From Methylocaldum marinum (GTDB taxonomy: Bacteria > Pseudomonadota > Gammaproteobacteria > Methylococcales > Methylococcaceae): DNA of 64,000 nucleotides. The position numbers and the translations under genes are program-made. Location of the stretch: NCBI RefSeq assembly GCF_003584645.1, contig NZ_AP017928.1, positions 3,262,395 through 3,326,394 on the forward strand, given 5' to 3'. The notes under the pieces were generated by a model. The model saw only the letters and a list, made by a program, of their open reading frames with translations. It was not told the DNA's origin and did no database searches. How positions within the stretch are numbered: position 1 is the stretch's first letter; the number at the start of each line of letters is the position of its first letter. Positions 1-64,000 of the stretch are shown here, piece after piece.

Positions 1-1
1 C

Positions 2-3000
2 TTGCAGCAGGCCCTGGCCGAGCCCCGCATCCGCATCCTGGCGGTTACCGAAGCGCCCGAATCCGCCGCGCCGGCGGACCCGGATCTCGCGGCTCCGGAC
101 GAGCTGGCCTTCATCCAGTACAGTTCCGGCAGCACGGGAACGCCGAAGGGCGTCATGGTGACCCATGCAAGTCTGATCACCAACCTGGAAGGCATCATCT
201 TCGGCGCCGACCTGAGCACGCGCGATGCCTATCTGTGCTGGATGCCCTACCACCATGACATGGGCCTCATCGGTTTCCATTTCGTTCCCTTGGCCCTGGG
301 GATCGAGCAGGTGAACATGACCCCGTTCACCTTCGTTCGCAAGCCCACGCTCTGGATGGAAAAAATCCACCTGCACCGTTCGACCGTAACCGGCTCCCCC
401 AACTTCGGCTACCGCCATTTGCTGAGCAAGCTGAAACCGGAACACCTGAAACGCTGGGACTTGTCGTGCCTCCGGATCATTTTCAACGGCGCGGAACCGA
501 TTGCGGCCACGGTCATGGAGGAATTCCTGAGCACCCTGGGCCGGTGCGGGCTCAAGCCCGAGGCCATGTATCCGGTGTACGGCATGGCCGAGGCGACCCT
601 GGCGGTGAGCTTTCCGCCGCCCGGCACCCTTCCGCGGGTGCATTGGCTGGATCGCGGGGAACTGGCGCTGGGGCGGGCGGCCGCGGCCGAACCCCACGGC
701 GAGACAGCCGTCGCCGTGGTCGACGAAGGCTACCCGGTGCCGGGCTGCGGGCTGCGAATCGTGGACGGCGACGGTCGGGTACTGCCGGAAGGCCGGGTAG
801 GCCGCATCCAGATCGGCGGCCGCAATGTCACACGCGGCTATTACAACAATCCTTCGGCCAACGCCGCGACGTTTCACGACGGCTGGCTGGACACCGGCGA
901 CCTCGGCTTCATGATGGACGGTCGCCTGTGCGTCAGCGGACGGGCCAAGGACATCATCTTCGTCAACGGCCAGAATTTTTATGCCCATGACGTCGAAGCC
1001 CAGGCGGAAACGGTCGCCGGCGTAGACCCCGGAAAGACCATCGCCTGCGGCTGGCACGATCCCGGCTCGGGCGAGGAGCAAACCGCGATCTTTCTCGCGA
1101 TCCGCGATCCGGAAAGCCCCGAGGGCCGGTCGATCATGGCGGCGGTGTGGCAACGGGTGAACCAGGTGCTCGGCATCGCGCTGGATTACGTGGTGCCGGT
1201 CAGGGCCATTCCCAAGACGACCAGCGGAAAACTCCAGCGCTACAAGCTCCTGGAAGAGTTCCAGCAGGGCGATTACGACGCCGTAATCCATCGCGGCATC
1301 GACCTGGTGAGCGGCGCGCCGGAATCGGATACTGCCGCCGGCGAGGATCTGAGCGATCTGGTCCGGGAGGCCTGGGCGGACGTGCTCGGCCTCCCGCCGG
1401 CCAGGATCAAGCCGGACCAATCCTTTCGCTCGCTGGGCGGCACCTCCATCAAGGCGGTGCAGATCCTGGGCCGGCTGGAAGACCGTTTGAACCGGCCTCT
1501 GAACCATGAACTGCTGCTGCGTTGCCAGACCGTGCGGCAGATGGCGGAGTGGCTGGGCGGACACTCCGACCGGACTTCGGCGGCGGGTGCAGCGGACACC
1601 GTCCGCGCCCCGGATGACGCAATCGCCATCATCGGCACCGCCTGCCGGTTCCCCGGGAGCGATTCGCCGGAGGAATACTGGGAGCTTCTGAGCCAGGGCC
1701 GGGAAGCCATCGGTCCCGTGCCCGCCGACCGCTTCGCCCTACCTGAAGGCGGGCGGGACGACGGCTGGCGCGGCGGCTTCGTGCGCGACGTCTACGCCTT
1801 CGACGCGGAATTCTTCGGCATCAGTCCCGAAGAAGCCACCGACATGGACCCGCAGCAGCGCCTGTTCCTCGAGGTGGCCGCGGAAACCCTGGAGCGTGCC
1901 GGCTACTCCAGGCCGGCCCTGGACGGCGCCGAGGTCGGTTTGTTCATCGGCGCCAGCCACAACAATCACATGGAATTCCTGGTCAATGCCTTGTGCGGCG
2001 ATGCCCTGGAGAGCTTCGCCAGCCTCCGCCGCCTGCCGCCCGGCGAACGCGACGAACTGCTCAAGGAATGGCAATCCCGCTTCGGGCGACTGTCGCTGCA
2101 CGTCAATACGGCGGTGGACAATCTGCTCAACATGATCGCGGCGCGTGTCTCCCATACCTTCAACTGGAAAGGTCCCAGCTTCACCATCGACAGCGCCTGT
2201 TCCTCATCCCTGGTCGCGGTGCATCTGGCCTGCCAGAGCCTGCGCCAGGGCGAGTGCTCGATGGCGGTCGCCGGCGGCGTGAGTCTCACCCTGAGCCATT
2301 TACCCTTCCTGTTGTTCCAGCGCGCCGGCGCGCTGTCGGCTAGCGGCCGTTGCCGGGTGTTCGATGCTTCGGCCGACGGCTTCGTGCTGGGCGAAGGCGC
2401 CGGTGCGGTGTTGCTCAAACCGCTCTCCCGCGCGCTGGCGGACGGCGATCCGGTGCTGTCGGTGATTCGCGGCTCGGCGGTGAACAACGACGGGCAATCC
2501 CTGGGGGTCATGGCGCCCAACCCGGACGGCCAGCGCCAGGTCATCGATGCCGTATACCGCCAGTTCAAGCTCGACCCCGCTTCCATACAGTTCGTCGAAG
2601 CCCATGGCACCGGCACTCCGCTGGGAGATCCGAGCGAGATCCGCGCCCTGACCCAGGCCTTCGGGAACCTGGACCGGCAGAGCTGCGCGGTCGGATCGGT
2701 CAAGGCGAACATCGGCCATCTGCTCAGCGCCGCGGGCATCGCCGGCTTGATCAAGGTGGTGCTGGCCCTGCACCACAAACAGATGCCGGGGAACATCAAT
2801 CTGACCGAGCCCAGCCGGCAAATCGATTTTGCCCGGACGCCCTTTTACCCCCTGACTGCGACCCGCGCCTGGACCGTACCCGAAGGTCTGCCCCGGCGGG
2901 CAGCCATCAATTCTTTCGGATTCGGGGGCACCAACTGCCACCTGGTGGTCGAGGAAGGCGTGGCGCGCGAGCAGCCCAGGGGCGTCTGGCCCTATCATCT

Positions 3001-6000
3001 GCTCTTGCTCTCGGCGCGCAACCGCCCTGCCCTGAACCGCAGCGCCGGACGGCTGGCCGCCTATCTGGAACGCGCGCCCGCGCCGGATCCCGCCGACCTC
3101 TGCGCCACGCTGAACAGCCGCCGCAATCACTCGGCATGCAGGTATGCCCTGGTCGCCGAATCGCTCGGCGAACTCGCCGCCGGGCTCAAGGGTCTGGAAA
3201 AGCGCCAGCCCGCCGAGACCGGGTCTCCGCCGTCGCTGGCCCTGATGTTTACCGGCCAGGGCGCCCAGTATCCGGGCATGGCCGCCCAGCTCTACGAGCT
3301 GTGGCCGCGCTTCCGTCTCGCCATGGATGAGGCGGCGGCCGCCTTCGATCCCTGGCTGGACGTGCCGGTGCTGAGTTCCATTTATCACCACGAAGCCAAC
3401 CCGGAACAATTGGCGCGAACCGAAATTACCCAGCCGGCAATGTTCGTCACCGATTACGCTCTGGGTCGCGCCTTGCTGGAACTGGGGGTGCGTCCGGCCG
3501 CACTGATCGGACACAGCGTCGGCGAGTATGCCGCGGCCTGCCTGGCCGGCGCCGTGGATCTGGCCGACGCCGCCAAGGTCGTCGCCGCGCGCGGACGGCT
3601 GATGTCCGAGTTGCCGGGGCAAGGCGGCATGCTGGCGGTATTCGCGCGAGCCGATGAGTTGTCGGCCTACCTCGAGGATTATCGGGGACGGCTCTGGTTT
3701 GCGGCCAACAACGGCTCGCACCAGGTCGTGGCCGGATACCGGGACGCCGTGGCCGAACTCGCCCGCACCCTGGAAAGCCTGGGTCGCCGGGTCAAGCCCT
3801 TGCGCGTGTCCCACGCGTTTCACACGCCGCTCCTGCAACCGATGCTGGAACCCTTCGCCAAGGTGCTGGCCGAGGTGGAATGGCGTGCGCCACGGCTGCC
3901 CATCATTTCCAATATCACCGGGGACTGGCTGGCGGCCGACGGGTTCGATGCCTATTACTGGTCGCGCCACGTGCTGGAGGCCGTCCGTTTCGAGCAGGGC
4001 ATACGCACCGCGCATGCCGGCGGCATCCGCACATTCGTCGAATGCGGACCGGACAGCGTTCTCACCCACCTGGCCGCCACCGTACTGGCCGGGGAACGCG
4101 TGACCCTTGCGGCCATGATCGATCGTCGCCGGGAAAACGCCAGGACCTTGCCGGAAACCCTGGGTATTCTTTACACGGCGGGCGTCGACCTGGACTGGCG
4201 CGCTCTCGGCGAAGATTTTCCGGGCCGGCGCATCCCGCTCCCGGCCTCTCCGTTCGAGCGCAAAATCTATCGTCTGCCCCCGCTGCCGCCGGCCAAAACG
4301 CAAGGCCAGGCTTTGCTGCATCGCTGGGAATGGCCTCAAACGCCGCGCGGCGACGCCATCGCGCTGCCGCCCGGTGCGCTATTGGTGTTCGCGGGCGAGG
4401 GGCAATCGGCCTGGCTCGAGGCGCTGCGCATCCGTTTGGGGCCGGAGCGGCCGGTTCTGGCGGTGCGGCCCGGGGCGGCGTTCTCGGCCACCGACGGGAC
4501 TTTCACGGTCAACCTTTCGGATGCGGGCGACTACCGGCGGTTATGGCAAGCGGTGCTCGCCGATTACGGCGCCCCGGCCGCGGTAGTCCATGCCTGGAAT
4601 GCGGATTCGGCGAGCGCGCAGAGAAACGACGACGAGGCGCTTTACTCCGGCATCTTCAGCCTCACCTTCCTGGCCCAGGCCATGCGCGAGCCGGCGCCCG
4701 CGGAACCGTGCCGAATCCTCTGGCTGACTCGGCGCGCCCATGTCCTGGACAGCCTGGAGCCGCCGCCCGATCCGTACCAGCTGCTCGGGGTTACGTTCGC
4801 GCTGGGACTGGGGGAAGAAAACGATCATCTGGTGTTGCAGGCGGCCGATCTGGATCCCGCGCCGGCCGCTCCGGACGAGGACGTGGAGACCGTGCTCGCG
4901 GAGCTGGGGACGGCGGAATTCGGCGGCGAGATGCTCGCGATCCGCCGTTCCCGCCGCTTCCGGCGCCGTTTCGGCGCGGTCTACAACGAAACCGGCGTCT
5001 CCGAACCGCTGCTCGAGGACGGCGACACCTGCCTGATCACCGGCGGGATCGCCGGGATCGGGGCCGAAACCGCCATCGCCCTGGCGCGATCGGCCCGGAT
5101 CAACCTGGTCCTGACCGGACGGCGTCCCCTGCCGGACCGGCAAACCTGGAACGAGCTGCCGGACGGACATCCCGACGCCGCGCGCGTGGCGCTGGTGCGC
5201 CGGCTCGAATCCCTGGGCGCGACGGTGGACTACCATGCCGCCGACGTGGCCGACGCCGAAGCGATGACCGAAGCCGTCAAACGCGCGCGGGAACGCTTCG
5301 GCAGGCTGGACGGCGTCATCCATTCCGCGGGAGTGGTCGACCGCAAGGTGCTCCGCGCCACCGACAAGAACGTGGAATCGATACGGGCGGTGCTGGCCCC
5401 GAAAGTCGAAGGCAGCCTGCTGCTCCATCGGCTGACGGCCGACCAGCCGCTGAAATTCTTCATTTTGTATTCGTCCATCGCCGCCACTTGCCCGGTGTGG
5501 GCGGCCAGCCTCACCGATTATGCCGCGGCCAACGCTTTCCTCGACGGCTTCGCGGAGTGGCGGAACCGCTCCGGGGCGAAAGGCCGCGCCCTGGCGCTAA
5601 ACTGGTCGCTCTGGGACGAGACCGGCATGGGCCGCGACACCGGCCTGATGGCGCTGGTCCGCAGCAAAGGCTTGCGCGCACTGGTTCCGGAAACCGCCTG
5701 CGCCGCCTTGGCGCGGGCGCTCGCCATTCCCGGCGCCGCGGTCGTGCACGTCATCGATTTCGAGGCGGAAACGGAGACTCCGGCACCCGCCGCGACGGCA
5801 CCGTCCCCGGAGCCCGCGCCGGTCGAGCGTGAGCCGCTGGCCGCCCATCCTCCGGTACACGCCGCGGACTGGCTCGATCTGGTCCGCCAGCTCACCGGCG
5901 CGTACCTGAATGCGCCGGCGGAAGGGATCGATCCCGGCCGCAGGTTTCAGGAATTGGGCGTGGACTCGCGGGGCGCCGTGGAAATGGCGGAAAAACTGGC

Positions 6001-8743
6001 GGCGCTCCTGGGCTGCCATATCACCCCGACCCTCTTGTTCGAGTTCCAGTCGCCCCTGGACCTGGCGCGCCACCTGGAAAGCCGGCACGGCTCCGAATTC
6101 TTCTCCCGGCCGCCGGACGCTCCCGCCCCGGCCCGCCCGATAAGCGTCGCGGCCGGCGTCGCCTCCCGCTCCGAGCGCGCCGCCGACGACCGCATCGCCG
6201 TCGTCGGCATGAGCTTGCGGGTACCCGGCTGCGCCAGCACCGACCAATACTGGCGCATGCTGGCGGAGGGTCGCTGCGAAATTCGCGAGGTGCCGCGGGA
6301 ACGCTGGTCGCCGGATGATTATTTCGATGCCGCGAATCGCCACAGCCACGCCAGTTATTCGAAATGGGGCGGTTTCCTGGATCGGGTCCACGAATTCGAT
6401 CCGCAGTTCTTCGGCATCTCGCCGCGCGAAGCCAAGGCCATGGACCCGCAGCAAAGAATTTTCATGGAAGTGGCTTACGAGGCCCTGCAACAATCGGGTT
6501 ACGCCGGCGAGGGGCAGGCCCGGCGCCTCGGCGTGTTCGTCGGCTGCGAACAGAACTATTACGCGGAACATTTCATCAACCAGCAGCGCTATTGCCGCTT
6601 GCGCGACCGGATCAGGAACGCCGACTGGTACCGCCGGCTTCCGATGAGCGCACGGGCGGATTGGGACGAGGCGCTGCGCGACGTGTTGCGGCCCGCGGAG
6701 CTTCAGTCGGACGCCATCGCCGGCAACGGACTGAACGAGATCGCTTGCCGCCTGAGCCACTGGCTGAACGTGCGCGGACCGAGCCTGATCGTCAACACCG
6801 CGTGCTCCGCCGCCCTGGTCGCCACCCATCTCGCCTGCCAGAGCCTGCGCTCCGGCGAGTCGCGCATCGCCGTGGCCGGCGGGGCTTATCTGAACATGGG
6901 CTCCACCCCGTTCGTGTTTCTGAGCCGGGTCAACGCCATGTCGCCCGACGGCCGCTGTTATCCGTTCGACCGCCGGGCCAACGGCATGGTCCTGGGCGAA
7001 GGGGTCGCGGTCCTGGTGCTCAAACCGCTGGCGGACGCCTTGGCCGACGGCGACTTTATCCACGGCGTGATCCTGGGCTCGGCGATGAACAACGACGGCC
7101 ACTCTTCCGGCCTGACCGCGCCCAATCCGGCCGGCCAGGCGGATTGCGTCGCCCGCGCCTACCGCGAATCCGGTGTCGATCCCGCCACGGTCTCTTACGT
7201 GGAATGCCACGGCACCGGCACCTCCCTGGGCGATCCGGTCGAAGTGGAAGGCATGACCCAGGCCTTCCGCCGCTTCACCGACCGGCGCGGATTCTGCGGC
7301 ATCGGTTCGGTGAAATCCTCCATCGGCCACATGCTGTCGGCCGCGGGCATCCCCAGCGCCATCAAGGTCCTCCTGGCGATGCGGCACGGTTACCTGCCGC
7401 CCACGGTCAATTACGCCGAACCCAATCCTTATATCGATTTCGATGCTTCGCCATTCTTCGTCGTCGACGGCCAGGGCCGGCCGTGGACCGGAAACGGGCA
7501 GCCGCGGCGGGCCGGCGTGAACGCTTTCGGCTTCGGGGGCACCAATTGCCACCTGATCCTGGAGGAGCCTCCCCGCGCCGTGGATCAGCCTACCGGCATG
7601 GACCGGCTGCCGCTATCCGACCCGCAGCTGCTGTGCCTGACGGCCCGCACGCAGAGCGCCGTCTGCGCCTATGCCGAGGCACTGCATGCGCATCTCCGGG
7701 AAAACCCGTCCATATCCGCCGAGCAGGTGGTTTATTCCCTGAACGGCGCCCAGAGAGAAATGAATTTCCGCGCTGCTGCGGTGGTACGGGGACGGGACGA
7801 GCTCCTGGCGGTGCTAGCCGCCGTGGCCGGATCGGGCAAACACGACCGGCTGCTCCAGGGTCGCGCCAATCCGAAGCAGCCGCCGGCGATGGCCTGGATG
7901 TTCGACGACGGCCCATGGCCGGAGGGAACCGCGGATACGCTGGCACGGCGCTGTTCGGTGTTTGCCGACGCCTGGACCGCGTTCCGGAAGGCGCTGCCTC
8001 CCGGGCACGAAGCCGAACCGCACCTGCGCGCGGCGGCGGAACAATACTCACTCGGCCGGCTGCTACGGGAGCTGGACTTGGTTCCCTCGGGCCTTTGGGC
8101 CGAGGGCGCCTCAAGCCCGGTCGCCGCGGCAGTAGCGGGATGGCTGAGCCCGGCCGCCGCCGCAAGCGTGCTGATCGGCGGCGACGCGGTTCCGGAGCAC
8201 GCTGCCGGCGATCGGATCTGGCGGATTCCGATCCACACGAGCGCCGGAAAAATTTCCGTGGACAGCCCGGATTGGCCGATCCGCTTGCGTTCGGCGGCGA
8301 GCAGCCGATCCGATGGACTGGCGCCTCCCACGGATGCGCGCTTCCGGACCCTGCTCCTGGGCGGCAAGGCCGGCGAGGCGTCGGGACCGCTACCGATGAT
8401 CGGGGCCGAGCCCGACGGCGGGAGCCTGCTGACCGCGCTGGCACGCTTGTACATCGACGGCTTGAAGCTTGATACGCGCGCCTTGTGCCCGTCCGGGCTC
8501 ACCCGCGTACTGCTGCCGGCCTATCCCTTCGAGCGAAAGGCCTATCTCTACGATCCGCCGCCGGCCGAAATCGACGAATCCGCCGATATCCCGTCTCCGT
8601 CGGCGGAGCCGAATCCGCCGGAGCCGGCGCATCCCGGCCCGGCAACCGCGAGCAAGGAGCCTCAACAAGATATCGCAACCGCCCTGCTCGACGAACTGAA
8701 CCGCATCATCCTGCCCCGGCAAGCCATGAACGAGCATTCCTGA
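2..8743 (+). CDS. Hybrid FAAL/type I PKS (FAAL-ACP-KS-AT-KR-ACP-KS-AT0), 5' end outside window
   Basis: A 2,913-residue open frame that is already open at the left edge, so the true start is outside. Domains in order: C-terminal part of a fatty acyl-AMP ligase (YSSGSTGTPKG at about residue 40); ACP with GGTSIKAV (Ser 482); KS1 (about 538-985, DSACSSS with Cys 733, His 868 and His 906); malonyl-type AT (GHSVGEY, Ser 1172; HAFH); KR (TGGIAGIG, about 1675); ACP (LGVDSRG, Ser 1989); KS2 (about 2062-2520, NTACSAA with Cys 2268, His 2403 and His 2443); and a degenerate AT region in which the GHSVGE position reads AEGASS. The protein ends without an ACP, so KS2 probably works with the tandem ACPs that open the next protein. 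FAALs activate fatty acids as acyl-AMP and pass them to an ACP. The chain chemistry is inference. Confidence 0.93.
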   Translation: MQQALAEPRIRILAVTEAPESAAPADPDLAAPDELAFIQYSSGSTGTPKGVMVTHASLITNLEGIIFGADLSTRDAYLCWMPYHHDMGLIGFHFVPLALGIEQVNMTPFTFVRKPTLWMEKIHLHRSTVTGSPNFGYRHLLSKLKPEHLKRWDLSCLRIIFNGAEPIAATVMEEFLSTLGRCGLKPEAMYPVYGMAEATLAVSFPPPGTLPRVHWLDRGELALGRAAAAEPHGETAVAVVDEGYPVPGCGLRIVDGDGRVLPEGRVGRIQIGGRNVTRGYYNNPSANAATFHDGWLDTGDLGFMMDGRLCVSGRAKDIIFVNGQNFYAHDVEAQAETVAGVDPGKTIACGWHDPGSGEEQTAIFLAIRDPESPEGRSIMAAVWQRVNQVLGIALDYVVPVRAIPKTTSGKLQRYKLLEEFQQGDYDAVIHRGIDLVSGAPESDTAAGEDLSDLVREAWADVLGLPPARIKPDQSFRSLGGTSIKAVQILGRLEDRLNRPLNHELLLRCQTVRQMAEWLGGHSDRTSAAGAADTVRAPDDAIAIIGTACRFPGSDSPEEYWELLSQGREAIGPVPADRFALPEGGRDDGWRGGFVRDVYAFDAEFFGISPEEATDMDPQQRLFLEVAAETLERAGYSRPALDGAEVGLFIGASHNNHMEFLVNALCGDALESFASLRRLPPGERDELLKEWQSRFGRLSLHVNTAVDNLLNMIAARVSHTFNWKGPSFTIDSACSSSLVAVHLACQSLRQGECSMAVAGGVSLTLSHLPFLLFQRAGALSASGRCRVFDASADGFVLGEGAGAVLLKPLSRALADGDPVLSVIRGSAVNNDGQSLGVMAPNPDGQRQVIDAVYRQFKLDPASIQFVEAHGTGTPLGDPSEIRALTQAFGNLDRQSCAVGSVKANIGHLLSAAGIAGLIKVVLALHHKQMPGNINLTEPSRQIDFARTPFYPLTATRAWTVPEGLPRRAAINSFGFGGTNCHLVVEEGVAREQPRGVWPYHLLLLSARNRPALNRSAGRLAAYLERAPAPDPADLCATLNSRRNHSACRYALVAESLGELAAGLKGLEKRQPAETGSPPSLALMFTGQGAQYPGMAAQLYELWPRFRLAMDEAAAAFDPWLDVPVLSSIYHHEANPEQLARTEITQPAMFVTDYALGRALLELGVRPAALIGHSVGEYAAACLAGAVDLADAAKVVAARGRLMSELPGQGGMLAVFARADELSAYLEDYRGRLWFAANNGSHQVVAGYRDAVAELARTLESLGRRVKPLRVSHAFHTPLLQPMLEPFAKVLAEVEWRAPRLPIISNITGDWLAADGFDAYYWSRHVLEAVRFEQGIRTAHAGGIRTFVECGPDSVLTHLAATVLAGERVTLAAMIDRRRENARTLPETLGILYTAGVDLDWRALGEDFPGRRIPLPASPFERKIYRLPPLPPAKTQGQALLHRWEWPQTPRGDAIALPPGALLVFAGEGQSAWLEALRIRLGPERPVLAVRPGAAFSATDGTFTVNLSDAGDYRRLWQAVLADYGAPAAVVHAWNADSASAQRNDDEALYSGIFSLTFLAQAMREPAPAEPCRILWLTRRAHVLDSLEPPPDPYQLLGVTFALGLGEENDHLVLQAADLDPAPAAPDEDVETVLAELGTAEFGGEMLAIRRSRRFRRRFGAVYNETGVSEPLLEDGDTCLITGGIAGIGAETAIALARSARINLVLTGRRPLPDRQTWNELPDGHPDAARVALVRRLESLGATVDYHAADVADAEAMTEAVKRARERFGRLDGVIHSAGVVDRKVLRATDKNVESIRAVLAPKVEGSLLLHRLTADQPLKFFILYSSIAATCPVWAASLTDYAAANAFLDGFAEWRNRSGAKGRALALNWSLWDETGMGRDTGLMALVRSKGLRALVPETACAALARALAIPGAAVVHVIDFEAETETPAPAATAPSPEPAPVEREPLAAHPPVHAADWLDLVRQLTGAYLNAPAEGIDPGRRFQELGVDSRGAVEMAEKLAALLGCHITPTLLFEFQSPLDLARHLESRHGSEFFSRPPDAPAPARPISVAAGVASRSERAADDRIAVVGMSLRVPGCASTDQYWRMLAEGRCEIREVPRERWSPDDYFDAANRHSHASYSKWGGFLDRVHEFDPQFFGISPREAKAMDPQQRIFMEVAYEALQQSGYAGEGQARRLGVFVGCEQNYYAEHFINQQRYCRLRDRIRNADWYRRLPMSARADWDEALRDVLRPAELQSDAIAGNGLNEIACRLSHWLNVRGPSLIVNTACSAALVATHLACQSLRSGESRIAVAGGAYLNMGSTPFVFLSRVNAMSPDGRCYPFDRRANGMVLGEGVAVLVLKPLADALADGDFIHGVILGSAMNNDGHSSGLTAPNPAGQADCVARAYRESGVDPATVSYVECHGTGTSLGDPVEVEGMTQAFRRFTDRRGFCGIGSVKSSIGHMLSAAGIPSAIKVLLAMRHGYLPPTVNYAEPNPYIDFDASPFFVVDGQGRPWTGNGQPRRAGVNAFGFGGTNCHLILEEPPRAVDQPTGMDRLPLSDPQLLCLTARTQSAVCAYAEALHAHLRENPSISAEQVVYSLNGAQREMNFRAAAVVRGRDELLAVLAAVAGSGKHDRLLQGRANPKQPPAMAWMFDDGPWPEGTADTLARRCSVFADAWTAFRKALPPGHEAEPHLRAAAEQYSLGRLLRELDLVPSGLWAEGASSPVAAAVAGWLSPAAAASVLIGGDAVPEHAAGDRIWRIPIHTSAGKISVDSPDWPIRLRSAASSRSDGLAPPTDARFRTLLLGGKAGEASGPLPMIGAEPDGGSLLTALARLYIDGLKLDTRALCPSGLTRVLLPAYPFERKAYLYDPPPAEIDESADIPSPSAEPNPPEPAHPGPATASKEPQQDIATALLDELNRIILPRQAMNEHS

Positions 8744-8833
8744 GCAGGTGCGAATCGAGCGGCCGCAGAACCGGCTTGCGGCCCCCGTGAGCCGAAAAAC
8801 GACCCATACGCTGAATACGTGAGGACTACGACC

Positions 8834-11800
8834 ATGCAAGACCATCCCGCCGCCCGGCTCGAAAAATGTGTGTACAAGGCCGTGGCGGAAGTGACCGGAC
8901 ACGCGCTCGACGAGCTTTCGCCGGACTTGTTTCTGGAGAGCGATCTCGGCCTGGATTCGATCAAGACCGTGGAGCTGATGAACGCCATCCCGCCACAACT
9001 GCCGGACCACCTGCGGGAAGCCTTCGACGCCCAACTCGGCGCCGGGACGCTATTCCAATTGCAGACCCTGGGCGAGTTGGTCGCGATCATCGCGGCCATG
9101 GGGAGCGGCGAAGCGCCCCTTCCAGCCGCGGAGGCCGATCCGCTCGCCGCGGCGCACCGTACTCCCGTTCTCGACGTCGCAGGTCGGCAAGCCTTTGCCG
9201 ACGAACCCGCCGGCTCGTCGGCTTCCTCCCGCCGCTCCGACGCGGGCGAGAAATCCGGGCTGGCGCGCAACATCCGCGAAACGGTCGCCGGCATTACCGG
9301 CCACGATCCGTCCGAACTCACCGCCGATATGTTCCTGGAGAGCGATCTGGGGCTGGATTCGATCAAGACCGTGGAGCTCATGAACGCCCTGGCTTCGGCC
9401 TTGCCGGCGGAGCTGCAGGACGATTTCGGCGCCAAGCTCGCGTCGGGCGCGCTGTTCAACATTCAGACCCTGGGCGAGCTGGAGGCTCTGATCCGAGGCG
9501 AGGAACCGGGCGCCCCGGCTCCGGCAGCCCTTGAATGCGCCTCCCCGTGCGCCAAGAGCGCGGCTCCGGCCTTGCCGGCCGATCAGCCGCCGGCCGTGGA
9601 ACCGGTGGCGCGGCCGATGGATATTCTGTTCTCCCAGTATCCCTTCCTGGTCTCCCACTGGGCGGTCTGCACCTGCAGTCTCAGCTCCCGCATCCGCCTG
9701 CAAGGTCCGTTCGACGCGGAGTTGGCGCGGCGCGCCTGGAATGCCCTGCTGGAGCGTCACCCGATGCTCAGGGCGCGTTTCGTCATTCCGCCCGGATGTC
9801 AGAGCCTCAAGGAATACCGGCTCGAAGTCCTGGACGGGGTGACCGCACCGGCGGTCGACGTGACCGATTTGCGCCATCTCGACGCTCCCGCCCGGGATGC
9901 CTTTCTGAACGACGAAACCCATCGTCTGTTGGACAAGGAATGGCACCTGGATCAATGGCCGGTGCATCAGTTCGCCGCCTATCGCTTGGCGGACGATCTC
10001 CACGAAGTGGTGTTCTCGAACCATCACGTGTTCTCGGACGGTCTCGGCAATCAGCTGGTCATGCGCGAATTCGTCACCTTGTACGCTGCCGCCGCGACCG
10101 GCCGGCCCGCGCCGCTGCCGCCCTCAACCGCGCTGGAGCGTTACCGGGAAACCGTGCAACGCATCAATGGCTGGCAGGACCCCGAGGCGGAAAAGGCCCT
10201 GGAAGCGTTTCTCCGCGCCCAGGGCAAGGACCGCTTTTTCTGGAGTCCGGAGAAGAAAGGACTGCCGAAAAATACACGGGCCGCCAATCGGACCCATCAC
10301 TTCTGCGCGGATCCCGAGACCACGGCGGCATTGCTGCGGTCGGCCGGCAAATGGCGGCTGCCGGTAAACACCCTGCTGGCGGCCGCCTACCTGCGCGCGC
10401 TGGGGTCCCTCGATCCGGCGCTGACACAGGTCATTCTGAACATTCCCACCAGCGGACGCGTTTACCCCGGCACCGACGCCGGACACATGGTGGGCTGCTT
10501 TGCCCAGAACCTGGCCTTGACGCTGACTCTGCCGGGCGAGCACGAAGCGCTGGAGAATTACCTGCCGCAACTGCACGAGCGTATCGAGAGCGCCATCGCG
10601 GCCGGTTATGACCGGGCGCAAACCCGCCAGGCCGCCGTGGCGGTGGTCGATCAGCTCCGCCTGCAGGACGGCCGCGTCGGCGAACCGCTGGCGACCCTGA
10701 TCCGCTCCACGATCAAGTCGAACCTGTATCTGCCCTATATCGGCCAGACCCGCATCGAGGAATCCTACGGCCCGCTGCGGGTGGTCGAATATCACGCCGC
10801 GACCTCGACCAATCCCGGGACCCTCGACGTCCTGGTGGAAGTCTTCCATGGCCGCTTCAACATGACCGCCAACTACGACGCGGACTATTTCACACCCGCG
10901 CTCGTGGCTGCCATCGCCGAGGAATTCGTCCGCCGGATCGGCGATGTTGCCCGCGCCGGCGAACGGCTCTCCGCGCCTCCGCCGGCTCCGCTCGCCGCGG
11001 TGGACGAGTCCCTGGCCGCCCGCTTGCTGCGCGTGACCGGGGAAGTCGCGCACCGCGCCGTGGGGCCGGAAGCCCTGGACTACGATCTGGAATCGGAGCT
11101 CGGCCTGGACTCGCTGGAACGGATTCGCATCGTCGGCCGTCTGCAGCAGCAGATGGGGCCGGTGGACACCCGCGCTCTGCTGGGCTGCCGGCGACTGCGG
11201 GAAATGGCCACCCTGTTGCAGGGAGCGGCGGGTAAAACCGAGGCCGGCGAAACAAACGCGATGGCTCGACCGGTCCCTCCGCCGACCCTCCGTCCCATGA
11301 ACGAAGAACTTCCGCCCATCCCCTATCTGCACGTGCAGGCGCAATGCCGCCGCACACCCGAAGCCCTGGCGGTACAGGCGGAACATGAGGAACTCTCCTA
11401 TGGCCGGCTGCATACCGAATCGAACCGGCTGGCACATTTTCTCAGAGCCCGCGGGGTGCGTCCCGGCATCGTGGTGGGATTGCTGCTGACCCGGTCGTCC
11501 AATTTCGCGACGGCGGTGATGGGGGTGCTCAAGGCCGGCGGCGCCTACGTTCCGATCGACCCCGCCTATCCCCCGGCGCGCATCGAATACATCGTGGCGC
11601 ACGCCCGCATCGACACCATCCTCACCGAGGAATCCGTCCTGGAAACCATGGGCGGCGCGGTAACCGCCGCCCTGCCGGCGCGCACCTTCCTGCTCATGGA
11701 CTGCGACTACGCCGGCCTGCATCGTGCCGATTCCCGTTGCGGCGACCATCGCGACTGGCTGGGACGCGCGGTCTGGGCGAGCTATCCGGAGCACGAGCCG

Positions 11801-14800
11801 GAATGCCTGAACGGGCCGGACGATCTCATGGTGGTGCTCTACACCTCGGGTTCGACCGGGACGCCCAAGGGCGTCGCCCTCGCCCATCGCGGCTACATGA
11901 ACCGCCTGGTCTGGCATCAGAAACTGTTTCAGCTCGAGCCGGGCGAGCGCGTCGCCCAAAGAACCTCGATTTGTTTCGACATCTCGGTCTGGGAGCTCTT
12001 CTGGCCTCTCATGTACGGCGGCGTGGTCTGCCCGGTCGGCGCGGACGTGCTGCGCGATCCCTGGCGGCTGGCGGACTGGATCGAGACCCGGCGGATCGCC
12101 GCAATGCACTTCGTGCCTTCCCTGTTCGGCGAGTTCCTGATCGCCATGGACAACAAATCGCCCCGCTGCGAGCACTTGCGGTGGCTGATTTTCAGCGGCG
12201 AGGCGCTGCCCGTGGCCCATGTGCAGCGCTGGTTCGACCGCTGCGGCGAACGGGTCGGCCTCGCCAATCTGTACGGTCCCACCGAGGCCTCGATCGACGT
12301 GACCGCCCATCTGATACGCTCGCGGCCGCCGGAAGGGACGCTGCGTATCCCGATCGGACCGGCCATGCCCGGGGTATACCTGCGAATCCTGGATGAAAGC
12401 ATGAAACCCGCGCCGGAGGGCGCCGTGGGTGAGCTCTGGATCGGCGGGACGCAGTTGGCGCAGGGTTATCTCCACGATCCCGAGCGGACCCGCGAGAGTT
12501 TCAGGATCAATCCTTTCTCCGACATACCCGGCCGCTGGCTATATCGCACCGGCGACCTGGTGCAGCGCTTGCCGAACGGCAGCTACGACTTCCACGGACG
12601 GGTCGACGGCCAGATCAAGATCCGCGGCTTCCGGGTGGAACTCGGCGAGATCGAAGCCGCTCTCGGCGTCCTGCCGGGTATTCGGGAAGCCGCCGCTCTC
12701 GCCATCGACACGCCGAATGGGCACAAGCGCCTGGTGGCCTGGCTGGTCGGACGCGAATTCCCCCTGAAGGACCTGCGCGCCGCCCTGGCGAAACAACTGC
12801 CGGAGTACATGCTGCCCCACGAGGTCCGTCAGGCCGATGCGCTGCCCAAGAATCATAACGGCAAACTCGACCGCAAGTCGCTCAAAGAGTGGACCGAAAC
12901 CGGCAAGGCGCCCCCCTTGAAGGCGGTTTCCGGCACGCCGGAGATCCAGCTGCCGAGCGCCGATCCTAGCGCCGGCTTGCCCCTGGGGCCGGCGCAATCC
13001 TGGATCACCCGCTTCTTCCAGCCGCCTTACCAATGGGCCGGCTACACCCGCTTCCGCTATTTGCAGCCGCTGGACGTCGACGTTTTCCGCAAGGCCATAG
13101 ACGCGCTCGCTCGGCGCCATCCGGTGCTGCGCTCCCTGTTCTACCAGGAGCACGGCGAATGGCGGCAAACCGTGGCCCCGCCCGAGTCCGAATTCAGCCT
13201 GGATTTTTATGACGGCGCCCACCTCACGGCCGAACAGCGCAGCGTGGAAATTCGGCGGCTGGTAAGGGAAATCACGGATGAACTGCGCATCGACCGGTTC
13301 CCCTTGTGGCGGGTGCTGGTCATCAAGGAGCGCGACGACGCCCACGACCTGACCATAGTGGGTCACCACATGATCAGCGACCTGGTCAGCAACAGCATTC
13401 TGTTCCGGGAGCTCTGGCAGATTTACGGACAGTTGCTGGTCGATCGGGCGCCGGAGCTTGCGCCTCCCCCGCCCTCGTATTTCGATTTCGTGCAATGGCT
13501 GGCCCAGCCGGAGCAGCAGGAAGCGCAGCGCCGTTACGCGGACTACTGGCGCGCCTGTTTCCCGAGCCGGGAATATGCCTTCCGGGTGCCGCTCGACCAT
13601 CATCTCGGCGCGAACGACGAGGCCTCTTCCGCCAGCGAGCGTTTCGTACTCGGCCATTCCGGCTTTCATGCGCTCAACGAGGCGCGCAAGCATCTCCAGG
13701 GCCAGCTCTACCATCTCCTGCTGGCGGCGGCCTACCGGCTGATGGCCGAATGGAGCGGCCAATCCCGGGTGGTCCTGAGCCACCGCTCGCACGGACGCGA
13801 TCCGGGCAATGGCCTGACCTTGTACGACAGCGTGGGCAATTACGCCGTGAATTTCCCGCTCGCCGTGGAACTGGACACCGGAGAAAGCTGGCGCGAACTG
13901 ATCGGCCGAATCGCCCGCGGCCTTGCCGAAGCGCCGTTGAACGGGATCAGCTTCGACGTGGTGGGCCGCCAATTGCCCGCGCACATCTACCCGGACAACA
14001 ATCTGACCCCGGTACGCATCAATTATTTGGGAAATCGCAGCTTACCGAAGTCCAACATCTTCGAGTTCATCGATACCGATTGGGATCAACGCTACTCGCC
14101 CCCGAGCCAGCAGCGCATATCCCTGATCGAGATTTTCCTTTCCATGGTCGAAGGCGAACTCCGGGTCGAGCTCAATTATTCCCGGAATTTTTTCAAGGCC
14201 GAGACCATCGAGCGTCTCGGCCGGCGCTACCTGGAACTGCTGAACGAGCTGAGTGCAACGCCGAACTCGCCGACCGCGCTCCGCCTGGTGAGCCCGCCGG
14301 CGGTGCCGGCGAGCGAAGCTCCGGCCCTGATACCGCTGAAAACGCCCCGGCTGCAGGAAATCCCCCTGTCGGCGCGCTCCGCCGGCCGCGCCGTCAAAGC
14401 GGCGCTGGTTACCGGCGCGAGCCGCGGCATCGGCCGGGCGATCGCCCGAAAACTCGCCGGCCAGGGCATTGCCGTGGCGCTTTCCGCCCGCGACCCGGCC
14501 GGGCTCGAGGCCGTGGCCCGGGAAATCGCCGACAGCGGCGGCACCGCCCTGGTCGTTCCGGCGGATGTGCGCAAGCTCGATGAGGTGCAACACCTGGTGG
14601 GCAAAGTCCTTTGCCGCTTCGGCCGCCTGGACGTACTGGTCAACAATGCCGGAATCACCGGCATGTCGGCCTTGGCGAGCTCCTCGCCGGAAGAATGGAA
14701 ACGCATCGTCGAAGTCAATCTGTTCGGCGCCTATCATCTGTGCCGCAGCGTGGTGCCGCACATGATCGAGCGGCGCAGCGGGAAAATCGTGAACCTGGGT

Positions 14801-15175
14801 TCCGATTCCAGCCATATCGGCTATCCGCTGTTCAGCGCCTACGCCGCCTCCAAGCACGCGGTGCTGGGCCTGACCAAGTCGCTGAGCGAGGAACTGAAGC
14901 CGCACGATGTCCAGGTCAACGCGGTCTGCCCGGCGTTCGTCGACACCGACATGACCCCGCCCGGCTACCGCGCGCGATCCATTCCGGTCGACGCGGTCGC
15001 GGACGCGGTGGCCTTCCTGGCGTCGGCGGAGGCCGACTGGATCACCGGCCAGCATCTCTGCATCTACGGCCGCCAGGACATGTACTGGTTCGGCTCGGAA
15101 AAAATGGCGGCCGTCGAGACGCGATCGGGAGTCCGCCAATCGGAGGGCGCGAGCACGGAGCGGCGGCATGCCTAA
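8834..15175 (+). CDS. Hybrid carrier/NRPS megasynthase (ACP-ACP-C-ACP-A-C-SDR)
   Basis: A 2,113-residue protein starting at ATG 8834, with GAGG at 8821-8824; a GTG at 8819 is less likely. Domains: two near-identical ACPs (LGLDSIKTVELM, Ser 42 and Ser 176); a condensation-like domain with HHVFSDG (about 397-403); a third carrier (LGLDSLERIR, Ser 760); an adenylation domain (YTSGSTGTPKG at about 1000, YGPTEAS); a second C domain (HHMISDL, about 1511); and a C-terminal short-chain reductase (TGASRGIG at about 1858, later YAASK). Aligning the A-domain pocket by eye to GrsA gives D-I-W-H-I-S-L-I-D, close to the serine code. No carrier follows the A domain, so the order is C-T-A rather than C-A-T, and no thioesterase is present. 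Its stop overlaps the next start by 8 nt. Confidence 0.93.
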   Translation: MQDHPAARLEKCVYKAVAEVTGHALDELSPDLFLESDLGLDSIKTVELMNAIPPQLPDHLREAFDAQLGAGTLFQLQTLGELVAIIAAMGSGEAPLPAAEADPLAAAHRTPVLDVAGRQAFADEPAGSSASSRRSDAGEKSGLARNIRETVAGITGHDPSELTADMFLESDLGLDSIKTVELMNALASALPAELQDDFGAKLASGALFNIQTLGELEALIRGEEPGAPAPAALECASPCAKSAAPALPADQPPAVEPVARPMDILFSQYPFLVSHWAVCTCSLSSRIRLQGPFDAELARRAWNALLERHPMLRARFVIPPGCQSLKEYRLEVLDGVTAPAVDVTDLRHLDAPARDAFLNDETHRLLDKEWHLDQWPVHQFAAYRLADDLHEVVFSNHHVFSDGLGNQLVMREFVTLYAAAATGRPAPLPPSTALERYRETVQRINGWQDPEAEKALEAFLRAQGKDRFFWSPEKKGLPKNTRAANRTHHFCADPETTAALLRSAGKWRLPVNTLLAAAYLRALGSLDPALTQVILNIPTSGRVYPGTDAGHMVGCFAQNLALTLTLPGEHEALENYLPQLHERIESAIAAGYDRAQTRQAAVAVVDQLRLQDGRVGEPLATLIRSTIKSNLYLPYIGQTRIEESYGPLRVVEYHAATSTNPGTLDVLVEVFHGRFNMTANYDADYFTPALVAAIAEEFVRRIGDVARAGERLSAPPPAPLAAVDESLAARLLRVTGEVAHRAVGPEALDYDLESELGLDSLERIRIVGRLQQQMGPVDTRALLGCRRLREMATLLQGAAGKTEAGETNAMARPVPPPTLRPMNEELPPIPYLHVQAQCRRTPEALAVQAEHEELSYGRLHTESNRLAHFLRARGVRPGIVVGLLLTRSSNFATAVMGVLKAGGAYVPIDPAYPPARIEYIVAHARIDTILTEESVLETMGGAVTAALPARTFLLMDCDYAGLHRADSRCGDHRDWLGRAVWASYPEHEPECLNGPDDLMVVLYTSGSTGTPKGVALAHRGYMNRLVWHQKLFQLEPGERVAQRTSICFDISVWELFWPLMYGGVVCPVGADVLRDPWRLADWIETRRIAAMHFVPSLFGEFLIAMDNKSPRCEHLRWLIFSGEALPVAHVQRWFDRCGERVGLANLYGPTEASIDVTAHLIRSRPPEGTLRIPIGPAMPGVYLRILDESMKPAPEGAVGELWIGGTQLAQGYLHDPERTRESFRINPFSDIPGRWLYRTGDLVQRLPNGSYDFHGRVDGQIKIRGFRVELGEIEAALGVLPGIREAAALAIDTPNGHKRLVAWLVGREFPLKDLRAALAKQLPEYMLPHEVRQADALPKNHNGKLDRKSLKEWTETGKAPPLKAVSGTPEIQLPSADPSAGLPLGPAQSWITRFFQPPYQWAGYTRFRYLQPLDVDVFRKAIDALARRHPVLRSLFYQEHGEWRQTVAPPESEFSLDFYDGAHLTAEQRSVEIRRLVREITDELRIDRFPLWRVLVIKERDDAHDLTIVGHHMISDLVSNSILFRELWQIYGQLLVDRAPELAPPPPSYFDFVQWLAQPEQQEAQRRYADYWRACFPSREYAFRVPLDHHLGANDEASSASERFVLGHSGFHALNEARKHLQGQLYHLLLAAAYRLMAEWSGQSRVVLSHRSHGRDPGNGLTLYDSVGNYAVNFPLAVELDTGESWRELIGRIARGLAEAPLNGISFDVVGRQLPAHIYPDNNLTPVRINYLGNRSLPKSNIFEFIDTDWDQRYSPPSQQRISLIEIFLSMVEGELRVELNYSRNFFKAETIERLGRRYLELLNELSATPNSPTALRLVSPPAVPASEAPALIPLKTPRLQEIPLSARSAGRAVKAALVTGASRGIGRAIARKLAGQGIAVALSARDPAGLEAVAREIADSGGTALVVPADVRKLDEVQHLVGKVLCRFGRLDVLVNNAGITGMSALASSSPEEWKRIVEVNLFGAYHLCRSVVPHMIERRSGKIVNLGSDSSHIGYPLFSAYAASKHAVLGLTKSLSEELKPHDVQVNAVCPAFVDTDMTPPGYRARSIPVDAVADAVAFLASAEADWITGQHLCIYGRQDMYWFGSEKMAAVETRSGVRQSEGASTERRHA
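9183..9202. repeat. REP-family palindrome inside the megasynthase gene
   Basis: GTCGGCAAGCCTTTGCCGAC is the same imperfect palindrome seen in the intergenic REP copies at 18379, 21876, 40324 and elsewhere. Here it sits in frame in the linker between ACP1 and ACP2 and is read as VGRQAFADEPA. Confidence 0.85.
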
Positions 15176-16427
15176 ATCCGGTCCGCCCACGCCCGAACAT
15201 CCGCTGGCGGGCGTCGCGCTGGGAACGCTGTACGCCCTCGGCGGGTTGCTGGGAATATCGCTCGGAATCCTCAACCCGATCATCGCCATCGTCCTGGAAG
15301 AGCGCGGCGTCGACGGGGTATTGATAGGCGCCAACGCATCGCTGCCGTTTGTCTGCGTGGCCCTGGCCGCCCCCCTGGCCGGCCGTGCTCTGCGGCGGGT
15401 CGGGCTGCGCCGGGTCGTGGCCGTGGGCCTCCTGGCCTACGCGGGTGCGGCCGTGGCCTTTCCCGAGCAAACCGGCATCGGCGCCTGGTTCGGCTTGCGC
15501 GGATTGATGGGCCTGGGTCTGGCCTGTGCGATGATCGGCACTCAAACCGGCCTGTCATGTTTTGCCGGGGAGGAACGCCGGGCGCTGGCCAACGGTATTT
15601 ACGGCTTGTGTTTCGGCATCGGATTGGCCGTGGGCCCGGTCGTGGGTTCATATTTGTACGGGCTCGCCCATCATCTGCCGTTCTCCGCCGCCGCCGTGCT
15701 CCTGGTTCAAGCCGGCGTCCTGGTGGCCATCGGCCTGCCCGGCGCGCGCGCCGAACCGGAACGCGCAAGCGCCCGCCTGCTGCTGCGCGCCGCAATCCCG
15801 GTGCAGGCGGTATTGGCCTACGGCTTTGCGGAAGCCACCCTACTGACGTTGTATCCCGCGGTACTGGTGCGACAGGGTTTCACCGCCATGGCCGTTGCCC
15901 ATCACCTGGCGGCGTTCGTCCTGGGGGGCTTGCTGGGCACTCTGCCGGTCAGCCACCTCGGGGACCGTCTGGGCTACCGCCGTGTGCTGTTCGGTTGCGG
16001 CCTGGCAGGCATCATCGCCCTGGCGGCACTGATGCGGATCGATTCGGTCTGTACCCTTATCGCCGATGTCTGGGCACTCCTGGGGCTGGAATCCAGGCCA
16101 CCCGCCGCGGAGTTCGTCGCCGGCGCGGCGGCCATTGCGACCGGACTGACCCTGGGACCGGTATTCGCCCTGGCTCTCGCGCTGCTCGCCACGCTCCTGT
16201 CCAGAGCCCAACTTCCGGGCGGCACCGCCTTGTTCACCGCGGCCTTCGCCGTCGGCTCGGCCGGCGGCCCCTGGCTGTCGGCGTGGCTCGTGCAGCATGA
16301 GGGTGGCCGGCACCTGTTCACGCCTTCCATGGCCCTGTTCGGGCTGCTGGTGCTGAGCCTGGCGATGAACTGGTTGTGGCGCCGGCTCCGGAGCCTCGCG
16401 GGTGCCTATGCGATCGATGCCGGCTGA
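15168..16427 (+). CDS. MFS family exporter of the biosynthetic cluster
   Basis: A 419-residue, strongly hydrophobic protein with about 12 membrane segments and basic cytoplasmic loops after the second and third helices (GRALRRVGLRRVV), as in major facilitator transporters of the drug-efflux type. The ATG lies 8 nt inside the end of the megasynthase gene, so the two are translationally coupled. Position and class suggest export of the product, or self-protection. The substrate cannot be read from the sequence. Confidence 0.85.
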   Translation: MPKSGPPTPEHPLAGVALGTLYALGGLLGISLGILNPIIAIVLEERGVDGVLIGANASLPFVCVALAAPLAGRALRRVGLRRVVAVGLLAYAGAAVAFPEQTGIGAWFGLRGLMGLGLACAMIGTQTGLSCFAGEERRALANGIYGLCFGIGLAVGPVVGSYLYGLAHHLPFSAAAVLLVQAGVLVAIGLPGARAEPERASARLLLRAAIPVQAVLAYGFAEATLLTLYPAVLVRQGFTAMAVAHHLAAFVLGGLLGTLPVSHLGDRLGYRRVLFGCGLAGIIALAALMRIDSVCTLIADVWALLGLESRPPAAEFVAGAAAIATGLTLGPVFALALALLATLLSRAQLPGGTALFTAAFAVGSAGGPWLSAWLVQHEGGRHLFTPSMALFGLLVLSLAMNWLWRRLRSLAGAYAIDAG

Positions 16428-16548
16428 ATCGATACGGCGGCGGGCCGGCCGGAGCGACGTCCGCGTCTTCTCCGGCCCGCGCTGGCCTACACCCGACTAC
16501 AATTAATGAAACACATGTTCGTCAAGGCCGATGAAAAGGAAATGCAGC

Positions 16549-17706
16549 ATGACCCGCCCCGATCCGATCCTGCAGAGCCGTCGGCGATTTCTGCGCCAAA
16601 CCGGCGCTCTCGCCGCCGGCGCGGTCATCTCTCCGGACTTGTTCAGGGCCGCTCACGCGGCGCAGAGCACTTCGCCGTACCTCGCGTGGGAACAAACTAC
16701 CAAAGGCGACCTGACCGATCTGGAATACGTGGCGCTCTGCGGCACACTGGCCGCCAATGCCCACAACACTCAGCCCTGGGCCTTCAACCTGCTGGGCAAT
16801 CGGATCGTTCTCTACGCCGACCTTGCCCGCCACCTGGGCCGGGCCGATCCCCGCCGCCGGCTCATGCTGATGGGCCTGGGCTGCGCAGCCGAGAACATGG
16901 TCGTGGCGGCGGCGCAGCTCGGTTATGCAGCCACGGTGGCCGACACGGAGGCCGGTGGTTTTCTGGAAAACGGGGGCCGTTGTGCGGCGCTGGAGTTGAC
17001 CCGGCGATCCGATTCGAACAGTCACCCGTGGTTTCCGGCCCTATTCCGCCGCCAGACCACCCGCGCCGAGTTCGGGCCGTTGTCGATCCCCCGCAACGAA
17101 TTCACCGCAAGCCTTGACGTCCATGGCGAAATCCCGGGCGTTCACCTCGCCTGGTATGGCACCGCCTCCGAACATGAAGCCATCGTCCGAATCACCGCCG
17201 ATGCCGCCGCCGAGTTCGTGGCGAACGATGCGGCCTACCGGGATTCGATGGCCTGGTTCCGCCGGTCCAGGCGGGAATGGGAAACCTACCGCGACGGGAT
17301 CTCGATCTTCACCAGCGATGCTCCCTGGCTGGTGAAAGAATGGGTGGAGCTCCTGTCCACCCCCGAGGATCTGGTATCGGCCGAGTTCCGCCAGGGCGAG
17401 ATCGACGTCGTGAAACGCCTGGCCGAAGCGACGCCGCTTTGGAGCTTGGTGTGGAGCGAGCGGGATACCCCGCACGCCTGGTTTCAGGGCGGTCGGCTGA
17501 TGGAGCGGGTTTATCTCGCGGCCGCCGCACAGGGGCTTGCCCTACATCCCCTGGCGTACCCGACCGAATCTCCCGTGGGCTCCGCCGGTTTGGCGAAGTC
17601 GCTCGGCCTTGCTCCGGGGGCGGTGCCTCTGATGCTGCTGCGCGTCGGCCTCGCCCGGCCTTTGGAGCGTTCGGTGCGCCGGCCACTGGAAGCGGTACTT
17701 CGTTGA
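16549..17706 (+). CDS. Tat-exported Acg/nitroreductase-family protein
   Basis: A 385-residue protein from ATG 16549, chosen because AAAAGGA at 16534-16540 lies 8 nt upstream; an in-frame ATG at 16531 has no such signal. The N-terminus has a twin-arginine signal (SRRRFLRQ followed by a short hydrophobic stretch and AHA), so the folded protein is probably exported. The body (AANAHNTQPWAF, then GLGCAAENM and a C-terminal region with LAYPTESP) resembles the Acg-type flavin-binding nitroreductase-like proteins. It lies 121 nt after the exporter gene and 3 nt before a FabZ-like gene. A tailoring oxidoreductase role is possible but unproven. Confidence 0.7.
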   Translation: MTRPDPILQSRRRFLRQTGALAAGAVISPDLFRAAHAAQSTSPYLAWEQTTKGDLTDLEYVALCGTLAANAHNTQPWAFNLLGNRIVLYADLARHLGRADPRRRLMLMGLGCAAENMVVAAAQLGYAATVADTEAGGFLENGGRCAALELTRRSDSNSHPWFPALFRRQTTRAEFGPLSIPRNEFTASLDVHGEIPGVHLAWYGTASEHEAIVRITADAAAEFVANDAAYRDSMAWFRRSRREWETYRDGISIFTSDAPWLVKEWVELLSTPEDLVSAEFRQGEIDVVKRLAEATPLWSLVWSERDTPHAWFQGGRLMERVYLAAAAQGLALHPLAYPTESPVGSAGLAKSLGLAPGAVPLMLLRVGLARPLERSVRRPLEAVLR

Positions 17707-17709
17707 TTC

Positions 17710-18336
17710 ATGCTGACAAAATTAGGCGGTCCCATGCTAGACAAGATTCTTTCGCTCCGGAACTCCCCGATCCATACCCGTTATTTCATCAGTCGTATCC
17801 GGGGATTACTCGACGCCGGACTGGACGCGGCAACGCCGGATCCGGTACGGACACAACACACCCTGTTCCCCACGGCGGGGATCGACGTTGCCTTGCCCAA
17901 AGTCGGGCGCGACATGATCGGCGAAGTGATTCCCCACCGCGGCGAAATGCTGCTGCTGGACTACATCGCCTGGGTCGACGATGATTTCCGCCGCGGTCTG
18001 GCGGTAAAAAAGATCAGGGAGGACGAGTTCTGGGTGGCCGGCCATTTCCCCGGGCATCCCATCATGCCCGGCGCACTCATGCTCGAAGCCAGCGCGCAAC
18101 TGGCCCTGTACTTGTCCAACCGGCGCCTGGCGGAACCGGCGGTCGGACTGTTCGTGCGTATCGAGAATGCCCGCTTCCGAAGCACCGCCGAACCCGGCGA
18201 CGAGTTGCTCATCCTCTGCGAAAACGTCGAACAAGCCCGCAATATCTTTTATTACGACGTGCAAGGACTAATCAAGGACCGCATCGTCTTCGAGAGCCGA
18301 ATCGTCGGCCTGCTGTCGAAAGCCAAGAAGAAATGA
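17710..18336 (+). CDS. FabZ/FabA-like 3-hydroxyacyl-ACP dehydratase (hot-dog fold)
   Basis: A 208-residue protein with the dehydratase signature HFPGHPIMPGALMLEASAQ (residues about 114-132), containing the catalytic His and Glu of the FabZ family, preceded by IPHRGEMLLLDYI. It is longer than FabZ (about 150 aa), with about 70 extra N-terminal residues; a second ATG at 17734 shortens it by 8. It lies 3 nt after the preceding gene and is the last gene of the run. The PKS modules have a KR but no DH, so a free-standing dehydratase acting in trans is a reasonable inference. Confidence 0.8.
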   Translation: MLTKLGGPMLDKILSLRNSPIHTRYFISRIRGLLDAGLDAATPDPVRTQHTLFPTAGIDVALPKVGRDMIGEVIPHRGEMLLLDYIAWVDDDFRRGLAVKKIREDEFWVAGHFPGHPIMPGALMLEASAQLALYLSNRRLAEPAVGLFVRIENARFRSTAEPGDELLILCENVEQARNIFYYDVQGLIKDRIVFESRIVGLLSKAKKK

Positions 18337-18374
18337 ATGGCGCCGTGGGCACGCATCAATCGACTCACGCATTG

Positions 18375-18446
18375 GTAGGTCGGCAATCCTTTGCCGACGA
18401 ACCGGCTGACCCATCCGCACCGTCGGCAAGGGATTGCCGACCTACG
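18375..18446. repeat. Inverted pair of REP palindromes (BIME-like)
   Basis: Two copies of the GTCGGCAA-N4-TTGCCGAC palindrome (18379-18398 and 18422-18441) face each other, flanked by GTAG and CTAC, so the whole unit can fold into one long stem. It lies in the 237-nt gap after the dehydratase gene; no gene is seen there. Confidence 0.8.
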
Positions 18447-18573
18447 CACTGCACTCGCGTTCCACACAACTTTTTCACATCATTCTTTGGGAAATTCACG
18501 AAGTGCAGCCTGCTCCTCCGTGGTCTAAGGATGTACCCCGTTGAAAATCGGAAAGGAGCCCAGGAGGTGAAAG

Positions 18574-18933
18574 ATGAAACGCATCATCATCGCGTTGTCC
18601 TTGATGGCGACGCTGGCTTTGACTGGCTTAGGCCTAGCTCAAACGGAACCGGATTACGCGAAGCACGTACGAGAAGCTCGCCAGCACGTGACCCTGGCCG
18701 TAACGGAGGGCGAGAAGGGCGATGCCGAGGCGCTCGTGCAACATGCTCGTACCGGTTTGGACCACGTCGGAATGGCGCAGAAAGAGAAGTCTCTTCCCGA
18801 CTTGGAGAAAGCGGCCGAAAGTTTGCAGGATGCCATTAGCCAAGGCCAGGCGGGCAATACCGACAAAGCAACCGAACGCGCCAAAGAATCGGTCGAATAT
18901 CTCGATGCGGTCTTAAGCGGTCTAGGTGGATGA
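18574..18933 (+). CDS. smbP: SmbP-like small periplasmic metal-binding protein
   Basis: A 119-residue protein with a Sec signal peptide (MKRIIIALSLMATLALTG, cleavage near LAQ) and a mature four-helix-like domain with regularly spaced His residues (KHV, RQHV, QHARTG, DHVG). This is the pattern of SmbP, a copper-binding small metal-binding protein first described in Nitrosomonas. A very strong ribosome site, AGGAGGTGA at 18562-18570, precedes the ATG. It stands alone between repeats. The family call rests on length, signal and His spacing; metal preference cannot be judged. Confidence 0.75.
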   Translation: MKRIIIALSLMATLALTGLGLAQTEPDYAKHVREARQHVTLAVTEGEKGDAEALVQHARTGLDHVGMAQKEKSLPDLEKAAESLQDAISQGQAGNTDKATERAKESVEYLDAVLSGLGG

Positions 18934-19227
18934 ACCGAACGCTACGATCTGCGCAGCCTTCGTCGGCAAAGGATTGCCGACCTGCGCCTCGACCCGTTGT
19001 CATTTCCGGCCCCGTCAGTCGATCGGGAATCCTTTCAGGAACCCCCGAATCACCTTGACATGATCGAAACCTTCCGCATTTGATCGGTACGCTAGGACCG
19101 TGCCGAAGTCGAAAGTAAACTATGGCGCACGGGTCGAAACGTGCTTTGAATCGGGACGGCGCCCCGGTTCGACTTTGGCTGTGAGTACGATTTCGACTGT
19201 CGGGAATTCCCAAGAACACGCTTCACC
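18934..19227. repeat. Intergenic stretch with one REP palindrome
   Basis: GTCGGCAAAGGATTGCCGAC at 18962-18981 is a single REP copy. The rest contains no gene I can support. A TTGACA at about 19054 has no convincing -10 partner. Confidence 0.6.
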
Positions 19228-20184
19228 ATGTCTGACTTTCACCACACCTATACTTTCGATCCCACCTACGGCTATACCCAGAACGCGCTACTCCAGGTCG
19301 GAACTCCGGACATTCCGGACGATTTCGCCGCATTTTGGGAGTCCCGCTACCGCCGGGCGCTGACAACCTCGCCCCAACCGCGCCTGAACCAATGGCCGGA
19401 CGATAGGGAGGGTTTTGCCGTGTACGACCTCGAATACCGTTCCACCGACGATTTCACCATCGGCGGATGGCTGCTCCTGCCGCAAGGCCGGCCGGTGCGG
19501 CGCGGCGTGGTGGTGGGACACGGCTACGGCGGCCGGGATGGTCCGGATTTCGACCTGCCCGTCGCCGACGCCGCCTTCCTGTTTCCCTGTTTTCGCGGCC
19601 TTTCCAGAAGCCGCCGGCCGCCCATTTCGGACGAACCCTACTGGCACGTTCTGCACGACATCGACAAGCGCGACCGCTACATTCTCGGCGGCTGCGTGGA
19701 TGATGTGTGGCTCGCGGTTTCGGCCCTCCTCGAACTGTGCCCCGAAACCGCCGCTCATATCGGCTACATGGGCATCAGCTTCGGTGGCGGCATCGGCGCC
19801 CTGGCCCTGCCCTGGGACCCCCGCATCCGGCGAGCGCACCTGAACATGCCCACCTTCGGCCATCACCCCCTGCGCCTCGAACTCCCGACGGTGGGCAGCG
19901 GACACGCCATCAGAAATTACCAGCAACAGCACGGTAACGTTATGGACACATTGCGCTATTACGATGCCGCAGGTGCGGCGGCGCATACCCAAGTCCCCGT
20001 GCTGGTCGCCGCCGCCTTGTTCGACCCGGTGGTGGCGCCGCCCGGACAATTCGCAGTCTATAACGCTCTCGCCGGACCGAAGAGCCTTTATATTCTGGAA
20101 GCCGGACATGTCGACTATCCGGCCAGAATGCGTCAGGATGCGGAATTGCGGAACATCATCGCTGACTTTTTTCAGGCACTGTAA
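19228..20184 (+). CDS. Acetylxylan-esterase-like (AXE1/CE7) alpha/beta-hydrolase
   Basis: A 318-residue protein resembling the AXE1 (CE7) esterase family. It has an N-terminal DIPDDFAAFWESRYRRAL segment, a GHGYGGRDG oxyanion region, the nucleophile elbow GISFGGG (Ser about 186), an Asp in AALFDPVV and a His in EAGHVDY near the end, giving a complete Ser-Asp-His triad. There is no signal peptide, so it is cytoplasmic. It is followed after 5 nt by a second hydrolase gene, and the two probably form an operon. Family members deacetylate carbohydrates or cephalosporins; the actual substrate is unknown. Confidence 0.8.
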   Translation: MSDFHHTYTFDPTYGYTQNALLQVGTPDIPDDFAAFWESRYRRALTTSPQPRLNQWPDDREGFAVYDLEYRSTDDFTIGGWLLLPQGRPVRRGVVVGHGYGGRDGPDFDLPVADAAFLFPCFRGLSRSRRPPISDEPYWHVLHDIDKRDRYILGGCVDDVWLAVSALLELCPETAAHIGYMGISFGGGIGALALPWDPRIRRAHLNMPTFGHHPLRLELPTVGSGHAIRNYQQQHGNVMDTLRYYDAAGAAAHTQVPVLVAAALFDPVVAPPGQFAVYNALAGPKSLYILEAGHVDYPARMRQDAELRNIIADFFQAL

Positions 20185-20237
20185 ATCTCATGGAACCACA
20201 GGTCTTCGATTGCTGCTCAGCCCCCCCGGTTATCGGC

Positions 20238-20966
20238 ATGAACCGTGAATATCATCGTTGGTACAGCCCCAGGCTGAGTCGAGACATGGAACTGCTGGTG
20301 TTCGGCCATGGCGGAGCGAAAGTGCTGGTGTTCCCTACGCGCGACGGCCGTTTTTACGAATACGAGGACCTCCGCATCGTTCAAGCCCTGGCTCACAAGA
20401 TCGAGGCGGGGCAATTGCAACTCTATTGCGTCGAGGGCCTGGCGAACGAAACGTTTTACTGCACCTGGCGACACCCCGCGGACCGCATTCGGCGCTATAT
20501 CGCGTACGAGGAATACATCCTCAACGAAGTGTTGCCGTTCATGGCCGCGAAAAACCCGCATTCCTGCATCATCGCCCATGGCTGCAGCCTGGGCGCCTTC
20601 TATGCCGCCAACATCGCCTTCCGCCACCCGCACCTGTTTCGCAAGCTCAGCGCCTTTTCCGGACGCTACGATCTGACCCTCGGGGTCGAACATTTCAGCG
20701 ACCTGTATGACGGGTATTACGACGAAAACATCTATTACAACACCCCCTGCCATTTCCTGCCCAACCTCGGCGAAGGCAGCCAACTGGACGCCTTGCGCGC
20801 CATGGACATCATCCTCGTCATCGGCCGCGAGGATCCGTTTCTCGAGAACAATCGCTATCTGAGCCGCGTGCTCTGGGATAAAGGCGTGTGGAACCACTTG
20901 AGCGAGTGGGACGGCCGCGCCCATCAAGCGCACTACTGGCGCAAGATGGCACCGCTCTACGTGTGA
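20238..20966 (+). CDS. Putative esterase (esterase-D/PF00756-like)
   Basis: A 242-residue protein from ATG 20238 (MNREYHRWYSP), which fits how such proteins begin; the longest frame opens at ATG 20190, 48 nt upstream. It has the nucleophile motif GCSLGAFYA, an Asp in IGREDPF and a His in DGRAHQAHYW, a complete alpha/beta-hydrolase triad. No signal peptide is visible. It sits directly downstream of the AXE1-like gene on the same strand. The substrate is not recognisable. Confidence 0.75.
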   Translation: MNREYHRWYSPRLSRDMELLVFGHGGAKVLVFPTRDGRFYEYEDLRIVQALAHKIEAGQLQLYCVEGLANETFYCTWRHPADRIRRYIAYEEYILNEVLPFMAAKNPHSCIIAHGCSLGAFYAANIAFRHPHLFRKLSAFSGRYDLTLGVEHFSDLYDGYYDENIYYNTPCHFLPNLGEGSQLDALRAMDIILVIGREDPFLENNRYLSRVLWDKGVWNHLSEWDGRAHQAHYWRKMAPLYV

Positions 20967-21132
20967 TTCGGCTTTCGCTTTTCAGACTAAAGCGCTTGCG
21001 CGGAAATGCCGCATGGACCATGTACGACCGTCCGAATTCTTTTTGTTATAGTCGAGCCGAAGCTCAGCTTTCGTCACTGCGACGTACCGCAGCAGGAAAC
21101 CCCTCCCATGTTGTTTTTATGCAGGTATCGCC

Positions 21133-21570
21133 ATGGTCAAAAAAACATCCTCCGATACGAATCAGACTGGGGAAGAAATCCTTCAGGAAAGCACTATCCC
21201 GACGACTTCCGAATCGCACGAGGAAGCCGTGATGGAAACGACCGCCTTAGACACCGTTCCCGCAACGCCGGTACAGGCTGCGGTACAAGGCCTGCAGAAC
21301 GGTGCGAGCGATGCGCGGGAAGCCGTTTCCGGAACCGTCTCGAACGTGAGTCAAACCCTTTCCAAGCTCGTCTATAACGGCTTTTATTATCTTTCATACG
21401 GGGTCGTCTACAGCGCGCTTGCGGTCTCGAACCTGATTCCAACCGATAATGCCATGGGCGAAGGGTTACAGGCTGGAGCAGAGGCTGCCAGGAAATCCTT
21501 CGACGAGCACCAGAAGGAGCGGGCTGCCGCCTTCGAGCCCCCCGCTGACGCCGGCTTGGCCACATCCTGA
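21133..21570 (+). CDS. Hypothetical protein with one central hydrophobic segment
   Basis: A 145-residue protein not recognised as a known family. The first 70 residues are polar and rich in Thr, Ser and Glu. Residues about 80-100 (YNGFYYLSYGVVYSALAVSNL) form a single hydrophobic stretch, followed by an Ala/Glu-rich amphipathic tail (AGAEAARKSFDEHQKERAAAF). It may be a phasin-like or single-pass membrane protein; neither can be shown. A strong intrinsic terminator lies 18 nt after the stop, which supports it being a real gene. Confidence 0.55.
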   Translation: MVKKTSSDTNQTGEEILQESTIPTTSESHEEAVMETTALDTVPATPVQAAVQGLQNGASDAREAVSGTVSNVSQTLSKLVYNGFYYLSYGVVYSALAVSNLIPTDNAMGEGLQAGAEAARKSFDEHQKERAAAFEPPADAGLATS

Positions 21571-21588
21571 TCTTTCACTCCTCTTCGG

Positions 21589-21618
21589 AAAAACCCCGCC
21601 TCTGTCGCGGGGTTTTTT
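21589..21618 (+). terminator. Rho-independent terminator
   Basis: An 11-bp perfect stem (AAAAACCCCGC pairing with GCGGGGTTTTT) with a short loop, ending in a run of six T. It closes the 21133-21570 gene. Confidence 0.9.
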
Positions 21619-22254
21619 CGTTCATCACAAGCTGGGCCAACGAAGCTCTGAATAAGCCCTCTCCCTCTGGGAGGATTGGGTGAGGGCCTGTTGGATCAAT
21701 TAGTTGCACATATTATTACTCTGAATCTGAGACTTAATCGGTGGATTACTCGGAGCCTGTCATCGATGGGTTTCGCTTCGCTCTACCCATCCGATTTATG
21801 TTCAGTTGAACGCCGAATGGAATAATCCACCGCTTCCGGGCCACTCGGCGGGTTACCGTCTTGCAGCCTTCGTAGGTCGGCAATCCTTTGCCGACGAACC
21901 CGTTTACCCAACGGCTCAAGTGCGGGGTGCGGGATCACGCTCAAATCGAGGGAAAACGCCACCGCCGCGACCGAGTATTCGTAGGTCGGCAATCCCTTGC
22001 CGACGCCGACGATTGATCGATCCTTTATGTCGGAAAAGGATTTCCAAGACTCGCGCCTTCCCGGACGGTAGATATGAAAATGCTCTACTGCCCTTCCCCT
22101 CGACCGCGTACCGCTTCCCGAAACGCTCCGATCCCGTCTGCACGACGGCCGGCGCCGAATCCGTAACGTTCACGAATCAGTCATGGACCTGTCATCAGGA
22201 TGACCCGAAGCGATTTATAGAATCCGGGTCTCCAGAAGTCTCGAGAGGTATCCC
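21619..22254. repeat. Gene-free stretch with REP copies and a GGTGGATTA/ATGGGTTTCGC repeat
   Basis: It holds part of the CCCTCTCCCTCTGGGAG repeat (about 21659), a copy of the ATGGGTTTCGCTTCGCTCTACCC repeat (about 21765-21795), and REP palindromes at 21876-21895 and 21985-22004. No gene is supported here. Confidence 0.65.
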
Positions 22255-23904
22255 ATGCACGCCTTCGTTTTACCGAAACCAACGAAAAATTCGTCTCCCA
22301 TGCGCAAAGCCGCCGTGCCCGCCCTGGCGCTGGCATTGAGCGCCAGCGTCCAGGTCTTCGCGGACACCGGCGAATTCCAGACTGTCGACAGGCAAAATAT
22401 CACCGAATCCAACCAAGCCGATTTGCCTTCGGTCCCGCAAATGGAACAAGGCATCCAGTTCGGCGATGTCGGCGACGGGCGCGCTATCGTCTGGAGCCGC
22501 TGCGATCGCCCGGCCCGCATGTGGGTGGAATACGCGTTCGACGAGCAATTCACCGATTCCAAAATCATCCGCGGCCCGCACGCGCTCGAAGTCTCCGATT
22601 TCACGGCGCGCCAGGAGCTGACCGGACTGCCGTCCGGAAAAGACGTGTATGTGAAAGTCTGGTTCGAGGATCTGACCAACGCCCGCAACAAGAGCGAGCC
22701 GGTCACCGGCCGTTTCCACACCGTCGGCAAGCACGAGGATATCCGCTTCGTCTGGGGCGGCGACACCGCCGGCCAGGGTTGGGGCATCAACGAGGCCTTC
22801 GGCGGCATGAAGATCTATGAAGCCATGCGCCAGGTGAAGCCCCTTTTCTTCATCCAGAGCGGCGACAGCGTCTATTCAGACAGCCCCATCGAAGCGAGCC
22901 AGGAGGCCGAAAACGGCCAGATCTGGACCAATATCGTGACACCCGAGGTCGCCAAGGTCGCCGAAACCCTGGCCGAATTCCGCGGCCGCTACAAGTACAA
23001 CCTGCTGGATGCAAACCTCCGCCGCTTTAATGCCGAAGTGCCCCAAATCTGGCAATGGGATGACCATGAAGTCGTCAACAACTGGTCGGACGCCAAGGAT
23101 TTGGACAACGACCCCCGTTATACGGTCAAGGATGTCCCGCTCCTGATCGGCCGCGCAGCCCGGGCTTTCCAGGAGTATGCGCCGTTGCGCCCGCATACTG
23201 CAGAAGAGTCCGAACGACTCTACCGTAAAATTTCCTATGGTCCGTTGCTGGATGTGTTCGTCATCGACATGCGCAACTACCGTGGCCCGAACACGGCAAA
23301 CCTGCAAACCACCGAAGGACCTGAAACGGCATTCCTGGGCGAAGAACAGTTGAAGTGGCTGGAACAAGGATTGAAGGATTCGCGCGCGACCTGGAAAGTC
23401 ATTTCCGCCGACATGCCGATCGGACTCAACATCGGTGACGGGGTGGACGAGCAGGGTCAGCCCCGCTGGGAAGCCATCGCCAACGGCGACAACGGCCCGG
23501 CCGCCGGCCGCGAACTGGAAATCGCCCGTCTGCTTCGATTCATCAAGCACAAGCGGATTCACAACATCGTGTGGCTGACCGCCGACGTCCATTACGCCGC
23601 CGCCCATTTCTACGATCCCGGCCGGGCGCAATTCAAGGATTTTTCGCCGTTCTGGGAATTCGTCGCCGGCCCGCTCAATGCCGGTTCCTTCGGCCCCAAC
23701 ACAACCGATGGCACCTTCGGGCTGCAAGTCGTCTTCGCCAAGGCTCCGCCCGCGGGTCAGGCCAACCTCTCGCCCTATGCCGGCTTACAGTTCTTCGGCG
23801 AAGTCAACATCGATCGCAAAACCCGCGAATTGACGGTGGACCTGAAGGATTTGTACGGCACATCGGTATTCAGCAAAACGCTGAGGGCAAAACCGGGCCG
23901 ATAG
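22255..23904 (+). CDS. phoD: PhoD-like alkaline phosphatase/phosphodiesterase
   Basis: A 549-residue exported protein. The signal peptide (MRKAAVPALALALSASVQVFA, residues 16-36) lacks a twin arginine, unlike classic Tat-exported PhoD. The body has an N-terminal Fn3-like PhoD domain and then the metallophosphatase motifs WGGDTAG, IQSGDSVYSD, WDDHEVVNNW and LTADVHYAAAH, whose Asp, His and Asn residues would bind the metals. AGAGG lies 5' of the ATG. The family releases phosphate from phosphodiesters and monoesters in the periplasm. The first 130 bp of the gene are partly copied at 27358 and 34021. Confidence 0.85.
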   Translation: MHAFVLPKPTKNSSPMRKAAVPALALALSASVQVFADTGEFQTVDRQNITESNQADLPSVPQMEQGIQFGDVGDGRAIVWSRCDRPARMWVEYAFDEQFTDSKIIRGPHALEVSDFTARQELTGLPSGKDVYVKVWFEDLTNARNKSEPVTGRFHTVGKHEDIRFVWGGDTAGQGWGINEAFGGMKIYEAMRQVKPLFFIQSGDSVYSDSPIEASQEAENGQIWTNIVTPEVAKVAETLAEFRGRYKYNLLDANLRRFNAEVPQIWQWDDHEVVNNWSDAKDLDNDPRYTVKDVPLLIGRAARAFQEYAPLRPHTAEESERLYRKISYGPLLDVFVIDMRNYRGPNTANLQTTEGPETAFLGEEQLKWLEQGLKDSRATWKVISADMPIGLNIGDGVDEQGQPRWEAIANGDNGPAAGRELEIARLLRFIKHKRIHNIVWLTADVHYAAAHFYDPGRAQFKDFSPFWEFVAGPLNAGSFGPNTTDGTFGLQVVFAKAPPAGQANLSPYAGLQFFGEVNIDRKTRELTVDLKDLYGTSVFSKTLRAKPGR

Positions 23905-24575
23905 TCCGACTCAGCGGGCAAAGCGGGGCCGATTCGCGGATGAATCCGCCCCCTACGCCCGCTCGGAATCGCTCGCGGCGGACCGGCCGCCTTCCATGAT
24001 TCCAAATCACTTTCAAAAAGGCATTCATTTTTGTAGGGTGGGTTAGGCCGCCAGGCCGTAACCCACCACGCAACCTCGCATCGGTGGTGACGCGGAGCCT
24101 GTCCTGAGCCCAGTCGAAGGGCTAACCCGCCATCGATGGGTTTCGCTTCGCTCTAACCCATCCTACGATGAATGTTCACTCGAATGCCGAATGGAATTGC
24201 CGGCAATGTAGTAGGTTGCGATCTATGTCTCAGTTTTTTTACATATGATGTACTAAAATGAGTGATTTGCCTTGCGATATGTGTCATATACCGCATTTTC
24301 CAGTTTTAGCCTCGAATCCTGGAGAGCCTTATGGGTTTTCAAGCGTGGTTTCGCTCATATGGCCTATCGGATTATCTCCTTTGTTTACTGGGCTTCTCGG
24401 TTTTTTTCGGTAAAGAGCCTGGCTTTGTCCCCATGGGGTGGTACGAGAATTGTTTTAGGAATTCGTGCAACCCGATGAGTGGTTCGCCCGTAATGGCTTA
24501 GGGATGCCAACACTCATCGCCGTTGTGCATTAGATCCCAGAAGAACCGTTAATAGCATCAGTTAAGGAGAAAACG
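23905..24575. repeat. Gene-free stretch with GTAGGGTGGGTTA-family repeats
   Basis: A composite repeat spans about 24005-24200: TTTCAAAAAGGCATTCATTTTTG, GTAGGGTGGGTTAGGCCG with its inverted partner CGTAACCCACC, then ATGGGTTTCGCTTCGCTCTAACCC and GTTCACTCGAATGCCG. Pieces recur at 21740, 27510, 34170, 48420, 53630 and 59860. From about 24220 the DNA becomes AT-rich. I see no supportable gene. Confidence 0.65.
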
Positions 24576-25415
24576 ATGAACAGAATGTTGTTCGCTATGG
24601 TAGCGATGGGCGTGACTGCATTCGCTCCGATTCAGGAAGCGTCTGCGCACGTCGGCTGGGGAAACCGCGATTTGATTTTGAATGCGGAAAACATGATCGA
24701 CAATGGCAATGACTCGACCAGATACGAATATCGATTCGGCAGTGTCACAGGCAACTACGGCTGGGCCGACGGTCTGGATTACGACTGGGGTAACAGTCAT
24801 CGCGTGAGGTTTACCAAGTTCGAGATCACTAATCCCACGGGCGCCCTGGTAGACATCAGCGTTTGGGCGGCTAGCGAGCTGACCAATCCCGATACCGGAG
24901 AAGTCACGACGGCTTTGGGCGATTTGAATCCTGCTATCACCTTGTACAAAGGCGTCGGTGAAGTGGTGGACTACGGCGGTACCACAGGTGCCCATAGTCT
25001 TGTACCGGCCAGTTCTTTTGATACAACAGAGTTCCTTAATGCGGACGATTTAGGCAAGGAAGGCTTGTTCAGAGCGCTGCACGACGTCACGATGTGCAAC
25101 ACATCGGGCCAGTGCGGCACGCAGGCATACGTAGCGCACGCAGGTGAAATCAACGATCCGGGCGACAGCATATCCTTGGCCGGTCTTTTCCTGGAACCGG
25201 GTTGGTATTCATTGGTCATCGGCGGCAATTCGCATATCGGTATTCCCCTCTTTAAAAACGATTTCGCTGGCGCTGGGATCAATGATCCTGACGGCGTAAG
25301 AGGTTTTCATGTAGATCTGACGGTCACGGCCGTTCCGGTTCCGGCAGCTGTCTGGCTGATGGGGTCCGCTCTGGTCGGATTGATCGGCATGAGAAAACGG
25401 GTAGCGGCGGTCTGA
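24576..25415 (+). CDS. PEP-CTERM-type exported protein
   Basis: A 279-residue protein with an N-terminal signal peptide (cleavage after EASA, residue about 24), a globular region of unknown function with a Cys pair (CNTSGQC), and a C-terminal sorting tag: VPVPAAVWLMGSALVGL followed by MRKR. This is the PEP-CTERM/VPxPA tripartite signal handled by exosortase. AAGGAGA lies 7 nt before the ATG. Such proteins are anchored or released at the outer surface. No exosortase gene is in the window. Confidence 0.8.
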   Translation: MNRMLFAMVAMGVTAFAPIQEASAHVGWGNRDLILNAENMIDNGNDSTRYEYRFGSVTGNYGWADGLDYDWGNSHRVRFTKFEITNPTGALVDISVWAASELTNPDTGEVTTALGDLNPAITLYKGVGEVVDYGGTTGAHSLVPASSFDTTEFLNADDLGKEGLFRALHDVTMCNTSGQCGTQAYVAHAGEINDPGDSISLAGLFLEPGWYSLVIGGNSHIGIPLFKNDFAGAGINDPDGVRGFHVDLTVTAVPVPAAVWLMGSALVGLIGMRKRVAAV

Positions 25416-25677
25416 CGGTGTTCGGGCTTCATCCCTGATTGAAAACCGCCGAGATTCTGATATCGATGCATTGTCTCGGTTCGCAAGCCGTACGGACGCA
25501 GTTTCCCCCGGACAGGGAAGTCGTTTTCTCCAGAGTTTCGATTCTTGCCGGAACGCGCAACTTCGCGGCTTTTGATTTTCCGGCCGTTTCAATCAGTGCA
25601 GAGCACTGGATAAGCGTGGATTGACGATTATCGACCCAACACGACACGCCCGGCATTCGGGCTTCGCACGTTCTTTT

Positions 25678-27264
25678 ATGGCCAAATCGCTTTCGAATGC
25701 GTCCGCTCACACCAAACCCGATTCCGTTTCGGCGCTGGACCGCACCGTTCTTTATCTTACCGTTTCACTGACCGGCGCCTCCGTGATGGTGCTGGAACTG
25801 CTCGGGACTCGGCTGATCGGGCCTTTTTACGGCGTCAGCATCTATGTCTGGTCATCGTTGATTTCGGTGACAATGATCGCCTTGGCGTTGGGCTATTGGC
25901 TCGGCGGCATGATTGCCGATCGGATTCCGGGGCTACGCCTGTCCTATTTGATCGCGTCGGCCGCCGTGGCCACGCTGCTGATTCCAATATTGATACGTCC
26001 GGTACTGTTGTTGACCGATCCGATGGGATTGCGCGCGGGAGCGTTTTTCAGCGCGCTGCTGCTGTTTACGGTGCCGCTGACTCTTTTGGCGATGACCGGA
26101 CCTTATGTCATCAAGCTGGCCGCGCGGCAACTCGCGAATGTGGGGGCTCTGTCGGGTTCGGTCTACGCGGTCAGCACGCTCGGCAGCGTGATCGGAACCA
26201 TCGCACTCGGGTTCTATCTGCTTCCGATGACCGGGGCGCGTGCGGTGCTTTACGGTCTCAGTGCATTGCTCGGCTTGTTGGCGTCGACCCTGGTGTTGTA
26301 CGAGCGGCGCGGTTTAGGGGGCAACGTCGCGACGCTATGCGTTGCGGTGATCGTTTTCGCGTGTTTCGGCGGCGGCGCTCTAGCCTACGAGCATCATCGC
26401 CCGCAGCCCTGGGGCAAGGGTTTGACGCTGCTTTACGAATCCGAGAGCGTCTACGGCTGGGTTCGGGTTATCGACGACCAGGCGCAGAAGGTGCGGTTCA
26501 TGATGTCGGACGCCTCGACGATCAGTGCCGCGGATTTGGATAATGTCCGCTCGGGCTTGTTGTCGTATCAATGGGTGACGCAACGGCTGCCGGTCTTCAG
26601 GCCCGCTGCCCGCTCCGCGCTGTTGATCGGCCTGGGCGGCGGTCATATCGCGGCCGGCCTGGAGCGCCAGGGCGTCAAGACCGATGCGATCGAGATCGAT
26701 CCCGCGGTTGCCTACGCAGCTTCGCGCTATTTCCATTATCACCCCTCCGGCGACTTGCTCATCGGCGATGCCCGTTACCAAATCCGGCGCCTGAACAAGA
26801 CATACGATTTCATCATTCACGATTGTTTCACCGGCGGCTCGGAGCCGGCCCATCTGATGAGTATCGAGACTTTGAGGGAACTGAAGGCGCATCTCAATTC
26901 GGGCGGCATATTGGCCATCAACTTCGTCGGCTTTGCCGAGGGCGAGCGCCGAATGCCCGCTCAGCTGGTTTACCGGACCTTGGGGGAAGTATTCGAGCAT
27001 CGCCGGGTTTACGTATCGGAACCCGATTCCGAATTCAACGATTTCATCTTCTTTGCCGCGGACGAGCCGATCAACGTCCATCCGGAAGCGGCCAGCGCGA
27101 GAACGCTGGACTTATTGGCTAAGCGTCGGTTTTTTGGAATGACCGAAGGCGAACGCATCGTGACCGATGATTTCAATCCGCTTGAAAGCCTGCAAGTCAG
27201 CAAGGCGGAAATGTACCGCAAGGTGCTACTGGAGCGGGTCGGTATGGATGTCTTGCTGCGCTGA
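25678..27264 (+). CDS. Membrane-bound spermidine-synthase-like protein, copy 1
   Basis: A 528-residue protein from ATG 25678; the frame is open upstream, but the second copy shares sequence only from 25676, so this ATG is preferred. The first ~230 residues are hydrophobic with several membrane helices. The rest is a Rossmann methyltransferase-like fold of the spermidine-synthase family: LIGLGGGHIAAGLE, DAIEIDPAV, GDARYQI, DFIIHDCFTGG. Such fused proteins are widespread and mostly uncharacterised; true aminopropyl transfer is not assured. The protein is identical to copy 2 (32341-33927) over its whole length. Confidence 0.8.
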   Translation: MAKSLSNASAHTKPDSVSALDRTVLYLTVSLTGASVMVLELLGTRLIGPFYGVSIYVWSSLISVTMIALALGYWLGGMIADRIPGLRLSYLIASAAVATLLIPILIRPVLLLTDPMGLRAGAFFSALLLFTVPLTLLAMTGPYVIKLAARQLANVGALSGSVYAVSTLGSVIGTIALGFYLLPMTGARAVLYGLSALLGLLASTLVLYERRGLGGNVATLCVAVIVFACFGGGALAYEHHRPQPWGKGLTLLYESESVYGWVRVIDDQAQKVRFMMSDASTISAADLDNVRSGLLSYQWVTQRLPVFRPAARSALLIGLGGGHIAAGLERQGVKTDAIEIDPAVAYAASRYFHYHPSGDLLIGDARYQIRRLNKTYDFIIHDCFTGGSEPAHLMSIETLRELKAHLNSGGILAINFVGFAEGERRMPAQLVYRTLGEVFEHRRVYVSEPDSEFNDFIFFAADEPINVHPEAASARTLDLLAKRRFFGMTEGERIVTDDFNPLESLQVSKAEMYRKVLLERVGMDVLLR

Positions 27265-27357
27265 CGATCGCCATCAGGCCCGAGCAACGAAGCGTTTCCG
27301 AAGGAGCCCGGCGTCAATCCGCCGGGAAGCGGCCCAGTTCCAGTCGCAAGGTATTCC

Positions 27358-27537
27358 ATGCAGGCCTTCGTTTTACCAAAACGCAAAATTCCGTCTCCCG
27401 TCCGCAAAGCCGCCGTGCCCACCCTTGCGCTGGCATTGAGCGTCAGCGTCCAGGTCTTCGCGGACGCCGACGAACTCCTCAGGGCGCCTTCCTTATTCCA
27501 AATCGCCTTCAAAAAGGCATTCATTTCTGTAGGGTGA
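27358..27537 (+). pseudogene. phoD 5' fragment fused to a repeat (59-codon ORF), copy 1
   Basis: From about 27348 the DNA copies the ribosome site and first ~40 codons of phoD (22255 onward), with small changes. It keeps the start and an intact signal peptide (VRKAAVPTLALALSVSVQVFA), then runs into the TTCAAAAAGGCATTCATTTCTG repeat and stops at TGA 27535-27537. No phosphatase domain remains. It could still yield a 59-residue exported peptide; more likely it is debris. Confidence 0.7.
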
Positions 27538-27852
27538 GTTAGGCCGCTATGAGGCAGGCATCCTTTAAACACGATCGAAAGCCAGGCTCTCGTCCAGCCC
27601 GTCGGCGGGAAATCGGCACTCCCTCCCCCGGCATCCCGACCAAAAAGTAACCAAAAATTTACTTTTTTCGAACCGCGTCCGCATAATTTTCGGCTAGCCT
27701 TAAGCGTTACCTAACAAGAACGATCCACGCAGGATGTCGTTTCCAATCCCCGGCTGCAGCGCATCGGGGACGCCGGGCCTCCTTCCCGGTGGACTGAAAT
27801 CCCAACTGTAGCGAACTCGCCCGAAACATCGGCTCAGGACCGAACAACGCCC
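27538..27852. other. Gene-free leader of vgrG, copy 1
   Basis: It contains the rest of the GTAGGGTGAGTTA repeat, then AT-rich DNA (CCAAAAAGTAACCAAAAATTTAC, about 27640-27664) that may carry the vgrG promoter. No gene is seen. The same stretch occurs at 34201-34515. Confidence 0.5.
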
Positions 27853-28608
27853 ATGACATACATCCAAGGAACACGACTGATCAAGGTTTATTCCCCGCTC
27901 GGCCCGGACGTTTTGCTGTTTCACGACATGACCGGCCGGGAACGCCTGGGCGGCCTGTTCAGCTATGAACTGGATCTCCTCAGCACCGTCGGCAGCCTCA
28001 ACCCGGACCAGCTCCTCGGCGACCGCCTGGATGTCGCCCTGACCCTCCCCGACGACAGCGTCCGCTATTTCAACGGCGTCGTCTGCCGCTTCGCCCAACT
28101 CGGCGCCACCGAGGACGAACGGCGCACCCTGGTCCGTTACCGGGTCACCTTGAGACCCTGGCTCTGGCTGCTCACCCGCACCGCGAACTGCCGCATCTTC
28201 CAAAAGAAAACCGCCCCCGACATCACGGTGCTGCGCTACGTGCAGCAAGGGTGCCATTGGATCACCCTGATTCTGGACAATGCCCGCACCCATCGGCACG
28301 CCATGGAAGTGGCCGCAAGGGAGTTGCTGTCGGAGATCGCCGAACTCGCCCACTGGCCGGACTTGGAAGCCACCACGGTGGAGTTTCTGCATACCCCCCC
28401 GTACTCGCCCGCTCTCAACCCGGCCGAGTATCTGATCCATTGGGTTCGCCAAGAGACTCTTTATCATCTACCCTGCACCTTCACGCTCCAGGAAAAGGCG
28501 GATCGCGTTCGTCACCATCTCGCCCAGGCGCCGCCCTTCACTCCCGAACAAATGCAAAAGCTCCTGCGCCATATTTACAAGTTGCCAAAGGATAAAACAG
28601 TAAAATAG
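27853..28608 (+). pseudogene. vgrG 5' end fused to an IS630 transposase 3' end
   Basis: A 251-codon chimeric frame. Codons 1-124 match the N-terminal gp27-like part of VgrG at 34516. At about 28225 the match ends abruptly, and the frame continues as the C-terminal catalytic half of an IS630-family transposase (ITLILDNARTHRHAME, later TPPYSPALNPAEY), with its last Asp and Glu. The stop codon TAG at 28606-28608 is formed at the edge of the adjoining IS5-family element. Neither part is functional alone: the VgrG lacks its spike and the transposase its N-terminal half. Confidence 0.8.
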
Positions 28609-28659
28609 ACATTATCGGAAACCACCTTTCATAACCGGAACAGAGGAAAAGGCCGGCTA

Positions 28660-29073
28660 TCAATAACTCTGGTTTCGGCAGTAGCTCCTGTAATTGTGCA
28701 GGCCGCAGGCCAATTCAATGACGACATCGTCGTAGCCTTCCTTGGTGTTCCTGAACACGTCTTTGACGACGCGGCACCGCTTGATTCCCGAGATGATGTG
28801 TTCGATGATCACGCGGATGCTTGAGTGGAGCCGGTTGGCCTCCTGGTCGTCGGCCGAAAGCCGGCCGTTGCGCGGCCTCTTCTTCGGCTGGTGGACTGTG
28901 ACATTCGCCAGTTCGTGTCCCTGGAAGCCGCTGTCGCGATACAGCTCGACGCCGTCGGGGAACCGGGTCCCTTCTTCGTCGCAGATCTTCTTGTCGTGCT
29001 TCTTGCCCTCATGGGTCGAACCCAAGTACTTGACCTGCCTGTCCTCCAGGCCGCCGACAAGGTTGTTCTTCAC
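28660..29073 (-). CDS. IS5-family transposase, second frame (OrfB)
   Basis: A 137-codon frame with the C-terminal catalytic part: LYRDSGFQGHEL supplies the second Asp and IRVIIEHIISGIKRC the Glu. The nominal start is inside the overlap with OrfA; it is most likely made only as an OrfA-OrfB fusion by -1 frameshifting. Confidence 0.82.
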   Translation of the reverse strand: MKNNLVGGLEDRQVKYLGSTHEGKKHDKKICDEEGTRFPDGVELYRDSGFQGHELANVTVHQPKKRPRNGRLSADDQEANRLHSSIRVIIEHIISGIKRCRVVKDVFRNTKEGYDDVVIELACGLHNYRSYCRNQSY

Positions 29074-29546
29074 AGTGTGGCATTTTTTTTACCGCTGTAG
29101 TGGATGCGTTGCCCCAGGTCGTTGACGGGGCGGTTGATGCGCCTTTCCGTCCCGTCTATGCCCAAGTCCTGCCGCGCCTCCTGCTCCAGCCTGGACAGCA
29201 TCTCCTCGGTGAGCCGGGCGGGCTTGTGCCCGCGGGCGTCAAGTGTCTTGTTGAGCACCCTGCTCAACAGGTGGATCGTGAAGTTGGCCCGGGGTTGGCT
29301 CATGCCGAACAGATGCGCGATGACCTCTTGCAGAGGGTAGGTCTTCAGATAGAACAGGATGAACAGCAGCCGGTCGGCCATGCTCGCGATAATCGGCGGA
29401 CGCCCTCCTTTAGTCAGATTCCTGCCGGTTTCTTCGGCCCATGTCGCCGCAAAAGAAACCAAGAGTTCCTCAAACTCGGAGGCCTTCAGACTGGTCATGG
29501 CCATCAATGTCTTCGGCTTTTGCTTCACGTCTTCGTAGGAAAGCAT
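29070..29546 (-). CDS. IS5-family transposase, first frame (OrfA)
   Basis: A 158-residue protein with the N-terminal helix-turn-helix domain (ADRLLFILFYLKTYPLQEVIAHLFGMSQ) and the start of the DDE domain (LGIDGTERRINRP). It ends just after YSGKK at a run of eight A (29083-29090). A -1 slip there gives YSGKKKCHTVKNN and joins the second frame, as in IS427-group elements that use programmed frameshifting. Confidence 0.82.
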   Translation of the reverse strand: MLSYEDVKQKPKTLMAMTSLKASEFEELLVSFAATWAEETGRNLTKGGRPPIIASMADRLLFILFYLKTYPLQEVIAHLFGMSQPRANFTIHLLSRVLNKTLDARGHKPARLTEEMLSRLEQEARQDLGIDGTERRINRPVNDLGQRIHYSGKKNATL

Positions 29547-29674
29547 ACTCTTGCCCTTAGTTCTCTTAGTTCTCTTCGTTATTCAATGACAGACTGTCAT
29601 GCTAGTTTCCGATAATGTCTAATGGCCTAAATTGGAATGAGAATGTGGTATATAATCGAAACAGATCAGCAAAC

Positions 29675-30148
29675 ATGAAAGTCCAGCACCTTAACCTTAA
29701 GTTTCTCTTTATATTTATTGCCCTGCTATTTTTTGTAGAAAAGGTATCTGCCATGTCACTATTCGCTAAAAAAGTCATGTTTTCCGAGGTTACGGGCTTT
29801 GTCACCTTAAATGGTGAGCCGGTAAAAGGAGCTGAAATCGATCAGGTGTACCAATGGTCGTGGGACGAAAAAAAAGAGGAAGCTCGAACCACCACGGATG
29901 ACCAGGGTGTATTCACATTTCCCCTGCGTGAAAAAAGCGGCGTTATATCTAGCATCATGCCCCATGAGCCTGTAATATTTCAACAGATTACCATTAAATA
30001 CCAAGGCAAAAATTATGTCGCCTGGCAACATTCCAAGCATAATTATGATCGGTATGGGGAATTAAAAGGCAAAAAGTTAGTATTGCGTTGCGAGTTATCT
30101 GATCAGCCCCGAAATGACGGTTATGTGTTCGGGATTTGTACATATTAA
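29675..30148 (+). CDS. Small exported protein with DUF6795-like domain, partner of the lipase gene
   Basis: A 157-residue protein from ATG 29675, chosen because a hydrophobic signal (FLFIFIALLFFVEKVSA) follows; the frame is open into the IS5 end. The mature part (MFSEVTGFVTLNGEPVKGAE, DQGVFTFP, LPHEPV-like MPHEPVIFQQITI, WQHSKHNYD) resembles DUF6795 carboxypeptidase-regulatory-like proteins. GC is clearly lower than in the surroundings. It ends 19 nt before the lipase gene. Small genes paired with secreted lipases often encode immunity proteins or chaperones, so immunity is a fair guess, not shown. Confidence 0.65.
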   Translation: MKVQHLNLKFLFIFIALLFFVEKVSAMSLFAKKVMFSEVTGFVTLNGEPVKGAEIDQVYQWSWDEKKEEARTTTDDQGVFTFPLREKSGVISSIMPHEPVIFQQITIKYQGKNYVAWQHSKHNYDRYGELKGKKLVLRCELSDQPRNDGYVFGICTY

Positions 30149-30167
30149 TTGACGAAAGGAGTTATTG

Positions 30168-31319
30168 ATGGCCGAGTTAACCCCTAAAGAAGCCGCCAAT
30201 CTGGCAAGAAAAGTCTATGACGTTAAAACAGAGTTAACATGGAATGCCATGTTAAATCAGATTGCCAGCGACCCTTCACTAGCCGGTTTTAATCAAAATC
30301 CCAGCAAGGGCATAGGCAAATCGGGCTGGGGACAAACATCCGGATTTGCCTATATGGCACATGGCTGCGGCACACATAGCGGTGAAAGACTGGTGGCAAT
30401 TAGAGGCACCGCTTCATTAGCAGACGGGCTGACCGATGTTCGTTGCAGCTTTACGTATTCTCCTTCCGGTTATGTCGTTCATCGTGGCTTTGCATTGGCT
30501 TTTGAGTCGATTAAACCGGATATCGATAAATTTTTTAAACAAGCCGGAAGCCAGTCTTCGCAAGTGCATGTGGTGGGTCATAGTCTAGGGGGAGCCATTG
30601 CCTGCTTAACAGCCGAATATTTAAGTCTCCTCGGCAATAATGTCACTCTCTACACATTTGGTTGTCCGCGTGTGGGAAATGGCGCATACGCCAGTGCCAT
30701 GGATAAATTGTTGGGTACCCATAACATCCATCGCGTCTATCATGAGGCCGACCCGGTCAGCATGATACCTTTATACCCTTTCGTGCCGGTTTCAAATAGT
30801 TGTTTAGGTCACAAGCTGCCCTGGAAAGGCATAATGGGTTCTCCTCACGCGCATTTCATGGATAATTATATTGCAACTTTAGCGGATTGCAGTTGGCGTT
30901 CGTTGCCCACCGTACAAAACCATGATTTTTTTGCTTCCATGGAGGCTTGGTTAGAGCAGGCAGGCAAGGACGGCGGTACAGTCAAAATGTATTCCTGTGC
31001 ATCATTGAACCAGATATTCAAGGCATTGAAATGGGTTTTAGAATCCATGCACAATTTGGGAGCCGCCATGGCTCAATTTGCCTTTTCCGGCGGCATTATC
31101 CTCATTGATGTTTTGGCTTATCTACTTTATCAAGGTAGTTTGCTCGGCGTGACAATTGCCGGCTATGTAAAAGCCATTTTAAAAGCCATTCTTAAGTTTC
31201 TTGGCCGTGCGGTTGACAGTATCCAGAATGTAACCGTTGCTTTCATCAAATATGTACTGGATATGTTTTTCAGGTTGCTGGCCAGCGCCGCCTCACGGGC
31301 CATAAATCTAATTGCATGA
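30168..31319 (+). CDS. Class 3 lipase, probable type VI secretion phospholipase effector
   Basis: A 383-residue protein from ATG 30168, with AAAGGAG 6 nt upstream. The lipase-3 fold is clear: LVAIRGTASLADGLTD, the nucleophile elbow VVGHSLGGAIA (Ser about 139), an Asp in YHEADPVSMI and a His in HAHFMDNY. After residue about 270 come long hydrophobic stretches up to a C-terminal tail of helices. There is no signal peptide. The AT-rich composition marks horizontal transfer. Next to vgrG fragments, it fits a Tle-type antibacterial lipase effector; delivery is inference. Confidence 0.75.
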   Translation: MAELTPKEAANLARKVYDVKTELTWNAMLNQIASDPSLAGFNQNPSKGIGKSGWGQTSGFAYMAHGCGTHSGERLVAIRGTASLADGLTDVRCSFTYSPSGYVVHRGFALAFESIKPDIDKFFKQAGSQSSQVHVVGHSLGGAIACLTAEYLSLLGNNVTLYTFGCPRVGNGAYASAMDKLLGTHNIHRVYHEADPVSMIPLYPFVPVSNSCLGHKLPWKGIMGSPHAHFMDNYIATLADCSWRSLPTVQNHDFFASMEAWLEQAGKDGGTVKMYSCASLNQIFKALKWVLESMHNLGAAMAQFAFSGGIILIDVLAYLLYQGSLLGVTIAGYVKAILKAILKFLGRAVDSIQNVTVAFIKYVLDMFFRLLASAASRAINLIA

Positions 31320-31388
31320 TCGCTAGGCTGGCATGGACTGACGCGCAGATCGAGTGATTAAACCTATTCGTTATCTTTTGCCGACTCT

Positions 31389-31661
31389 TTATTTCGCCAC
31401 GGGTGAACCCTCAAAAAAATCAGCGGCCTCCGGGGCGCTTTCGTCTTCTGTTTTAACAGCCGCACCGATTAGTTCGGCAATCGCCGCGATCACGCCCCGG
31501 TTTTCCTGCAAAAACGCCCCAGCGCGCCGAGCCAGCTCCGCCCGGCGTTCAGGGTCGGCATACAATGAATGAACCGTGCTGACAATGTCTTGTTGAGTCC
31601 GACATTGCAGCGCGGCGTTCCTCTCCAGCACGCCGGCCGCTATCTCCTTGAAATTGACCAT
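31389..31661 (-). pseudogene. C-terminal remnant of a Kdo transferase (waaA-like)
   Basis: A 90-codon frame whose sequence (NFKEIAAGVLERNAAL, then LYADPERRAELARRAGAFLQENRGV) looks like the last ~70 residues of 3-deoxy-manno-octulosonic acid transferase, where NFxEI and DPxRRxxM...ANRG occur. The upstream two thirds are missing; the DNA beyond 31680 is AT-rich and unrelated. It is probably debris, not a gene. Confidence 0.55.
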
Positions 31662-31846
31662 GGCAAGTAAATCGGTAAAACTACGTTAGTTCTCAAATTT
31701 TTATTCAATCACGATATCTTGATTGATTCCCAATATATTGGCCTCGTCATCGAATATCGCATTTCTCGAAATCGGCATATACCGGGTTCCTGAGCAATCA
31801 TGGCTTGCAAAAGCGTGCGACTCCTCAGCAGGTGCCGATTAAGTGT
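31662..31846. other. AT-rich gene-free joint
   Basis: No gene or repeat is recognised between the waaA remnant and the oxidoreductase remnant. Confidence 0.5.
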
Positions 31847-32338
31847 TTAGCCCCAGGCATAGCCGGCCAGAATCGAGCAGATCATCGCCTTGACCTCGGG
31901 CTGCTGCTTCGGATGAAAAATCACATCCTGGAAGCGGCCCTCGTACCAGGCGTCGACGAATACCCGGAACGTATCGACGCCGCGCTTCAACGGGCGTGCG
32001 TATCGTGTTCCCAGTCGACCGGGCTCGCCCCGGAACTGCCGGTCCAGCACCGCCGTTGCCAATGTCGCCGACTTCATCGCAATCGTCACGCCCGAGGAAA
32101 ACACCGGATCGAGGAATTCGACGGCATTGCCGAGCAAGGCATAGCCCTTGCCGTAGAGGCTTTTCACGTTCGCAGAATAGCGACCAGCGTGTTGATCTTG
32201 TCGTCGAATACCGCGTCGTTCAGAATCCGCCGCAGACCCGGCGCCTCGGCGATCAAGTCCTGCAACTTGGCGCCGTAATCCTCGCCCGGCGCATAAAACC
32301 GCTGCTCGGCGACCACGCCGATGCTGCTGCTGCGGCCG
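31847..32338 (-). pseudogene. C-terminal remnant of a FAD-dependent oxidoreductase (halogenase/reductase-like)
   Basis: Read on the - strand, GVVAEQRFYAPGEDYGAKL...DDKINTLV is in one frame and RYSANVKSLYGKGYALLGNAVEFLDPVFSSGVTIAM in the next, so a one-base frameshift lies near 32175. GNAxxFLDPVFSSGV is typical of the FAD-binding end of halogenase- and geranylgeranyl-reductase-like flavoproteins. The 5' part is cut exactly where direct-repeat copy 2 begins (32339). It is broken twice and is non-functional. Confidence 0.7.
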
Positions 32339-32340
32339 TT

Positions 32341-33927
32341 ATGGCCAAATCGCTTTCGAATGCGTCCGCTCACACCAAACCCGATTCCGTTTCGGCGCTG
32401 GACCGCACCGTTCTTTATCTTACCGTTTCACTGACCGGCGCCTCCGTGATGGTGCTGGAACTGCTCGGGACTCGGCTGATCGGGCCTTTTTACGGCGTCA
32501 GCATCTATGTCTGGTCATCGTTGATTTCGGTGACAATGATCGCCTTGGCGTTGGGCTATTGGCTCGGCGGCATGATTGCCGATCGGATTCCGGGGCTACG
32601 CCTGTCCTATTTGATCGCGTCGGCCGCCGTGGCCACGCTGCTGATTCCAATATTGATACGTCCGGTACTGTTGTTGACCGATCCGATGGGATTGCGCGCG
32701 GGAGCGTTTTTCAGCGCGCTGCTGCTGTTTACGGTGCCGCTGACTCTTTTGGCGATGACCGGACCTTATGTCATCAAGCTGGCCGCGCGGCAACTCGCGA
32801 ATGTGGGGGCTCTGTCGGGTTCGGTCTACGCGGTCAGCACGCTCGGCAGCGTGATCGGAACCATCGCACTCGGGTTCTATCTGCTTCCGATGACCGGGGC
32901 GCGTGCGGTGCTTTACGGTCTCAGTGCATTGCTCGGCTTGTTGGCGTCGACCCTGGTGTTGTACGAGCGGCGCGGTTTAGGGGGCAACGTCGCGACGCTA
33001 TGCGTTGCGGTGATCGTTTTCGCGTGTTTCGGCGGCGGCGCTCTAGCCTACGAGCATCATCGCCCGCAGCCCTGGGGCAAGGGTTTGACGCTGCTTTACG
33101 AATCCGAGAGCGTCTACGGCTGGGTTCGGGTTATCGACGACCAGGCGCAGAAGGTGCGGTTCATGATGTCGGACGCCTCGACGATCAGTGCCGCGGATTT
33201 GGATAATGTCCGCTCGGGCTTGTTGTCGTATCAATGGGTGACGCAACGGCTGCCGGTCTTCAGGCCCGCTGCCCGCTCCGCGCTGTTGATCGGCCTGGGC
33301 GGCGGTCATATCGCGGCCGGCCTGGAGCGCCAGGGCGTCAAGACCGATGCGATCGAGATCGATCCCGCGGTTGCCTACGCAGCTTCGCGCTATTTCCATT
33401 ATCACCCCTCCGGCGACTTGCTCATCGGCGATGCCCGTTACCAAATCCGGCGCCTGAACAAGACATACGATTTCATCATTCACGATTGTTTCACCGGCGG
33501 CTCGGAGCCGGCCCATCTGATGAGTATCGAGACTTTGAGGGAACTGAAGGCGCATCTCAATTCGGGCGGCATATTGGCCATCAACTTCGTCGGCTTTGCC
33601 GAGGGCGAGCGCCGAATGCCCGCTCAGCTGGTTTACCGGACCTTGGGGGAAGTATTCGAGCATCGCCGGGTTTACGTATCGGAACCCGATTCCGAATTCA
33701 ACGATTTCATCTTCTTTGCCGCGGACGAGCCGATCAACGTCCATCCGGAAGCGGCCAGCGCGAGAACGCTGGACTTATTGGCTAAGCGTCGGTTTTTTGG
33801 AATGACCGAAGGCGAACGCATCGTGACCGATGATTTCAATCCGCTTGAAAGCCTGCAAGTCAGCAAGGCGGAAATGTACCGCAAGGTGCTACTGGAGCGG
33901 GTCGGTATGGATGTCTTGCTGCGCTGA
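32341..33927 (+). CDS. Membrane-bound spermidine-synthase-like protein, copy 2
   Basis: Identical in protein sequence to 25678-27264 (528 residues, N-terminal membrane helices then a spermidine-synthase-like Rossmann domain). Its upstream DNA is now the interior of a broken oxidoreductase gene, so any native promoter is missing unless it lies within the repeat. A frame open upstream adds an unrelated 115-residue leader that should be ignored. Confidence 0.8.
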   Translation: MAKSLSNASAHTKPDSVSALDRTVLYLTVSLTGASVMVLELLGTRLIGPFYGVSIYVWSSLISVTMIALALGYWLGGMIADRIPGLRLSYLIASAAVATLLIPILIRPVLLLTDPMGLRAGAFFSALLLFTVPLTLLAMTGPYVIKLAARQLANVGALSGSVYAVSTLGSVIGTIALGFYLLPMTGARAVLYGLSALLGLLASTLVLYERRGLGGNVATLCVAVIVFACFGGGALAYEHHRPQPWGKGLTLLYESESVYGWVRVIDDQAQKVRFMMSDASTISAADLDNVRSGLLSYQWVTQRLPVFRPAARSALLIGLGGGHIAAGLERQGVKTDAIEIDPAVAYAASRYFHYHPSGDLLIGDARYQIRRLNKTYDFIIHDCFTGGSEPAHLMSIETLRELKAHLNSGGILAINFVGFAEGERRMPAQLVYRTLGEVFEHRRVYVSEPDSEFNDFIFFAADEPINVHPEAASARTLDLLAKRRFFGMTEGERIVTDDFNPLESLQVSKAEMYRKVLLERVGMDVLLR

Positions 33928-34020
33928 CGATCGCCATCAGGCCCGAGCAACGAAGCGTTTCCGAAGGAGCCCGGCGTCAATCCGCCGGGAAGCGGCCCAG
34001 TTCCAGTCGCAAGGTATTCC

Positions 34021-34200
34021 ATGCAGGCCTTCGTTTTACCAAAACGCAAAATTCCGTCTCCCGTCCGCAAAGCCGCCGTGCCCACCCTTGCGCTGGCATT
34101 GAGCGTCAGCGTCCAGGTCTTCGCGGACGCCGACGAACTCCTCAGGGCGCCTTCCTTATTCCAAATCGCCTTCAAAAAGGCATTCATTTCTGTAGGGTGA
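34021..34200 (+). pseudogene. phoD 5' fragment, copy 2
   Basis: Same 59-codon ORF as at 27358-27537, carried in direct-repeat copy 2. Confidence 0.7.
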
Positions 34201-34515
34201 GTTAGGCCGCTATGAGGCAGGCATCCTTTAAACACGATCGAAAGCCAGGCTCTCGTCCAGCCCGTCGGCGGGAAATCGGCACTCCCTCCCCCGGCATCCC
34301 GACCAAAAAGTAACCAAAAATTTACTTTTTTCGAACCGCGTCCGCATAATTTTCGGCTAGCCTTAAGCGTTACCTAACAAGAACGATCCACGCAGGATGT
34401 CGTTTCCAATCCCCGGCTGCAGCGCATCGGGGACGCCGGGCCTCCTTCCCGGTGGACTGAAATCCCAACTGTAGCGAACTCGCCCGAAACATCGGCTCAG
34501 GACCGAACAACGCCC

Positions 34516-35304
34516 ATGACATACATCCAAGGAACACGACTGATCAAGGTTTATTCCCCGCTCGGCCCGGACGTTTTGCTGTTTCACGACATGACCGGCC
34601 GGGAACGCCTGGGCGGCCTGTTCAGCTATGAACTGGATCTCCTCAGCACCGTCGGCAGCCTCAACCCGGACCAGCTCCTCGGCGACCGCCTGGATGTCGC
34701 CCTGACCCTCCCCGACGACAGCGTCCGCTATTTCAACGGCGTCGTCTGCCGCTTCGCCCAGCTCGGCGCCACCGAGGACGAACGGCGCACCCTGGTCCAT
34801 TACCGGGTGACCTTGAGACCCTGGCTCTGGCTGCTCACCCGCACCGCGAACTGCCGCATCTTCCAAAAGAAGACCGCCCCCGACATCATCGTCCAGGTGT
34901 TCCGCGACCACGGCTTCACCGATTTCGAAACGCGCCTCACCCGCACCTATCCGCTGCGGGACTACTGCGTCCAATACCGCGAATCCGACTTCAACTTCGT
35001 CAGCCGGCTCATGGAAGAAGAAGGCCTCTACTATTTCTTCGAGCACACCCGGGGCAAGCACACCCTGATCCTGGCCGATGCCGCCGCCGCCCACCCGAAG
35101 ATGCCCGGCTACGAATCCATCCCCTACTTCGAACCGAACAACAGCACCCGGCGCGAGCGCGATCACCTGTACGCCTGGTCGTTCGCCCGTGCAATCCAGC
35201 CGGGCCGGTACGTCCTCATCGATGATCCTGGAAACGGCAGTTGGACGTGCTCGAGTGTGCGGCGGGCGGGCCGGCTGGCAAGGCGCGACGCCGCCGCGGG
35301 GTAA
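34516..35304 (+). pseudogene. vgrG: vgrG, N-terminal part (interrupted by a MITE)
   Basis: First ~237 codons of a type VI secretion tip protein: the gp27-like base of VgrG (LFHDMTGRERLGGLFSYELDL, VFRDHGFTDFETRLTRTYPLRDYCVQYRESDFNFVSRLMEEEGLYYFFEH). The frame enters the 235-bp insertion at 35227 and stops at 35304. Removing the insertion and one ATGAT copy restores VLIDDDFTKPRADLKVMHRQ and the reading frame into 35500-37134. The gene is therefore split by a recent insertion. Confidence 0.88.
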
Positions 35305-35461
35305 TCTCCCGCAAGAAGGAGCAACGCCGCCAGGTGGCCCGCCCGCCGTGCAATCGGGTACGTAGCGGCTTCACCCAAGCAGTGACCTCGCTAGAAGGGA
35401 CGGTGCTCGTAATCCATGCGGCGTTTCTACGCCATCTAAGCGGTCAACTGCCATTTCCAGG
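35227..35461. mobile_element. 235-bp MITE with 5-bp target duplication, inside vgrG
   Basis: Ends are imperfect inverted repeats: CCTGGAAACGGCAGTTG on the left and, reversed, CCTGGAAATGGCAGTTG on the right. The direct duplication ATGAT flanks it (35222-35226 and 35462-35466). It encodes no transposase. I could not assign the parent family. Confidence 0.9.
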
Positions 35462-35499
35462 ATGATGACTTCACCAAGCCCCGGGCGGACCTCAAGGTC

Positions 35500-37134
35500 A
35501 TGCACCGGCAGCCGCGCCCTCATGCCCAGGCCGAGTGGGAAGTGTTCGACTACCCGGGCCGCTACGTCCAGCCCGAGCACGGCGAGCATTACGCCCGCAC
35601 CCGTCTCGAAGCCTTCCACACCCGGCACGAACAGGCCCGGGCCGAGGGCAATGCCCGCGGCCTGACCTGCGGCGCGCTGTTCAACCTGACCGATTACCCC
35701 CGCGCCGATCAGAACCGCGAATACCTGATCGTCGCCGCCACCTATCGGCTGCAAAGCGATGCGTACCTGTCGGGCGGTTCCGTCCTCGAAGGGGACGCAT
35801 TCCACTGCACCCTGACCGCCCTCGACAGCCGCCAGCCCTACCGGCCGCCGCGCAAGACCCGGAAGCCCTTCGTCCAGGGGCCGCAGACCGCGGTGGTGGT
35901 GGGTCCCCCGGGCGAGGAGATCTACACCGACCGCCATGGCCGGGTGAAGGTCCAGTTCCACTGGGACCGGGAAGGGCAGCGGAACGAGAACAGCTCGTGC
36001 TGGCTCCGGGTATCGCAGCCCTGGGCGGGCCAGGGCTGGGGCACGGTGGCGATCCCCCGGATCGGCCAGGAAGTCATCGTCGATTTCCTGGAAGGCGACC
36101 CCGACCAGCCCCTCATCACCGGGCGGGTGTACAACGCCCGGCAGCGGCTGCCGTATCCCTTGCCGGCCGCGGCCCACATGATGGGCTTCAAGAGCAACTC
36201 CACGCCGGGCGGCAACGGTTATTGCGAGATGGTGATCCACGACCGGGCCGGCGAGGAAAAGATCGTCCTCCATTCGCAGAAGGACATGAGCACCACGGTG
36301 CGCAACAACGACACCCAGCACGTGATGGCGGACCGGACGATCCAGGTCGACGGCCATCACACCGAGACCATCCGCAAGGACCTGCAGCTGATCGTCACCG
36401 AGGGCAACCAGAGCAACGTGGTCCAGTCCGGGCATCTCTATCTCGAGGCGGCGGAGAGCATTACCCTGAAAGTGGGGAACAGCACCTTGCAGATGAACAA
36501 GGACGGCCATATTTCGGTGAACGGCGTGTATGTCCGGATCGTCGGCTCCGACCGGATCGATCTCAACGTGGACGAGGCTGCCGGCACGGGGAGCGATCTA
36601 TTGGGAGTGTTTGGCGCCGAGGCCGCGAGCATCGCGGAAAACCTGAGTGAACAGCTGCGATCGCTGGCCAACGATCCCGTTCAGCACCTCGCGAACAACC
36701 TCGACCGGCAGTTCGAGCTCCTGGACCGGGTGGCGAAAGGCGATCGGGAGGCAACCGATGAGCTGATCTCGGCCATGCTGCCGGTCGGAGGATTGGCGGG
36801 TACGGTACGGGGTGTTACAAACAGAATTGTAAATTTCTCGCAAAAGCAACTCGATAAGAAGTTCAAGCACGCCTCGGATTTTGGAATCGGTACAGTCAAG
36901 AAAAACGCCGATACGCTTGCCCAGTTTGAGTCAGCTTTGCGGAGTCACTTAGGGGATCCTGCGACTGTTGAAAATGGTACCTATGGATTTGTCAAAGATT
37001 CAAAAGTGTTTTTTAACCCAACCACAAACAACGCCGTTGTTCTCGACAACGCAGATAATTTTGTTACCGGATTCAAGCTTGCACCGGGAACCCGTCAATT
37101 TGAGAACTTCATGAAGAACGGAGTACTACGATGA
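35500..37134 (+). CDS. vgrG: VgrG C-terminal part with colicin-D-like toxin domain
   Basis: A 544-codon frame that continues VgrG after the MITE. Residues about 125-215 form the gp5 OB-fold (YTDRHGRVKVQFHWDREG, SQPWAGQGWG, PRIGQEVIVDFLEGDPDQP). Then come the beta-helix spike repeats to about 350. The last ~95 residues (KKFKHASDFGI, AQFESALRSHL, NGTYGF, FFNPTTNNAVVLDN, GFKLAPGTRQFENFM) match the layout of the colicin D tRNase domain, which cuts tRNA-Arg anticodon loops. The next gene is a colicin-D-immunity-like protein overlapping by 4 nt. The DNA of the toxin part is more AT-rich. Without its N-terminal base it should not assemble on a T6SS. Confidence 0.82.
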   Translation: MHRQPRPHAQAEWEVFDYPGRYVQPEHGEHYARTRLEAFHTRHEQARAEGNARGLTCGALFNLTDYPRADQNREYLIVAATYRLQSDAYLSGGSVLEGDAFHCTLTALDSRQPYRPPRKTRKPFVQGPQTAVVVGPPGEEIYTDRHGRVKVQFHWDREGQRNENSSCWLRVSQPWAGQGWGTVAIPRIGQEVIVDFLEGDPDQPLITGRVYNARQRLPYPLPAAAHMMGFKSNSTPGGNGYCEMVIHDRAGEEKIVLHSQKDMSTTVRNNDTQHVMADRTIQVDGHHTETIRKDLQLIVTEGNQSNVVQSGHLYLEAAESITLKVGNSTLQMNKDGHISVNGVYVRIVGSDRIDLNVDEAAGTGSDLLGVFGAEAASIAENLSEQLRSLANDPVQHLANNLDRQFELLDRVAKGDREATDELISAMLPVGGLAGTVRGVTNRIVNFSQKQLDKKFKHASDFGIGTVKKNADTLAQFESALRSHLGDPATVENGTYGFVKDSKVFFNPTTNNAVVLDNADNFVTGFKLAPGTRQFENFMKNGVLR

Positions 37135-37400
37135 GCGTCACGATTCTGGAATTTGCGAGATCATTTGTTGACGAACGGTTGTCCGCTGATGAGTTCGCCA
37201 ATTGTTATTTAGAACTCTGGAAAATTGAAAGGGACAACAATCTTCTGCAACAGGATGATGACAAGCTAAGCGAATGTTTATCGAGTATTTTTTGCTTGGC
37301 TGATCAATATAATCCCGATCATGATCGCGACGAACATGAGTTGGATGCCGTGCAGCTCCGGGAGGAAGTAGCCAAACTCATCAGCGGGTTTGGTTTTTAG
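37131..37400 (+). CDS. Colicin-D-immunity-like protein
   Basis: An 89-residue acidic protein (ILEFARSFVDERLSADEFANCY, ADQYNPDHDRDEHELDAVQLREEVAKLI). Length, acidity and the pattern F-xx-RF-x-PDxDR-xxxELD-xxLxxEV resemble the colicin D immunity family. The ATGA overlap with the toxin gene ensures coupled synthesis. By analogy it should bind and block the toxin domain at the VgrG C-terminus. Its survival beside a broken vgrG suggests the toxin is still made or the break is recent. Confidence 0.75.
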   Translation: MSVTILEFARSFVDERLSADEFANCYLELWKIERDNNLLQQDDDKLSECLSSIFCLADQYNPDHDRDEHELDAVQLREEVAKLISGFGF

Positions 37401-37456
37401 CCCGCAAGCGGAATACGCAAGGGCGTGACGTTTTGGCATCCCATTACCCACAACTG

Positions 37457-38554
37457 TCAGCCGACGCCATAGACATTGCGGGCGGCCTGAAACGCCTCAA
37501 CGTACGCCATGAGCTTCAGCATGCCCTCCCAAAGCGCCTTGGGGCCGGGATGGCCGTCGCCCTTGCGTCCCGGGAAGCCGCCGAAGCCGGCGACCATCCG
37601 GGTCATCTCCCCTAGCGTAGGCGGTGTTTCGGGCGGCGGCTGGCGTTTCGCCACCAACCACGCCGCCTGCCATTCCTCGGGAGCGAAAACGACCTCGCAA
37701 GGCAACTGCGGACAGTCGCGGCCCAGCGTAACCAAGTGCAGAATCCGCCAGGCGATGATCAGATAAACCACCAACGCTCGTTCCAAGCGCTCCACCGTCG
37801 CCAATTGCAGGGCCTCGACCCGGCAGCCGCTTTTCAAAATGCGGAAGAAAATCTCTACCAGCCAGCGCCGGCGGTACCAGGCGATGCGCAGACACGCCTC
37901 GTCTAGGGTCTCGACTGCTTCATTGGTGAGCAACAGCCACGCGATGGGCTTCTCGCCGGCCGGCGGCGACTCCTCCCGCGCCAAGATCACAGTGACCTCG
38001 CAGGTTTTGCTACCGCACCGCGCCAGCGTCACCCGCGCCATGCGCAGGCTTTGCACCACGGTCCGGCCCGTCCGCCCCGGCGCCGGCGGCAAGGCAAATT
38101 CCACCTCCCCTAGCGCCGACTGGCTTTCCACTTGGGCGCGCAGTTTCCCACCCTCGGCCAGCACCCGGTCATGCCGCGCCCGAACCAGATAATCCGCCGG
38201 ATGCCCCAGCGCCGCCGCGCGGTCCAACAGCGCACGGATGTCACCCTCGCGGTCGGCTACATAGACCAATCGGGTCGAAGGAACCTGTGCCGCCAGTTCT
38301 GCCACCCGCTCATAGCCTTCGATCCAGCGCAGGCTTTCCGGCACGTCCGCCTCGCTCTTGGGCTTGTGCGCCCACATCCAGGCGTCCAGCACCCCCAACG
38401 CCACCCCACTTTCACTCACCGCCAGAGTCGGATGCAGGTACATCCCGTGTTGCCGCTCATAGCTCAAGCGCCCCAGGCCCACGATCCAAGGCGGGCTGGT
38501 AAAATCCAACTCCGTCGTATCCTGCAGGCACAGCACCCGCTCCAGGCCGACCAT
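37457..38554 (-). pseudogene. IS4-family (Tn5-like) transposase, N-terminally truncated
   Basis: A 365-codon frame with the Tn5-type catalytic core: LCLQDTTELDF (first Asp), YVADREGDI (second Asp) and the signature YRRRWLVEIFFRILKSG (Glu with Y, R and K). Full-length relatives are about 460 residues; here the N-terminal DNA-binding part is missing and the frame begins where flotillin sequence starts. The missing end means I cannot define the inverted repeats. Confidence 0.8.
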
Positions 38555-39759
38555 TGAGCGAAGACCTGCTGAAAAACGGCCTGGAGCTGGAAACCGTCTC
38601 CCTCACCAGCCTGGACCAAACCGGCAAGGAATTCTTCAATCCCAACAATGCCTTCGACGCCGAGGGTCTGACCCGGATCACCGAGGAAACCGAACGCCGC
38701 CGCAAGGAACGCAACGACATCGAACAGGACACCGAAATGGCGGTGCGGCAGAAAAACCTCGCCGCCGAACAGCAGCGGCTGGAAATCGAGCGCCAGCAGG
38801 AATTCCTCCATCTGGAGCAGCAGCAGGCGGTGGCCAAGCAGCGAGCCGAGCAGTCGGCCCTCATCGCCGCCACCCAAGCCGAGAAAAACCGCGAGGCGGA
38901 ACAGGCCAAGATCGCGTCCCAGCAGCAGATCGACCAGTCCCGTATCGCCGCCGAGCGCCAGGTCAAGGAGGCCGAACTGGAGCGCGACCGGCTTATCCGG
39001 CAAAAAGAGATCGAAACCCAGCAGCAGATCGAAGTATCCCGCATCAATCAGCAGAAAGTAACGCAGATCGCCGAGCAGGATAAGGCGGTATCCGTCGCCA
39101 GGAAATCCGAAGAGCAATCGGAGGCCGAAGCCAGGGCCGACAAGGCGCGGGCCGAGGCCGTCATGGCCGAGGAAGGGGTGAAGACCGCCCGCGAAACCGC
39201 CGTGGCCGAGCGCGACAAAGCCATAGCCCTGGTGCAGGCCAGCCGCGAGGCGGAACAGCAGGCCATCGGCATCAAAGTCGCTGCCGAAGCGCAGAAACAG
39301 GCTGCCGAGGATCAGGCCGAAGCGGCGAAGATCAAGGCCGAGGCCGACCGCGTCGCCTACGAGGTGGAAGCCTTGGGCAAACGGCAGATCAACGAAGCCA
39401 TCAACACGCTGTCGGTGGAGCAAATCGCCATGCAGGTCAAGCTCGCCCTGATCGAAGCCCTACCGCGGATCATCGAGAAAAGCGTCGAACCCATGAAGCA
39501 AATCGAAGGCATCAAGATCATCCAGGTCGACGGTCTGACCCGCCCGAACGGCGGCGACGGAAGCGCGTCGAACGGGGCCTCCAATCTGGCCGAGCAGGCC
39601 GTGAGCGCCGCCCTCAACTACCGGGTGCAGCAACCCTTGGTCGATGCCCTGCTGAATGACGTCGGACTGAAAAGCGGAAGTCTCGCAGGTCTAACGCAAG
39701 CGGCGCTCTCCGCTGCTTCGAAACCGGAACAGCCGAACGCCCCGAGCGAGAACCATTAA
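38554..39759 (+). pseudogene. Flotillin-family protein lacking its SPFH domain
   Basis: A 401-codon frame starting at TTG 38554 and opening directly with EDLLKNGLELETVSLTSLDQT, the end of the SPFH domain, then a ~200-residue Glu/Ala/Gln coiled coil (EQDTEMAVRQKNLAAEQQRL onward) and the flotillin C-terminal domain (RQINEAINTLSVEQIAMQVKLALIEALPRIIEKS). The N-terminal membrane anchor and SPFH domain are gone, replaced by the truncated transposase. Native flotillins scaffold membrane microdomains; this product, if made, would be soluble. Confidence 0.8.
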
Positions 39760-39869
39760 TAATCGTACGCCCGACCGACGATGAAAAATTGAAAAGCGTT
39801 AATGCCGACGATCGGTTTTTGTGGCGTTTTATCGAACAGCCAGAACGATAGCTTAAGGAGGAATTTAGA

Positions 39870-40229
39870 ATGGTGAAACGAACGCTGATCGCTTCCGGCT
39901 TGACGGCTGCCCTCTCGCTGTCTGCGGGCGTGACCTTAGCCGCCGGGCAGCAGGAGCAAGTCTATGGCAGCCAGCTCATGACGCCGAAGGAACGCGACGA
40001 ATATCGCACCAGGATGCGCTCCGCCAAAACCCCTGAGGAACGGGAGCGAATCCGGGAGGAACATCACGAACGCATGAAAGAGCGAGCTAACGAACGAGGC
40101 ATGACGCTACCGGACGAGCCGCCCGCGAGAGGACGGGGCATGGGGCCGGGCGGTGGAATGGGACCGGGAGGCGGCGGAATGGGTCCCGGCGATGGCGGAA
40201 TGGCGCCCGGCGGCAGGCGCAGTCGCTGA
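39870..40229 (+). CDS. Hypothetical exported protein with Gly/Met/Pro-rich tail
   Basis: A 119-residue protein with a Sec signal peptide (LTAALSLSAGVTLA, cleavage near AAG) and a strong ribosome site (AAGGAGGAA). The mature part has a conserved-looking motif YGSQLMTPKERDEYRTRM followed by a charged helix (KTPEERERIREEHHERMKERA) and a low-complexity tail of repeated GMGPGGG units. The function is unknown; His/Met content may indicate metal binding, which is speculation. Confidence 0.65.
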   Translation: MVKRTLIASGLTAALSLSAGVTLAAGQQEQVYGSQLMTPKERDEYRTRMRSAKTPEERERIREEHHERMKERANERGMTLPDEPPARGRGMGPGGGMGPGGGGMGPGDGGMAPGGRRSR

Positions 40230-40910
40230 CCGGAGCGCCGGCCGGGCCGGTTTCATCTCGCGTGTACGACGAAACAGGCCGGGCGGAAATTCTTGGAGGC
40301 TTCAGCCAGAGTAGATAATCTTCGTCGGCAAGCCTTTGCCGACGAAGGTGCCCGGACGGGACGCGGCGTCGGGAAGGACGGTTTCGGCGCTCCCGAAGGC
40401 GCCGTTTGCGATTGCAAAAGGATTTCCGACCTATCCGCTGGCGGAGTCCACGATCGTCCGGCAGCACGGCGTAAGCCCCCGCAGCAGCCGGCTCGCGTCC
40501 AAGTTGCGATCGCATTCCTTTTCCAGACCCCGGCTGCTGCGCACCCGATTTAGCTAGCCATAGAGGTAAAGCTTCGGCAGCGCCACCGACGGGAAAGCCG
40601 GCTGGCCCGCCGTGCTCGGGTACGCTGCCATCCGCACAAAGCTCGGGCCCGCCAAGTCCAACCCATCCACAGGCGTCGACCGCACGCACCGAATGATCCA
40701 CCCCCAGGCAGGCCGGCAGCGGACCCGCGGTCTACGCCCTCCTTATGTCGGCGAATCATCACGGACCTTTGGCTGAGTGCATGGAACCAGGCCGCCATGC
40801 TGACAAGAGGTTTTTCTTTCACCGCCTTGCAGCGCATTACCGGAACATGGGAGTTACGGAATTCTCAATGTTCCCACATGCTCGCTACGGGTTACCGCTT
40901 CAGGTCCTTC
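40230..40910. repeat. Gene-free stretch with a REP copy and a REP variant
   Basis: REP palindrome at 40324-40343, then a variant with GTCGGGAAGGA, a 37-bp core (40383-40419) and TTCCGAC. The core recurs inside the IS256 remnant at 46371-46405. On the - strand 40557-40700 a frame reads SFVRMAAYPSTAGQPAFPSV to a stop; it could be the end of a lost gene but is not recognised. Confidence 0.5.
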
Positions 40911-43157
40911 TCAAAAGCGTATCGTCACACCGCCGATGACTGTTCGGCTTGCGCCCGGGCGCAAGCCGTTCGAATAGTCGGAAATATATAGCTTGTCCGT
41001 CAGATTGCGTCCTTGCACCCAGAGCGTCACCGGCGTGTTCGGGATAGCGTAGCTCGCGCGCGCCGAAAGAAGGGTACGGCTAGGAACGGCACCCAGAACG
41101 ATGGGCTCGCGCAGATCGATCACGTCGTCGGGCCCCAGGCGCTCGCCATCTTCGTCCGTCAGGATGGGATCGCGGGTGTTGGCCGGATCGGTGAAGAAGC
41201 TGTCCATATGCGTCAGGGTCGCGCTGATATGCCAGCCGCTGGCGTGTTCCAGGCCCAAGGTCAAACTACCCGTGTGCAGCGGAACCTCGGGCACTTGATT
41301 ACCCTTGCTGACGCCTTCGGTGAATCTCGCATCCGTATAGTTGTAGGCCAGCATACCGAAGAAATTATAGGGCGACTGGAAATAAGCGGACGAGTCGACC
41401 CGCACCGCGACATCGACACCGACGGCTTCGGAATCTTCCGCATTGATAAAAATATCCCGCCCGGTGTTCGGGTCGATGAAAGGGAGCTGCACGAGCGTGT
41501 TGTTCAAGACGTTGTAGAAGCCCGCCAGTTCGAAATTGACGCCTTTCAGGAAGCTGGAGCGTACCCCAATCTGCGAGTTGATGCCGGTCTCGGGAACCAG
41601 AGGGAAGTCGCTGCCACGCGCCGGGGCCGGCGTGTAACCGCGCTGCACGCTGGCAAAAATCTGAGTGTCGGTGAAGCCGCTATAAAGAAAGCTGATGCCC
41701 GGCAGCAGAATCGAAGTGTGGTCTTGTTCTTTCGGTCGAGGGCCGCTGCTAGCATCGAAGACGCGCGTCTTGTTTTGGGTGTAGTGCTCCATGCGAAGAC
41801 CCGGAGTTATCGTCCAGTCGCCGAAACGCATGGCATCCTGCACGAAGGCCGAATAAGCCGAAGCCTGATAGCGTTCGTCGCGGGTCAATGTGCCGCGGTT
41901 ATCCACGTCGATTACCTCGCCCACCTCGCCTCTCGTGCGCTTGTCTTCGAACAGGTGGCGCTCGAAGCGTAGGCCCCATTGAAACGTGTGATCCAGACCG
42001 AATGCCTGGACGTTGCCGTATTCCATGCGGCTCTCGATCCCGTAGGTGCTGTAATGACGATTACGGCTGATCATCCGCCCATTGCCGTTAGGCCCTTTCA
42101 CGAAGGTTCCGTCGCCATCGTCCAGAACGAGTTCCGGCAAGGCGCCGACTGCGTACTCGCCGGGGTCTACCGTGAAGCGCGGCCGGTCGAGATCGGTCAC
42201 GAAGAATTTGGTGGACATCGACCAGTCGTCGTTGATTTGAAAATTATGCGTGATGTCGCCCTTGAAGTAGTCGACCGCGATCGTATCGTATTCCTGGCCG
42301 AAACGGCCCTTCTTCCGCCTCGGCGCGATCTTGAACTCCTGCGGCGTCAAATTGCTCTCATCGTAGTGGGAACGCTCGCGCAAATGGGTAAAAGACACGC
42401 GGAGGTCATGTCGGGAATCGATCTGCCAGTCGAGGCTGCCGAAGAAATCATGAAATTCCATGCTTTCCACATCGAATCCGTCTTCCACTTCGTACCGGGT
42501 ATAGGAGATCACAGTCCCGACGGAGCCGTCCGTGCGTCGATGCATGAAGTGCTGCTTGGACGTGTTGTTTTCGCCGACCGCCCCTTCTATGGTTGTTTCC
42601 GGCACCAGGGTCGGACGCTTGTTGCGGAAGTTGATGATGCCGTGATTGTTGAGCGGACCGTAGAGAATCTGACCGTTTCCTTTCAGCACGTCGACACGCT
42701 CGAGCCGTTCCGTGGGCGGCGTATAGTGTGCGCTCGGGTCCAGATAGGTTGAGGCGTTGATCGGTGTGCCGTCCTCCATCAAGAGCACTTTGCGCGACCG
42801 CCGCGCCGGCGCTCCGCGGATACCGATGCCGGAACGGCGCCCAAAAACATCGTCGTCCAGCGTGCGCACACCGGGCATGAAATTCAAGGTGTCGTGCAAA
42901 GTCAGAGGCCGAAGTTTTTCGATCTCCTCGGCGGTAAGAACCGCCGTTGCACCGGGCGCGGCATCGATGCTCGGCGGCAGAATCTCCTGCACGTCGATGG
43001 TCGGTAGCGTCGTGACGGCCTGAGACGATGTGCCTGCTCTGCTTATGTCTACGTTCGCCTCCTGCTGTTCCGCCGTGGCCGTTTCGATGGAAATCAGTTC
43101 GAAAACAACGCTCATCGCGGTGCTGAACAAGAGTCTTGAAGTAATGAATCGAGTCAT
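40911..43157 (-). CDS. TonB-dependent outer-membrane receptor
   Basis: A 748-residue protein with a signal peptide (cleavage near ATA), a TonB box-like segment (LPTIDVQEI), a plug domain (LTLHDTLNFMPGVRTLDDD, GIGIRGAPARRSRKVLLMEDG, ERLERVDVLKGNGQILYGP) and a 22-strand-type barrel ending in an aromatic residue (VIGGVTIRF). The GxGIRG and ILYGPxxxxGxINF motifs resemble ferric-siderophore/FecA-like receptors. It has no N-terminal STN signalling domain, unlike the receptor at 60108. The substrate is not certain. Confidence 0.85.
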   Translation of the reverse strand: MTRFITSRLLFSTAMSVVFELISIETATAEQQEANVDISRAGTSSQAVTTLPTIDVQEILPPSIDAAPGATAVLTAEEIEKLRPLTLHDTLNFMPGVRTLDDDVFGRRSGIGIRGAPARRSRKVLLMEDGTPINASTYLDPSAHYTPPTERLERVDVLKGNGQILYGPLNNHGIINFRNKRPTLVPETTIEGAVGENNTSKQHFMHRRTDGSVGTVISYTRYEVEDGFDVESMEFHDFFGSLDWQIDSRHDLRVSFTHLRERSHYDESNLTPQEFKIAPRRKKGRFGQEYDTIAVDYFKGDITHNFQINDDWSMSTKFFVTDLDRPRFTVDPGEYAVGALPELVLDDGDGTFVKGPNGNGRMISRNRHYSTYGIESRMEYGNVQAFGLDHTFQWGLRFERHLFEDKRTRGEVGEVIDVDNRGTLTRDERYQASAYSAFVQDAMRFGDWTITPGLRMEHYTQNKTRVFDASSGPRPKEQDHTSILLPGISFLYSGFTDTQIFASVQRGYTPAPARGSDFPLVPETGINSQIGVRSSFLKGVNFELAGFYNVLNNTLVQLPFIDPNTGRDIFINAEDSEAVGVDVAVRVDSSAYFQSPYNFFGMLAYNYTDARFTEGVSKGNQVPEVPLHTGSLTLGLEHASGWHISATLTHMDSFFTDPANTRDPILTDEDGERLGPDDVIDLREPIVLGAVPSRTLLSARASYAIPNTPVTLWVQGRNLTDKLYISDYSNGLRPGASRTVIGGVTIRF

Positions 43158-43520
43158 GCCCCCCCCTTGAGTATTTTTCTTGTCGATAAAGGAGACGATT
43201 AAACGTTATCGGGCGGAGACGAGTAATAGGCTTTCGTCAAAAAGGAAAATACCCTGACTATTAATGGGAAATGTTCATATTTTGTTACAGGCCAAATACC
43301 AAAAATAGGGCATGGAAAAAGCGCATAACGATCTCGGAAACAAGTGGGGTGACTGTTTCGCTTCGAGCGATGACCGCCTTTCTCGATGCAGAATGTGCGA
43401 AATACGTCAACAAAATAACGTGCCTTGCAGATACAAAAGTAGTAAAAGTGTAACGCGCTCGTTGTTCGAATGTGCAGGTGACGATCTATAGGGAGGAAGA
43501 AATCTATAGGGAGGAAGAAC
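43158..43520. other. AT-rich intergenic region with duplicated Shine-Dalgarno unit
   Basis: The region upstream of both the TonB receptor (- strand) and the small exported-protein gene (+ strand). An 18-bp unit, ATCTATAGGGAGGAAGAA, is present twice in perfect tandem at 43484-43501 and 43502-43519, so the ribosome site GGGAGGAAG occurs twice just before ATG 43521. No gene is supported. Confidence 0.6.
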
Positions 43521-43554
43521 ATGAAAACGTGTTACAACAGTAGAGCTTGGCTCC

Positions 43555-44998
43555 CAGCCCTTTAAAGGTGGAATCAAAAACGCGAGTATGTCTGCCCTGA
43601 TTCCTGATTTGATTTCACCCCGCCTATCACCTCGGATACCCCACTCGTTATGATTGAACTGCTCTGCCGGAAAATGCCCCTCTCGAGCTTGCTGCGCGGG
43701 TTATTGGAGCGCTGCTTTGCCGCGGAACGGCTGGAGGCTTTGTTCGAAGCGCACGCGCGCGAGCAATACACCCGTGACTTATTGTTCTCCACGGTCTGCG
43801 ATCTGCTGCTCTCCGTCGTTCTGCGCGTGTATCCCTCGACCCACGCCGCGTACCCAGACCGCCAGCAGGAACTGAACGTCTCGGTCGTCGCCCTGTATGA
43901 CAAGCTCAAAGGGATCGAAGTCGCCGTCTCGGCGGCGCTGGTCCGGGAAACCGCAGGGGATTTGTCGGCCCTCCTCGACGCCCTGGACTGCCCGCCGGAA
44001 CCCGGGTTGCCCGGCTATGCCGTGCGCATCCTGGACGGGAATTGCCTGGAAGCCAGCGAGAAGCGGCTGGGCGTCCACCAGGGGCTTGCCGCGGCCGCGT
44101 TGCCGGGCAAGTCCCGGGTCGTGCTGGACCCGGAGCGCCGCCTGCTGGTCGAGGTCGTCCCTTGCGAGGACGGCCACGCCCAGGAACGGTCGTTGCTGGA
44201 AGCCGTGCTGCCGACCGTCCAGGCCGGAGAGGTGTGGATCGCCGCCCGCAACTTCTGCACCCTCGGCTTCCTGCGGGGCCTCCAGGAACGTCAGGCCGCG
44301 GTGGTGGTGCGCCGGCACGGGAGCCTCCCCTTCGGGGAACAAACCCCCTTCGCCCCGGCTGTCGGGGGGGAGGAGGGCCAGCGCCTCTTCGAGCAACGGA
44401 TCGAAGTGGAAGGCCGCACCTACCGGTGCGTCCGCATCGAACTCCCCGCACCGACCCGCGACGGCGACACTCATCTCGACGTGCTCACCGACCTGCCAGA
44501 CACGGTTGACGCCGCCACCGTGGCCCGCCTGTACCGGAAGCGCTGGCCCCTGGAAACCGCGTTCCAACACCTCGAGCAGCACTTCGCCTCGGAACTCAAT
44601 ACGCTGGCCTATCCGCGAGCGGCTCTGTTCGGATTTTGCCTGGCCCTGGTCACTTACAACGTCTTCTCGGTCATGCGTGCAGCGCTCGACAGTGCCCACT
44701 CGGAACCCGTCTCTAAGGGCGTGTCCTCCTATGACATCGCGCATGAGATCAGCGCGACTTTCCGCGCACTGCTCCTGCTGGGCGAGGCCCTCGACTGGCA
44801 ATTCCTGGCGACCTGTCCTCCGGTCCAGTTCGCTCACTGGCTTCGCGACGTGGCGCGGAACGTCCGCTTGGACAGCCTCAAAAAACATGGACGCGGCCCC
44901 AAAAAGCCTCCCCAGAAAAAACCGTATGATCCCAAACAGCCCCATGTCTCCACGTACAAGTTGCTCCGGGATCAATAGCGGACACCTTAAAAGGGCTG
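43555..44998 (+). mobile_element. Intact IS4-family insertion sequence, 1,444 bp
   Basis: Inverted ends CAGCCCTTTAAAGGTG (left) and CAGCCCTTTTAAGGTG (right, reversed), flanked by the perfect 11-bp direct duplication AGCTTGGCTCC (43544-43554 and 44999-45009). An 11-bp duplication is usual for the IS4 group. One transposase gene fills it. Confidence 0.93.
43650..44978 (+). CDS. IS4-family transposase
   Basis: A 442-residue transposase with the DDE layout of IS4: YAVRILDGNCLEAS (first Asp), LVEVVPCEDGHAQERSL, LDVLTDLPD (second Asp region) and the IS4 signature YRKRWPLETAFQHLEQHF (Y-R-E). The C-terminus is Lys-rich. Length and ends look intact, so the element may be active. Confidence 0.88.
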   Translation: MIELLCRKMPLSSLLRGLLERCFAAERLEALFEAHAREQYTRDLLFSTVCDLLLSVVLRVYPSTHAAYPDRQQELNVSVVALYDKLKGIEVAVSAALVRETAGDLSALLDALDCPPEPGLPGYAVRILDGNCLEASEKRLGVHQGLAAAALPGKSRVVLDPERRLLVEVVPCEDGHAQERSLLEAVLPTVQAGEVWIAARNFCTLGFLRGLQERQAAVVVRRHGSLPFGEQTPFAPAVGGEEGQRLFEQRIEVEGRTYRCVRIELPAPTRDGDTHLDVLTDLPDTVDAATVARLYRKRWPLETAFQHLEQHFASELNTLAYPRAALFGFCLALVTYNVFSVMRAALDSAHSEPVSKGVSSYDIAHEISATFRALLLLGEALDWQFLATCPPVQFAHWLRDVARNVRLDSLKKHGRGPKKPPQKKPYDPKQPHVSTYKLLRDQ

Positions 44999-45234
44999 AG
45001 CTTGGCTCCTTATCATGGGGCTATTGTTTATGGGCCCGTTTAGTGTTCCTGTTTATGCTGAAGAGCAATTAATCGAATTCGCAACGTTAGCCAAATTTTC
45101 TACTGTGCAAACAAGGGATCCTGATTTTTTTGAGCTAATCCGGAACGGAGCAAGGTATGACGTTGTGATACAGCAAATTTAAATTTTTGCGATTACTGGC
45201 GGTCGAAGAGTGAACATTACCTTGGAGTCGTGTC

Positions 45235-46187
45235 ATGAAAGCGTACTCACTCGATCTGAGAATCCGGATGTTCAGCTACGCCCTGACGCACAGCGTGCGT
45301 AAGACGGCCGCGCTGTTCCGGGTCAGCCCGAACACCGTTCACGTGCTTAAGAAGCTCTTCATCGAAACCGGCCAATTGGCCCCGAAGCCCAGCCATGCCG
45401 GCCGTCCGCGCGCCATCTCCGCCGAGGGCGAACTGTACTTGCAGGCCCTGCTCCGCGAGGAGGTGGACCTCACCCTGGAGGAACTCCGTGAACGCTATGC
45501 CGACACCTATGGCGTCACCGTCAGCGTCGGCACGATGTTCAACACCCTCCGGCGTCTCCGGATCACGCGAAAAAAAAGTCCACCTACGATCCCCAGAAGA
45601 ACCGCCCGGAGCATCAAGCCCAAACCGAGCACTATCACCACGTCGTCGATGCCATCCCCTTCGACCAGCGCCTCTACCTCGATGAAACCGGTGCCCGTCT
45701 GAACATGACCTTGCCTTATGGCCGCGCCCCACGGGGTGAACGCGTGATCGACGAACAGCCGGTGTCGCCCGGCGAGACCGTGAACACCGTCGCCGTGTTG
45801 ACCGAGCAAGGCCTGGACGCCCAGTGGTGCTATCAAGGCCCGCTGACCGCGGAACGTTTCGTGGCGTACCTCGACGTCTATGTGCTGCCGCTCTTGCTCG
45901 CCGGCAAGACCCTGATTCTCGACCGCCATCCGGTCCACCGGGCGCGCGCCGTCCGGGCGTTTCTGGACCGGCATCACGTCCGTTATGTCTACCTGCCGCC
46001 GTACTCACCGGAACTCAATCCGAGTGAGGAAGCGTGGTCCAAAGTCAAGCACGTCCTGAAACGCGAGAAGCCACGCACCGTGGACCATCTCCTCGACATC
46101 CTTCACCGAGCCGCCCAATCCATTACCCCGAATGATGCTCAAGGGTATTTCCAACAGGCCGAGGACTTTTCTTTAGTAACCGTCTGA
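45235..46187 (+). CDS. IS630-family transposase in two frames with -1 slippery site
   Basis: The first frame (45235-45702) has the N-terminal HTH region (KAYSLDLRIRMFSYALTH, VRKTAALFRVSPNTVHVLKK). At an A8 run (45570-45577) a -1 shift gives RKKKSTYDPQKNRPEHQ and leads to YLDETGARL, which continues as the second frame (45705-46187) with LILDRHPVHRARAV and PPYSPELNPSEEAWS. The three catalytic acids of the DDE triad are thus intact in the fusion. The second Asp motif reads LDRHPVH rather than the common LDNxxxH. I could not define its inverted repeats; it lies just after the split small gene. Confidence 0.8.
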
Positions 46188-46223
46188 AATTGAAAACGCT
46201 GTAACTGTGTAACTGGAGTTAGT

Positions 46224-46665
46224 TCATAGGGTAACCCTTTCGCCGAAGAGGATCACGAAGTGGTTCAAAGCCCGCTTCCAATCCTGGACCGGCATGGTCC
46301 ATTTCTTCTCGATCCGCTGCAGCCCGAGGTACAGGACTTTCAGAATCGCCTCATCGTTTGGAAGGGTGGCTCCGGCGCTCCCGAAGACACCGTTTGCGAT
46401 TGAAAACGCGCCGCGGGTCTTAAGCAGCTTGCGCAGGCTGAAGTTGAGCGATTCGATGGCGTTGGTGGTATACAACACTTTGCGGATTTGAGGCAGCGCA
46501 TCCTGCGCTGCCCGCTTCGCGCGCCGGTGCATCCAAATTTGGCTCCCGGCCAATCTGTCCGGCGGATCATCGAAGAACACGGTCAAGCGCGCTCAAGCCG
46601 CCCGCCAGCTTTCGCTGATGACCGGGTATTTCGCGTCCCAGGTGTCAGCAAACCGCGCCAGGGCG
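46224..46665 (-). pseudogene. IS256-family (mutator-type) transposase remnant
   Basis: C-terminal third of an IS256 transposase: FADTWDAKYPVISESWRAA, then an in-frame TGA, then LTVFFDDPPD and IRKVLYTTNAIESLNFSLRKLLKTRGAF, then about 14 foreign residues (SIANGVFGSAGATL) and PNDEAILKVLYLGLQRIEKKWTMP. The catalytic N-terminal half is missing and there is a nonsense codon, so it is inactive. The inserted residues come from a 35-bp piece also found at 40383-40419. Confidence 0.82.
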
Positions 46666-46667
46666 GC

Positions 46668-46980
46668 GGCCCGTAAATACCATCCTGGTATAGGACTTAC
46701 GCAGAAGTGCTTTCGGTTCCCTCTCCCTTTGGGCTTACCTTTGCCCATGAATCTCAAAAATGTTTTAAAAACAATAATTTGTTATCTTTCTATCTTTTCC
46801 AGAATAATGTTGATTTTTTGACATTTTCTTATTTTGTGGGCAAAGGTAAGCCCAAAGGGAGAGGGTTGGGGTGAGGGGGATGAGAAATAAGGACATTTTC
46901 CTTTTTGATCCCCTCATCCCAACCTTCTCCCTGAGAGAAGAAGGGGCGAAATGCGTAAGTCCTGCTGGTATTTACGGACC
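46668..46980. repeat. Nested palindromic element with a 29-bp perfect inverted repeat
   Basis: Outer arms GGCCCGTAAATACCA (46668-46682) and TGGTATTTACGGACC (46966-46980); middle arms TAGGACTTACGCA and TGCGTAAGTCCT; inner perfect arms of 29 bp at 46719-46747 and 46837-46865, enclosing an AT-rich core. A simple version of the outer palindrome, without the interior, is at about 53789-53822. It looks like a MITE inserted into the tip of a smaller palindrome. It encodes no protein I can support. Confidence 0.8.
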
Positions 46981-47144
46981 TGATTAATAACGGGTCCGAT
47001 GAATTTCATACCGCCCCTCCCGCAAGCCGTTCATAAACTCCACCCGGGATAGGTGTCGAGTCTGTTCCGTCCCGCGTATCCAATCATTCTCGACATACCG
47101 GACCACCACGCTTGCGCAGCTCCGTATGTGCTCTCGGACGGACG

Positions 47145-48275
47145 CTACCGTGCGGCCGGTTCTCCCGGCCTGACCCCGCGCGCCGGTGCCGCCGATCGGG
47201 CGAGATAATCCTCCCACTTGCGCGCCGTCAACTGCTGGAACAGCGGCACCACGGGATTGAGTTCTATGGGCGGTGCATCCCAATGCCGTTCGTAGCCCCG
47301 TTGCTCGGCTTCCAGGGCAACCCCGTCCTCCAGCAATATGGGCTTGAACACCCAATGTTTGGCGATATTCAGCACCATCTGGGTCAGCCATTTCGGCGTT
47401 TTCGCGGAGATCAGGGGAATTTTCACGCTGTCGAAATAGAACAGAAAAAACACCCGGGTGGTCCGCTCGTCGATGGGCAGCAGAAAAGACCAGTTCTTGA
47501 TGCTGTCGCCGGTGTTGGTCCACTGGTAGGGATATTCGTAGCAGAGCTCTATCGAGCGGGTGTTGACCCGGTTACGGTCGACGAAGATCCCCGAAATCGG
47601 GCCGGCGGCCATGTAAGCGTCGTAAGTCAGGTAAACCCGATTCTCGTCGGACTCGTGATGGGTCAGCTTGGCGTCGATGAAAGGGCGGTACTTCCGGTGC
47701 AGGAAAGCATGGGCGAAGTCGCAGATATTGTCGATCACCATGGAGTGGTGGGTACGCCAGGTGAAATCCACGGCAAAATTGGCCCAGGGATTGTCGCCGG
47801 TGAGTTCGGGAATCTCCGGAATCTTACGCTCTTCCGCCAGCGCGGGATCGCCCGGGAATACCCAGATCAGGCCGTAGCGGATTTGTACCGGGTAGGTGCG
47901 CAGGCGGCTCTTGATGAGCGGCTTGCCGAAGCTGTCGTGGGAATAATCGACCAGCCGGCCTTCCCGGTCGAAAGACCAGCCGTGATAGGCGCAGCGCAGA
48001 TGGCACCGTTCCACGACGCCATGACTGAGCTTGAGCTGGCGATGCGGACAGTGATTCTGCACGGCCGCGAGGCCGCCGTCCTCGCCCCGGAACAGAGCTA
48101 TGGCGCTGTTCCAGAAAACGACTTCCCTCACCTGCCCTTTCCTGACGGCGCTGTCGTATTCCACGGCGTACCAGCGATCCGGATCCAGGCCCGCGGCACG
48201 GGCTTTTTGCCGCGAATTGCCGGCTTCTACGAAACCGGGCGGCGACCGCAAGGATGTCTCTCGCGTATTCATCAT
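47145..48275 (-). CDS. sdmA: Rieske [2Fe-2S] oxygenase, SdmA-like (sterol C-4 demethylation)
   Basis: A 376-residue protein with a Rieske domain: CPHRQLKLSHG and CAYHGWSFDREGRL supply the two Cys and two His ligands. The C-terminal catalytic domain has the mononuclear-iron motif VIDNICDFAHAFLHRKYRPF (Asp and two His). It resembles ring-hydroxylating oxygenases that act on steroids. The next gene upstream on the same strand is a 3-beta-HSD/NSDHL-like dehydrogenase. In Methylococcus, SdmA (Rieske oxygenase) and SdmB (dehydrogenase) remove a C-4 methyl group from sterols. The names are given from this pairing, not from a search. Confidence 0.68.
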   Translation of the reverse strand: MMNTRETSLRSPPGFVEAGNSRQKARAAGLDPDRWYAVEYDSAVRKGQVREVVFWNSAIALFRGEDGGLAAVQNHCPHRQLKLSHGVVERCHLRCAYHGWSFDREGRLVDYSHDSFGKPLIKSRLRTYPVQIRYGLIWVFPGDPALAEERKIPEIPELTGDNPWANFAVDFTWRTHHSMVIDNICDFAHAFLHRKYRPFIDAKLTHHESDENRVYLTYDAYMAAGPISGIFVDRNRVNTRSIELCYEYPYQWTNTGDSIKNWSFLLPIDERTTRVFFLFYFDSVKIPLISAKTPKWLTQMVLNIAKHWVFKPILLEDGVALEAEQRGYERHWDAPPIELNPVVPLFQQLTARKWEDYLARSAAPARGVRPGEPAAR

Positions 48276-48567
48276 CGTCGGGACTCTCCATATTTACTAA
48301 TCGTCAAGAAAGTAAAGCTACAGGAACTCCCTCTCCCTCTGGGAGAGGGCTGGGGTGAGGGCGATTCGAATAGGGCTTTACTTTCCTTCACACAGTAACC
48401 AAGGGATGGCAGAACATTAATCGGGTGGGTTAGCCCTTCGACGGAGCTCAGGACAGGCTCCGCGTAACCCACCGGTTCGAGATCTTTCGGTGGGTTACGG
48501 CCTTGCGGCCTAACCCACCCTACAAAAAATGAATGCCTCATTGAAAGCGATTTGGAATAACGCCGTA
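48276..48567. repeat. Repeats between the sdm-like genes
   Basis: Contains CCCTCTCCCTCTGGGAGAGGG (about 48331-48351) and two GTGGGTTA-family copies with inverted arms (about 48424-48520), ending in AATGAATGCCTCATTGAAAGCGATTTGG. No gene is seen. Confidence 0.65.
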
Positions 48568-49584
48568 TTATTTCAGCGGGACGATGACACCACGGCGCAC
48601 GAAATCGTCGTAGGCTTCCCGAATCGCTTCGGCCAGGCTGGTCGGACCATAGCCCAACTCGCGTTTGGCCTTCTCGTGATCCGCCCGGCGCCGCATCTGC
48701 AGCAGGCGTACCGCAGCGGGCGTGAATCGCCTGGGCCGGTTGGGAAATACCCGGAACCAGGTTTTGTCGGCCACTTCCGCCAACGCGGCCATGACGGGTG
48801 CCGGCAAGCGCAGCCGCGGCGGCGGCCGGCCGGTCACCTGTTCGTAAAGGGACATCAGCTCATCGACGCTGGCGTAGGCGGTGCTCATGATGTACTTCTG
48901 TCCGGAACGGCCTTTCCGCATGGCGAGGACATGGCCTTCGGCAATATCGCGGGTCGAGACGAATTCGAAGCCGCCGGGGATATAGGCTCTGAGCCGGCCG
49001 TGGGCGTAGTCTATGAGCACGCGTCCCATGCGCGACGGCACGTAGTCATGGGGGCCGACGATGGCGCAGGCGGTGGCGACGACCACCTGGAGTCCGTCGG
49101 CATGGGCGCGCAGAGCTTCGTGTTCGACCAGATGCTTGCTGAAGCCGTAGGGCGGGTGGCGATCGAAAGGATAGAACGGCATACCCTCGTGGCTGGGAAT
49201 GTCGGGCTGGTAGCCGGTAGCGCTGAGCGATCCGGAAACCACGACCTTGTCGACCGAGTGACGGGCGGCTGCTTGAAGAATGTACCGCGTGCCGAGGACA
49301 TTGGTATCGAATACCTCGCGCTTATGGGCGGCGTTCCCGTCTATGGTCGAAACCAGGGCCGCGCTGTGATAGACACGGGAACAGCCGCGCACGGCCGCGT
49401 CAACTGCCGCAAAATCCCGGAGATCGCCGTAAACCCGCTCCACGTCGAGCCCCGCCAAGGCCCCGTTGTCGTGTCCCCGGCGCATCAGGACGCGGATTTC
49501 TTCGCCGTCGGCCAGCAGGCGGCGTACCAGGTTGGCGCCGAGATGGCCGGTTGCTCCGGTGACGAGAACTTTTCCCGAATACAT
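48568..49584 (-). CDS. sdmB: NAD(P)-dependent 3-beta-HSD/NSDHL-like dehydrogenase, SdmB-like
   Basis: A 338-residue extended SDR: KVLVTGATGHLGANLVRRL (Rossmann NAD site), the YxxxK motif in PPYGFSKHLVE, and SGSLSATGYQ supplying the Ser. Its similarity is to sterol C-3 dehydrogenases and hopanoid/sterol-associated sugar-epimerase-like proteins. It lies 292 nt upstream of the Rieske gene on the same strand, separated only by repeats. In the Methylococcus system such an enzyme finishes C-4 demethylation by decarboxylating the oxidised intermediate. The specific role is inference. Confidence 0.66.
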   Translation of the reverse strand: MYSGKVLVTGATGHLGANLVRRLLADGEEIRVLMRRGHDNGALAGLDVERVYGDLRDFAAVDAAVRGCSRVYHSAALVSTIDGNAAHKREVFDTNVLGTRYILQAAARHSVDKVVVSGSLSATGYQPDIPSHEGMPFYPFDRHPPYGFSKHLVEHEALRAHADGLQVVVATACAIVGPHDYVPSRMGRVLIDYAHGRLRAYIPGGFEFVSTRDIAEGHVLAMRKGRSGQKYIMSTAYASVDELMSLYEQVTGRPPPRLRLPAPVMAALAEVADKTWFRVFPNRPRRFTPAAVRLLQMRRRADHEKAKRELGYGPTSLAEAIREAYDDFVRRGVIVPLK

Positions 49585-49682
49585 GCTGAGGCCGGTTTCC
49601 GTGGTTCGAGACCGGATGGTAACACGATCCGCTCGTGGAAAAGACTTAGCGCAGATCGGCCGTTTTTTGCCGACCGGGGCTG

Positions 49683-50531
49683 CTACAACGTCGAGGTTTC
49701 CTTCATGACATCCATGGTGCTCAATAGCCCGTGAAATTGATATAAACGCGCCACTCCGTTATCCGCCCGCAATCGGTCGCAGATCATTTCGAGGCTCAAC
49801 TTGGAAATCCGTACTTCTTCAGCCAATTGAGCGAGTTGTTCCTGATGTTCGCAGAGCGGACAAAGATCGAAAATGGTCCGAATTCCGATTCGACGGAGCT
49901 TTTCGATATCTTCCTTGAAATAGACATACAGTTTGGCTTGAGCGACCCAATCGACCAACTGACTCGGATTGAAGGGGGTTTTCAAGAATAATTCTATGAC
50001 ATTGGCCTCGGCGAGATTCTGCGCATTATCTATTCCCACTTCTCCCAATCTCACCTTGTGGAACATATTGATGCCTTCGATCATCTGCAGCGGGAGGTCA
50101 TGGCTTCTGTCATTCGAATTCTCGGAAAAAATGCGAAATCGCTCTCTGAGATAAATCAGCGCATTATTGGGCAACATGCCGGTCAATAACATGTTGCTTT
50201 TCCCGGGATTCAGCGAAACCAAGTCCGCACCGAACAAGAGCATGGAAAATCCGAACAAGCATACGGTGGTGACGAAGGCGAGCGGCAACAAATAATCGCC
50301 GGATGCGTATTCTTCACCGATCGCCCGCGTGGAGAATTCCACTTCGTTGTTGCTGATGCCGAGCACCCTGACCAATTTCTCGTATTCCGCCTCTTTCTTC
50401 TTGATCCGAAACAGGAGGAAGGAAACCGCGGAGAAAATCATGAACGTGCTGAGAAACGCGACTAAAGCGATCTTGAAATACCGTGTCGATTCGGCAAATG
50501 GTTCATCGACGACATAAGAGACGATTTCCAT
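49683..50531 (-). CDS. Hypothetical membrane protein with two transmembrane helices
   Basis: A 282-residue protein not recognised. Helix 1 covers residues about 20-42 (IALVAFLSTFMIFSAVSFLLF) and helix 2 about 82-100 (FVTTVCLFGFSMLLFGADLV). The ~180-residue C-terminal part is soluble, with a Cys pair (FDLCPLCEH) and helix-rich sequence including a short helix-hairpin-like stretch (EKLRRIGIRTIFDLC). It stands alone between sdmB and the DUF3301 gene. Confidence 0.7.
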   Translation of the reverse strand: MEIVSYVVDEPFAESTRYFKIALVAFLSTFMIFSAVSFLLFRIKKKEAEYEKLVRVLGISNNEVEFSTRAIGEEYASGDYLLPLAFVTTVCLFGFSMLLFGADLVSLNPGKSNMLLTGMLPNNALIYLRERFRIFSENSNDRSHDLPLQMIEGINMFHKVRLGEVGIDNAQNLAEANVIELFLKTPFNPSQLVDWVAQAKLYVYFKEDIEKLRRIGIRTIFDLCPLCEHQEQLAQLAEEVRISKLSLEMICDRLRADNGVARLYQFHGLLSTMDVMKETSTL

Positions 50532-50729
50532 TTTTATTGCCTTGAGGCGTCAAGCGAGGGATACGATAACCTTAAGCAAAAAAACCGCTGGACACCAATG
50601 ACATATTCACGTTTTCACGAACTCTCCACGGTCGATCTTCGATCAGGATTTCGAGATTCCCGCCACCAAGGCAGGCGCCCGGCGCGCTCACCCGCGGTTT
50701 GCTCGCGGAAAGATAGAAGTTCATGCGCG
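50532..50729. other. Short gene-free joint
   Basis: No gene or repeat recognised. Confidence 0.5.
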
Positions 50730-51059
50730 CTACCGCAGTCTGCCGTTGGACGCCGCCAGGCGCAGCCCGACATTGAGCAGCGTGACCTTGTGGCCGAGCA
50801 GATGGACGCTTCCGCGGCGGCGGTTGTCGCCGGTATCGCTGTACTCGAAAGAGTAAACCCGCGCCAAGGCCAATCTCCCGGCTTCGTTCCTTTTAAGCCG
50901 CAAACTGCTGAGAGCGATCGTCTCGTCGAGCAGTTGCAATCCGTCCGCTTCACAGGCCGTCCGCACGGCCCGGATGCCGGCTTCGCGTGCCGCGAAGCTG
51001 TCGAACCATAACCAGGCGAGTCCTCCCAATACGAGGAGAAAGACAATGTTCAAGATCAA
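50730..51059 (-). CDS. DUF3301 family single-pass membrane protein
   Basis: A 109-residue protein: one N-terminal hydrophobic helix (LNIVFLLVLGGLAWLWFDS) and a conserved soluble part (AAREAGIRAVRTACEADGLQLLDETIAL, RVYSFEYSDTGDNRRRGSV) matching DUF3301. It must start at a TTG (51057-51059) because an in-frame TGA lies immediately upstream. The function is unknown. Confidence 0.8.
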   Translation of the reverse strand: MILNIVFLLVLGGLAWLWFDSFAAREAGIRAVRTACEADGLQLLDETIALSSLRLKRNEAGRLALARVYSFEYSDTGDNRRRGSVHLLGHKVTLLNVGLRLAASNGRLR

Positions 51060-51401
51060 TCACTCCAATGGAACCAACTAAGCGGAGTTCCGTTTGCAGG
51101 TTAAATCGAAGGCCTCATATTGCCACACCGGAGCATTAAGGAAGTTCTGATTAAGTCCTTCGACAGGCCTGTCGAAGGGCATGAACGGAATCAACTTGTT
51201 TAGAGCTTCCTTAAGGGCGCCGGCCCGCGAGAGCCGTACATCCCGCACAATTCGAAAGCTGGAGCTGTTTCGTACCACCTGTATGGGCGCTCGCAAGTAG
51301 GTCGGAAATCCTTTCCCGACGCCGCCTCCCGACCAAGCGTCTTTGTCGGCAAAGGATTGCCGACCTACGACTGTGCCGCTTTGTAGATACTGTTATCCGG
51401 G
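51060..51401. repeat. Gene-free stretch with a REP inverted pair beside an IS110-family element
   Basis: REP palindromes at 51301-51320 and 51345-51364 face each other. Further left is a GTCCTTCGACAGGCCTGTCGAAGG palindrome (about 51155-51178). No gene. Confidence 0.7.
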
Positions 51402-52560
<1,159 letters not shown>

Positions 52561-52605
52561 GTCTTCTCCAACCCCTTCCGAACCACACGGAATTCATAAT
52601 ACAAG

Positions 52606-52655
52606 GTCGGGAATCCCTTCCCGACACCTTCGTCGGCAAAGGGTTGCCGACCTAC
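52606..52655. repeat. REP inverted pair right of the IS110 element
   Basis: Palindromes GTCGGGAATCCCTTCCCGAC (52606-52625) and GTCGGCAAAGGGTTGCCGAC (52632-52651) facing each other. Confidence 0.8.
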
Positions 52656-52676
52656 CTGACCCCGGCACGAACCGCC

Positions 52677-53609
52677 CTAAAAGAACTTGCGCAAATCCAT
52701 CCCCGCATAAAGCTGCGCCACCTGATTCCCATACCCGTTGAACGGCAAGGTGGGACGCTTGAAGAATTCGCCGATGCGGCGCTCCTTGGCCTGGCTCCAG
52801 CGGGGATGGTCGACCTCCGGGTTCACGTTGGCGTAGAACCCATATTCCCGCGTACCCGCCTTCATCCAGGTGGAAACCGGCTGCTTTTCCACGAAGCGGA
52901 TGCGCACAATGGATTTGGCACTCTTGAAGCCGTACTTCCAGGGCACCACCAGCCGGATCGGCGCGCCGTTCTGCTTGGGCAGGACTTCGCCGTACAGCCC
53001 CACCGCGAGCAGGGTCAAGGGGTGCATGGCCTCGTCCATGCGCAGCCCTTCGACATAGGGCCAGTCCAGCACCGCCGAGCGCTGGCCCGGCATCTGCTCC
53101 GGGTCCAGCAGGGTAGTGAACGCCACGAACTTGGCGTTGCCCGTGGGTTCCGCCCGCTTGATCAGTTCCCCCAAAGGAAAGCCCACCCAGGGCACCACCA
53201 TGGACCAGGCTTCGACGCAGCGCAGGCGATAGACGCGCTCTTCCAGCGGCGCCAGTTTCAATAGCTCGTCGATATCGTAGATCTTGGGCTTGCGGACTTC
53301 GCCCTCCACCGCCACCGTCCAGGGCCGGGTCTTGAGGCTTCCCGACCGTTGCGCGGGCGCTTCCTTGTCGGTACCGAACTCGTAGAAATTGTTGTAGCGG
53401 GTGATGTCCTCGTAAGGCGTGGCCTTGTCCGGCAGCACGTAATCGCTTTTCCGGACATCCGGCAGCTTCTCGCCGGCGGCGAGTCCGGGCGGCACGAGAG
53501 CCAGGGCCGAGGCGCCGGCCGCGAGTTGCAGGAAGCGCCTTCGCCCGTAGAACAGCTCGCGCGGGGTGATCTCCGAGAGCTTGATATCGGAGGGTTTCTT
53601 AATCAGCAT
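52677..53609 (-). CDS. msrP: Protein-methionine-sulfoxide reductase catalytic subunit MsrP (YedY)
   Basis: A 310-residue periplasmic molybdopterin enzyme. It has a twin-arginine signal ([20 protein letters not shown]), the family start ([13 protein letters not shown]), the molybdenum-coordinating Cys in [14 protein letters not shown], and the C-terminal signature [20 protein letters not shown] plus [18 protein letters not shown]. It repairs oxidised methionines in periplasmic proteins, with electrons from the membrane haem protein MsrQ. No msrQ gene lies next to it: downstream is the REP/IS110 region, upstream a P460 remnant. Confidence 0.92.
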
Positions 53610-53827
53610 GGCGATTGACCTCTTGAACGGGCTGATTCCAAATCGCTTTCAACGGGTTTCGCTTCGCTCTACCCATCCTACGATTATTAACCCGGCCTAT
53701 AAATATAGGCCGGGTTAATCCGGGGCAGGGATGCCCCGGCGCTGCGACAAGCCGCGTGAGCCCAGGCCGGGCGTGTACCGGCCTGGGCGGCGGCCCGTAA
53801 ATACCAGGAGGGTATTTACGGGCCTGA
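53610..53827. repeat. Repeats between msrP and the P460 remnant
   Basis: GATTCCAAATCGCTTTCAACGGGTTTCGCTTCGCTCTACCC repeat (about 53624-53664), a perfect AT-rich palindrome AACCCGGCCTATA/TATAGGCCGGGTT (about 53691-53718), and the simple palindrome GGCCCGTAAATACC/GGTATTTACGGGCC (about 53789-53824). Confidence 0.75.
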
Positions 53828-54411
53828 TTAATAATGTTCACTCGAATGCCGCATGGAGTAAGGCCTGAGCGTCGGATAACCCTCGACGAAAACCAGGTCG
53901 GTTCCCTGGCCGGCTCATGACAGGAAAGACAGCTCTCGGCATAGCCCTTGGAAACGTTGAGATTTCGGTTGCCTGCCTGGTAGAGCGCCCATCCCCATCC
54001 CTCTCCCCAATTGGGATTTCCCTTGAAACGGCCGCGGGCGTCCTTGACCATCACGAACCAGACGGCGTTCTCCCCCGCCCATTGCGCCGGGCCGGTGGTC
54101 CTGGAGCCGGACTCGATCTTGCGGATTTCCTTCACCAGGACGGCGCCGTCGGGGAACCGGCCGGTTTTCCGAAAGGCCTCGACCGTTTCGGGTTGGGTTT
54201 AGACGTCGTGAAAGCCGTGTCCCGGCGCTTTCTGGTCGGCGACAATCCAGGACCCCAGATGGCTCCAGCGCTGCCGATACCCTTCCGGCAGCCGGATTTC
54301 GCCCGCCTCGCTCACGTAATCGGCGTAGGTTCCGGCCGCAAGCTCGTCAGCCCGGACGCCGGCCGAAAACACGGCGCCGGCCAGGACGATCGTTCGTACT
54401 AAGTAGTTCAT
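53828..54411 (-). pseudogene. cytL: Cytochrome P460 gene with a nonsense codon and a frameshift
   Basis: The signal peptide and first 70 codons (ATYADYVSEAGEIRLPEGYRQRW-like) end at TAA 54199-54201, where TAC is expected in HDVYTQPETVEAF. The same frame continues with EAFRKTGRFPDGAVLVKEIRKIESG, the P460 core (VKDARGRFKGNPNWGEGWGWALY) and the haem site ESCLSCH. About ten codons later a one-base loss near 53904 shifts the end; the next frame gives TDLVFVEGYPTLRPY. P460 proteins oxidise hydroxylamine to NO or N2O in the periplasm. Two lesions argue for a dead gene. Its ATG overlaps the preceding stop by 4 nt. Confidence 0.85.
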
Positions 54412-56447
54412 GGTTTTTCCTTCTCGGTTCGGTTATCGGATTGCCTGGTTTTGCCGATCCGCCACCACGCTTCCAGCACCGTGGCCACGGACCAGGCCTG
54501 GGACGGACAGCCTTGCGGCGCGTGCGGCGGATCGGCGTCGAAAATTTCGCTGACGGTGCCCAGCCCCGCGTCCAACAGGTGATCGCGGATCGGTTGGAGG
54601 CGGCTCAAGGCCCGCCCGGCGTCGCCGCTCACCCGGAATTCGGCCAGGGCGTAGTGCCCCAGCAGCCAGGCCCAGACGGTACCCTGGTGATAGGCCCCGT
54701 CCCGCTCCCGCACGCCGCCCCGGTAGCCGGAGCGGTAATCGGCATGGCCCGGCGCCAGGGAGCGGAGGCCGTAGGACGTCAGCAGGGTCTTGCCACAGAC
54801 CGCCAGCACCGCCGCCTGCCGGTCGGGGCTGAGCGGGCTGTAAGGCAGGCTGACCGCCAGGATCTGGTTGGGCCGGAGCGACCCATCGTCGCCGCCGGGT
54901 CCGTCCAGCACATCGAACAGCCCGCCGTTCGGATGGACGAAACGCCGGAACCCCAGGCGGACGAATTCGGCCAGCGTTTCGTATTCGTCTCCAGCCAGCT
55001 TCAGCCGGCCGGCGAAATCCGCCATGACGCGCAGCGCGTTGTACCAAAGGGCGTTGATCTCCACCGGCTTGCCGATGCGGGGCGTGACCACCCAGTCGCC
55101 CACCTTGGCGTCCATCCAGGTGAGCTGCACGCCGGGCTCGCCGGCCCGGATCAGGCCGTCGCGCTCGCTCATCCCGATCCCGAAGCGGGTGCCGGAACGG
55201 TAGCCGGCGACGATCTCCCGCAACGCCGGGAAAACCGCGCGCAACGCCGCCAAGTCGCCGGTGGCATCGACATAGGCCCGCCAGGCCTCGATGTACCAGA
55301 GCGCGGCGTCCACCGTGTTGTACTCCGGCACGGCACTACCCTCGGGAAACACGTTGGGCAGCATTCCCCGGTCGACGAAGCGGGCGAAGGTTTCCAGGAT
55401 GCGCCGGGCCTCGTCGCAGCGCCCGGTCGCCAGGGGGAGTCCCGGCAGCGCGATCATGGTGTCCCGCCCCCAGTCGCCGAACCAGGGATAGCCGGCGATG
55501 ACCGATACGCCGTCATCTCCGTTGGGAAGCCGCCTCGCAAACAGAAAACTGTCCGCCGCCAGCGCCAGCTGCCGAATCCAGTCCGGCGCGTCCCGCAGCT
55601 CGGGCACCGACAAGGCGGCGCGGGCCAGCACGCCGTCGTCGTATGCCTGACGGCGGTGCATCGCCTCCTCGACAGAGGGCGACGCGTCGGCATGCAGGCT
55701 GGCGGTCAGGCCGCTCCACTCGCCGTTGGCCAGAGGCAGGCGGCACTCGCCCACGCACAGATGATGGTCCCGGTCGGGAAGCCCGCGTGCCCGTTCCAAC
55801 GGAAGATCGAAATTTTCGTACCAGGTCCGGTCCGGCCGAATGACGCCGCCCGGAGCCTTGAAGCTCAGGCGGTAAGGCGCGGAGCCGGAGCCCGGCGGAT
55901 TCCGCACGATCAGCCCGTCCGCCCCGTCCGGCTCGATCGCCGGATTGAACCGCCGGGGCTCGGCATTGCCGTGGTGGTCGCGGGCGTTGGCCAGCAGCTT
56001 GATGCGGAGCGCCGGCTCCCGCGTCTGCGCCTTCGGCCAGTCGGCGCGGTACGCGAGGTATACGGTGGACGCCCCCGGCTCCAGCCAAAGCCGGAACGTC
56101 AGCCGAAAATCGCCGAAGGCGTAGACCCATTCCGGCATGCGTCCGTCCAGGCGAAAGCTCTCGAGATGGATGTGGCCGGCGGGATCGATGATGTCTCCGG
56201 GCCAGCGGTTACTGCACAGGGGCCGGGTTTTTCCGTCCAGCGCCAGCCAGGCGTCGGCCTTGGAGAACACCAGGGAGCGGCCGAGGGACGGCGCCAGGGG
56301 CGCCACCAGCAGCCCGTGATAACGGCGGGTCAGGGTACCGGCGGCGTATCCGCCCAAGCCGTCCGCTAGCCACCATTCGCGGCGTTCGGCTTCGGTCAGG
56401 TTGCCGCAGATTTCCCGGCCGAAGCGGATGAAGTCGGGTCTGATCAC
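54408..56447 (-). CDS. Glycogen-debranching enzyme (amylo-alpha-1,6-glucosidase, GH133-like)
   Basis: A 679-residue protein of the archaeal/bacterial debranching-enzyme type. The N-terminal domain starts REWWLADGLGGYAAGTLTRRYHGLLVAP. The C-terminal (alpha/alpha)6 barrel has AGYPWFGDWGRDTMIALPGL, PEYNTVDAALWYIEAW, VQLTWMDAKVGDWVVTPR, EINALWYNAL and YHQGTVWAWLLG, carrying the acidic catalytic residues. It removes alpha-1,6 branches in glycogen. It is cytoplasmic and overlaps the P460 remnant by 4 nt (ATGA). Confidence 0.88.
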   Translation of the reverse strand: MIRPDFIRFGREICGNLTEAERREWWLADGLGGYAAGTLTRRYHGLLVAPLAPSLGRSLVFSKADAWLALDGKTRPLCSNRWPGDIIDPAGHIHLESFRLDGRMPEWVYAFGDFRLTFRLWLEPGASTVYLAYRADWPKAQTREPALRIKLLANARDHHGNAEPRRFNPAIEPDGADGLIVRNPPGSGSAPYRLSFKAPGGVIRPDRTWYENFDLPLERARGLPDRDHHLCVGECRLPLANGEWSGLTASLHADASPSVEEAMHRRQAYDDGVLARAALSVPELRDAPDWIRQLALAADSFLFARRLPNGDDGVSVIAGYPWFGDWGRDTMIALPGLPLATGRCDEARRILETFARFVDRGMLPNVFPEGSAVPEYNTVDAALWYIEAWRAYVDATGDLAALRAVFPALREIVAGYRSGTRFGIGMSERDGLIRAGEPGVQLTWMDAKVGDWVVTPRIGKPVEINALWYNALRVMADFAGRLKLAGDEYETLAEFVRLGFRRFVHPNGGLFDVLDGPGGDDGSLRPNQILAVSLPYSPLSPDRQAAVLAVCGKTLLTSYGLRSLAPGHADYRSGYRGGVRERDGAYHQGTVWAWLLGHYALAEFRVSGDAGRALSRLQPIRDHLLDAGLGTVSEIFDADPPHAPQGCPSQAWSVATVLEAWWRIGKTRQSDNRTEKEKP

Positions 56448-56635
56448 GATGTTGCCCTACCTCTGGTAACGGAAATCTGCGATTTCCCAGGGTGCGTTAG
56501 ACGCATACCGTAACTCTCCGGGCGCCGATCGCCCAAGGTCGAGTGCGCCGTAACCCGCCGAAGCAAGGCTGTCTTCGAAAGATTTCCACGAATCACCGGT
56601 CCCGAAAATCGATCAGATCTGATGATACACAACTG
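56448..56635. other. Intergenic stretch without gene
   Basis: No gene, strong terminator or repeat recognised. Confidence 0.5.
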
Positions 56636-57460
56636 TCAGCCTCCGTCCTCGAAACCGGGGTAAAGCGTCATCCCGCCGTCCACGTACAGGGTGGCGCCGG
56701 TGACGTAGTCCGATTCGTCCGAAGCGAGCCAAACCGCTGCCTTGGCGATATCGCGGGTGTGTCCGATCCGCCCGTAGGGAATCAACTCCAGCAGCCGGGT
56801 TTCCCGTTCCGGGGTCATCCAGGCGTCGTAATTGATGCAGGTCTTGATGGCGCCCGGCGAAATGCCGTTGACCCGGATCTTATGGACCGCCAGTTCCTGG
56901 GCCAGGGTTTTCATCAGCATCGCGACACCCGCTTTGGAAGCCGCGTAGTTGACGCGGCCGGCCCAGGGAATCACGTCGTGCACCGAGGACATGCAAATGA
57001 TCTTGCCGGCCGAGACCGAAACCTCCGGATTCACGCCCCGGCGGATGAATTCCCGCGCCGCTTCCCTCGCGCACAGAAACTGCCCGGTCAGGTTGACGCG
57101 GATCACCGTTTCCCAGTCGTCCAGGCTCATTTCGGTCAGGGGCGCATCCCGCTGTAATCCGGCATTGTTCACCAGGATGTCGACGCCTCCGAAAGCCTTG
57201 ATGGCGGCATCGAACAGAGTCCGCACCTGGTCCTCGCGGCTCACGTCGGCCTCGACGGCGACGGCTTCGCCGCCGTTGCCGCGGATGCGCTTCACCAGGG
57301 CATCCGCTTTCTCCGCTTCGGCGACGTAATTCACCACCACCCTGGCGCCGGCTTCGGCAAACCCTTCGACGATGGCCGCGCCGATGCCGGTATTGCCGCC
57401 GGTGACGATGGCGCACTGACCTTCCAGCAAGCGCCGCGCTGAATTAAGGCTCGAATTCAT
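56636..57460 (-). CDS. Glucose 1-dehydrogenase-like short-chain dehydrogenase
   Basis: A 274-residue classical SDR: VTGGNTGIGAAIVEGF (cofactor site; Asn after the Gly pair and NYVAEAEK suggest NADP or dual use), NNAGLQRDAPL, catalytic Ser in ICMSSVHDVIPW and YAASKAG, and the C-terminal YVTGATLYVDGGMTLYPGF typical of glucose 1-dehydrogenases. It is cytoplasmic. It stands upstream of the debranching enzyme on the same strand, so a carbohydrate role is plausible. Confidence 0.8.
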   Translation of the reverse strand: MNSSLNSARRLLEGQCAIVTGGNTGIGAAIVEGFAEAGARVVVNYVAEAEKADALVKRIRGNGGEAVAVEADVSREDQVRTLFDAAIKAFGGVDILVNNAGLQRDAPLTEMSLDDWETVIRVNLTGQFLCAREAAREFIRRGVNPEVSVSAGKIICMSSVHDVIPWAGRVNYAASKAGVAMLMKTLAQELAVHKIRVNGISPGAIKTCINYDAWMTPERETRLLELIPYGRIGHTRDIAKAAVWLASDESDYVTGATLYVDGGMTLYPGFEDGG

Positions 57461-57910
57461 GGCTCGCTCCTCTTAATCAAATAAGGTCTAGCTGTTCGAC
57501 AGCGGGAAACGCCATGACTCGCCCGCTGAGTTGCCGTCCCGGCTCCGGCGAGGCACCCACCATACGCTAGCGGAAGAAACGATGGATGCGGAATTTTTCA
57601 TGATCTTTCTCCCGATAGGGGCTTTAGTGTTTTCTGCGCAAGACCGACTCGCGAGATATTCACGTGAGCAATCGTCCCGCCACGGTCGACCTAGAAGAAA
57701 AACCGGCGCAGTTACAAATAGTTATCAGAATTCCGCGAAAATGCCGGGGCCACCAATAATTGTGAGTGGTATGAGTGGAGGTCTATTTGGATTTTGTAGG
57801 AAAGTTTGCTGAGCGTAACCCTGTCCACAGTGCCAAAATTCCATACGGTGGCGACAAATCCAGAATCCCGGCACAATGGACACCGCTCTGATTTCGTTAG
57901 GGATATTCCG
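57461..57910. other. Divergent intergenic region, no gene supported
   Basis: Lies between the SDR gene (- strand) and the TPR lipoprotein (+ strand) and must hold both promoters; none stands out. A 93-codon frame (57531-57812) lacks a ribosome site and protein-like composition. Confidence 0.5.
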
Positions 57911-59845
57911 ATGTCTGTCCGCATTGGTTTTGCCGCTTCTTTTGTCCATCCGATCGCCTTGGTCCTGCTGTTTGGAATAGCCCTCAGCGCCTGTATGTCC
58001 CGGAGCGTCAAAATCGATCCCATGATCCTCCGCGCAAAGTTTGAAGAAAAGATTCATGACAGCTTCGGACAGAAACGTGAGGAAATGCGTGCACGAGGCG
58101 CGCCGCCATCCGAATTTGACCGACTCTACCATCTGCTCGCAAACGCAAGAGGACGACTTCCGGACATCGCTCGATCAACGCGCTCTGCCGAGTTTGCCAT
58201 TCCGGGCACCGAATCCAGCTTGGTCCATAGAGCGACGGTCCTGGTACAGAAACGTCACGTGGATTTTGCGTTGGAGTTTCTTGAAAAGAACCTAGCCGAG
58301 GGGCGGGAGCTTCATCGAGAAGCGCCTCGCCGATTGGCCGAAGCCGCCGTTTTGAAGTCTGACCTCTACGCTGTGAAACTCGAACGTGAGCACGCACGGC
58401 AGGCGATCTTAGAGGCTGTTGCGCTCGATGGCGGATGGTGGGAAGTTCATAACCGGCTTGGACTGTACCTTATTACTGAACACGGGAAACCCGATTGGGA
58501 TGCCGCGGAACGAGAGTTCAAGGAAGCCGAACGCCTGGTGGAACGAGATGAAGATCGGATAGCCGTTCTAGGTAATCTGGGTTCTTACTTCCAACATCGA
58601 AAGCTATACACAGAAGCGGAAACCCGCTATCGGGAGGCGCTCCTGATAGGAGAAAGGACTTTGGGTCCGGAACATCCTGATCTGATCGGACATCTAGTGG
58701 ATCTCGCCGACCTGCTTTACGCAACTCATCGGGCCCGCGAAGCCGAGCCGTTGTACCGCCGGGCAATGGCCATTTATGACAAGAGTTCGACGGCAGGTTT
58801 TTCTTGTCCAGGAGCGGTTTCCGTAAGAAATCTCGCAGAATTATTGAAGGCCGAGAATCACTTGGACGAAGCCGAGCCTTTTATGCGGCGAGCTGTAACA
58901 TTGGTAGAACGCTGTGAAGGCCGGGAAAACCCGCAAACCGCATTCCAACTGTCCTCCCATGCCAAATTATTGCTGGACATGAACCGACCAGCAGAAGCAG
59001 AACCGTTATACCGCCATGCTCTCGCTATAACGAAACAAAGCTTAGGGCCGGAACATCCCCAGGTCGCCGTCAGTCTCAACAATCTCGCCCAGTTATTGTT
59101 TGCATTGCAACGTTTAGAAGAAGCGGAACCGTTATTTCGTCAAGCGTTAGCCATCGGCGAGAAGACGCTTGGACCTGAGCATCCCTATGTCGCTACTTAC
59201 CTTGATAGTCTCGCTCAATTTCTATTCACTAAGAACCGATTTGTAGAGGCTGAGCCGCTGTTTCGCCGAGCATTGGCGATCCAAGAAAAAACATCCGGAA
59301 GGGAACATTCCCAAGTCGCCGTCCAGCTAAATAATCTCGCCCGCTGTTTGTTCTTCCTGCACCGCCCGCTAGAAGCGGAGCCTCTGTATCGACGAGCCCT
59401 AGCCATTAGCGAAAAGAGCTTTGGATCGGAGCACCCCAATATCGCCCCGCACCTAGATAATCTTGCTCAGCTATTGTCTGCGAAGAAACGTTTTTCCGAA
59501 GCTGAACCGTTATACCGGCGGGCGTTAGCCATTGATGAAAAACATTTTGGACGAGAGGATCCGAAGGTTGCCACACACTTGAACAACGTTGCGTTGCTGT
59601 TACAGGCAACCGGTCGAAATGCCGAAGCCGAGCCAATGATGCACCAAGCCGTGTTGATTCTTCTGAAGTCCTCACTTATCAGCGGAAAAATCCATCCCGA
59701 TCTTCGAAAAATTTTCGCCAACTACTTTTGGCTGTCCCGATCAACGGGTTTAGGTGAAATCCAAATCCAGTGGAATCTTGCCGGCCTGAGGTTGGAAGCT
59801 GGTTACACTCCGGACGAATGGCAGAAAATACTAGAGAGCCTATAA
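57911..59845 (+). CDS. TPR-repeat lipoprotein (kinesin-light-chain type repeats)
   Basis: A 644-residue protein from ATG 57911 (AGGGATA upstream); the frame is open 105 nt further. It has a lipoprotein signal (IALVLLFGIALSAC, lipobox LSAC at residue about 27). From about residue 230 there are ~9 tandem 42-residue tetratricopeptide repeats of the form EAEPLYRRALAI-x-EKxLGPEHPxVAxxLNNLAxLL. Such proteins are scaffolds or peptide binders, here anchored to a membrane. The repeats are close to each other in sequence, indicating recent expansion. The partner is unknown. Confidence 0.85.
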   Translation: MSVRIGFAASFVHPIALVLLFGIALSACMSRSVKIDPMILRAKFEEKIHDSFGQKREEMRARGAPPSEFDRLYHLLANARGRLPDIARSTRSAEFAIPGTESSLVHRATVLVQKRHVDFALEFLEKNLAEGRELHREAPRRLAEAAVLKSDLYAVKLEREHARQAILEAVALDGGWWEVHNRLGLYLITEHGKPDWDAAEREFKEAERLVERDEDRIAVLGNLGSYFQHRKLYTEAETRYREALLIGERTLGPEHPDLIGHLVDLADLLYATHRAREAEPLYRRAMAIYDKSSTAGFSCPGAVSVRNLAELLKAENHLDEAEPFMRRAVTLVERCEGRENPQTAFQLSSHAKLLLDMNRPAEAEPLYRHALAITKQSLGPEHPQVAVSLNNLAQLLFALQRLEEAEPLFRQALAIGEKTLGPEHPYVATYLDSLAQFLFTKNRFVEAEPLFRRALAIQEKTSGREHSQVAVQLNNLARCLFFLHRPLEAEPLYRRALAISEKSFGSEHPNIAPHLDNLAQLLSAKKRFSEAEPLYRRALAIDEKHFGREDPKVATHLNNVALLLQATGRNAEAEPMMHQAVLILLKSSLISGKIHPDLRKIFANYFWLSRSTGLGEIQIQWNLAGLRLEAGYTPDEWQKILESL

Positions 59846-60107
59846 ACGTTATTAACGGCAGTTCGTAGGGTGGGTTAACGGACACGCGTAACCCGCCTTT
59901 CCGGAAAACGTCCTATCCCAAGCGACGACTGAATAGCAAGGAATTTCGGTCAAAACCGTAATCCCGGCACCCCGGACCCATGGGTGTGATAGACCATACC
60001 ATCCTCAATCCCTGGGTTCCGGCAATCCCTGCCGGAACGGCGACGCAGTTGGTTAGTTTCGTAGCCCGCAAGCAGCACAGCGGAATACGGTTAACCGGCT
60101 GACTACC
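59846..60107. other. Convergent intergenic region with hairpins
   Basis: Contains a GTAGGGTGGGTTA repeat copy (59867-59879 with inverted arm to about 59898), a perfect hairpin GTTCCGGCA/TGCCGGAAC (60016-60038) and a GTAGCCCGCAAGCAGC repeat (about 60061). The hairpins may end transcription from both sides; no T-run follows. Confidence 0.5.
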
Positions 60108-62678
60108 TCAAAACTCGACACGTACCGAACCCACCGCCGTCAGCGGTGCGCCGGGGTAAACGCCGAGGCGCGGGGACACGTTGATGTCCGGATCGGTCGA
60201 TTCGTAATACCGCTTGTCGAGCAGGTTGCGGATGTTGAATTGGGTCGTGACGCGCGTCGGCCCGACTTTCAATCGGTATGCCGCGAAGGCGTCCATGCGC
60301 ACGTAGCCGGGCAGCTGGAGACTGTTTTCGACATCGCCCTCGCGTTGCCCCGCCAATACGCCGCCCACGCCGAAACTCCAGCCTTCCGGCGCTTCGTAGC
60401 CGTTGACGTCGTATTTGATCCATAGGCTCGCGGCATGCTCGGGGACGTTGGTCAAACGGTTACCTTCATAACCTCTCACCACGCCGTTCAGCGTACGGTT
60501 GTCCTTCGTAATCCGGGCATCGGTGAAGGCATAGCTGGCGATGACGCTGGCGTGATCCGTGATCTGGCCGGTTACGTCGAGTTCGATACCCTGGCTGCGC
60601 TGCCGGCCGATCGCCACGCGGTCGTCGGGATCAGCCGTCGTCAGGTCGGGCGTGAGCAGGTTGTCCTTGGTGATGTGGTAGTAGGCTAAAGTGGCTATCA
60701 GGCGCTCATCGAACAGAGCGGTCTTGATGCCCGCTTCGAATTGCTCGCCGGTTTGCGGATCAAACGGCTTCCCGGTTGCGGATATCCCAGCGTTGTTGGC
60801 GCCGAGCGAGGTCGTCCAATTGCCGTAAACGCCCAGCCACTGCCAAGGCTGGTAGAGAATGCCCACGCGGGGGCTGAATCCGTCGTCTTTCCGGATGGTG
60901 TCGGGCAGGTTTTTGTCGGCCGCCGAGAAGGAGCTGCCCCGGCCTCTTCCCGTTTCGATCCAGTCGTAACGGCCACCACCCATGATATGCAGCTTGTCCC
61001 ACAAGGTGATGTGGTCCTGGAAATAAACGCCGTGCCATTCGTCTTTGATTACCGAGCGGTTATTCGCAAATTCCGTCTCCAATACGGCGCTGTCAAATAC
61101 GGCTTTGTCGATTCCATAACTGGGCGAAGGGTCGAATATGTTGATCGCCAGCGCCGGGTTGGGGGTGTTGTAAAATCCTTGGGTGCGGTATTGGGTGAAG
61201 GACCGGAAATAGTCGTATCCCACCAGGACCTCGTGTTGAGTCGGGCCGATCCGGAACTTGCCGGTCAGATCGAGGTTGGTGGTGTAGCCCTCGCTATCGT
61301 ATCGCTGGAAAAAGACATTGCGCTGCAGGATGCCGGTAGCGGGATTCAACGCATTTCCAAAGGCCGGCGTAGGGTTGAGAAAGGTTTCGTCTCCATGACC
61401 GAAATTGGCGAGGAATCGGTTATGGATGGCCCAGTTCTCGTTGAACCGATGGTTGATTTCGGTACCCAGCAACACCCTGGAAATGTTGTCCAACGGGTCG
61501 TTGGGATCGCCGAAGGCGCGCCTTATCGGGATGTCCGCGGGGCGCTTGCCGATGACGGGCACGCCATAATCGCCTTGGTAGTCCTGATCGAGCCCTTCGA
61601 TGTTGAGGGTGAAATCCGTCGATTCGGTGGGCCGCCAGGTGATGCTGGGATAGACCATGATTCTGTCATTGGAACCGAAATCCCGAAACGATTCGTTGTT
61701 CTGGTAGGAACCGGCGAAGCGATACAGCAAGGTCTTGTCATCGGTGATCGGGCCGGTCGCGTCCCATTCGGTGCGGTAAAAATCGTACGAGCCGAACCGT
61801 TGTTCCAGGGAGTAATAAGGTATGTCGAGCGCCCTTTTGGTCGTGATATGGATCAAGCCGCCGGGCTCCGTGCGACCGAACAGGACCGATGCCGGCCCCT
61901 TGAGCACGTCGACGCTTTGCAGATTGGCCGTATCGAATTCGGAACGAAAACCGCTCGGTATGGACATCAAGCCGTTGCGGTAGATCAAGGGATTGCGAAA
62001 CCCGCGGACGATGAAACCACCGGTCGCGCCAAGGGAAGACTGAGGACGAACCCCGCTGACGTTTTCCAGTGCGTCCGTAATCCGCGTGGTTTTCTGATCC
62101 TCCATCACCGCTCGCGGTACTACCTGTATCGACACCGGCGTCTCCATGATCGGCGTGTCGGTCTTGGTGGCCGGAAATGTATCGGAAACGGTGTAGGTCT
62201 TGTCGTAGGGATCGGTCGGATCGTAATCCGCCTCCGCGTTGTCGACCACAGTGACCTTGTCCAGCGCCAGCATTTCGCCTCCTAGGGCGGAAGAGTCGTC
62301 ACGGGCGGTTTTCTCGATCGTATAAGACCCTTGGCCGCTCGGGCGGGCGCTCAGGCCGCTGCCGTCGAGCAGTTTCCGCAGACCTTCCCGGGGCCCATAG
62401 GTGCCGGAAAGTCCTTGGGTTTTGAGGCCACGGGTCAAGGCGCTGTCGTAGACGAGCTGCACGCCGCTGGCTTCGGCGAAGCGGTTCAGGGCGGAGGCCA
62501 AAGGGCCCGGTGCGATGGCATAGGTTTGTCGAGTGCCGGTGACGGGCGGTTCGGCGGCCAGGCTCGGCGTGCCGCCCTGGAAACACGCCACGGCGGTTGA
62601 AAGTATCGCGGCGAATGGTCCACCGCAGCGGTTTAGTCTCCCTTGCTCCGAGCGTTTGTCGGACTGTTTCTGTGTCAT
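60108..62678 (-). CDS. FecA-type TonB-dependent siderophore receptor with signalling domain
   Basis: An 856-residue outer-membrane receptor. A signal peptide ends near SLA (residue about 41), then an STN signalling domain (QTYAIAPGPLASALNRFAEASGVQLVYDSALTRG), a TonB-box region, a plug (PVSIQVVPRAVMEDQKTTRITDALENVSGV, SVDVLKGPASVLFGRTEPGG) and a barrel ending in SVRVEF. The STN domain signals ligand binding to a FecR-type anti-sigma, and such a gene lies just upstream (62922). The set should form a surface-signalling system for a ferric siderophore; the ligand is unknown. Confidence 0.9.
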   Translation of the reverse strand: MTQKQSDKRSEQGRLNRCGGPFAAILSTAVACFQGGTPSLAAEPPVTGTRQTYAIAPGPLASALNRFAEASGVQLVYDSALTRGLKTQGLSGTYGPREGLRKLLDGSGLSARPSGQGSYTIEKTARDDSSALGGEMLALDKVTVVDNAEADYDPTDPYDKTYTVSDTFPATKTDTPIMETPVSIQVVPRAVMEDQKTTRITDALENVSGVRPQSSLGATGGFIVRGFRNPLIYRNGLMSIPSGFRSEFDTANLQSVDVLKGPASVLFGRTEPGGLIHITTKRALDIPYYSLEQRFGSYDFYRTEWDATGPITDDKTLLYRFAGSYQNNESFRDFGSNDRIMVYPSITWRPTESTDFTLNIEGLDQDYQGDYGVPVIGKRPADIPIRRAFGDPNDPLDNISRVLLGTEINHRFNENWAIHNRFLANFGHGDETFLNPTPAFGNALNPATGILQRNVFFQRYDSEGYTTNLDLTGKFRIGPTQHEVLVGYDYFRSFTQYRTQGFYNTPNPALAINIFDPSPSYGIDKAVFDSAVLETEFANNRSVIKDEWHGVYFQDHITLWDKLHIMGGGRYDWIETGRGRGSSFSAADKNLPDTIRKDDGFSPRVGILYQPWQWLGVYGNWTTSLGANNAGISATGKPFDPQTGEQFEAGIKTALFDERLIATLAYYHITKDNLLTPDLTTADPDDRVAIGRQRSQGIELDVTGQITDHASVIASYAFTDARITKDNRTLNGVVRGYEGNRLTNVPEHAASLWIKYDVNGYEAPEGWSFGVGGVLAGQREGDVENSLQLPGYVRMDAFAAYRLKVGPTRVTTQFNIRNLLDKRYYESTDPDINVSPRLGVYPGAPLTAVGSVRVEF

Positions 62679-62921
62679 GGTTCCCCCGAGTTGCGTCTAT
62701 CGTTTTGTTTCCGCCGCAGTGGGCGGCTTCCTTTGGTATGACGCGGAGCTCGGGGAAATCCGGAAGTCGAAAATCGACTTTTCGTAGCCCGCATGCAGCG
62801 TAGCGGAATGCGGGCAATCCGAAACTTCGATCATCCCGGATTCCGCAGGCTTCATCCGGGCTACGTTGGCATGAATCACTCCGGATTTCGTTCACTCCAT
62901 CCGGGCTACACTGGCGGACGG
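62679..62921. repeat. GTAGCCCGCATGCAGC-family repeats between fecR and the receptor
   Basis: Two inverted copies around 62784-62920 (CGTAGCCCGCATGCAGCG...CATCCGGGCTACG and a second CATCCGGGCTACA) form long hairpins. Related pieces are at about 60061 and 37401. Confidence 0.65.
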
Positions 62922-63863
62922 TCACGGATGCAGCAAGATCAGGTAATCGGTAAACCGGGTGATTTTAAGCCCCAAGGAATTCTCCAGCGCGGCGATGACG
63001 CCGGCGGGATCATCGGTGCGGAACACGCCGTTCACGGGACGCGCCCTCAAGGCCTTGTCGGTAATGACGATCAGGCCTCGATGGTAACGGCCGAGTTCGG
63101 TGACGATCTCCCCCAGCGGCTTGTTTTCGAAGACCAGCCGACCGCGGCGCCAGGCGGAAACGGCGTCGAGATCGGCCGAGCGGACTTCCGAGGGAGCGGA
63201 GTCGTTGGTATAGGTGGTTTGCTGGCCCGCCGCCAGGACGATTTTTCGATTCGGGGAACCGGGCGACCGGTAATCGACCTCGACCCGGCTTTCGATCACG
63301 GTCACCTGCACCTTTCCGTCCATGTTCTTGACATCGTAGACGGTTCCGAGAGCGGTGGCCGTGCCGTTTCCCGCCCGCACCACGAACGGCCGCGAGGGAT
63401 CGTGCGCGACCTCGAACCAGGCTTCGCCCTCGAGCAGTTCGAGATGCCTCCGGTTCGGGCCGAAGTCGGTGTCGAACGCGCTGCCGCTGCTCAGATGGAC
63501 GATCGAGCCGTCTTCCAGCTTGATGGTGCGGATTTCGCCGATCACGCTCCGGTATTCGGGTCTTGTCGCCAGCAAAGGGACCACGACCAGCGCCAGGAGC
63601 AGGCTTGCGGCCACGGCCCAGCGGGCTCTCGCGGGCTTACGAGGCCCGGCGGTGGCACGATTCGGAACGAAGCGCGGCTTGAGCGCGTCCAATTCGCCCC
63701 AAAACGCGCAAATTTCGGCGAAGGCCGCCCGGTGATCGGCGCTTTGCGCGCGCCAGGCTTCGAAGGCCTCGCGGTCGGCGTCGCCGAGTTCGCCGCTGTC
63801 GAGCTTGACCCACCAATGGCTGGCTTCTTCGCGCAGAGCTTTGGCGAGACGGGGTTGGTTCAT
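62922..63863 (-). CDS. fecR: FecR-family anti-sigma/transmembrane sensor
   Basis: A 313-residue protein from ATG 63863 (MNQPRLAKALREEASHWWVKL); the open frame has 18 further codons. N-terminal cytoplasmic anti-sigma part with the ASHWWVKLDSGELGDADREAFEAWRAQSADHRAAF motif split over residues 14-50, one membrane helix (WAVAASLLLALVVVPLLA), and the periplasmic FecR domain (GEIRTIKLEDGSIVHLSSGS, RHLELLEGEAWFEVAHDPSRPF). It relays the signal from the receptor's STN domain to an ECF sigma factor. Confidence 0.9.
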   Translation of the reverse strand: MNQPRLAKALREEASHWWVKLDSGELGDADREAFEAWRAQSADHRAAFAEICAFWGELDALKPRFVPNRATAGPRKPARARWAVAASLLLALVVVPLLATRPEYRSVIGEIRTIKLEDGSIVHLSSGSAFDTDFGPNRRHLELLEGEAWFEVAHDPSRPFVVRAGNGTATALGTVYDVKNMDGKVQVTVIESRVEVDYRSPGSPNRKIVLAAGQQTTYTNDSAPSEVRSADLDAVSAWRRGRLVFENKPLGEIVTELGRYHRGLIVITDKALRARPVNGVFRTDDPAGVIAALENSLGLKITRFTDYLILLHP

Positions 63864-63977
63864 GGGCAATGGATACCTTGAAAGGAACAAAGGCGAACGG
63901 CCGACGATTTCCGCCATTCTATCCCAGTAAGACGCGGCAGACGGCAGAATGAGGAATCGGCGATTGCGGAAAAGGGC

Positions 63978-64000
63978 TCAATCCAGGCTGTCGCGAAGAA
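63978..64000 (-). CDS. C-terminal end of an upstream gene, probably an ECF sigma factor
   Basis: Only the last codons (LRDSLD, stop at 63978-63980) are inside the window. The position upstream of fecR is where fecI-type sigma genes lie. No further evidence is visible. Confidence 0.3.

Follow-up and report, generated by a model that had tools for sequence, protein, structure and literature searches.

A FAAL-primed PKS-NRPS operon of Methylocaldum marinum with a conserved C1-ACP3-A-C2 terminal module and a putative serine-capped lipid product

An operon that begins to the left of the DNA analysed here and extends into it may well direct the synthesis and export of a serine-capped lipid of the N-acyl-serine type, which would be released by a condensation-family domain, C2, and sent to the outer membrane; we put the probability of this reading at about 55%. 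The DNA analysed, hereafter the window, is a stretch of 64,000 nucleotides (positions 3262395-3326394) of the single-contig genome of Methylocaldum marinum (6,088,916 bases). Gene and domain order, the motifs that are intact or lost, and a serine-type adenylation code can be read directly from the DNA and are conserved in four genomes, namely M. marinum, Methylocaldum sp. 14B, and two gammaproteobacteria of another family (f196), G972 and G1062. What is new here is the conserved unusual terminal module, C1-ACP3-A-C2, on a FAAL (fatty acyl-AMP ligase)/PKS-NRPS assembly line, and the cluster may make an undescribed bacterial lipid class.

The cluster runs from a LolA-like gene, 5.4 kb left of the window, through position 18336. 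Window position 2 falls within the FAAL domain of the protein P1, whose start codon lies at genome position 3261931, 463 nt left of the window, and whose full length is 3068 amino acids. Just left of the LolA-like gene, the genes run in the opposite direction and are not biosynthetic. On the right, putative esterase genes (AXE1/esterase, 19228-20966) were rejected as cluster members because they are absent from the corresponding region of Methylocaldum sp. 14B, and the cluster is thus taken to end at 18336. In this sister genome, eight collinear genes (LolA, barrel, MMPL, P1, P2, MFS, FMN enzyme, and FabZ) lie on contig00042 (58,123 bases) and show 82-91% identity. Since domain matches in P1 and P2 reach E 1e-160 (Pfam/NCBIfam) and this eight-gene order is kept in the sister, the observed architecture is far beyond chance. 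Promoter and terminator scans returned matches at chance level.

The domain string of P1 was established from Pfam/NCBIfam matches, motifs and, for a putatively dead AT at its end, hhalign. It reads FAAL-ACP-KS-AT-KR-ACP-KS-(dead AT):
2..1291, + strand: FAAL domain of P1 (PF00501, E 1.2e-58)
1358..1555, + strand: ACPa, motif GGTS with the Ser present, predicted acceptor of the acyl chain from the FAAL (PF00550)
1616..3184, + strand: KS1 and linker (PF00109/PF02801; DSACSS, HGTGT, NIGH)
3245..4186, + strand: AT1 with intact motifs, GHSVGE and HAFH, malonyl-type (PF00698, E 1.1e-51)
4403..5620, + strand: KR, structural and catalytic parts, TGGIAGIG, YxxAN (PF21394, PF08659)
5849..6076, + strand: ACPb, GVDSR (PF00550, second stretch; motif)
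6179..7516, + strand: KS2, NTACSA, HGTGT, SSIGH (PF00109/PF02801, second stretch)
7634..8506, + strand: vestigial AT and post-AT linker, nucleophile Ser replaced (hhalign to ATs)

The best PDB relatives of the FAAL domain include known FAALs, and by its sequence it is a genuine FAAL, for which fatty acid activation is predicted. It is fused to an ACP that is followed by KS-AT, as expected of a FAAL-primed PKS/NRPS, and the same holds for the G1062 homologue, from which the KR is missing. The Cys/His/His triad is complete in both KS domains (motif reading), and KS2 has a dN/dS of 0.127 between the two Methylocaldum species. The 329 amino acids after KS2 matched no Pfam family; when they were compared with KS-AT regions by hhalign, a probability of 98% was obtained (E 1.8e-13, 335 columns). 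At the site of the GHSxGE nucleophile, this region reads AEGASS here, AEGALS in the sister, and AEGTGV in G1062. No insertion or deletion separates the remnants of the two Methylocaldum species, and their dN/dS is 0.235, looser than that of most catalytic domains (0.10-0.19) and not neutral. Judged by these features, which the earlier note had missed, the AT after KS2 is truncated and dead, so that extender units for KS2 would come in trans, unless KS2 does not extend. Stand-alone AT genes lie beside the block in G972 (two) and G1062 (one), and none was found in the Methylocaldum cluster.

The serine module is carried by the second protein, P2:
8819..15175, + strand: P2, PKS-NRPS protein of 2118 amino acids, ACP-ACP-C1-ACP3-A-C2-SDR (Pfam, NCBIfam; block 85% identical in the sister)
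8876..9493, + strand: tandem ACP1-ACP2, LESDLGLDSIKTVELMN twice, PUFA-synthase-like (PF00550; TIGR02813 PfaA, E 8e-18)
9602..10993, + strand: C1 condensation domain, HHVFSDG (PF00668, E 2e-28; own clade with three relatives, support 100/100)
11021..11233, + strand: ACP3 carrier, GLDSL, ahead of the A domain (PF00550, E 7e-8; same place in all four clusters)
11315..12889, + strand: A domain, code DIWHISLIDK, serine-type (TIGR01733, E 3e-120)
12980..14275, + strand: C2, terminal condensation-family domain of E-like type that lacks the epimerase Glu (HHMISDL, SHRSHGRD, INYLGN)
14396..15112, + strand: FabG-like SDR, C-terminal, YAASK (PF00106, E 1e-64)

Both domain strings given by the earlier note, FAAL-ACP-KS-AT-KR-ACP-KS and ACP-ACP-C-ACP-A-C-SDR, were confirmed by Pfam/NCBIfam and motifs, and the serine of the carrier motif is kept in all five carrier domains of P1 and P2 (motif reading). 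Its observation that a carrier stands ahead of A, with a C-family domain right after A, also held and extends to all four clusters: instead of the canonical C-A-T elongation module, the order in four genomes is C1-ACP3-A-C2, and it is a conserved feature, neither an artefact nor a one-off. Purifying selection acts on every domain of P2 (dN/dS, two Methylocaldum species). The serine-type A code occurs in all four clusters, as DIWHISLIDK in three and DVWHASLIDK in one. We take a DVWHxSLxDK-type code to mark a serine-activating A domain, and the data support a putative serine-activating function. In VibF (vibriobactin), an A domain is likewise followed directly by a C domain with no carrier between; the carrier of VibF comes after that C domain, whereas here it precedes A and none follows C2.

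What C2 does is central to the release of the product. It belongs to the condensation superfamily (PF00668 match, HHxxxD kept), in line with the "second C domain" of the earlier note, but it is not an ordinary C domain. Its closest solved structures, by sequence, are mainly epimerization domains (PvdL E2, BacC, TycB3, TycA, and GrsA), and its profile scores are 134-136 bits for E, 117-121 bits for LCL, and 78-86 bits for LLLDGWS-type C, while TIGR01720 gave 30.9 bits, below its cut-off of 74.2. The four C2 domains form a clade (support 100/99) apart from other domains; trees made earlier with only two C1/C2 rows had long branches. An ordinary LCL/DCL domain was thus rejected from the profile scores and the separate clade. 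An active epimerase was likewise rejected, since the catalytic glutamate of EGHGRE is gone from all four C2, in which HHxxxD is present; the WFTxxYP and GxGYG motifs of E domains are changed or lost, and NYLG is kept. An AU test of C2 and E domains as a single clade gave p 0.51, and an AlphaFold2 model of C2 (pLDDT 82) aligned to C and E structures alike, with tied Z scores of about 35-37, so that structure does not settle the type of C2. By its motifs and its place in the tree, C2 appears to form a separate subfamily akin to the epimerization domains, which it resembles in fold, closest sequences, and the NYLG motif, and from which it differs by the lost glutamate, the altered motifs, the lack of a carrier directly before it, and its own clade. 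C2 could be inactive or have another role. Its dN/dS of 0.135 between the two Methylocaldum species indicates that it is maintained.

No thioesterase (PF00975) was found in P1, in P2, in the downstream genes, or in the 19 kb to the left, so that a thioesterase encoded to the left, which the earlier note had listed as evidence against its reading, was rejected; its absence from the cluster agrees with the earlier note. None was found either in the scanned proteins of G972 and G1062, whose clusters are cut by contig ends, on the left in G972 and on the right in G1062. Assembly lines that end in a condensation domain have been described for palmerolide, with basiliskamide and phormidolide cited in the same work (PMC8739492), and for a PKS of Legionella pneumophila (PMC5126622). 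As in these systems, a C-family domain with its catalytic His intact takes the place of a thioesterase at the end of the line described here; however, the terminal domain is E-related, stands directly after A, and goes with a serine module. Release of acyl-serine by C2, one of the two routes put forward in the earlier note, is the inference that we favour.

The alternative that we consider next most credible, albeit unlikely, is that C2 is an epimerization domain that has been modified or has lost its activity, and that acyl-serine either hydrolyses off spontaneously or is freed by a thioesterase or esterase from another locus, such as the alpha/beta hydrolases just downstream. The closeness of C2 to E domains, seen both in its sequence and in its profile scores, together with the AXE1/esterase genes at 19228-20966, would fit this explanation, but these genes are missing from the sister cluster region, and C2 keeps HHxxxD and its own motifs in four genomes (HHxxSDL, SHxxxxR, NxP, GxSxD, and IYPDxxLTxxRxNYLG) under strong purifying selection.

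The genes that flank P1 and P2 include predicted exporters. The earlier note rightly saw an exporter at 15168, which is an MFS protein, and missed the more telling LolA, barrel, and HAE3 genes left of the window:
L009:13998-14933 (from 5.4 to 4.5 kb left of the window), same direction as P1: LolA-like carrier (PF17131, E 5e-57)
L009:15191-16420 (left of the window), same direction as P1: DUF1302/Wzi-like barrel, outer-membrane
L009:16442-18913 (left of the window), same direction as P1: HAE3/MMPL exporter, 823 amino acids (PF03176, E 1.4e-34, above cut-off)
15168..16427, + strand: MFS exporter (PF07690, E 1e-37; homologue in the G972 cluster)
16531..17706, + strand: Tat-signal Acg/Rv3131-type FMN oxidoreductase (NF047509, E 2.9e-59, above cut-off; RRRFLRQ leader)
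17710..18336, + strand: FabZ-like 3-hydroxyacyl-ACP dehydratase, last cluster gene (PF07977, E 1.5e-20)

The stop codon of the MMPL exporter gene lies 18 bp ahead of the FAAL start. Its best NCBIfam match was TIGR00921 HAE3 (E 7e-52, 176 bits, below the cut-off of 351.9), followed by HpnN. In the G972 cluster, the FMN oxidoreductase has a homologue of 35% identity; the dehydratase, which matches NF000582 below cut-off (E 4e-26), is 87.5% identical in the sister. Like the HAE3 RND cassette AmeABCD (PMC6394551) and HpnN, the set combines an HAE3 pump, a DUF1302-type barrel, and a LolA/DUF1329-type periplasmic protein; unlike AmeABCD, it lacks an AmeC-type second periplasmic gene (LolA, barrel, and MMPL have no gene between them) and forms part of a PKS-NRPS operon. 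Homologues of the MMPL exporter with about 30% identity were found in 104 of 321 genomes of the class, mostly in MMPL-LolA-barrel triads, and no FAAL-PKS lay beside the triad in any of the 20 neighbourhoods examined. The triad alone thus does not predict the system and, since such triads are common in Gammaproteobacteria without a PKS nearby, its cargo is not diagnostic. In another genome of the same genus (G002), a paralogous triad adjoins two autoinducer-synthase/FeeM-type acyltransferases, one of which matches the FeeM family, together with a ThiF and a nitroreductase-like gene, and in two further loci (L081 and L086) the pump occurs with FeeM/ThiF relatives. These neighbourhoods, only 3 of about 20 related exporter loci examined, are consistent with an N-acyl amino acid cargo.

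A larger or soluble lipopeptide or siderophore, made by an A domain that is iterative or loads several carriers and exported mainly by the MFS protein, is improbable in our view. Three carriers for one A domain, the MFS gene that comes after P2 in the clusters of Methylocaldum and of G972, and the occurrence of Ser-loading A domains in siderophore synthetases (EntF is among the A-domain matches) would be compatible with such a product. However, the A domain is single, neither chelator-forming genes nor a TonB receptor was seen within the cluster, and the operon contains a dedicated HAE3/LolA/barrel export set. Reductive release by the terminal SDR, yielding an aldehyde or alcohol (serinol-type) head group, was rejected as highly improbable: the SDR is indeed the last P2 domain in both Methylocaldum species, but it is a classical FabG-like SDR that matched only PF00106/PF13561 and not the PF07993-type terminal reductase family, and the G972 protein stops at C2 and has no such domain.

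For the serine-capped lipid that we favour, a pathway can be proposed in which every catalytic step is predicted from family knowledge, as are the supply of extender units by an AT in trans, the release by C2, and the nature of the cargo. The FAAL would adenylate a fatty acid and load it on ACPa; KS1, AT1, and KR would add and reduce one malonyl unit, with transfer of the chain to ACPb; and KS2 would probably extend it again onto the tandem ACP1/ACP2, using malonyl delivered in trans. Two enzymes could reduce and dehydrate the growing chain, namely the SDR and the FabZ-like dehydratase. For the serine cap, the A domain would activate L-serine and load it, as predicted, on ACP3, which lies upstream of A, and C1 would couple the acyl chain to serine. 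The E-derived C2 would then take N-acyl-serine off ACP3 and release it, most likely by handing it to a free nucleophile, which may be water, an amine, or an alcohol. Transport of the lipid to the outer membrane would fall to the HAE3/MMPL pump together with the LolA-like carrier and the barrel, and the MFS protein and the FMN enzyme with its Tat signal may aid export or late periplasmic modification. The lipid-serine product put forward in the earlier note is supported by the serine-type code in all four clusters, by a FAAL recognised as such, and by a lipid-type exporter in the operon. In puwainaphycin synthesis, a fatty acid is likewise activated by a FAAL, extended by a PKS, and then condensed by an NRPS; in that system, FAAL and ACP are encoded by separate ORFs, there are several modules for amino acids, and a thioesterase terminates the line (PMC4219810), whereas here there are one serine, a C-T-A-C2 order, no thioesterase, and an outer-membrane export set.

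Comparison of the four clusters distinguishes what is kept from what varies. The C1-ACP3-A-C2 block is 85% identical in Methylocaldum sp. 14B and shows 32-58% identity per domain in G972 and G1062, with 36% over 1715 columns in G972; the C1 and C2 clades have the same branching order, which indicates that the block was inherited as a unit. The G972 cluster (genome of 2.2 Mb) is a trans-AT polyketide version, comprising an MMPL, a PKS, a second PKS that ends in ACP-C1-ACP3-A-C2, LolA, a barrel, MFS, the FMN enzyme, and the two ATs; in its C1, the first His is replaced by Glu (EHIISDG) and the catalytic second His is kept. The FAAL-primed G1062 cluster, in a draft genome, has on one contig the stand-alone AT, LolA (57% identity), a barrel, MMPL (48%), and FAAL-ACP-KS-AT-ACP-KS-(dead AT), and a second contig opens with the matching post-AT linker followed by ACP-ACP-C1-ACP3-A-C2. 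From these matching ends, the two contigs are presumably neighbours, and the exporter genes would then accompany the block in G1062, as they do in Methylocaldum sp. 14B and G972. Beyond the block and the exporters, the clusters vary, namely in the front end that makes the acyl chain, in the KR, in the SDR fusion, and in the FabZ gene.

G972 and G1062 were found in two genome draws, one of the phylum and a second of relatives of the first match. The block occurs in at least four of up to 2,000 species-level genomes searched, mostly Gammaproteobacteria, a total in which some genomes were counted more than once and queries and cut-offs differed between searches; several of these queries and thresholds were blind to G972-like relatives, and four genomes is thus a lower bound. 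Beyond the genome draws, plasmids were searched and contigs were scanned with two narrow peptide patterns. Only Methylocaldum sp. 14B matched in the contig scan which, given the narrowness of the patterns, is no evidence of rarity. The plasmid tblastn search returned only generic NRPS matches, with 0 records covering 80% of P2 or of the C1-ACP3 region; 75 records covered 80% of the G972 A-C2 stretch, all with <60% identity. No cluster with this domain string was found in the open-licence literature.

Overall, the interpretation of the earlier note was partly supported, its restriction to a methanotroph being too narrow since gammaproteobacteria from a different family carry the block as well, and it had overlooked the E-like nature of C2. 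Tentatively, and with considerable doubt, the block and its HAE3/LolA/barrel genes might mark a class of serine lipids of the outer membrane that is new and has spread horizontally, with swappable front ends (FAAL-primed or trans-AT polyketide), in which a repurposed E-type domain would transfer the product to a membrane acceptor. Because the four-genome comparison separates a fixed part (serine module and exporter) from an exchangeable one (acyl chain), the chemistry can be tested in a straightforward way. If our reading is true, the rules for predicting products from sequence would gain a conserved NRPS terminal module whose C-T-A-C order is non-canonical and whose release domain is new, and methanotrophs and other gammaproteobacteria would have undescribed serine lipids in their outer membrane, together with a dedicated lipid export route from the inner membrane to the cell surface.

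The linker that joins the tandem ACPs at the start of P2 (window 9104-9268) is fast-evolving compared with its neighbours, with a dN/dS of 0.63, 51% identity, and differences in length between the cluster and its counterpart in the sister genome. Stand-alone AT genes adjoin the related clusters, and the one in G1062, a gammaproteobacterium of another family, carries GYSAGE where GHSxGE is expected.

L093:16062-17934 and L108:12033-12992, stand-alone AT genes adjoining related clusters
Window 19228-20966 and 22255-23904, esterases (AXE1-like and putative) together with a PhoD phosphatase, 3' of the cluster
Window 30165-31319, class 3 lipase gene
Window 35500-37134, VgrG/baseplate-like protein with a Colicin D-type domain at its C-terminus

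The esterase and PhoD genes were not found in the region of the sister cluster. The window also contains an exact direct repeat of 300 bp or longer (25676-25975 and 32339-32638, copies 6,663 bp apart) close to VgrG-like genes. One of the VgrG-like frames carries a fused fragment of a DDE transposase (27853-28608), and the VgrG/baseplate-like protein with the Colicin D-type domain resembles type VI secretion cargo.

Two other loci of the same genome are distinct from the cluster, namely a very large NRPS locus (G000:C1:1213000-1253000), in which near-identical C and E domains are repeated, and a PKS-rich region of ~53 kb (G000:C1:2128900-2182200), where KS relatives lie on the minus strand.

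A LolA/MMPL/barrel triad paralogous to the cluster's exporter was observed in G002, a genome of the same genus (L050:3488-14462), where its neighbours encode a pair of acyltransferases of the FeeM/autoinducer-synthase-like type, together with a ThiF protein and an FMN protein resembling nitroreductases. The same association is also present in other gammaproteobacteria, at L081:3778-10065 and L086:6803-14621, where FeeM-like and ThiF genes adjoin an HAE3 pump gene. The G002 locus may possibly serve to make and export N-acyl amino acids.

Follow-up and report, generated by a model that had tools for sequence, protein, structure and literature searches.

Within the 64-kb stretch of the Methylocaldum marinum genome analyzed here (referred to as the window), the gene under study encodes a PKS/NRPS-type synthase of 2113 amino acids. 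Pfam identified three PP-binding stretches, two Condensation stretches, one AMP-binding domain and one adh_short/KR domain in the protein, and from these hits together with the sequence we read the domain order ACP1-ACP2-C-ACP-A-C-KR. The features referred to below are as follows, where the sister is Methylocaldum sp. 14B and C9 is one of the copies of a mobile element (MITE) in its genome.

8834 to 15175, + strand: PKS/NRPS-type synthase gene, 2113 amino acids (translation; Pfam)
8834 to 9109, + strand: ACP1, residues 1-92 (84% amino acid identity with the sister orthologue; helical fold, block pLDDT 64-86)
9110 to 9262, + strand: inter-ACP linker, residues 93-143, probably largely MITE derived (48% amino acid identity to the sister; pLDDT below 50 at residues 93-138)
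9116 to 9204, + strand: putative MITE relic comprising the left body and a nested REP (82% identical to sister copy C9 at the DNA level, E 2.2e-19)
9179 to 9202, + strand: GTAG-class REP unit, here with the tag GCAG, read in frame (exact REP core; tag counts)
9246 to 9261, + strand: putative right (3') inverted-repeat remnant of the MITE, GCGAGAAATCCGGGCT (exact 16-mer with the MMPL copy; same junction in the sister gene)
9272 to 9493, + strand: ACP2, Pfam PP-binding, residues 147-220 (Pfam; 87% amino acid identity to the sister)

The REP palindrome GTCGGCAAGCCTTTGCCGAC lies exactly at positions 9183 to 9202, between ACP1 and ACP2 and in the frame of the synthase ORF, where it encodes the peptide VAGRQAFADEPAG. 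The initial annotation of this DNA had correctly located this translated 20-bp palindrome, but its rendering of the linker as VGRQAFADEPA dropped one Ala, since the REP region reads LDVAGRQAFADEPAGSS in full; the predicted protein sequence across the linker includes AFADEPAGSSASSR. Its count of at least ten further copies in the window also stands, as we located ten with up to 4 mismatches (at 18379, 18422, 18962, 21876, 21985, 40324, 51301, 51345, 52606 and 52632), the one at 40324 being identical to the palindrome at 9183. The flanking bases were said to resemble those of the intergenic copies at 18379 and 21876, and the downstream bases there, GACGAACC and GACGAACCCG, respectively, do agree. 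As a separate observation on repeats in the window, positions 25676 to 25975 and 32339 to 32638 are identical 300-nt stretches 6663 bases apart; they belong to a longer duplicated region, in which further repeats recur at this distance.

Strict REP palindromes occur 445 times in the 6,088,916-bp genome versus 0 times for the reversed control pattern, which rules out a chance palindrome at 9183. A GTAG tag precedes 71 of 103 oriented copies, while GCAG, as in the linker copy, precedes 6 of 103. The family thus agrees with GTAG-class REPs, which are high-copy palindromes of 20 to 40 bp with GTAG at one end and an associated REP-flanked RAYT. The RAYT gene (L246:1884-2432, corresponding to G000:C1:3794383-3794931; NF047646 match, E 1.1e-37) was found among the weaker Y1-transposase matches and has arrays of strict linker-type REPs on both sides. 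With these arrays around it, the locus looks like a classical RAYT/REP system, and the RAYT is a likely source of REP mobility. Around the eight strongest Y1-transposase loci, no strict REPs were found within about 1.5 kb on each side. Five nearly identical Y1-transposase genes of the same genome (L031 to L035) are IS200/IS605-like by score, and their fetched flanks contain no strict REPs.

The palindrome had been described as otherwise intergenic, which holds as a strong tendency rather than as a rule. In the first 1.2 Mb of the genome, to which our survey of coding REPs refers, 23 of 97 REPs fall into ORFs of at least 150 amino acids, compared with 74.5% of 5000 random positions, and 8 of 97 into ORFs of at least 300 amino acids, compared with 60%. 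Pfam scanning of seven REP-spanning ORFs found no domains in six of them and, in the seventh, a P-type ATPase frame, only domains downstream of the REP, so that none of the seven resembles the window synthase in having domains on either side of its REP. The REP of this ATPase frame (L217:8260-10857; G000:C1:808260-810857) lies near codon 84 and the first Pfam domain begins at residue 149, so the REP may precede the true start; it is either a coding REP or a sign that the start codon was placed too far upstream. This assessment is based on the ORF counts and Pfam, not on our two coding models, of which the first discriminated poorly (3 REPs out of 97 with coding signal on both sides) and the second, which gave 0 out of 97, has a low sensitivity because its threshold equals the coding median. 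Within the window, only the 9183 copy had a coding signal on both sides in a coding model of low sensitivity.

For the synthase, we found a single orthologue among 61 genomes, four genus genomes and a pattern-based scan of 84,980 genomes, namely, that of Methylocaldum sp. 14B, which is 85% identical. The 84,980-genome scan returned one further, distant match (28%) in Rhodococcus and no tandem-ACP orthologue with an empty site. Between the two Methylocaldum proteins, identity is 84% in ACP1, 87% in ACP2 and 85% in the rest but drops to 48% where the linkers can be aligned. Apart from one gap of 2 residues, the alignment is gapped only in the linker, over 61 columns. The sp. 14B gene has both ACPs and a linker without any REP. 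Within either species, ACP1 and ACP2 are only 52 to 55% identical, compared with 84 to 87% for orthologous ACPs, indicating that the ACP duplication predates the species split. The suggestion that the REP may have accompanied the ACP duplication thus finds no support in this form, and the REP is not its cause.

The sp. 14B linker turned out to be a terminal-inverted-repeat element, complete and 285 bp long, of which about a dozen copies are scattered through the genome; parts of it recur there at 88 to 97% identity. A search of the linker DNA against its own genome gave 30 matches at E values up to 1 (itself included), the strong ones with 84 to 97% identity over 50 to 203 bp. Aligned copies have the common ends CTAGCCCGCATTTCTCAC...GTGAGAAATGCGGGCTAG, forming inverted ends of 17 to 18 bp (CTAGCCCGCATTTCTCAC and its reverse complement). 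The end pattern occurs 31 times in the sp. 14B genome at up to 2 mismatches, many of these as inverted pairs, versus 2 times for the reversed control. The nine copies that we extracted are 184 to 474 bp long and differ in their inner segments. Given its terminal inverted repeats, many dispersed copies and lack of a transposase, we classify the element as a MITE. The linker copy measures 285 bp from the left to the right inverted repeat, the latter ending at helix 1 of ACP2. Most copies have CTAG at both ends, and the empty sites found in the M. marinum genome read CGGG (in the MMPL gene described below) and CTAA (at a gene end), which is compatible with a 4-bp CTAR-like target but short of proving a target duplication. 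A pattern search for an autonomous partner in four genus genomes found no inverted end pair with insertion-sequence spacing among the places listed, and a plasmid search with the MITE query gave no match. A TIR-pair pattern likewise had no match over 301 genomes, a result that is uninformative because the pattern also missed the sister genome, which has the element. Two repeats of the window, at 40367 to 40418 and 46355 to 46406, contain a TTTGCGATTG motif that resembles the CAATCGCAAACGG segments found within the long MITE copies of the sister; one of these repeats adjoins the REP at 40324.

One sp. 14B gene cluster contains three MITE copies within about 17 kb, located in the ACP linker, inside an MMPL gene and at the synthase 3' end:

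sp. 14B, L059 G001:C42:21265-21737 and 27653-27937, and L135 G001:C42:37840-38023: the three MITE copies of the sister cluster

The second of these copies (184 bp) lies in the C-terminal part of a 903-amino-acid MMPL transporter frame. In the M. marinum orthologue, 707 of 783 aligned residues are identical and the insert is absent, so that the empty site is available for comparison; the net insertion is 180 bp if the 4-bp target is counted once, and the tail after the insert, as read from the DNA, is recognizable and in frame. The third copy adjoins the synthase 3' end, where its CTAG end provides the stop codon; the window has GCATGCCTAAATCC at this place. A 460-amino-acid frame at C42:21548 of the sister was discarded as spurious, since it lies on the opposite strand over the end of this synthase gene. 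Judged from the sequences, in-frame insertion of the kind known for Rickettsia palindromic elements (RPEs) would thus apply to the linker frame in both species and to the MMPL insertion with its empty site, giving two in-frame coding copies in the sister genome and one relic in the window genome. The frame used in the genes has no stops in 4 of the 9 MITE copies (C1, C9 and the two genic ones), whereas the remaining five have 1 to 5 stops in it. That the genes share this frame is weak evidence of design, since both genic copies have a second stop-free forward frame.

Comparison with these copies indicates that the window linker, too, is a shortened relic of the sister MITE. With the REP-bearing copy C9 as the query, the matches listed for the window genome besides that at 9116 to 9204 extended over no more than the REP and a few adjacent bases. 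When the REP was left out of the query, a single match remained in the window genome at E values up to 1e-4, at 9117 to 9166 (E 2.4e-8), while 36 of 38 family genomes gave no match. The non-REP segment at 9109 to 9176 aligned to C9 with a score of 66, which none of 2000 shuffles and none of 3986 segments of the window reached. On the right side, the segment at 9206 to 9265 reached significance against the MMPL copy only (0 of 2000 shuffles). The sister linker copy gave a weak result (14 of 2000), and the comparisons with C9, C7 and C8 were not significant (116, 191 and 421 of 2000, respectively). Exact 16-mers at 9151 and 9246 are common to the window linker and the MMPL copy, and neither occurs in a 1.2-Mb sample. 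The left inverted repeat is missing from the window linker. The right one occupies the orthologous junction in M. marinum and in sp. 14B alike, pointing to a single ancestral insertion.

These results bear on two other accounts of the linker. The initial annotation had a mobile repeat inserting in frame, which remains correct insofar as a mobile repeat is predicted to be translated in the inter-ACP linker; the REP, however, sits inside a larger inverted-repeat relic. That a lone REP jumped into an ordinary linker, with the MITE likeness due to chance or composition, would fit an exact REP in an otherwise strongly diverged linker, but the REP-free match at 9117 to 9166, the shuffle test with 0 of 2000 and the MITE end at the orthologous junction lead us to reject this account as highly improbable. 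Another possibility is that the MITE family itself arose by capture of the native linker of the synthase and then spread in the sister genome. The linker is indeed the only detectable MITE remnant in the window genome, which counts in favor of such an origin, but most sister copies lack, or have replaced, the linker-like left body. Moreover, the right inverted repeat sits at the end of the linker, so that a captured linker would by chance need to have provided a functional transposon end, and we regard this direction as quite unlikely.

If the linker is a MITE relic, the question becomes how the REP came to lie inside it. REPs are present in 4 of the 9 sister MITE copies (C9, C8, C7 and C42a), in all of them just after CTCGACGT, and the window REP occupies the same place; at that internal site, the MMPL, linker and C1 copies contain a segment without a REP. 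The window reads CTCGACGTCGCAGGTCGG here, compared with CTCGACGTCGTAGGTCGG in C9 and C8, and, according to the sequences, the reading frame of the window REP is the one expected from C9. With REPs occupying one and the same internal site in four sister copies, the most likely origin of the window REP is arrival within the MITE or exchange with a MITE, and a separate jump of a lone REP appears unnecessary. Because the sister orthologous copy is without a REP and the inner segments differ, this reading must assume one insertion followed by exchange. Two successive insertions, i.e., an ancestral linker MITE and a later, RAYT-driven REP jump in the window lineage into the MITE body at the REP target site of other MITE copies, would instead account directly for the REP-free sister copy of the same insertion and could draw on the RAYT and its REP arrays in the window genome. 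In addition, the GAACCCG that follows the window REP is also found behind 5 of the 103 oriented REPs sampled from the window genome, which leaves room for a later exchange or a second insertion at the site. Set against this are the shared internal position of the REP in four sister copies, with the preceding bases CTCGACGTCG alike, and the presence of a single REP where a pair is usual, so that two insertions seem to us possible but doubtful.

Our best explanation, to which we assign a probability of about 0.77, is domestication of a MITE, with a REP nested in it, as the linker between ACP1 and ACP2. According to this scenario, a MITE with CTAR-like target sites would have inserted in frame between ACP1 and ACP2 before the split of sp. 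14B and the window species, as suggested by the shared right junction, and both genomes have two ACPs plus MITE sequence in the linker. REP units, presumably mobilized by the RAYT/REP system, entered MITE copies at one internal site, as seen in the four sister copies, and the window linker would descend from such a composite copy or have gained its REP by exchange with one. It would then have lost the left inverted repeat and part of the body while keeping the frame, and the relic would have persisted with no other recognizable MITE copy left in the window genome. The insertion was probably tolerated because its site is predicted to be an unstructured spacer between two folded carrier domains. 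An AlphaFold model of the window ACP region, based on an alignment of two sequences only, gave block pLDDT values of mostly 70 to 86 for both ACPs and below 50 for residues 93 to 138, the MITE/REP-encoded linker; with a pTM of 0.39, the model does not predict how the domains are placed relative to one another. The best reading of this model is that the linker is a flexible spacer that tolerates insertion. The insertion would lengthen the tether without adding a catalytic function and was probably neutral at first, and it is possible that the element influences the spacing or cooperation of the ACPs.

In-frame mobile palindromes are already known, and the window linker is a nested variant of them. 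Rickettsia palindromic elements (Ogata et al. 2000/2002) are described, in the part of a review that concerns them (PMC10969869), as small mobile palindromes that lie in frame in protein genes, are translated and are apparently tolerated. The likeness concerns the in-frame behavior alone, which is here read from DNA; unlike RPEs, our case concerns a methanotroph synthase and a MITE that has inverted ends of 17 to 18 bp and contains a REP, with two coding sister copies and one relic. GTAG-class REPs with a RAYT are known to occur inside genes, where flexible linkers or loops were suggested to tolerate them in the relevant section of an earlier report (PMC3733652). The window REP is likewise of the GTAG class, high copy and accompanied by a REP-flanked RAYT, but it lies within a MITE relic and not directly in the gene. 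MITEs, finally, are treated in the same review (PMC10969869), in its section on these elements, as nonautonomous inverted-repeat elements that contribute coding sequence and in-frame fusions. In contrast to the fusions covered there, the MITE of the window and sister genes forms a tandem-ACP linker, has a second in-frame copy with an empty site and survives as a lone fossil in one species. The literature that we searched yielded no published account of MITE/REP nesting in a carrier-protein linker or of a fossil surviving in one species, and nothing on this case under in-frame MITE linkers of polyketide synthases or Methylocaldum polyketide synthase.

A broader interpretation, which we offer tentatively and consider rather unlikely in its full form, is that the MITE family has been a recurrent donor of translatable linkers in one biosynthetic cluster. 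Linkers would then be rewritten by exchange between copies with or without REPs, carrier-domain spacing would evolve by cut and paste, and the coding copy would be the sole survivor in the window species. Together, the orthologue and the empty site of the second copy document a way in which nested mobile repeats may become translated sequence in a megasynthase, and they show that coding sequence can retain the fossil of an element that is undetectable in the rest of the genome. The linker pair of the two species constitutes a natural test of how far the length and sequence of an inter-ACP linker matter.
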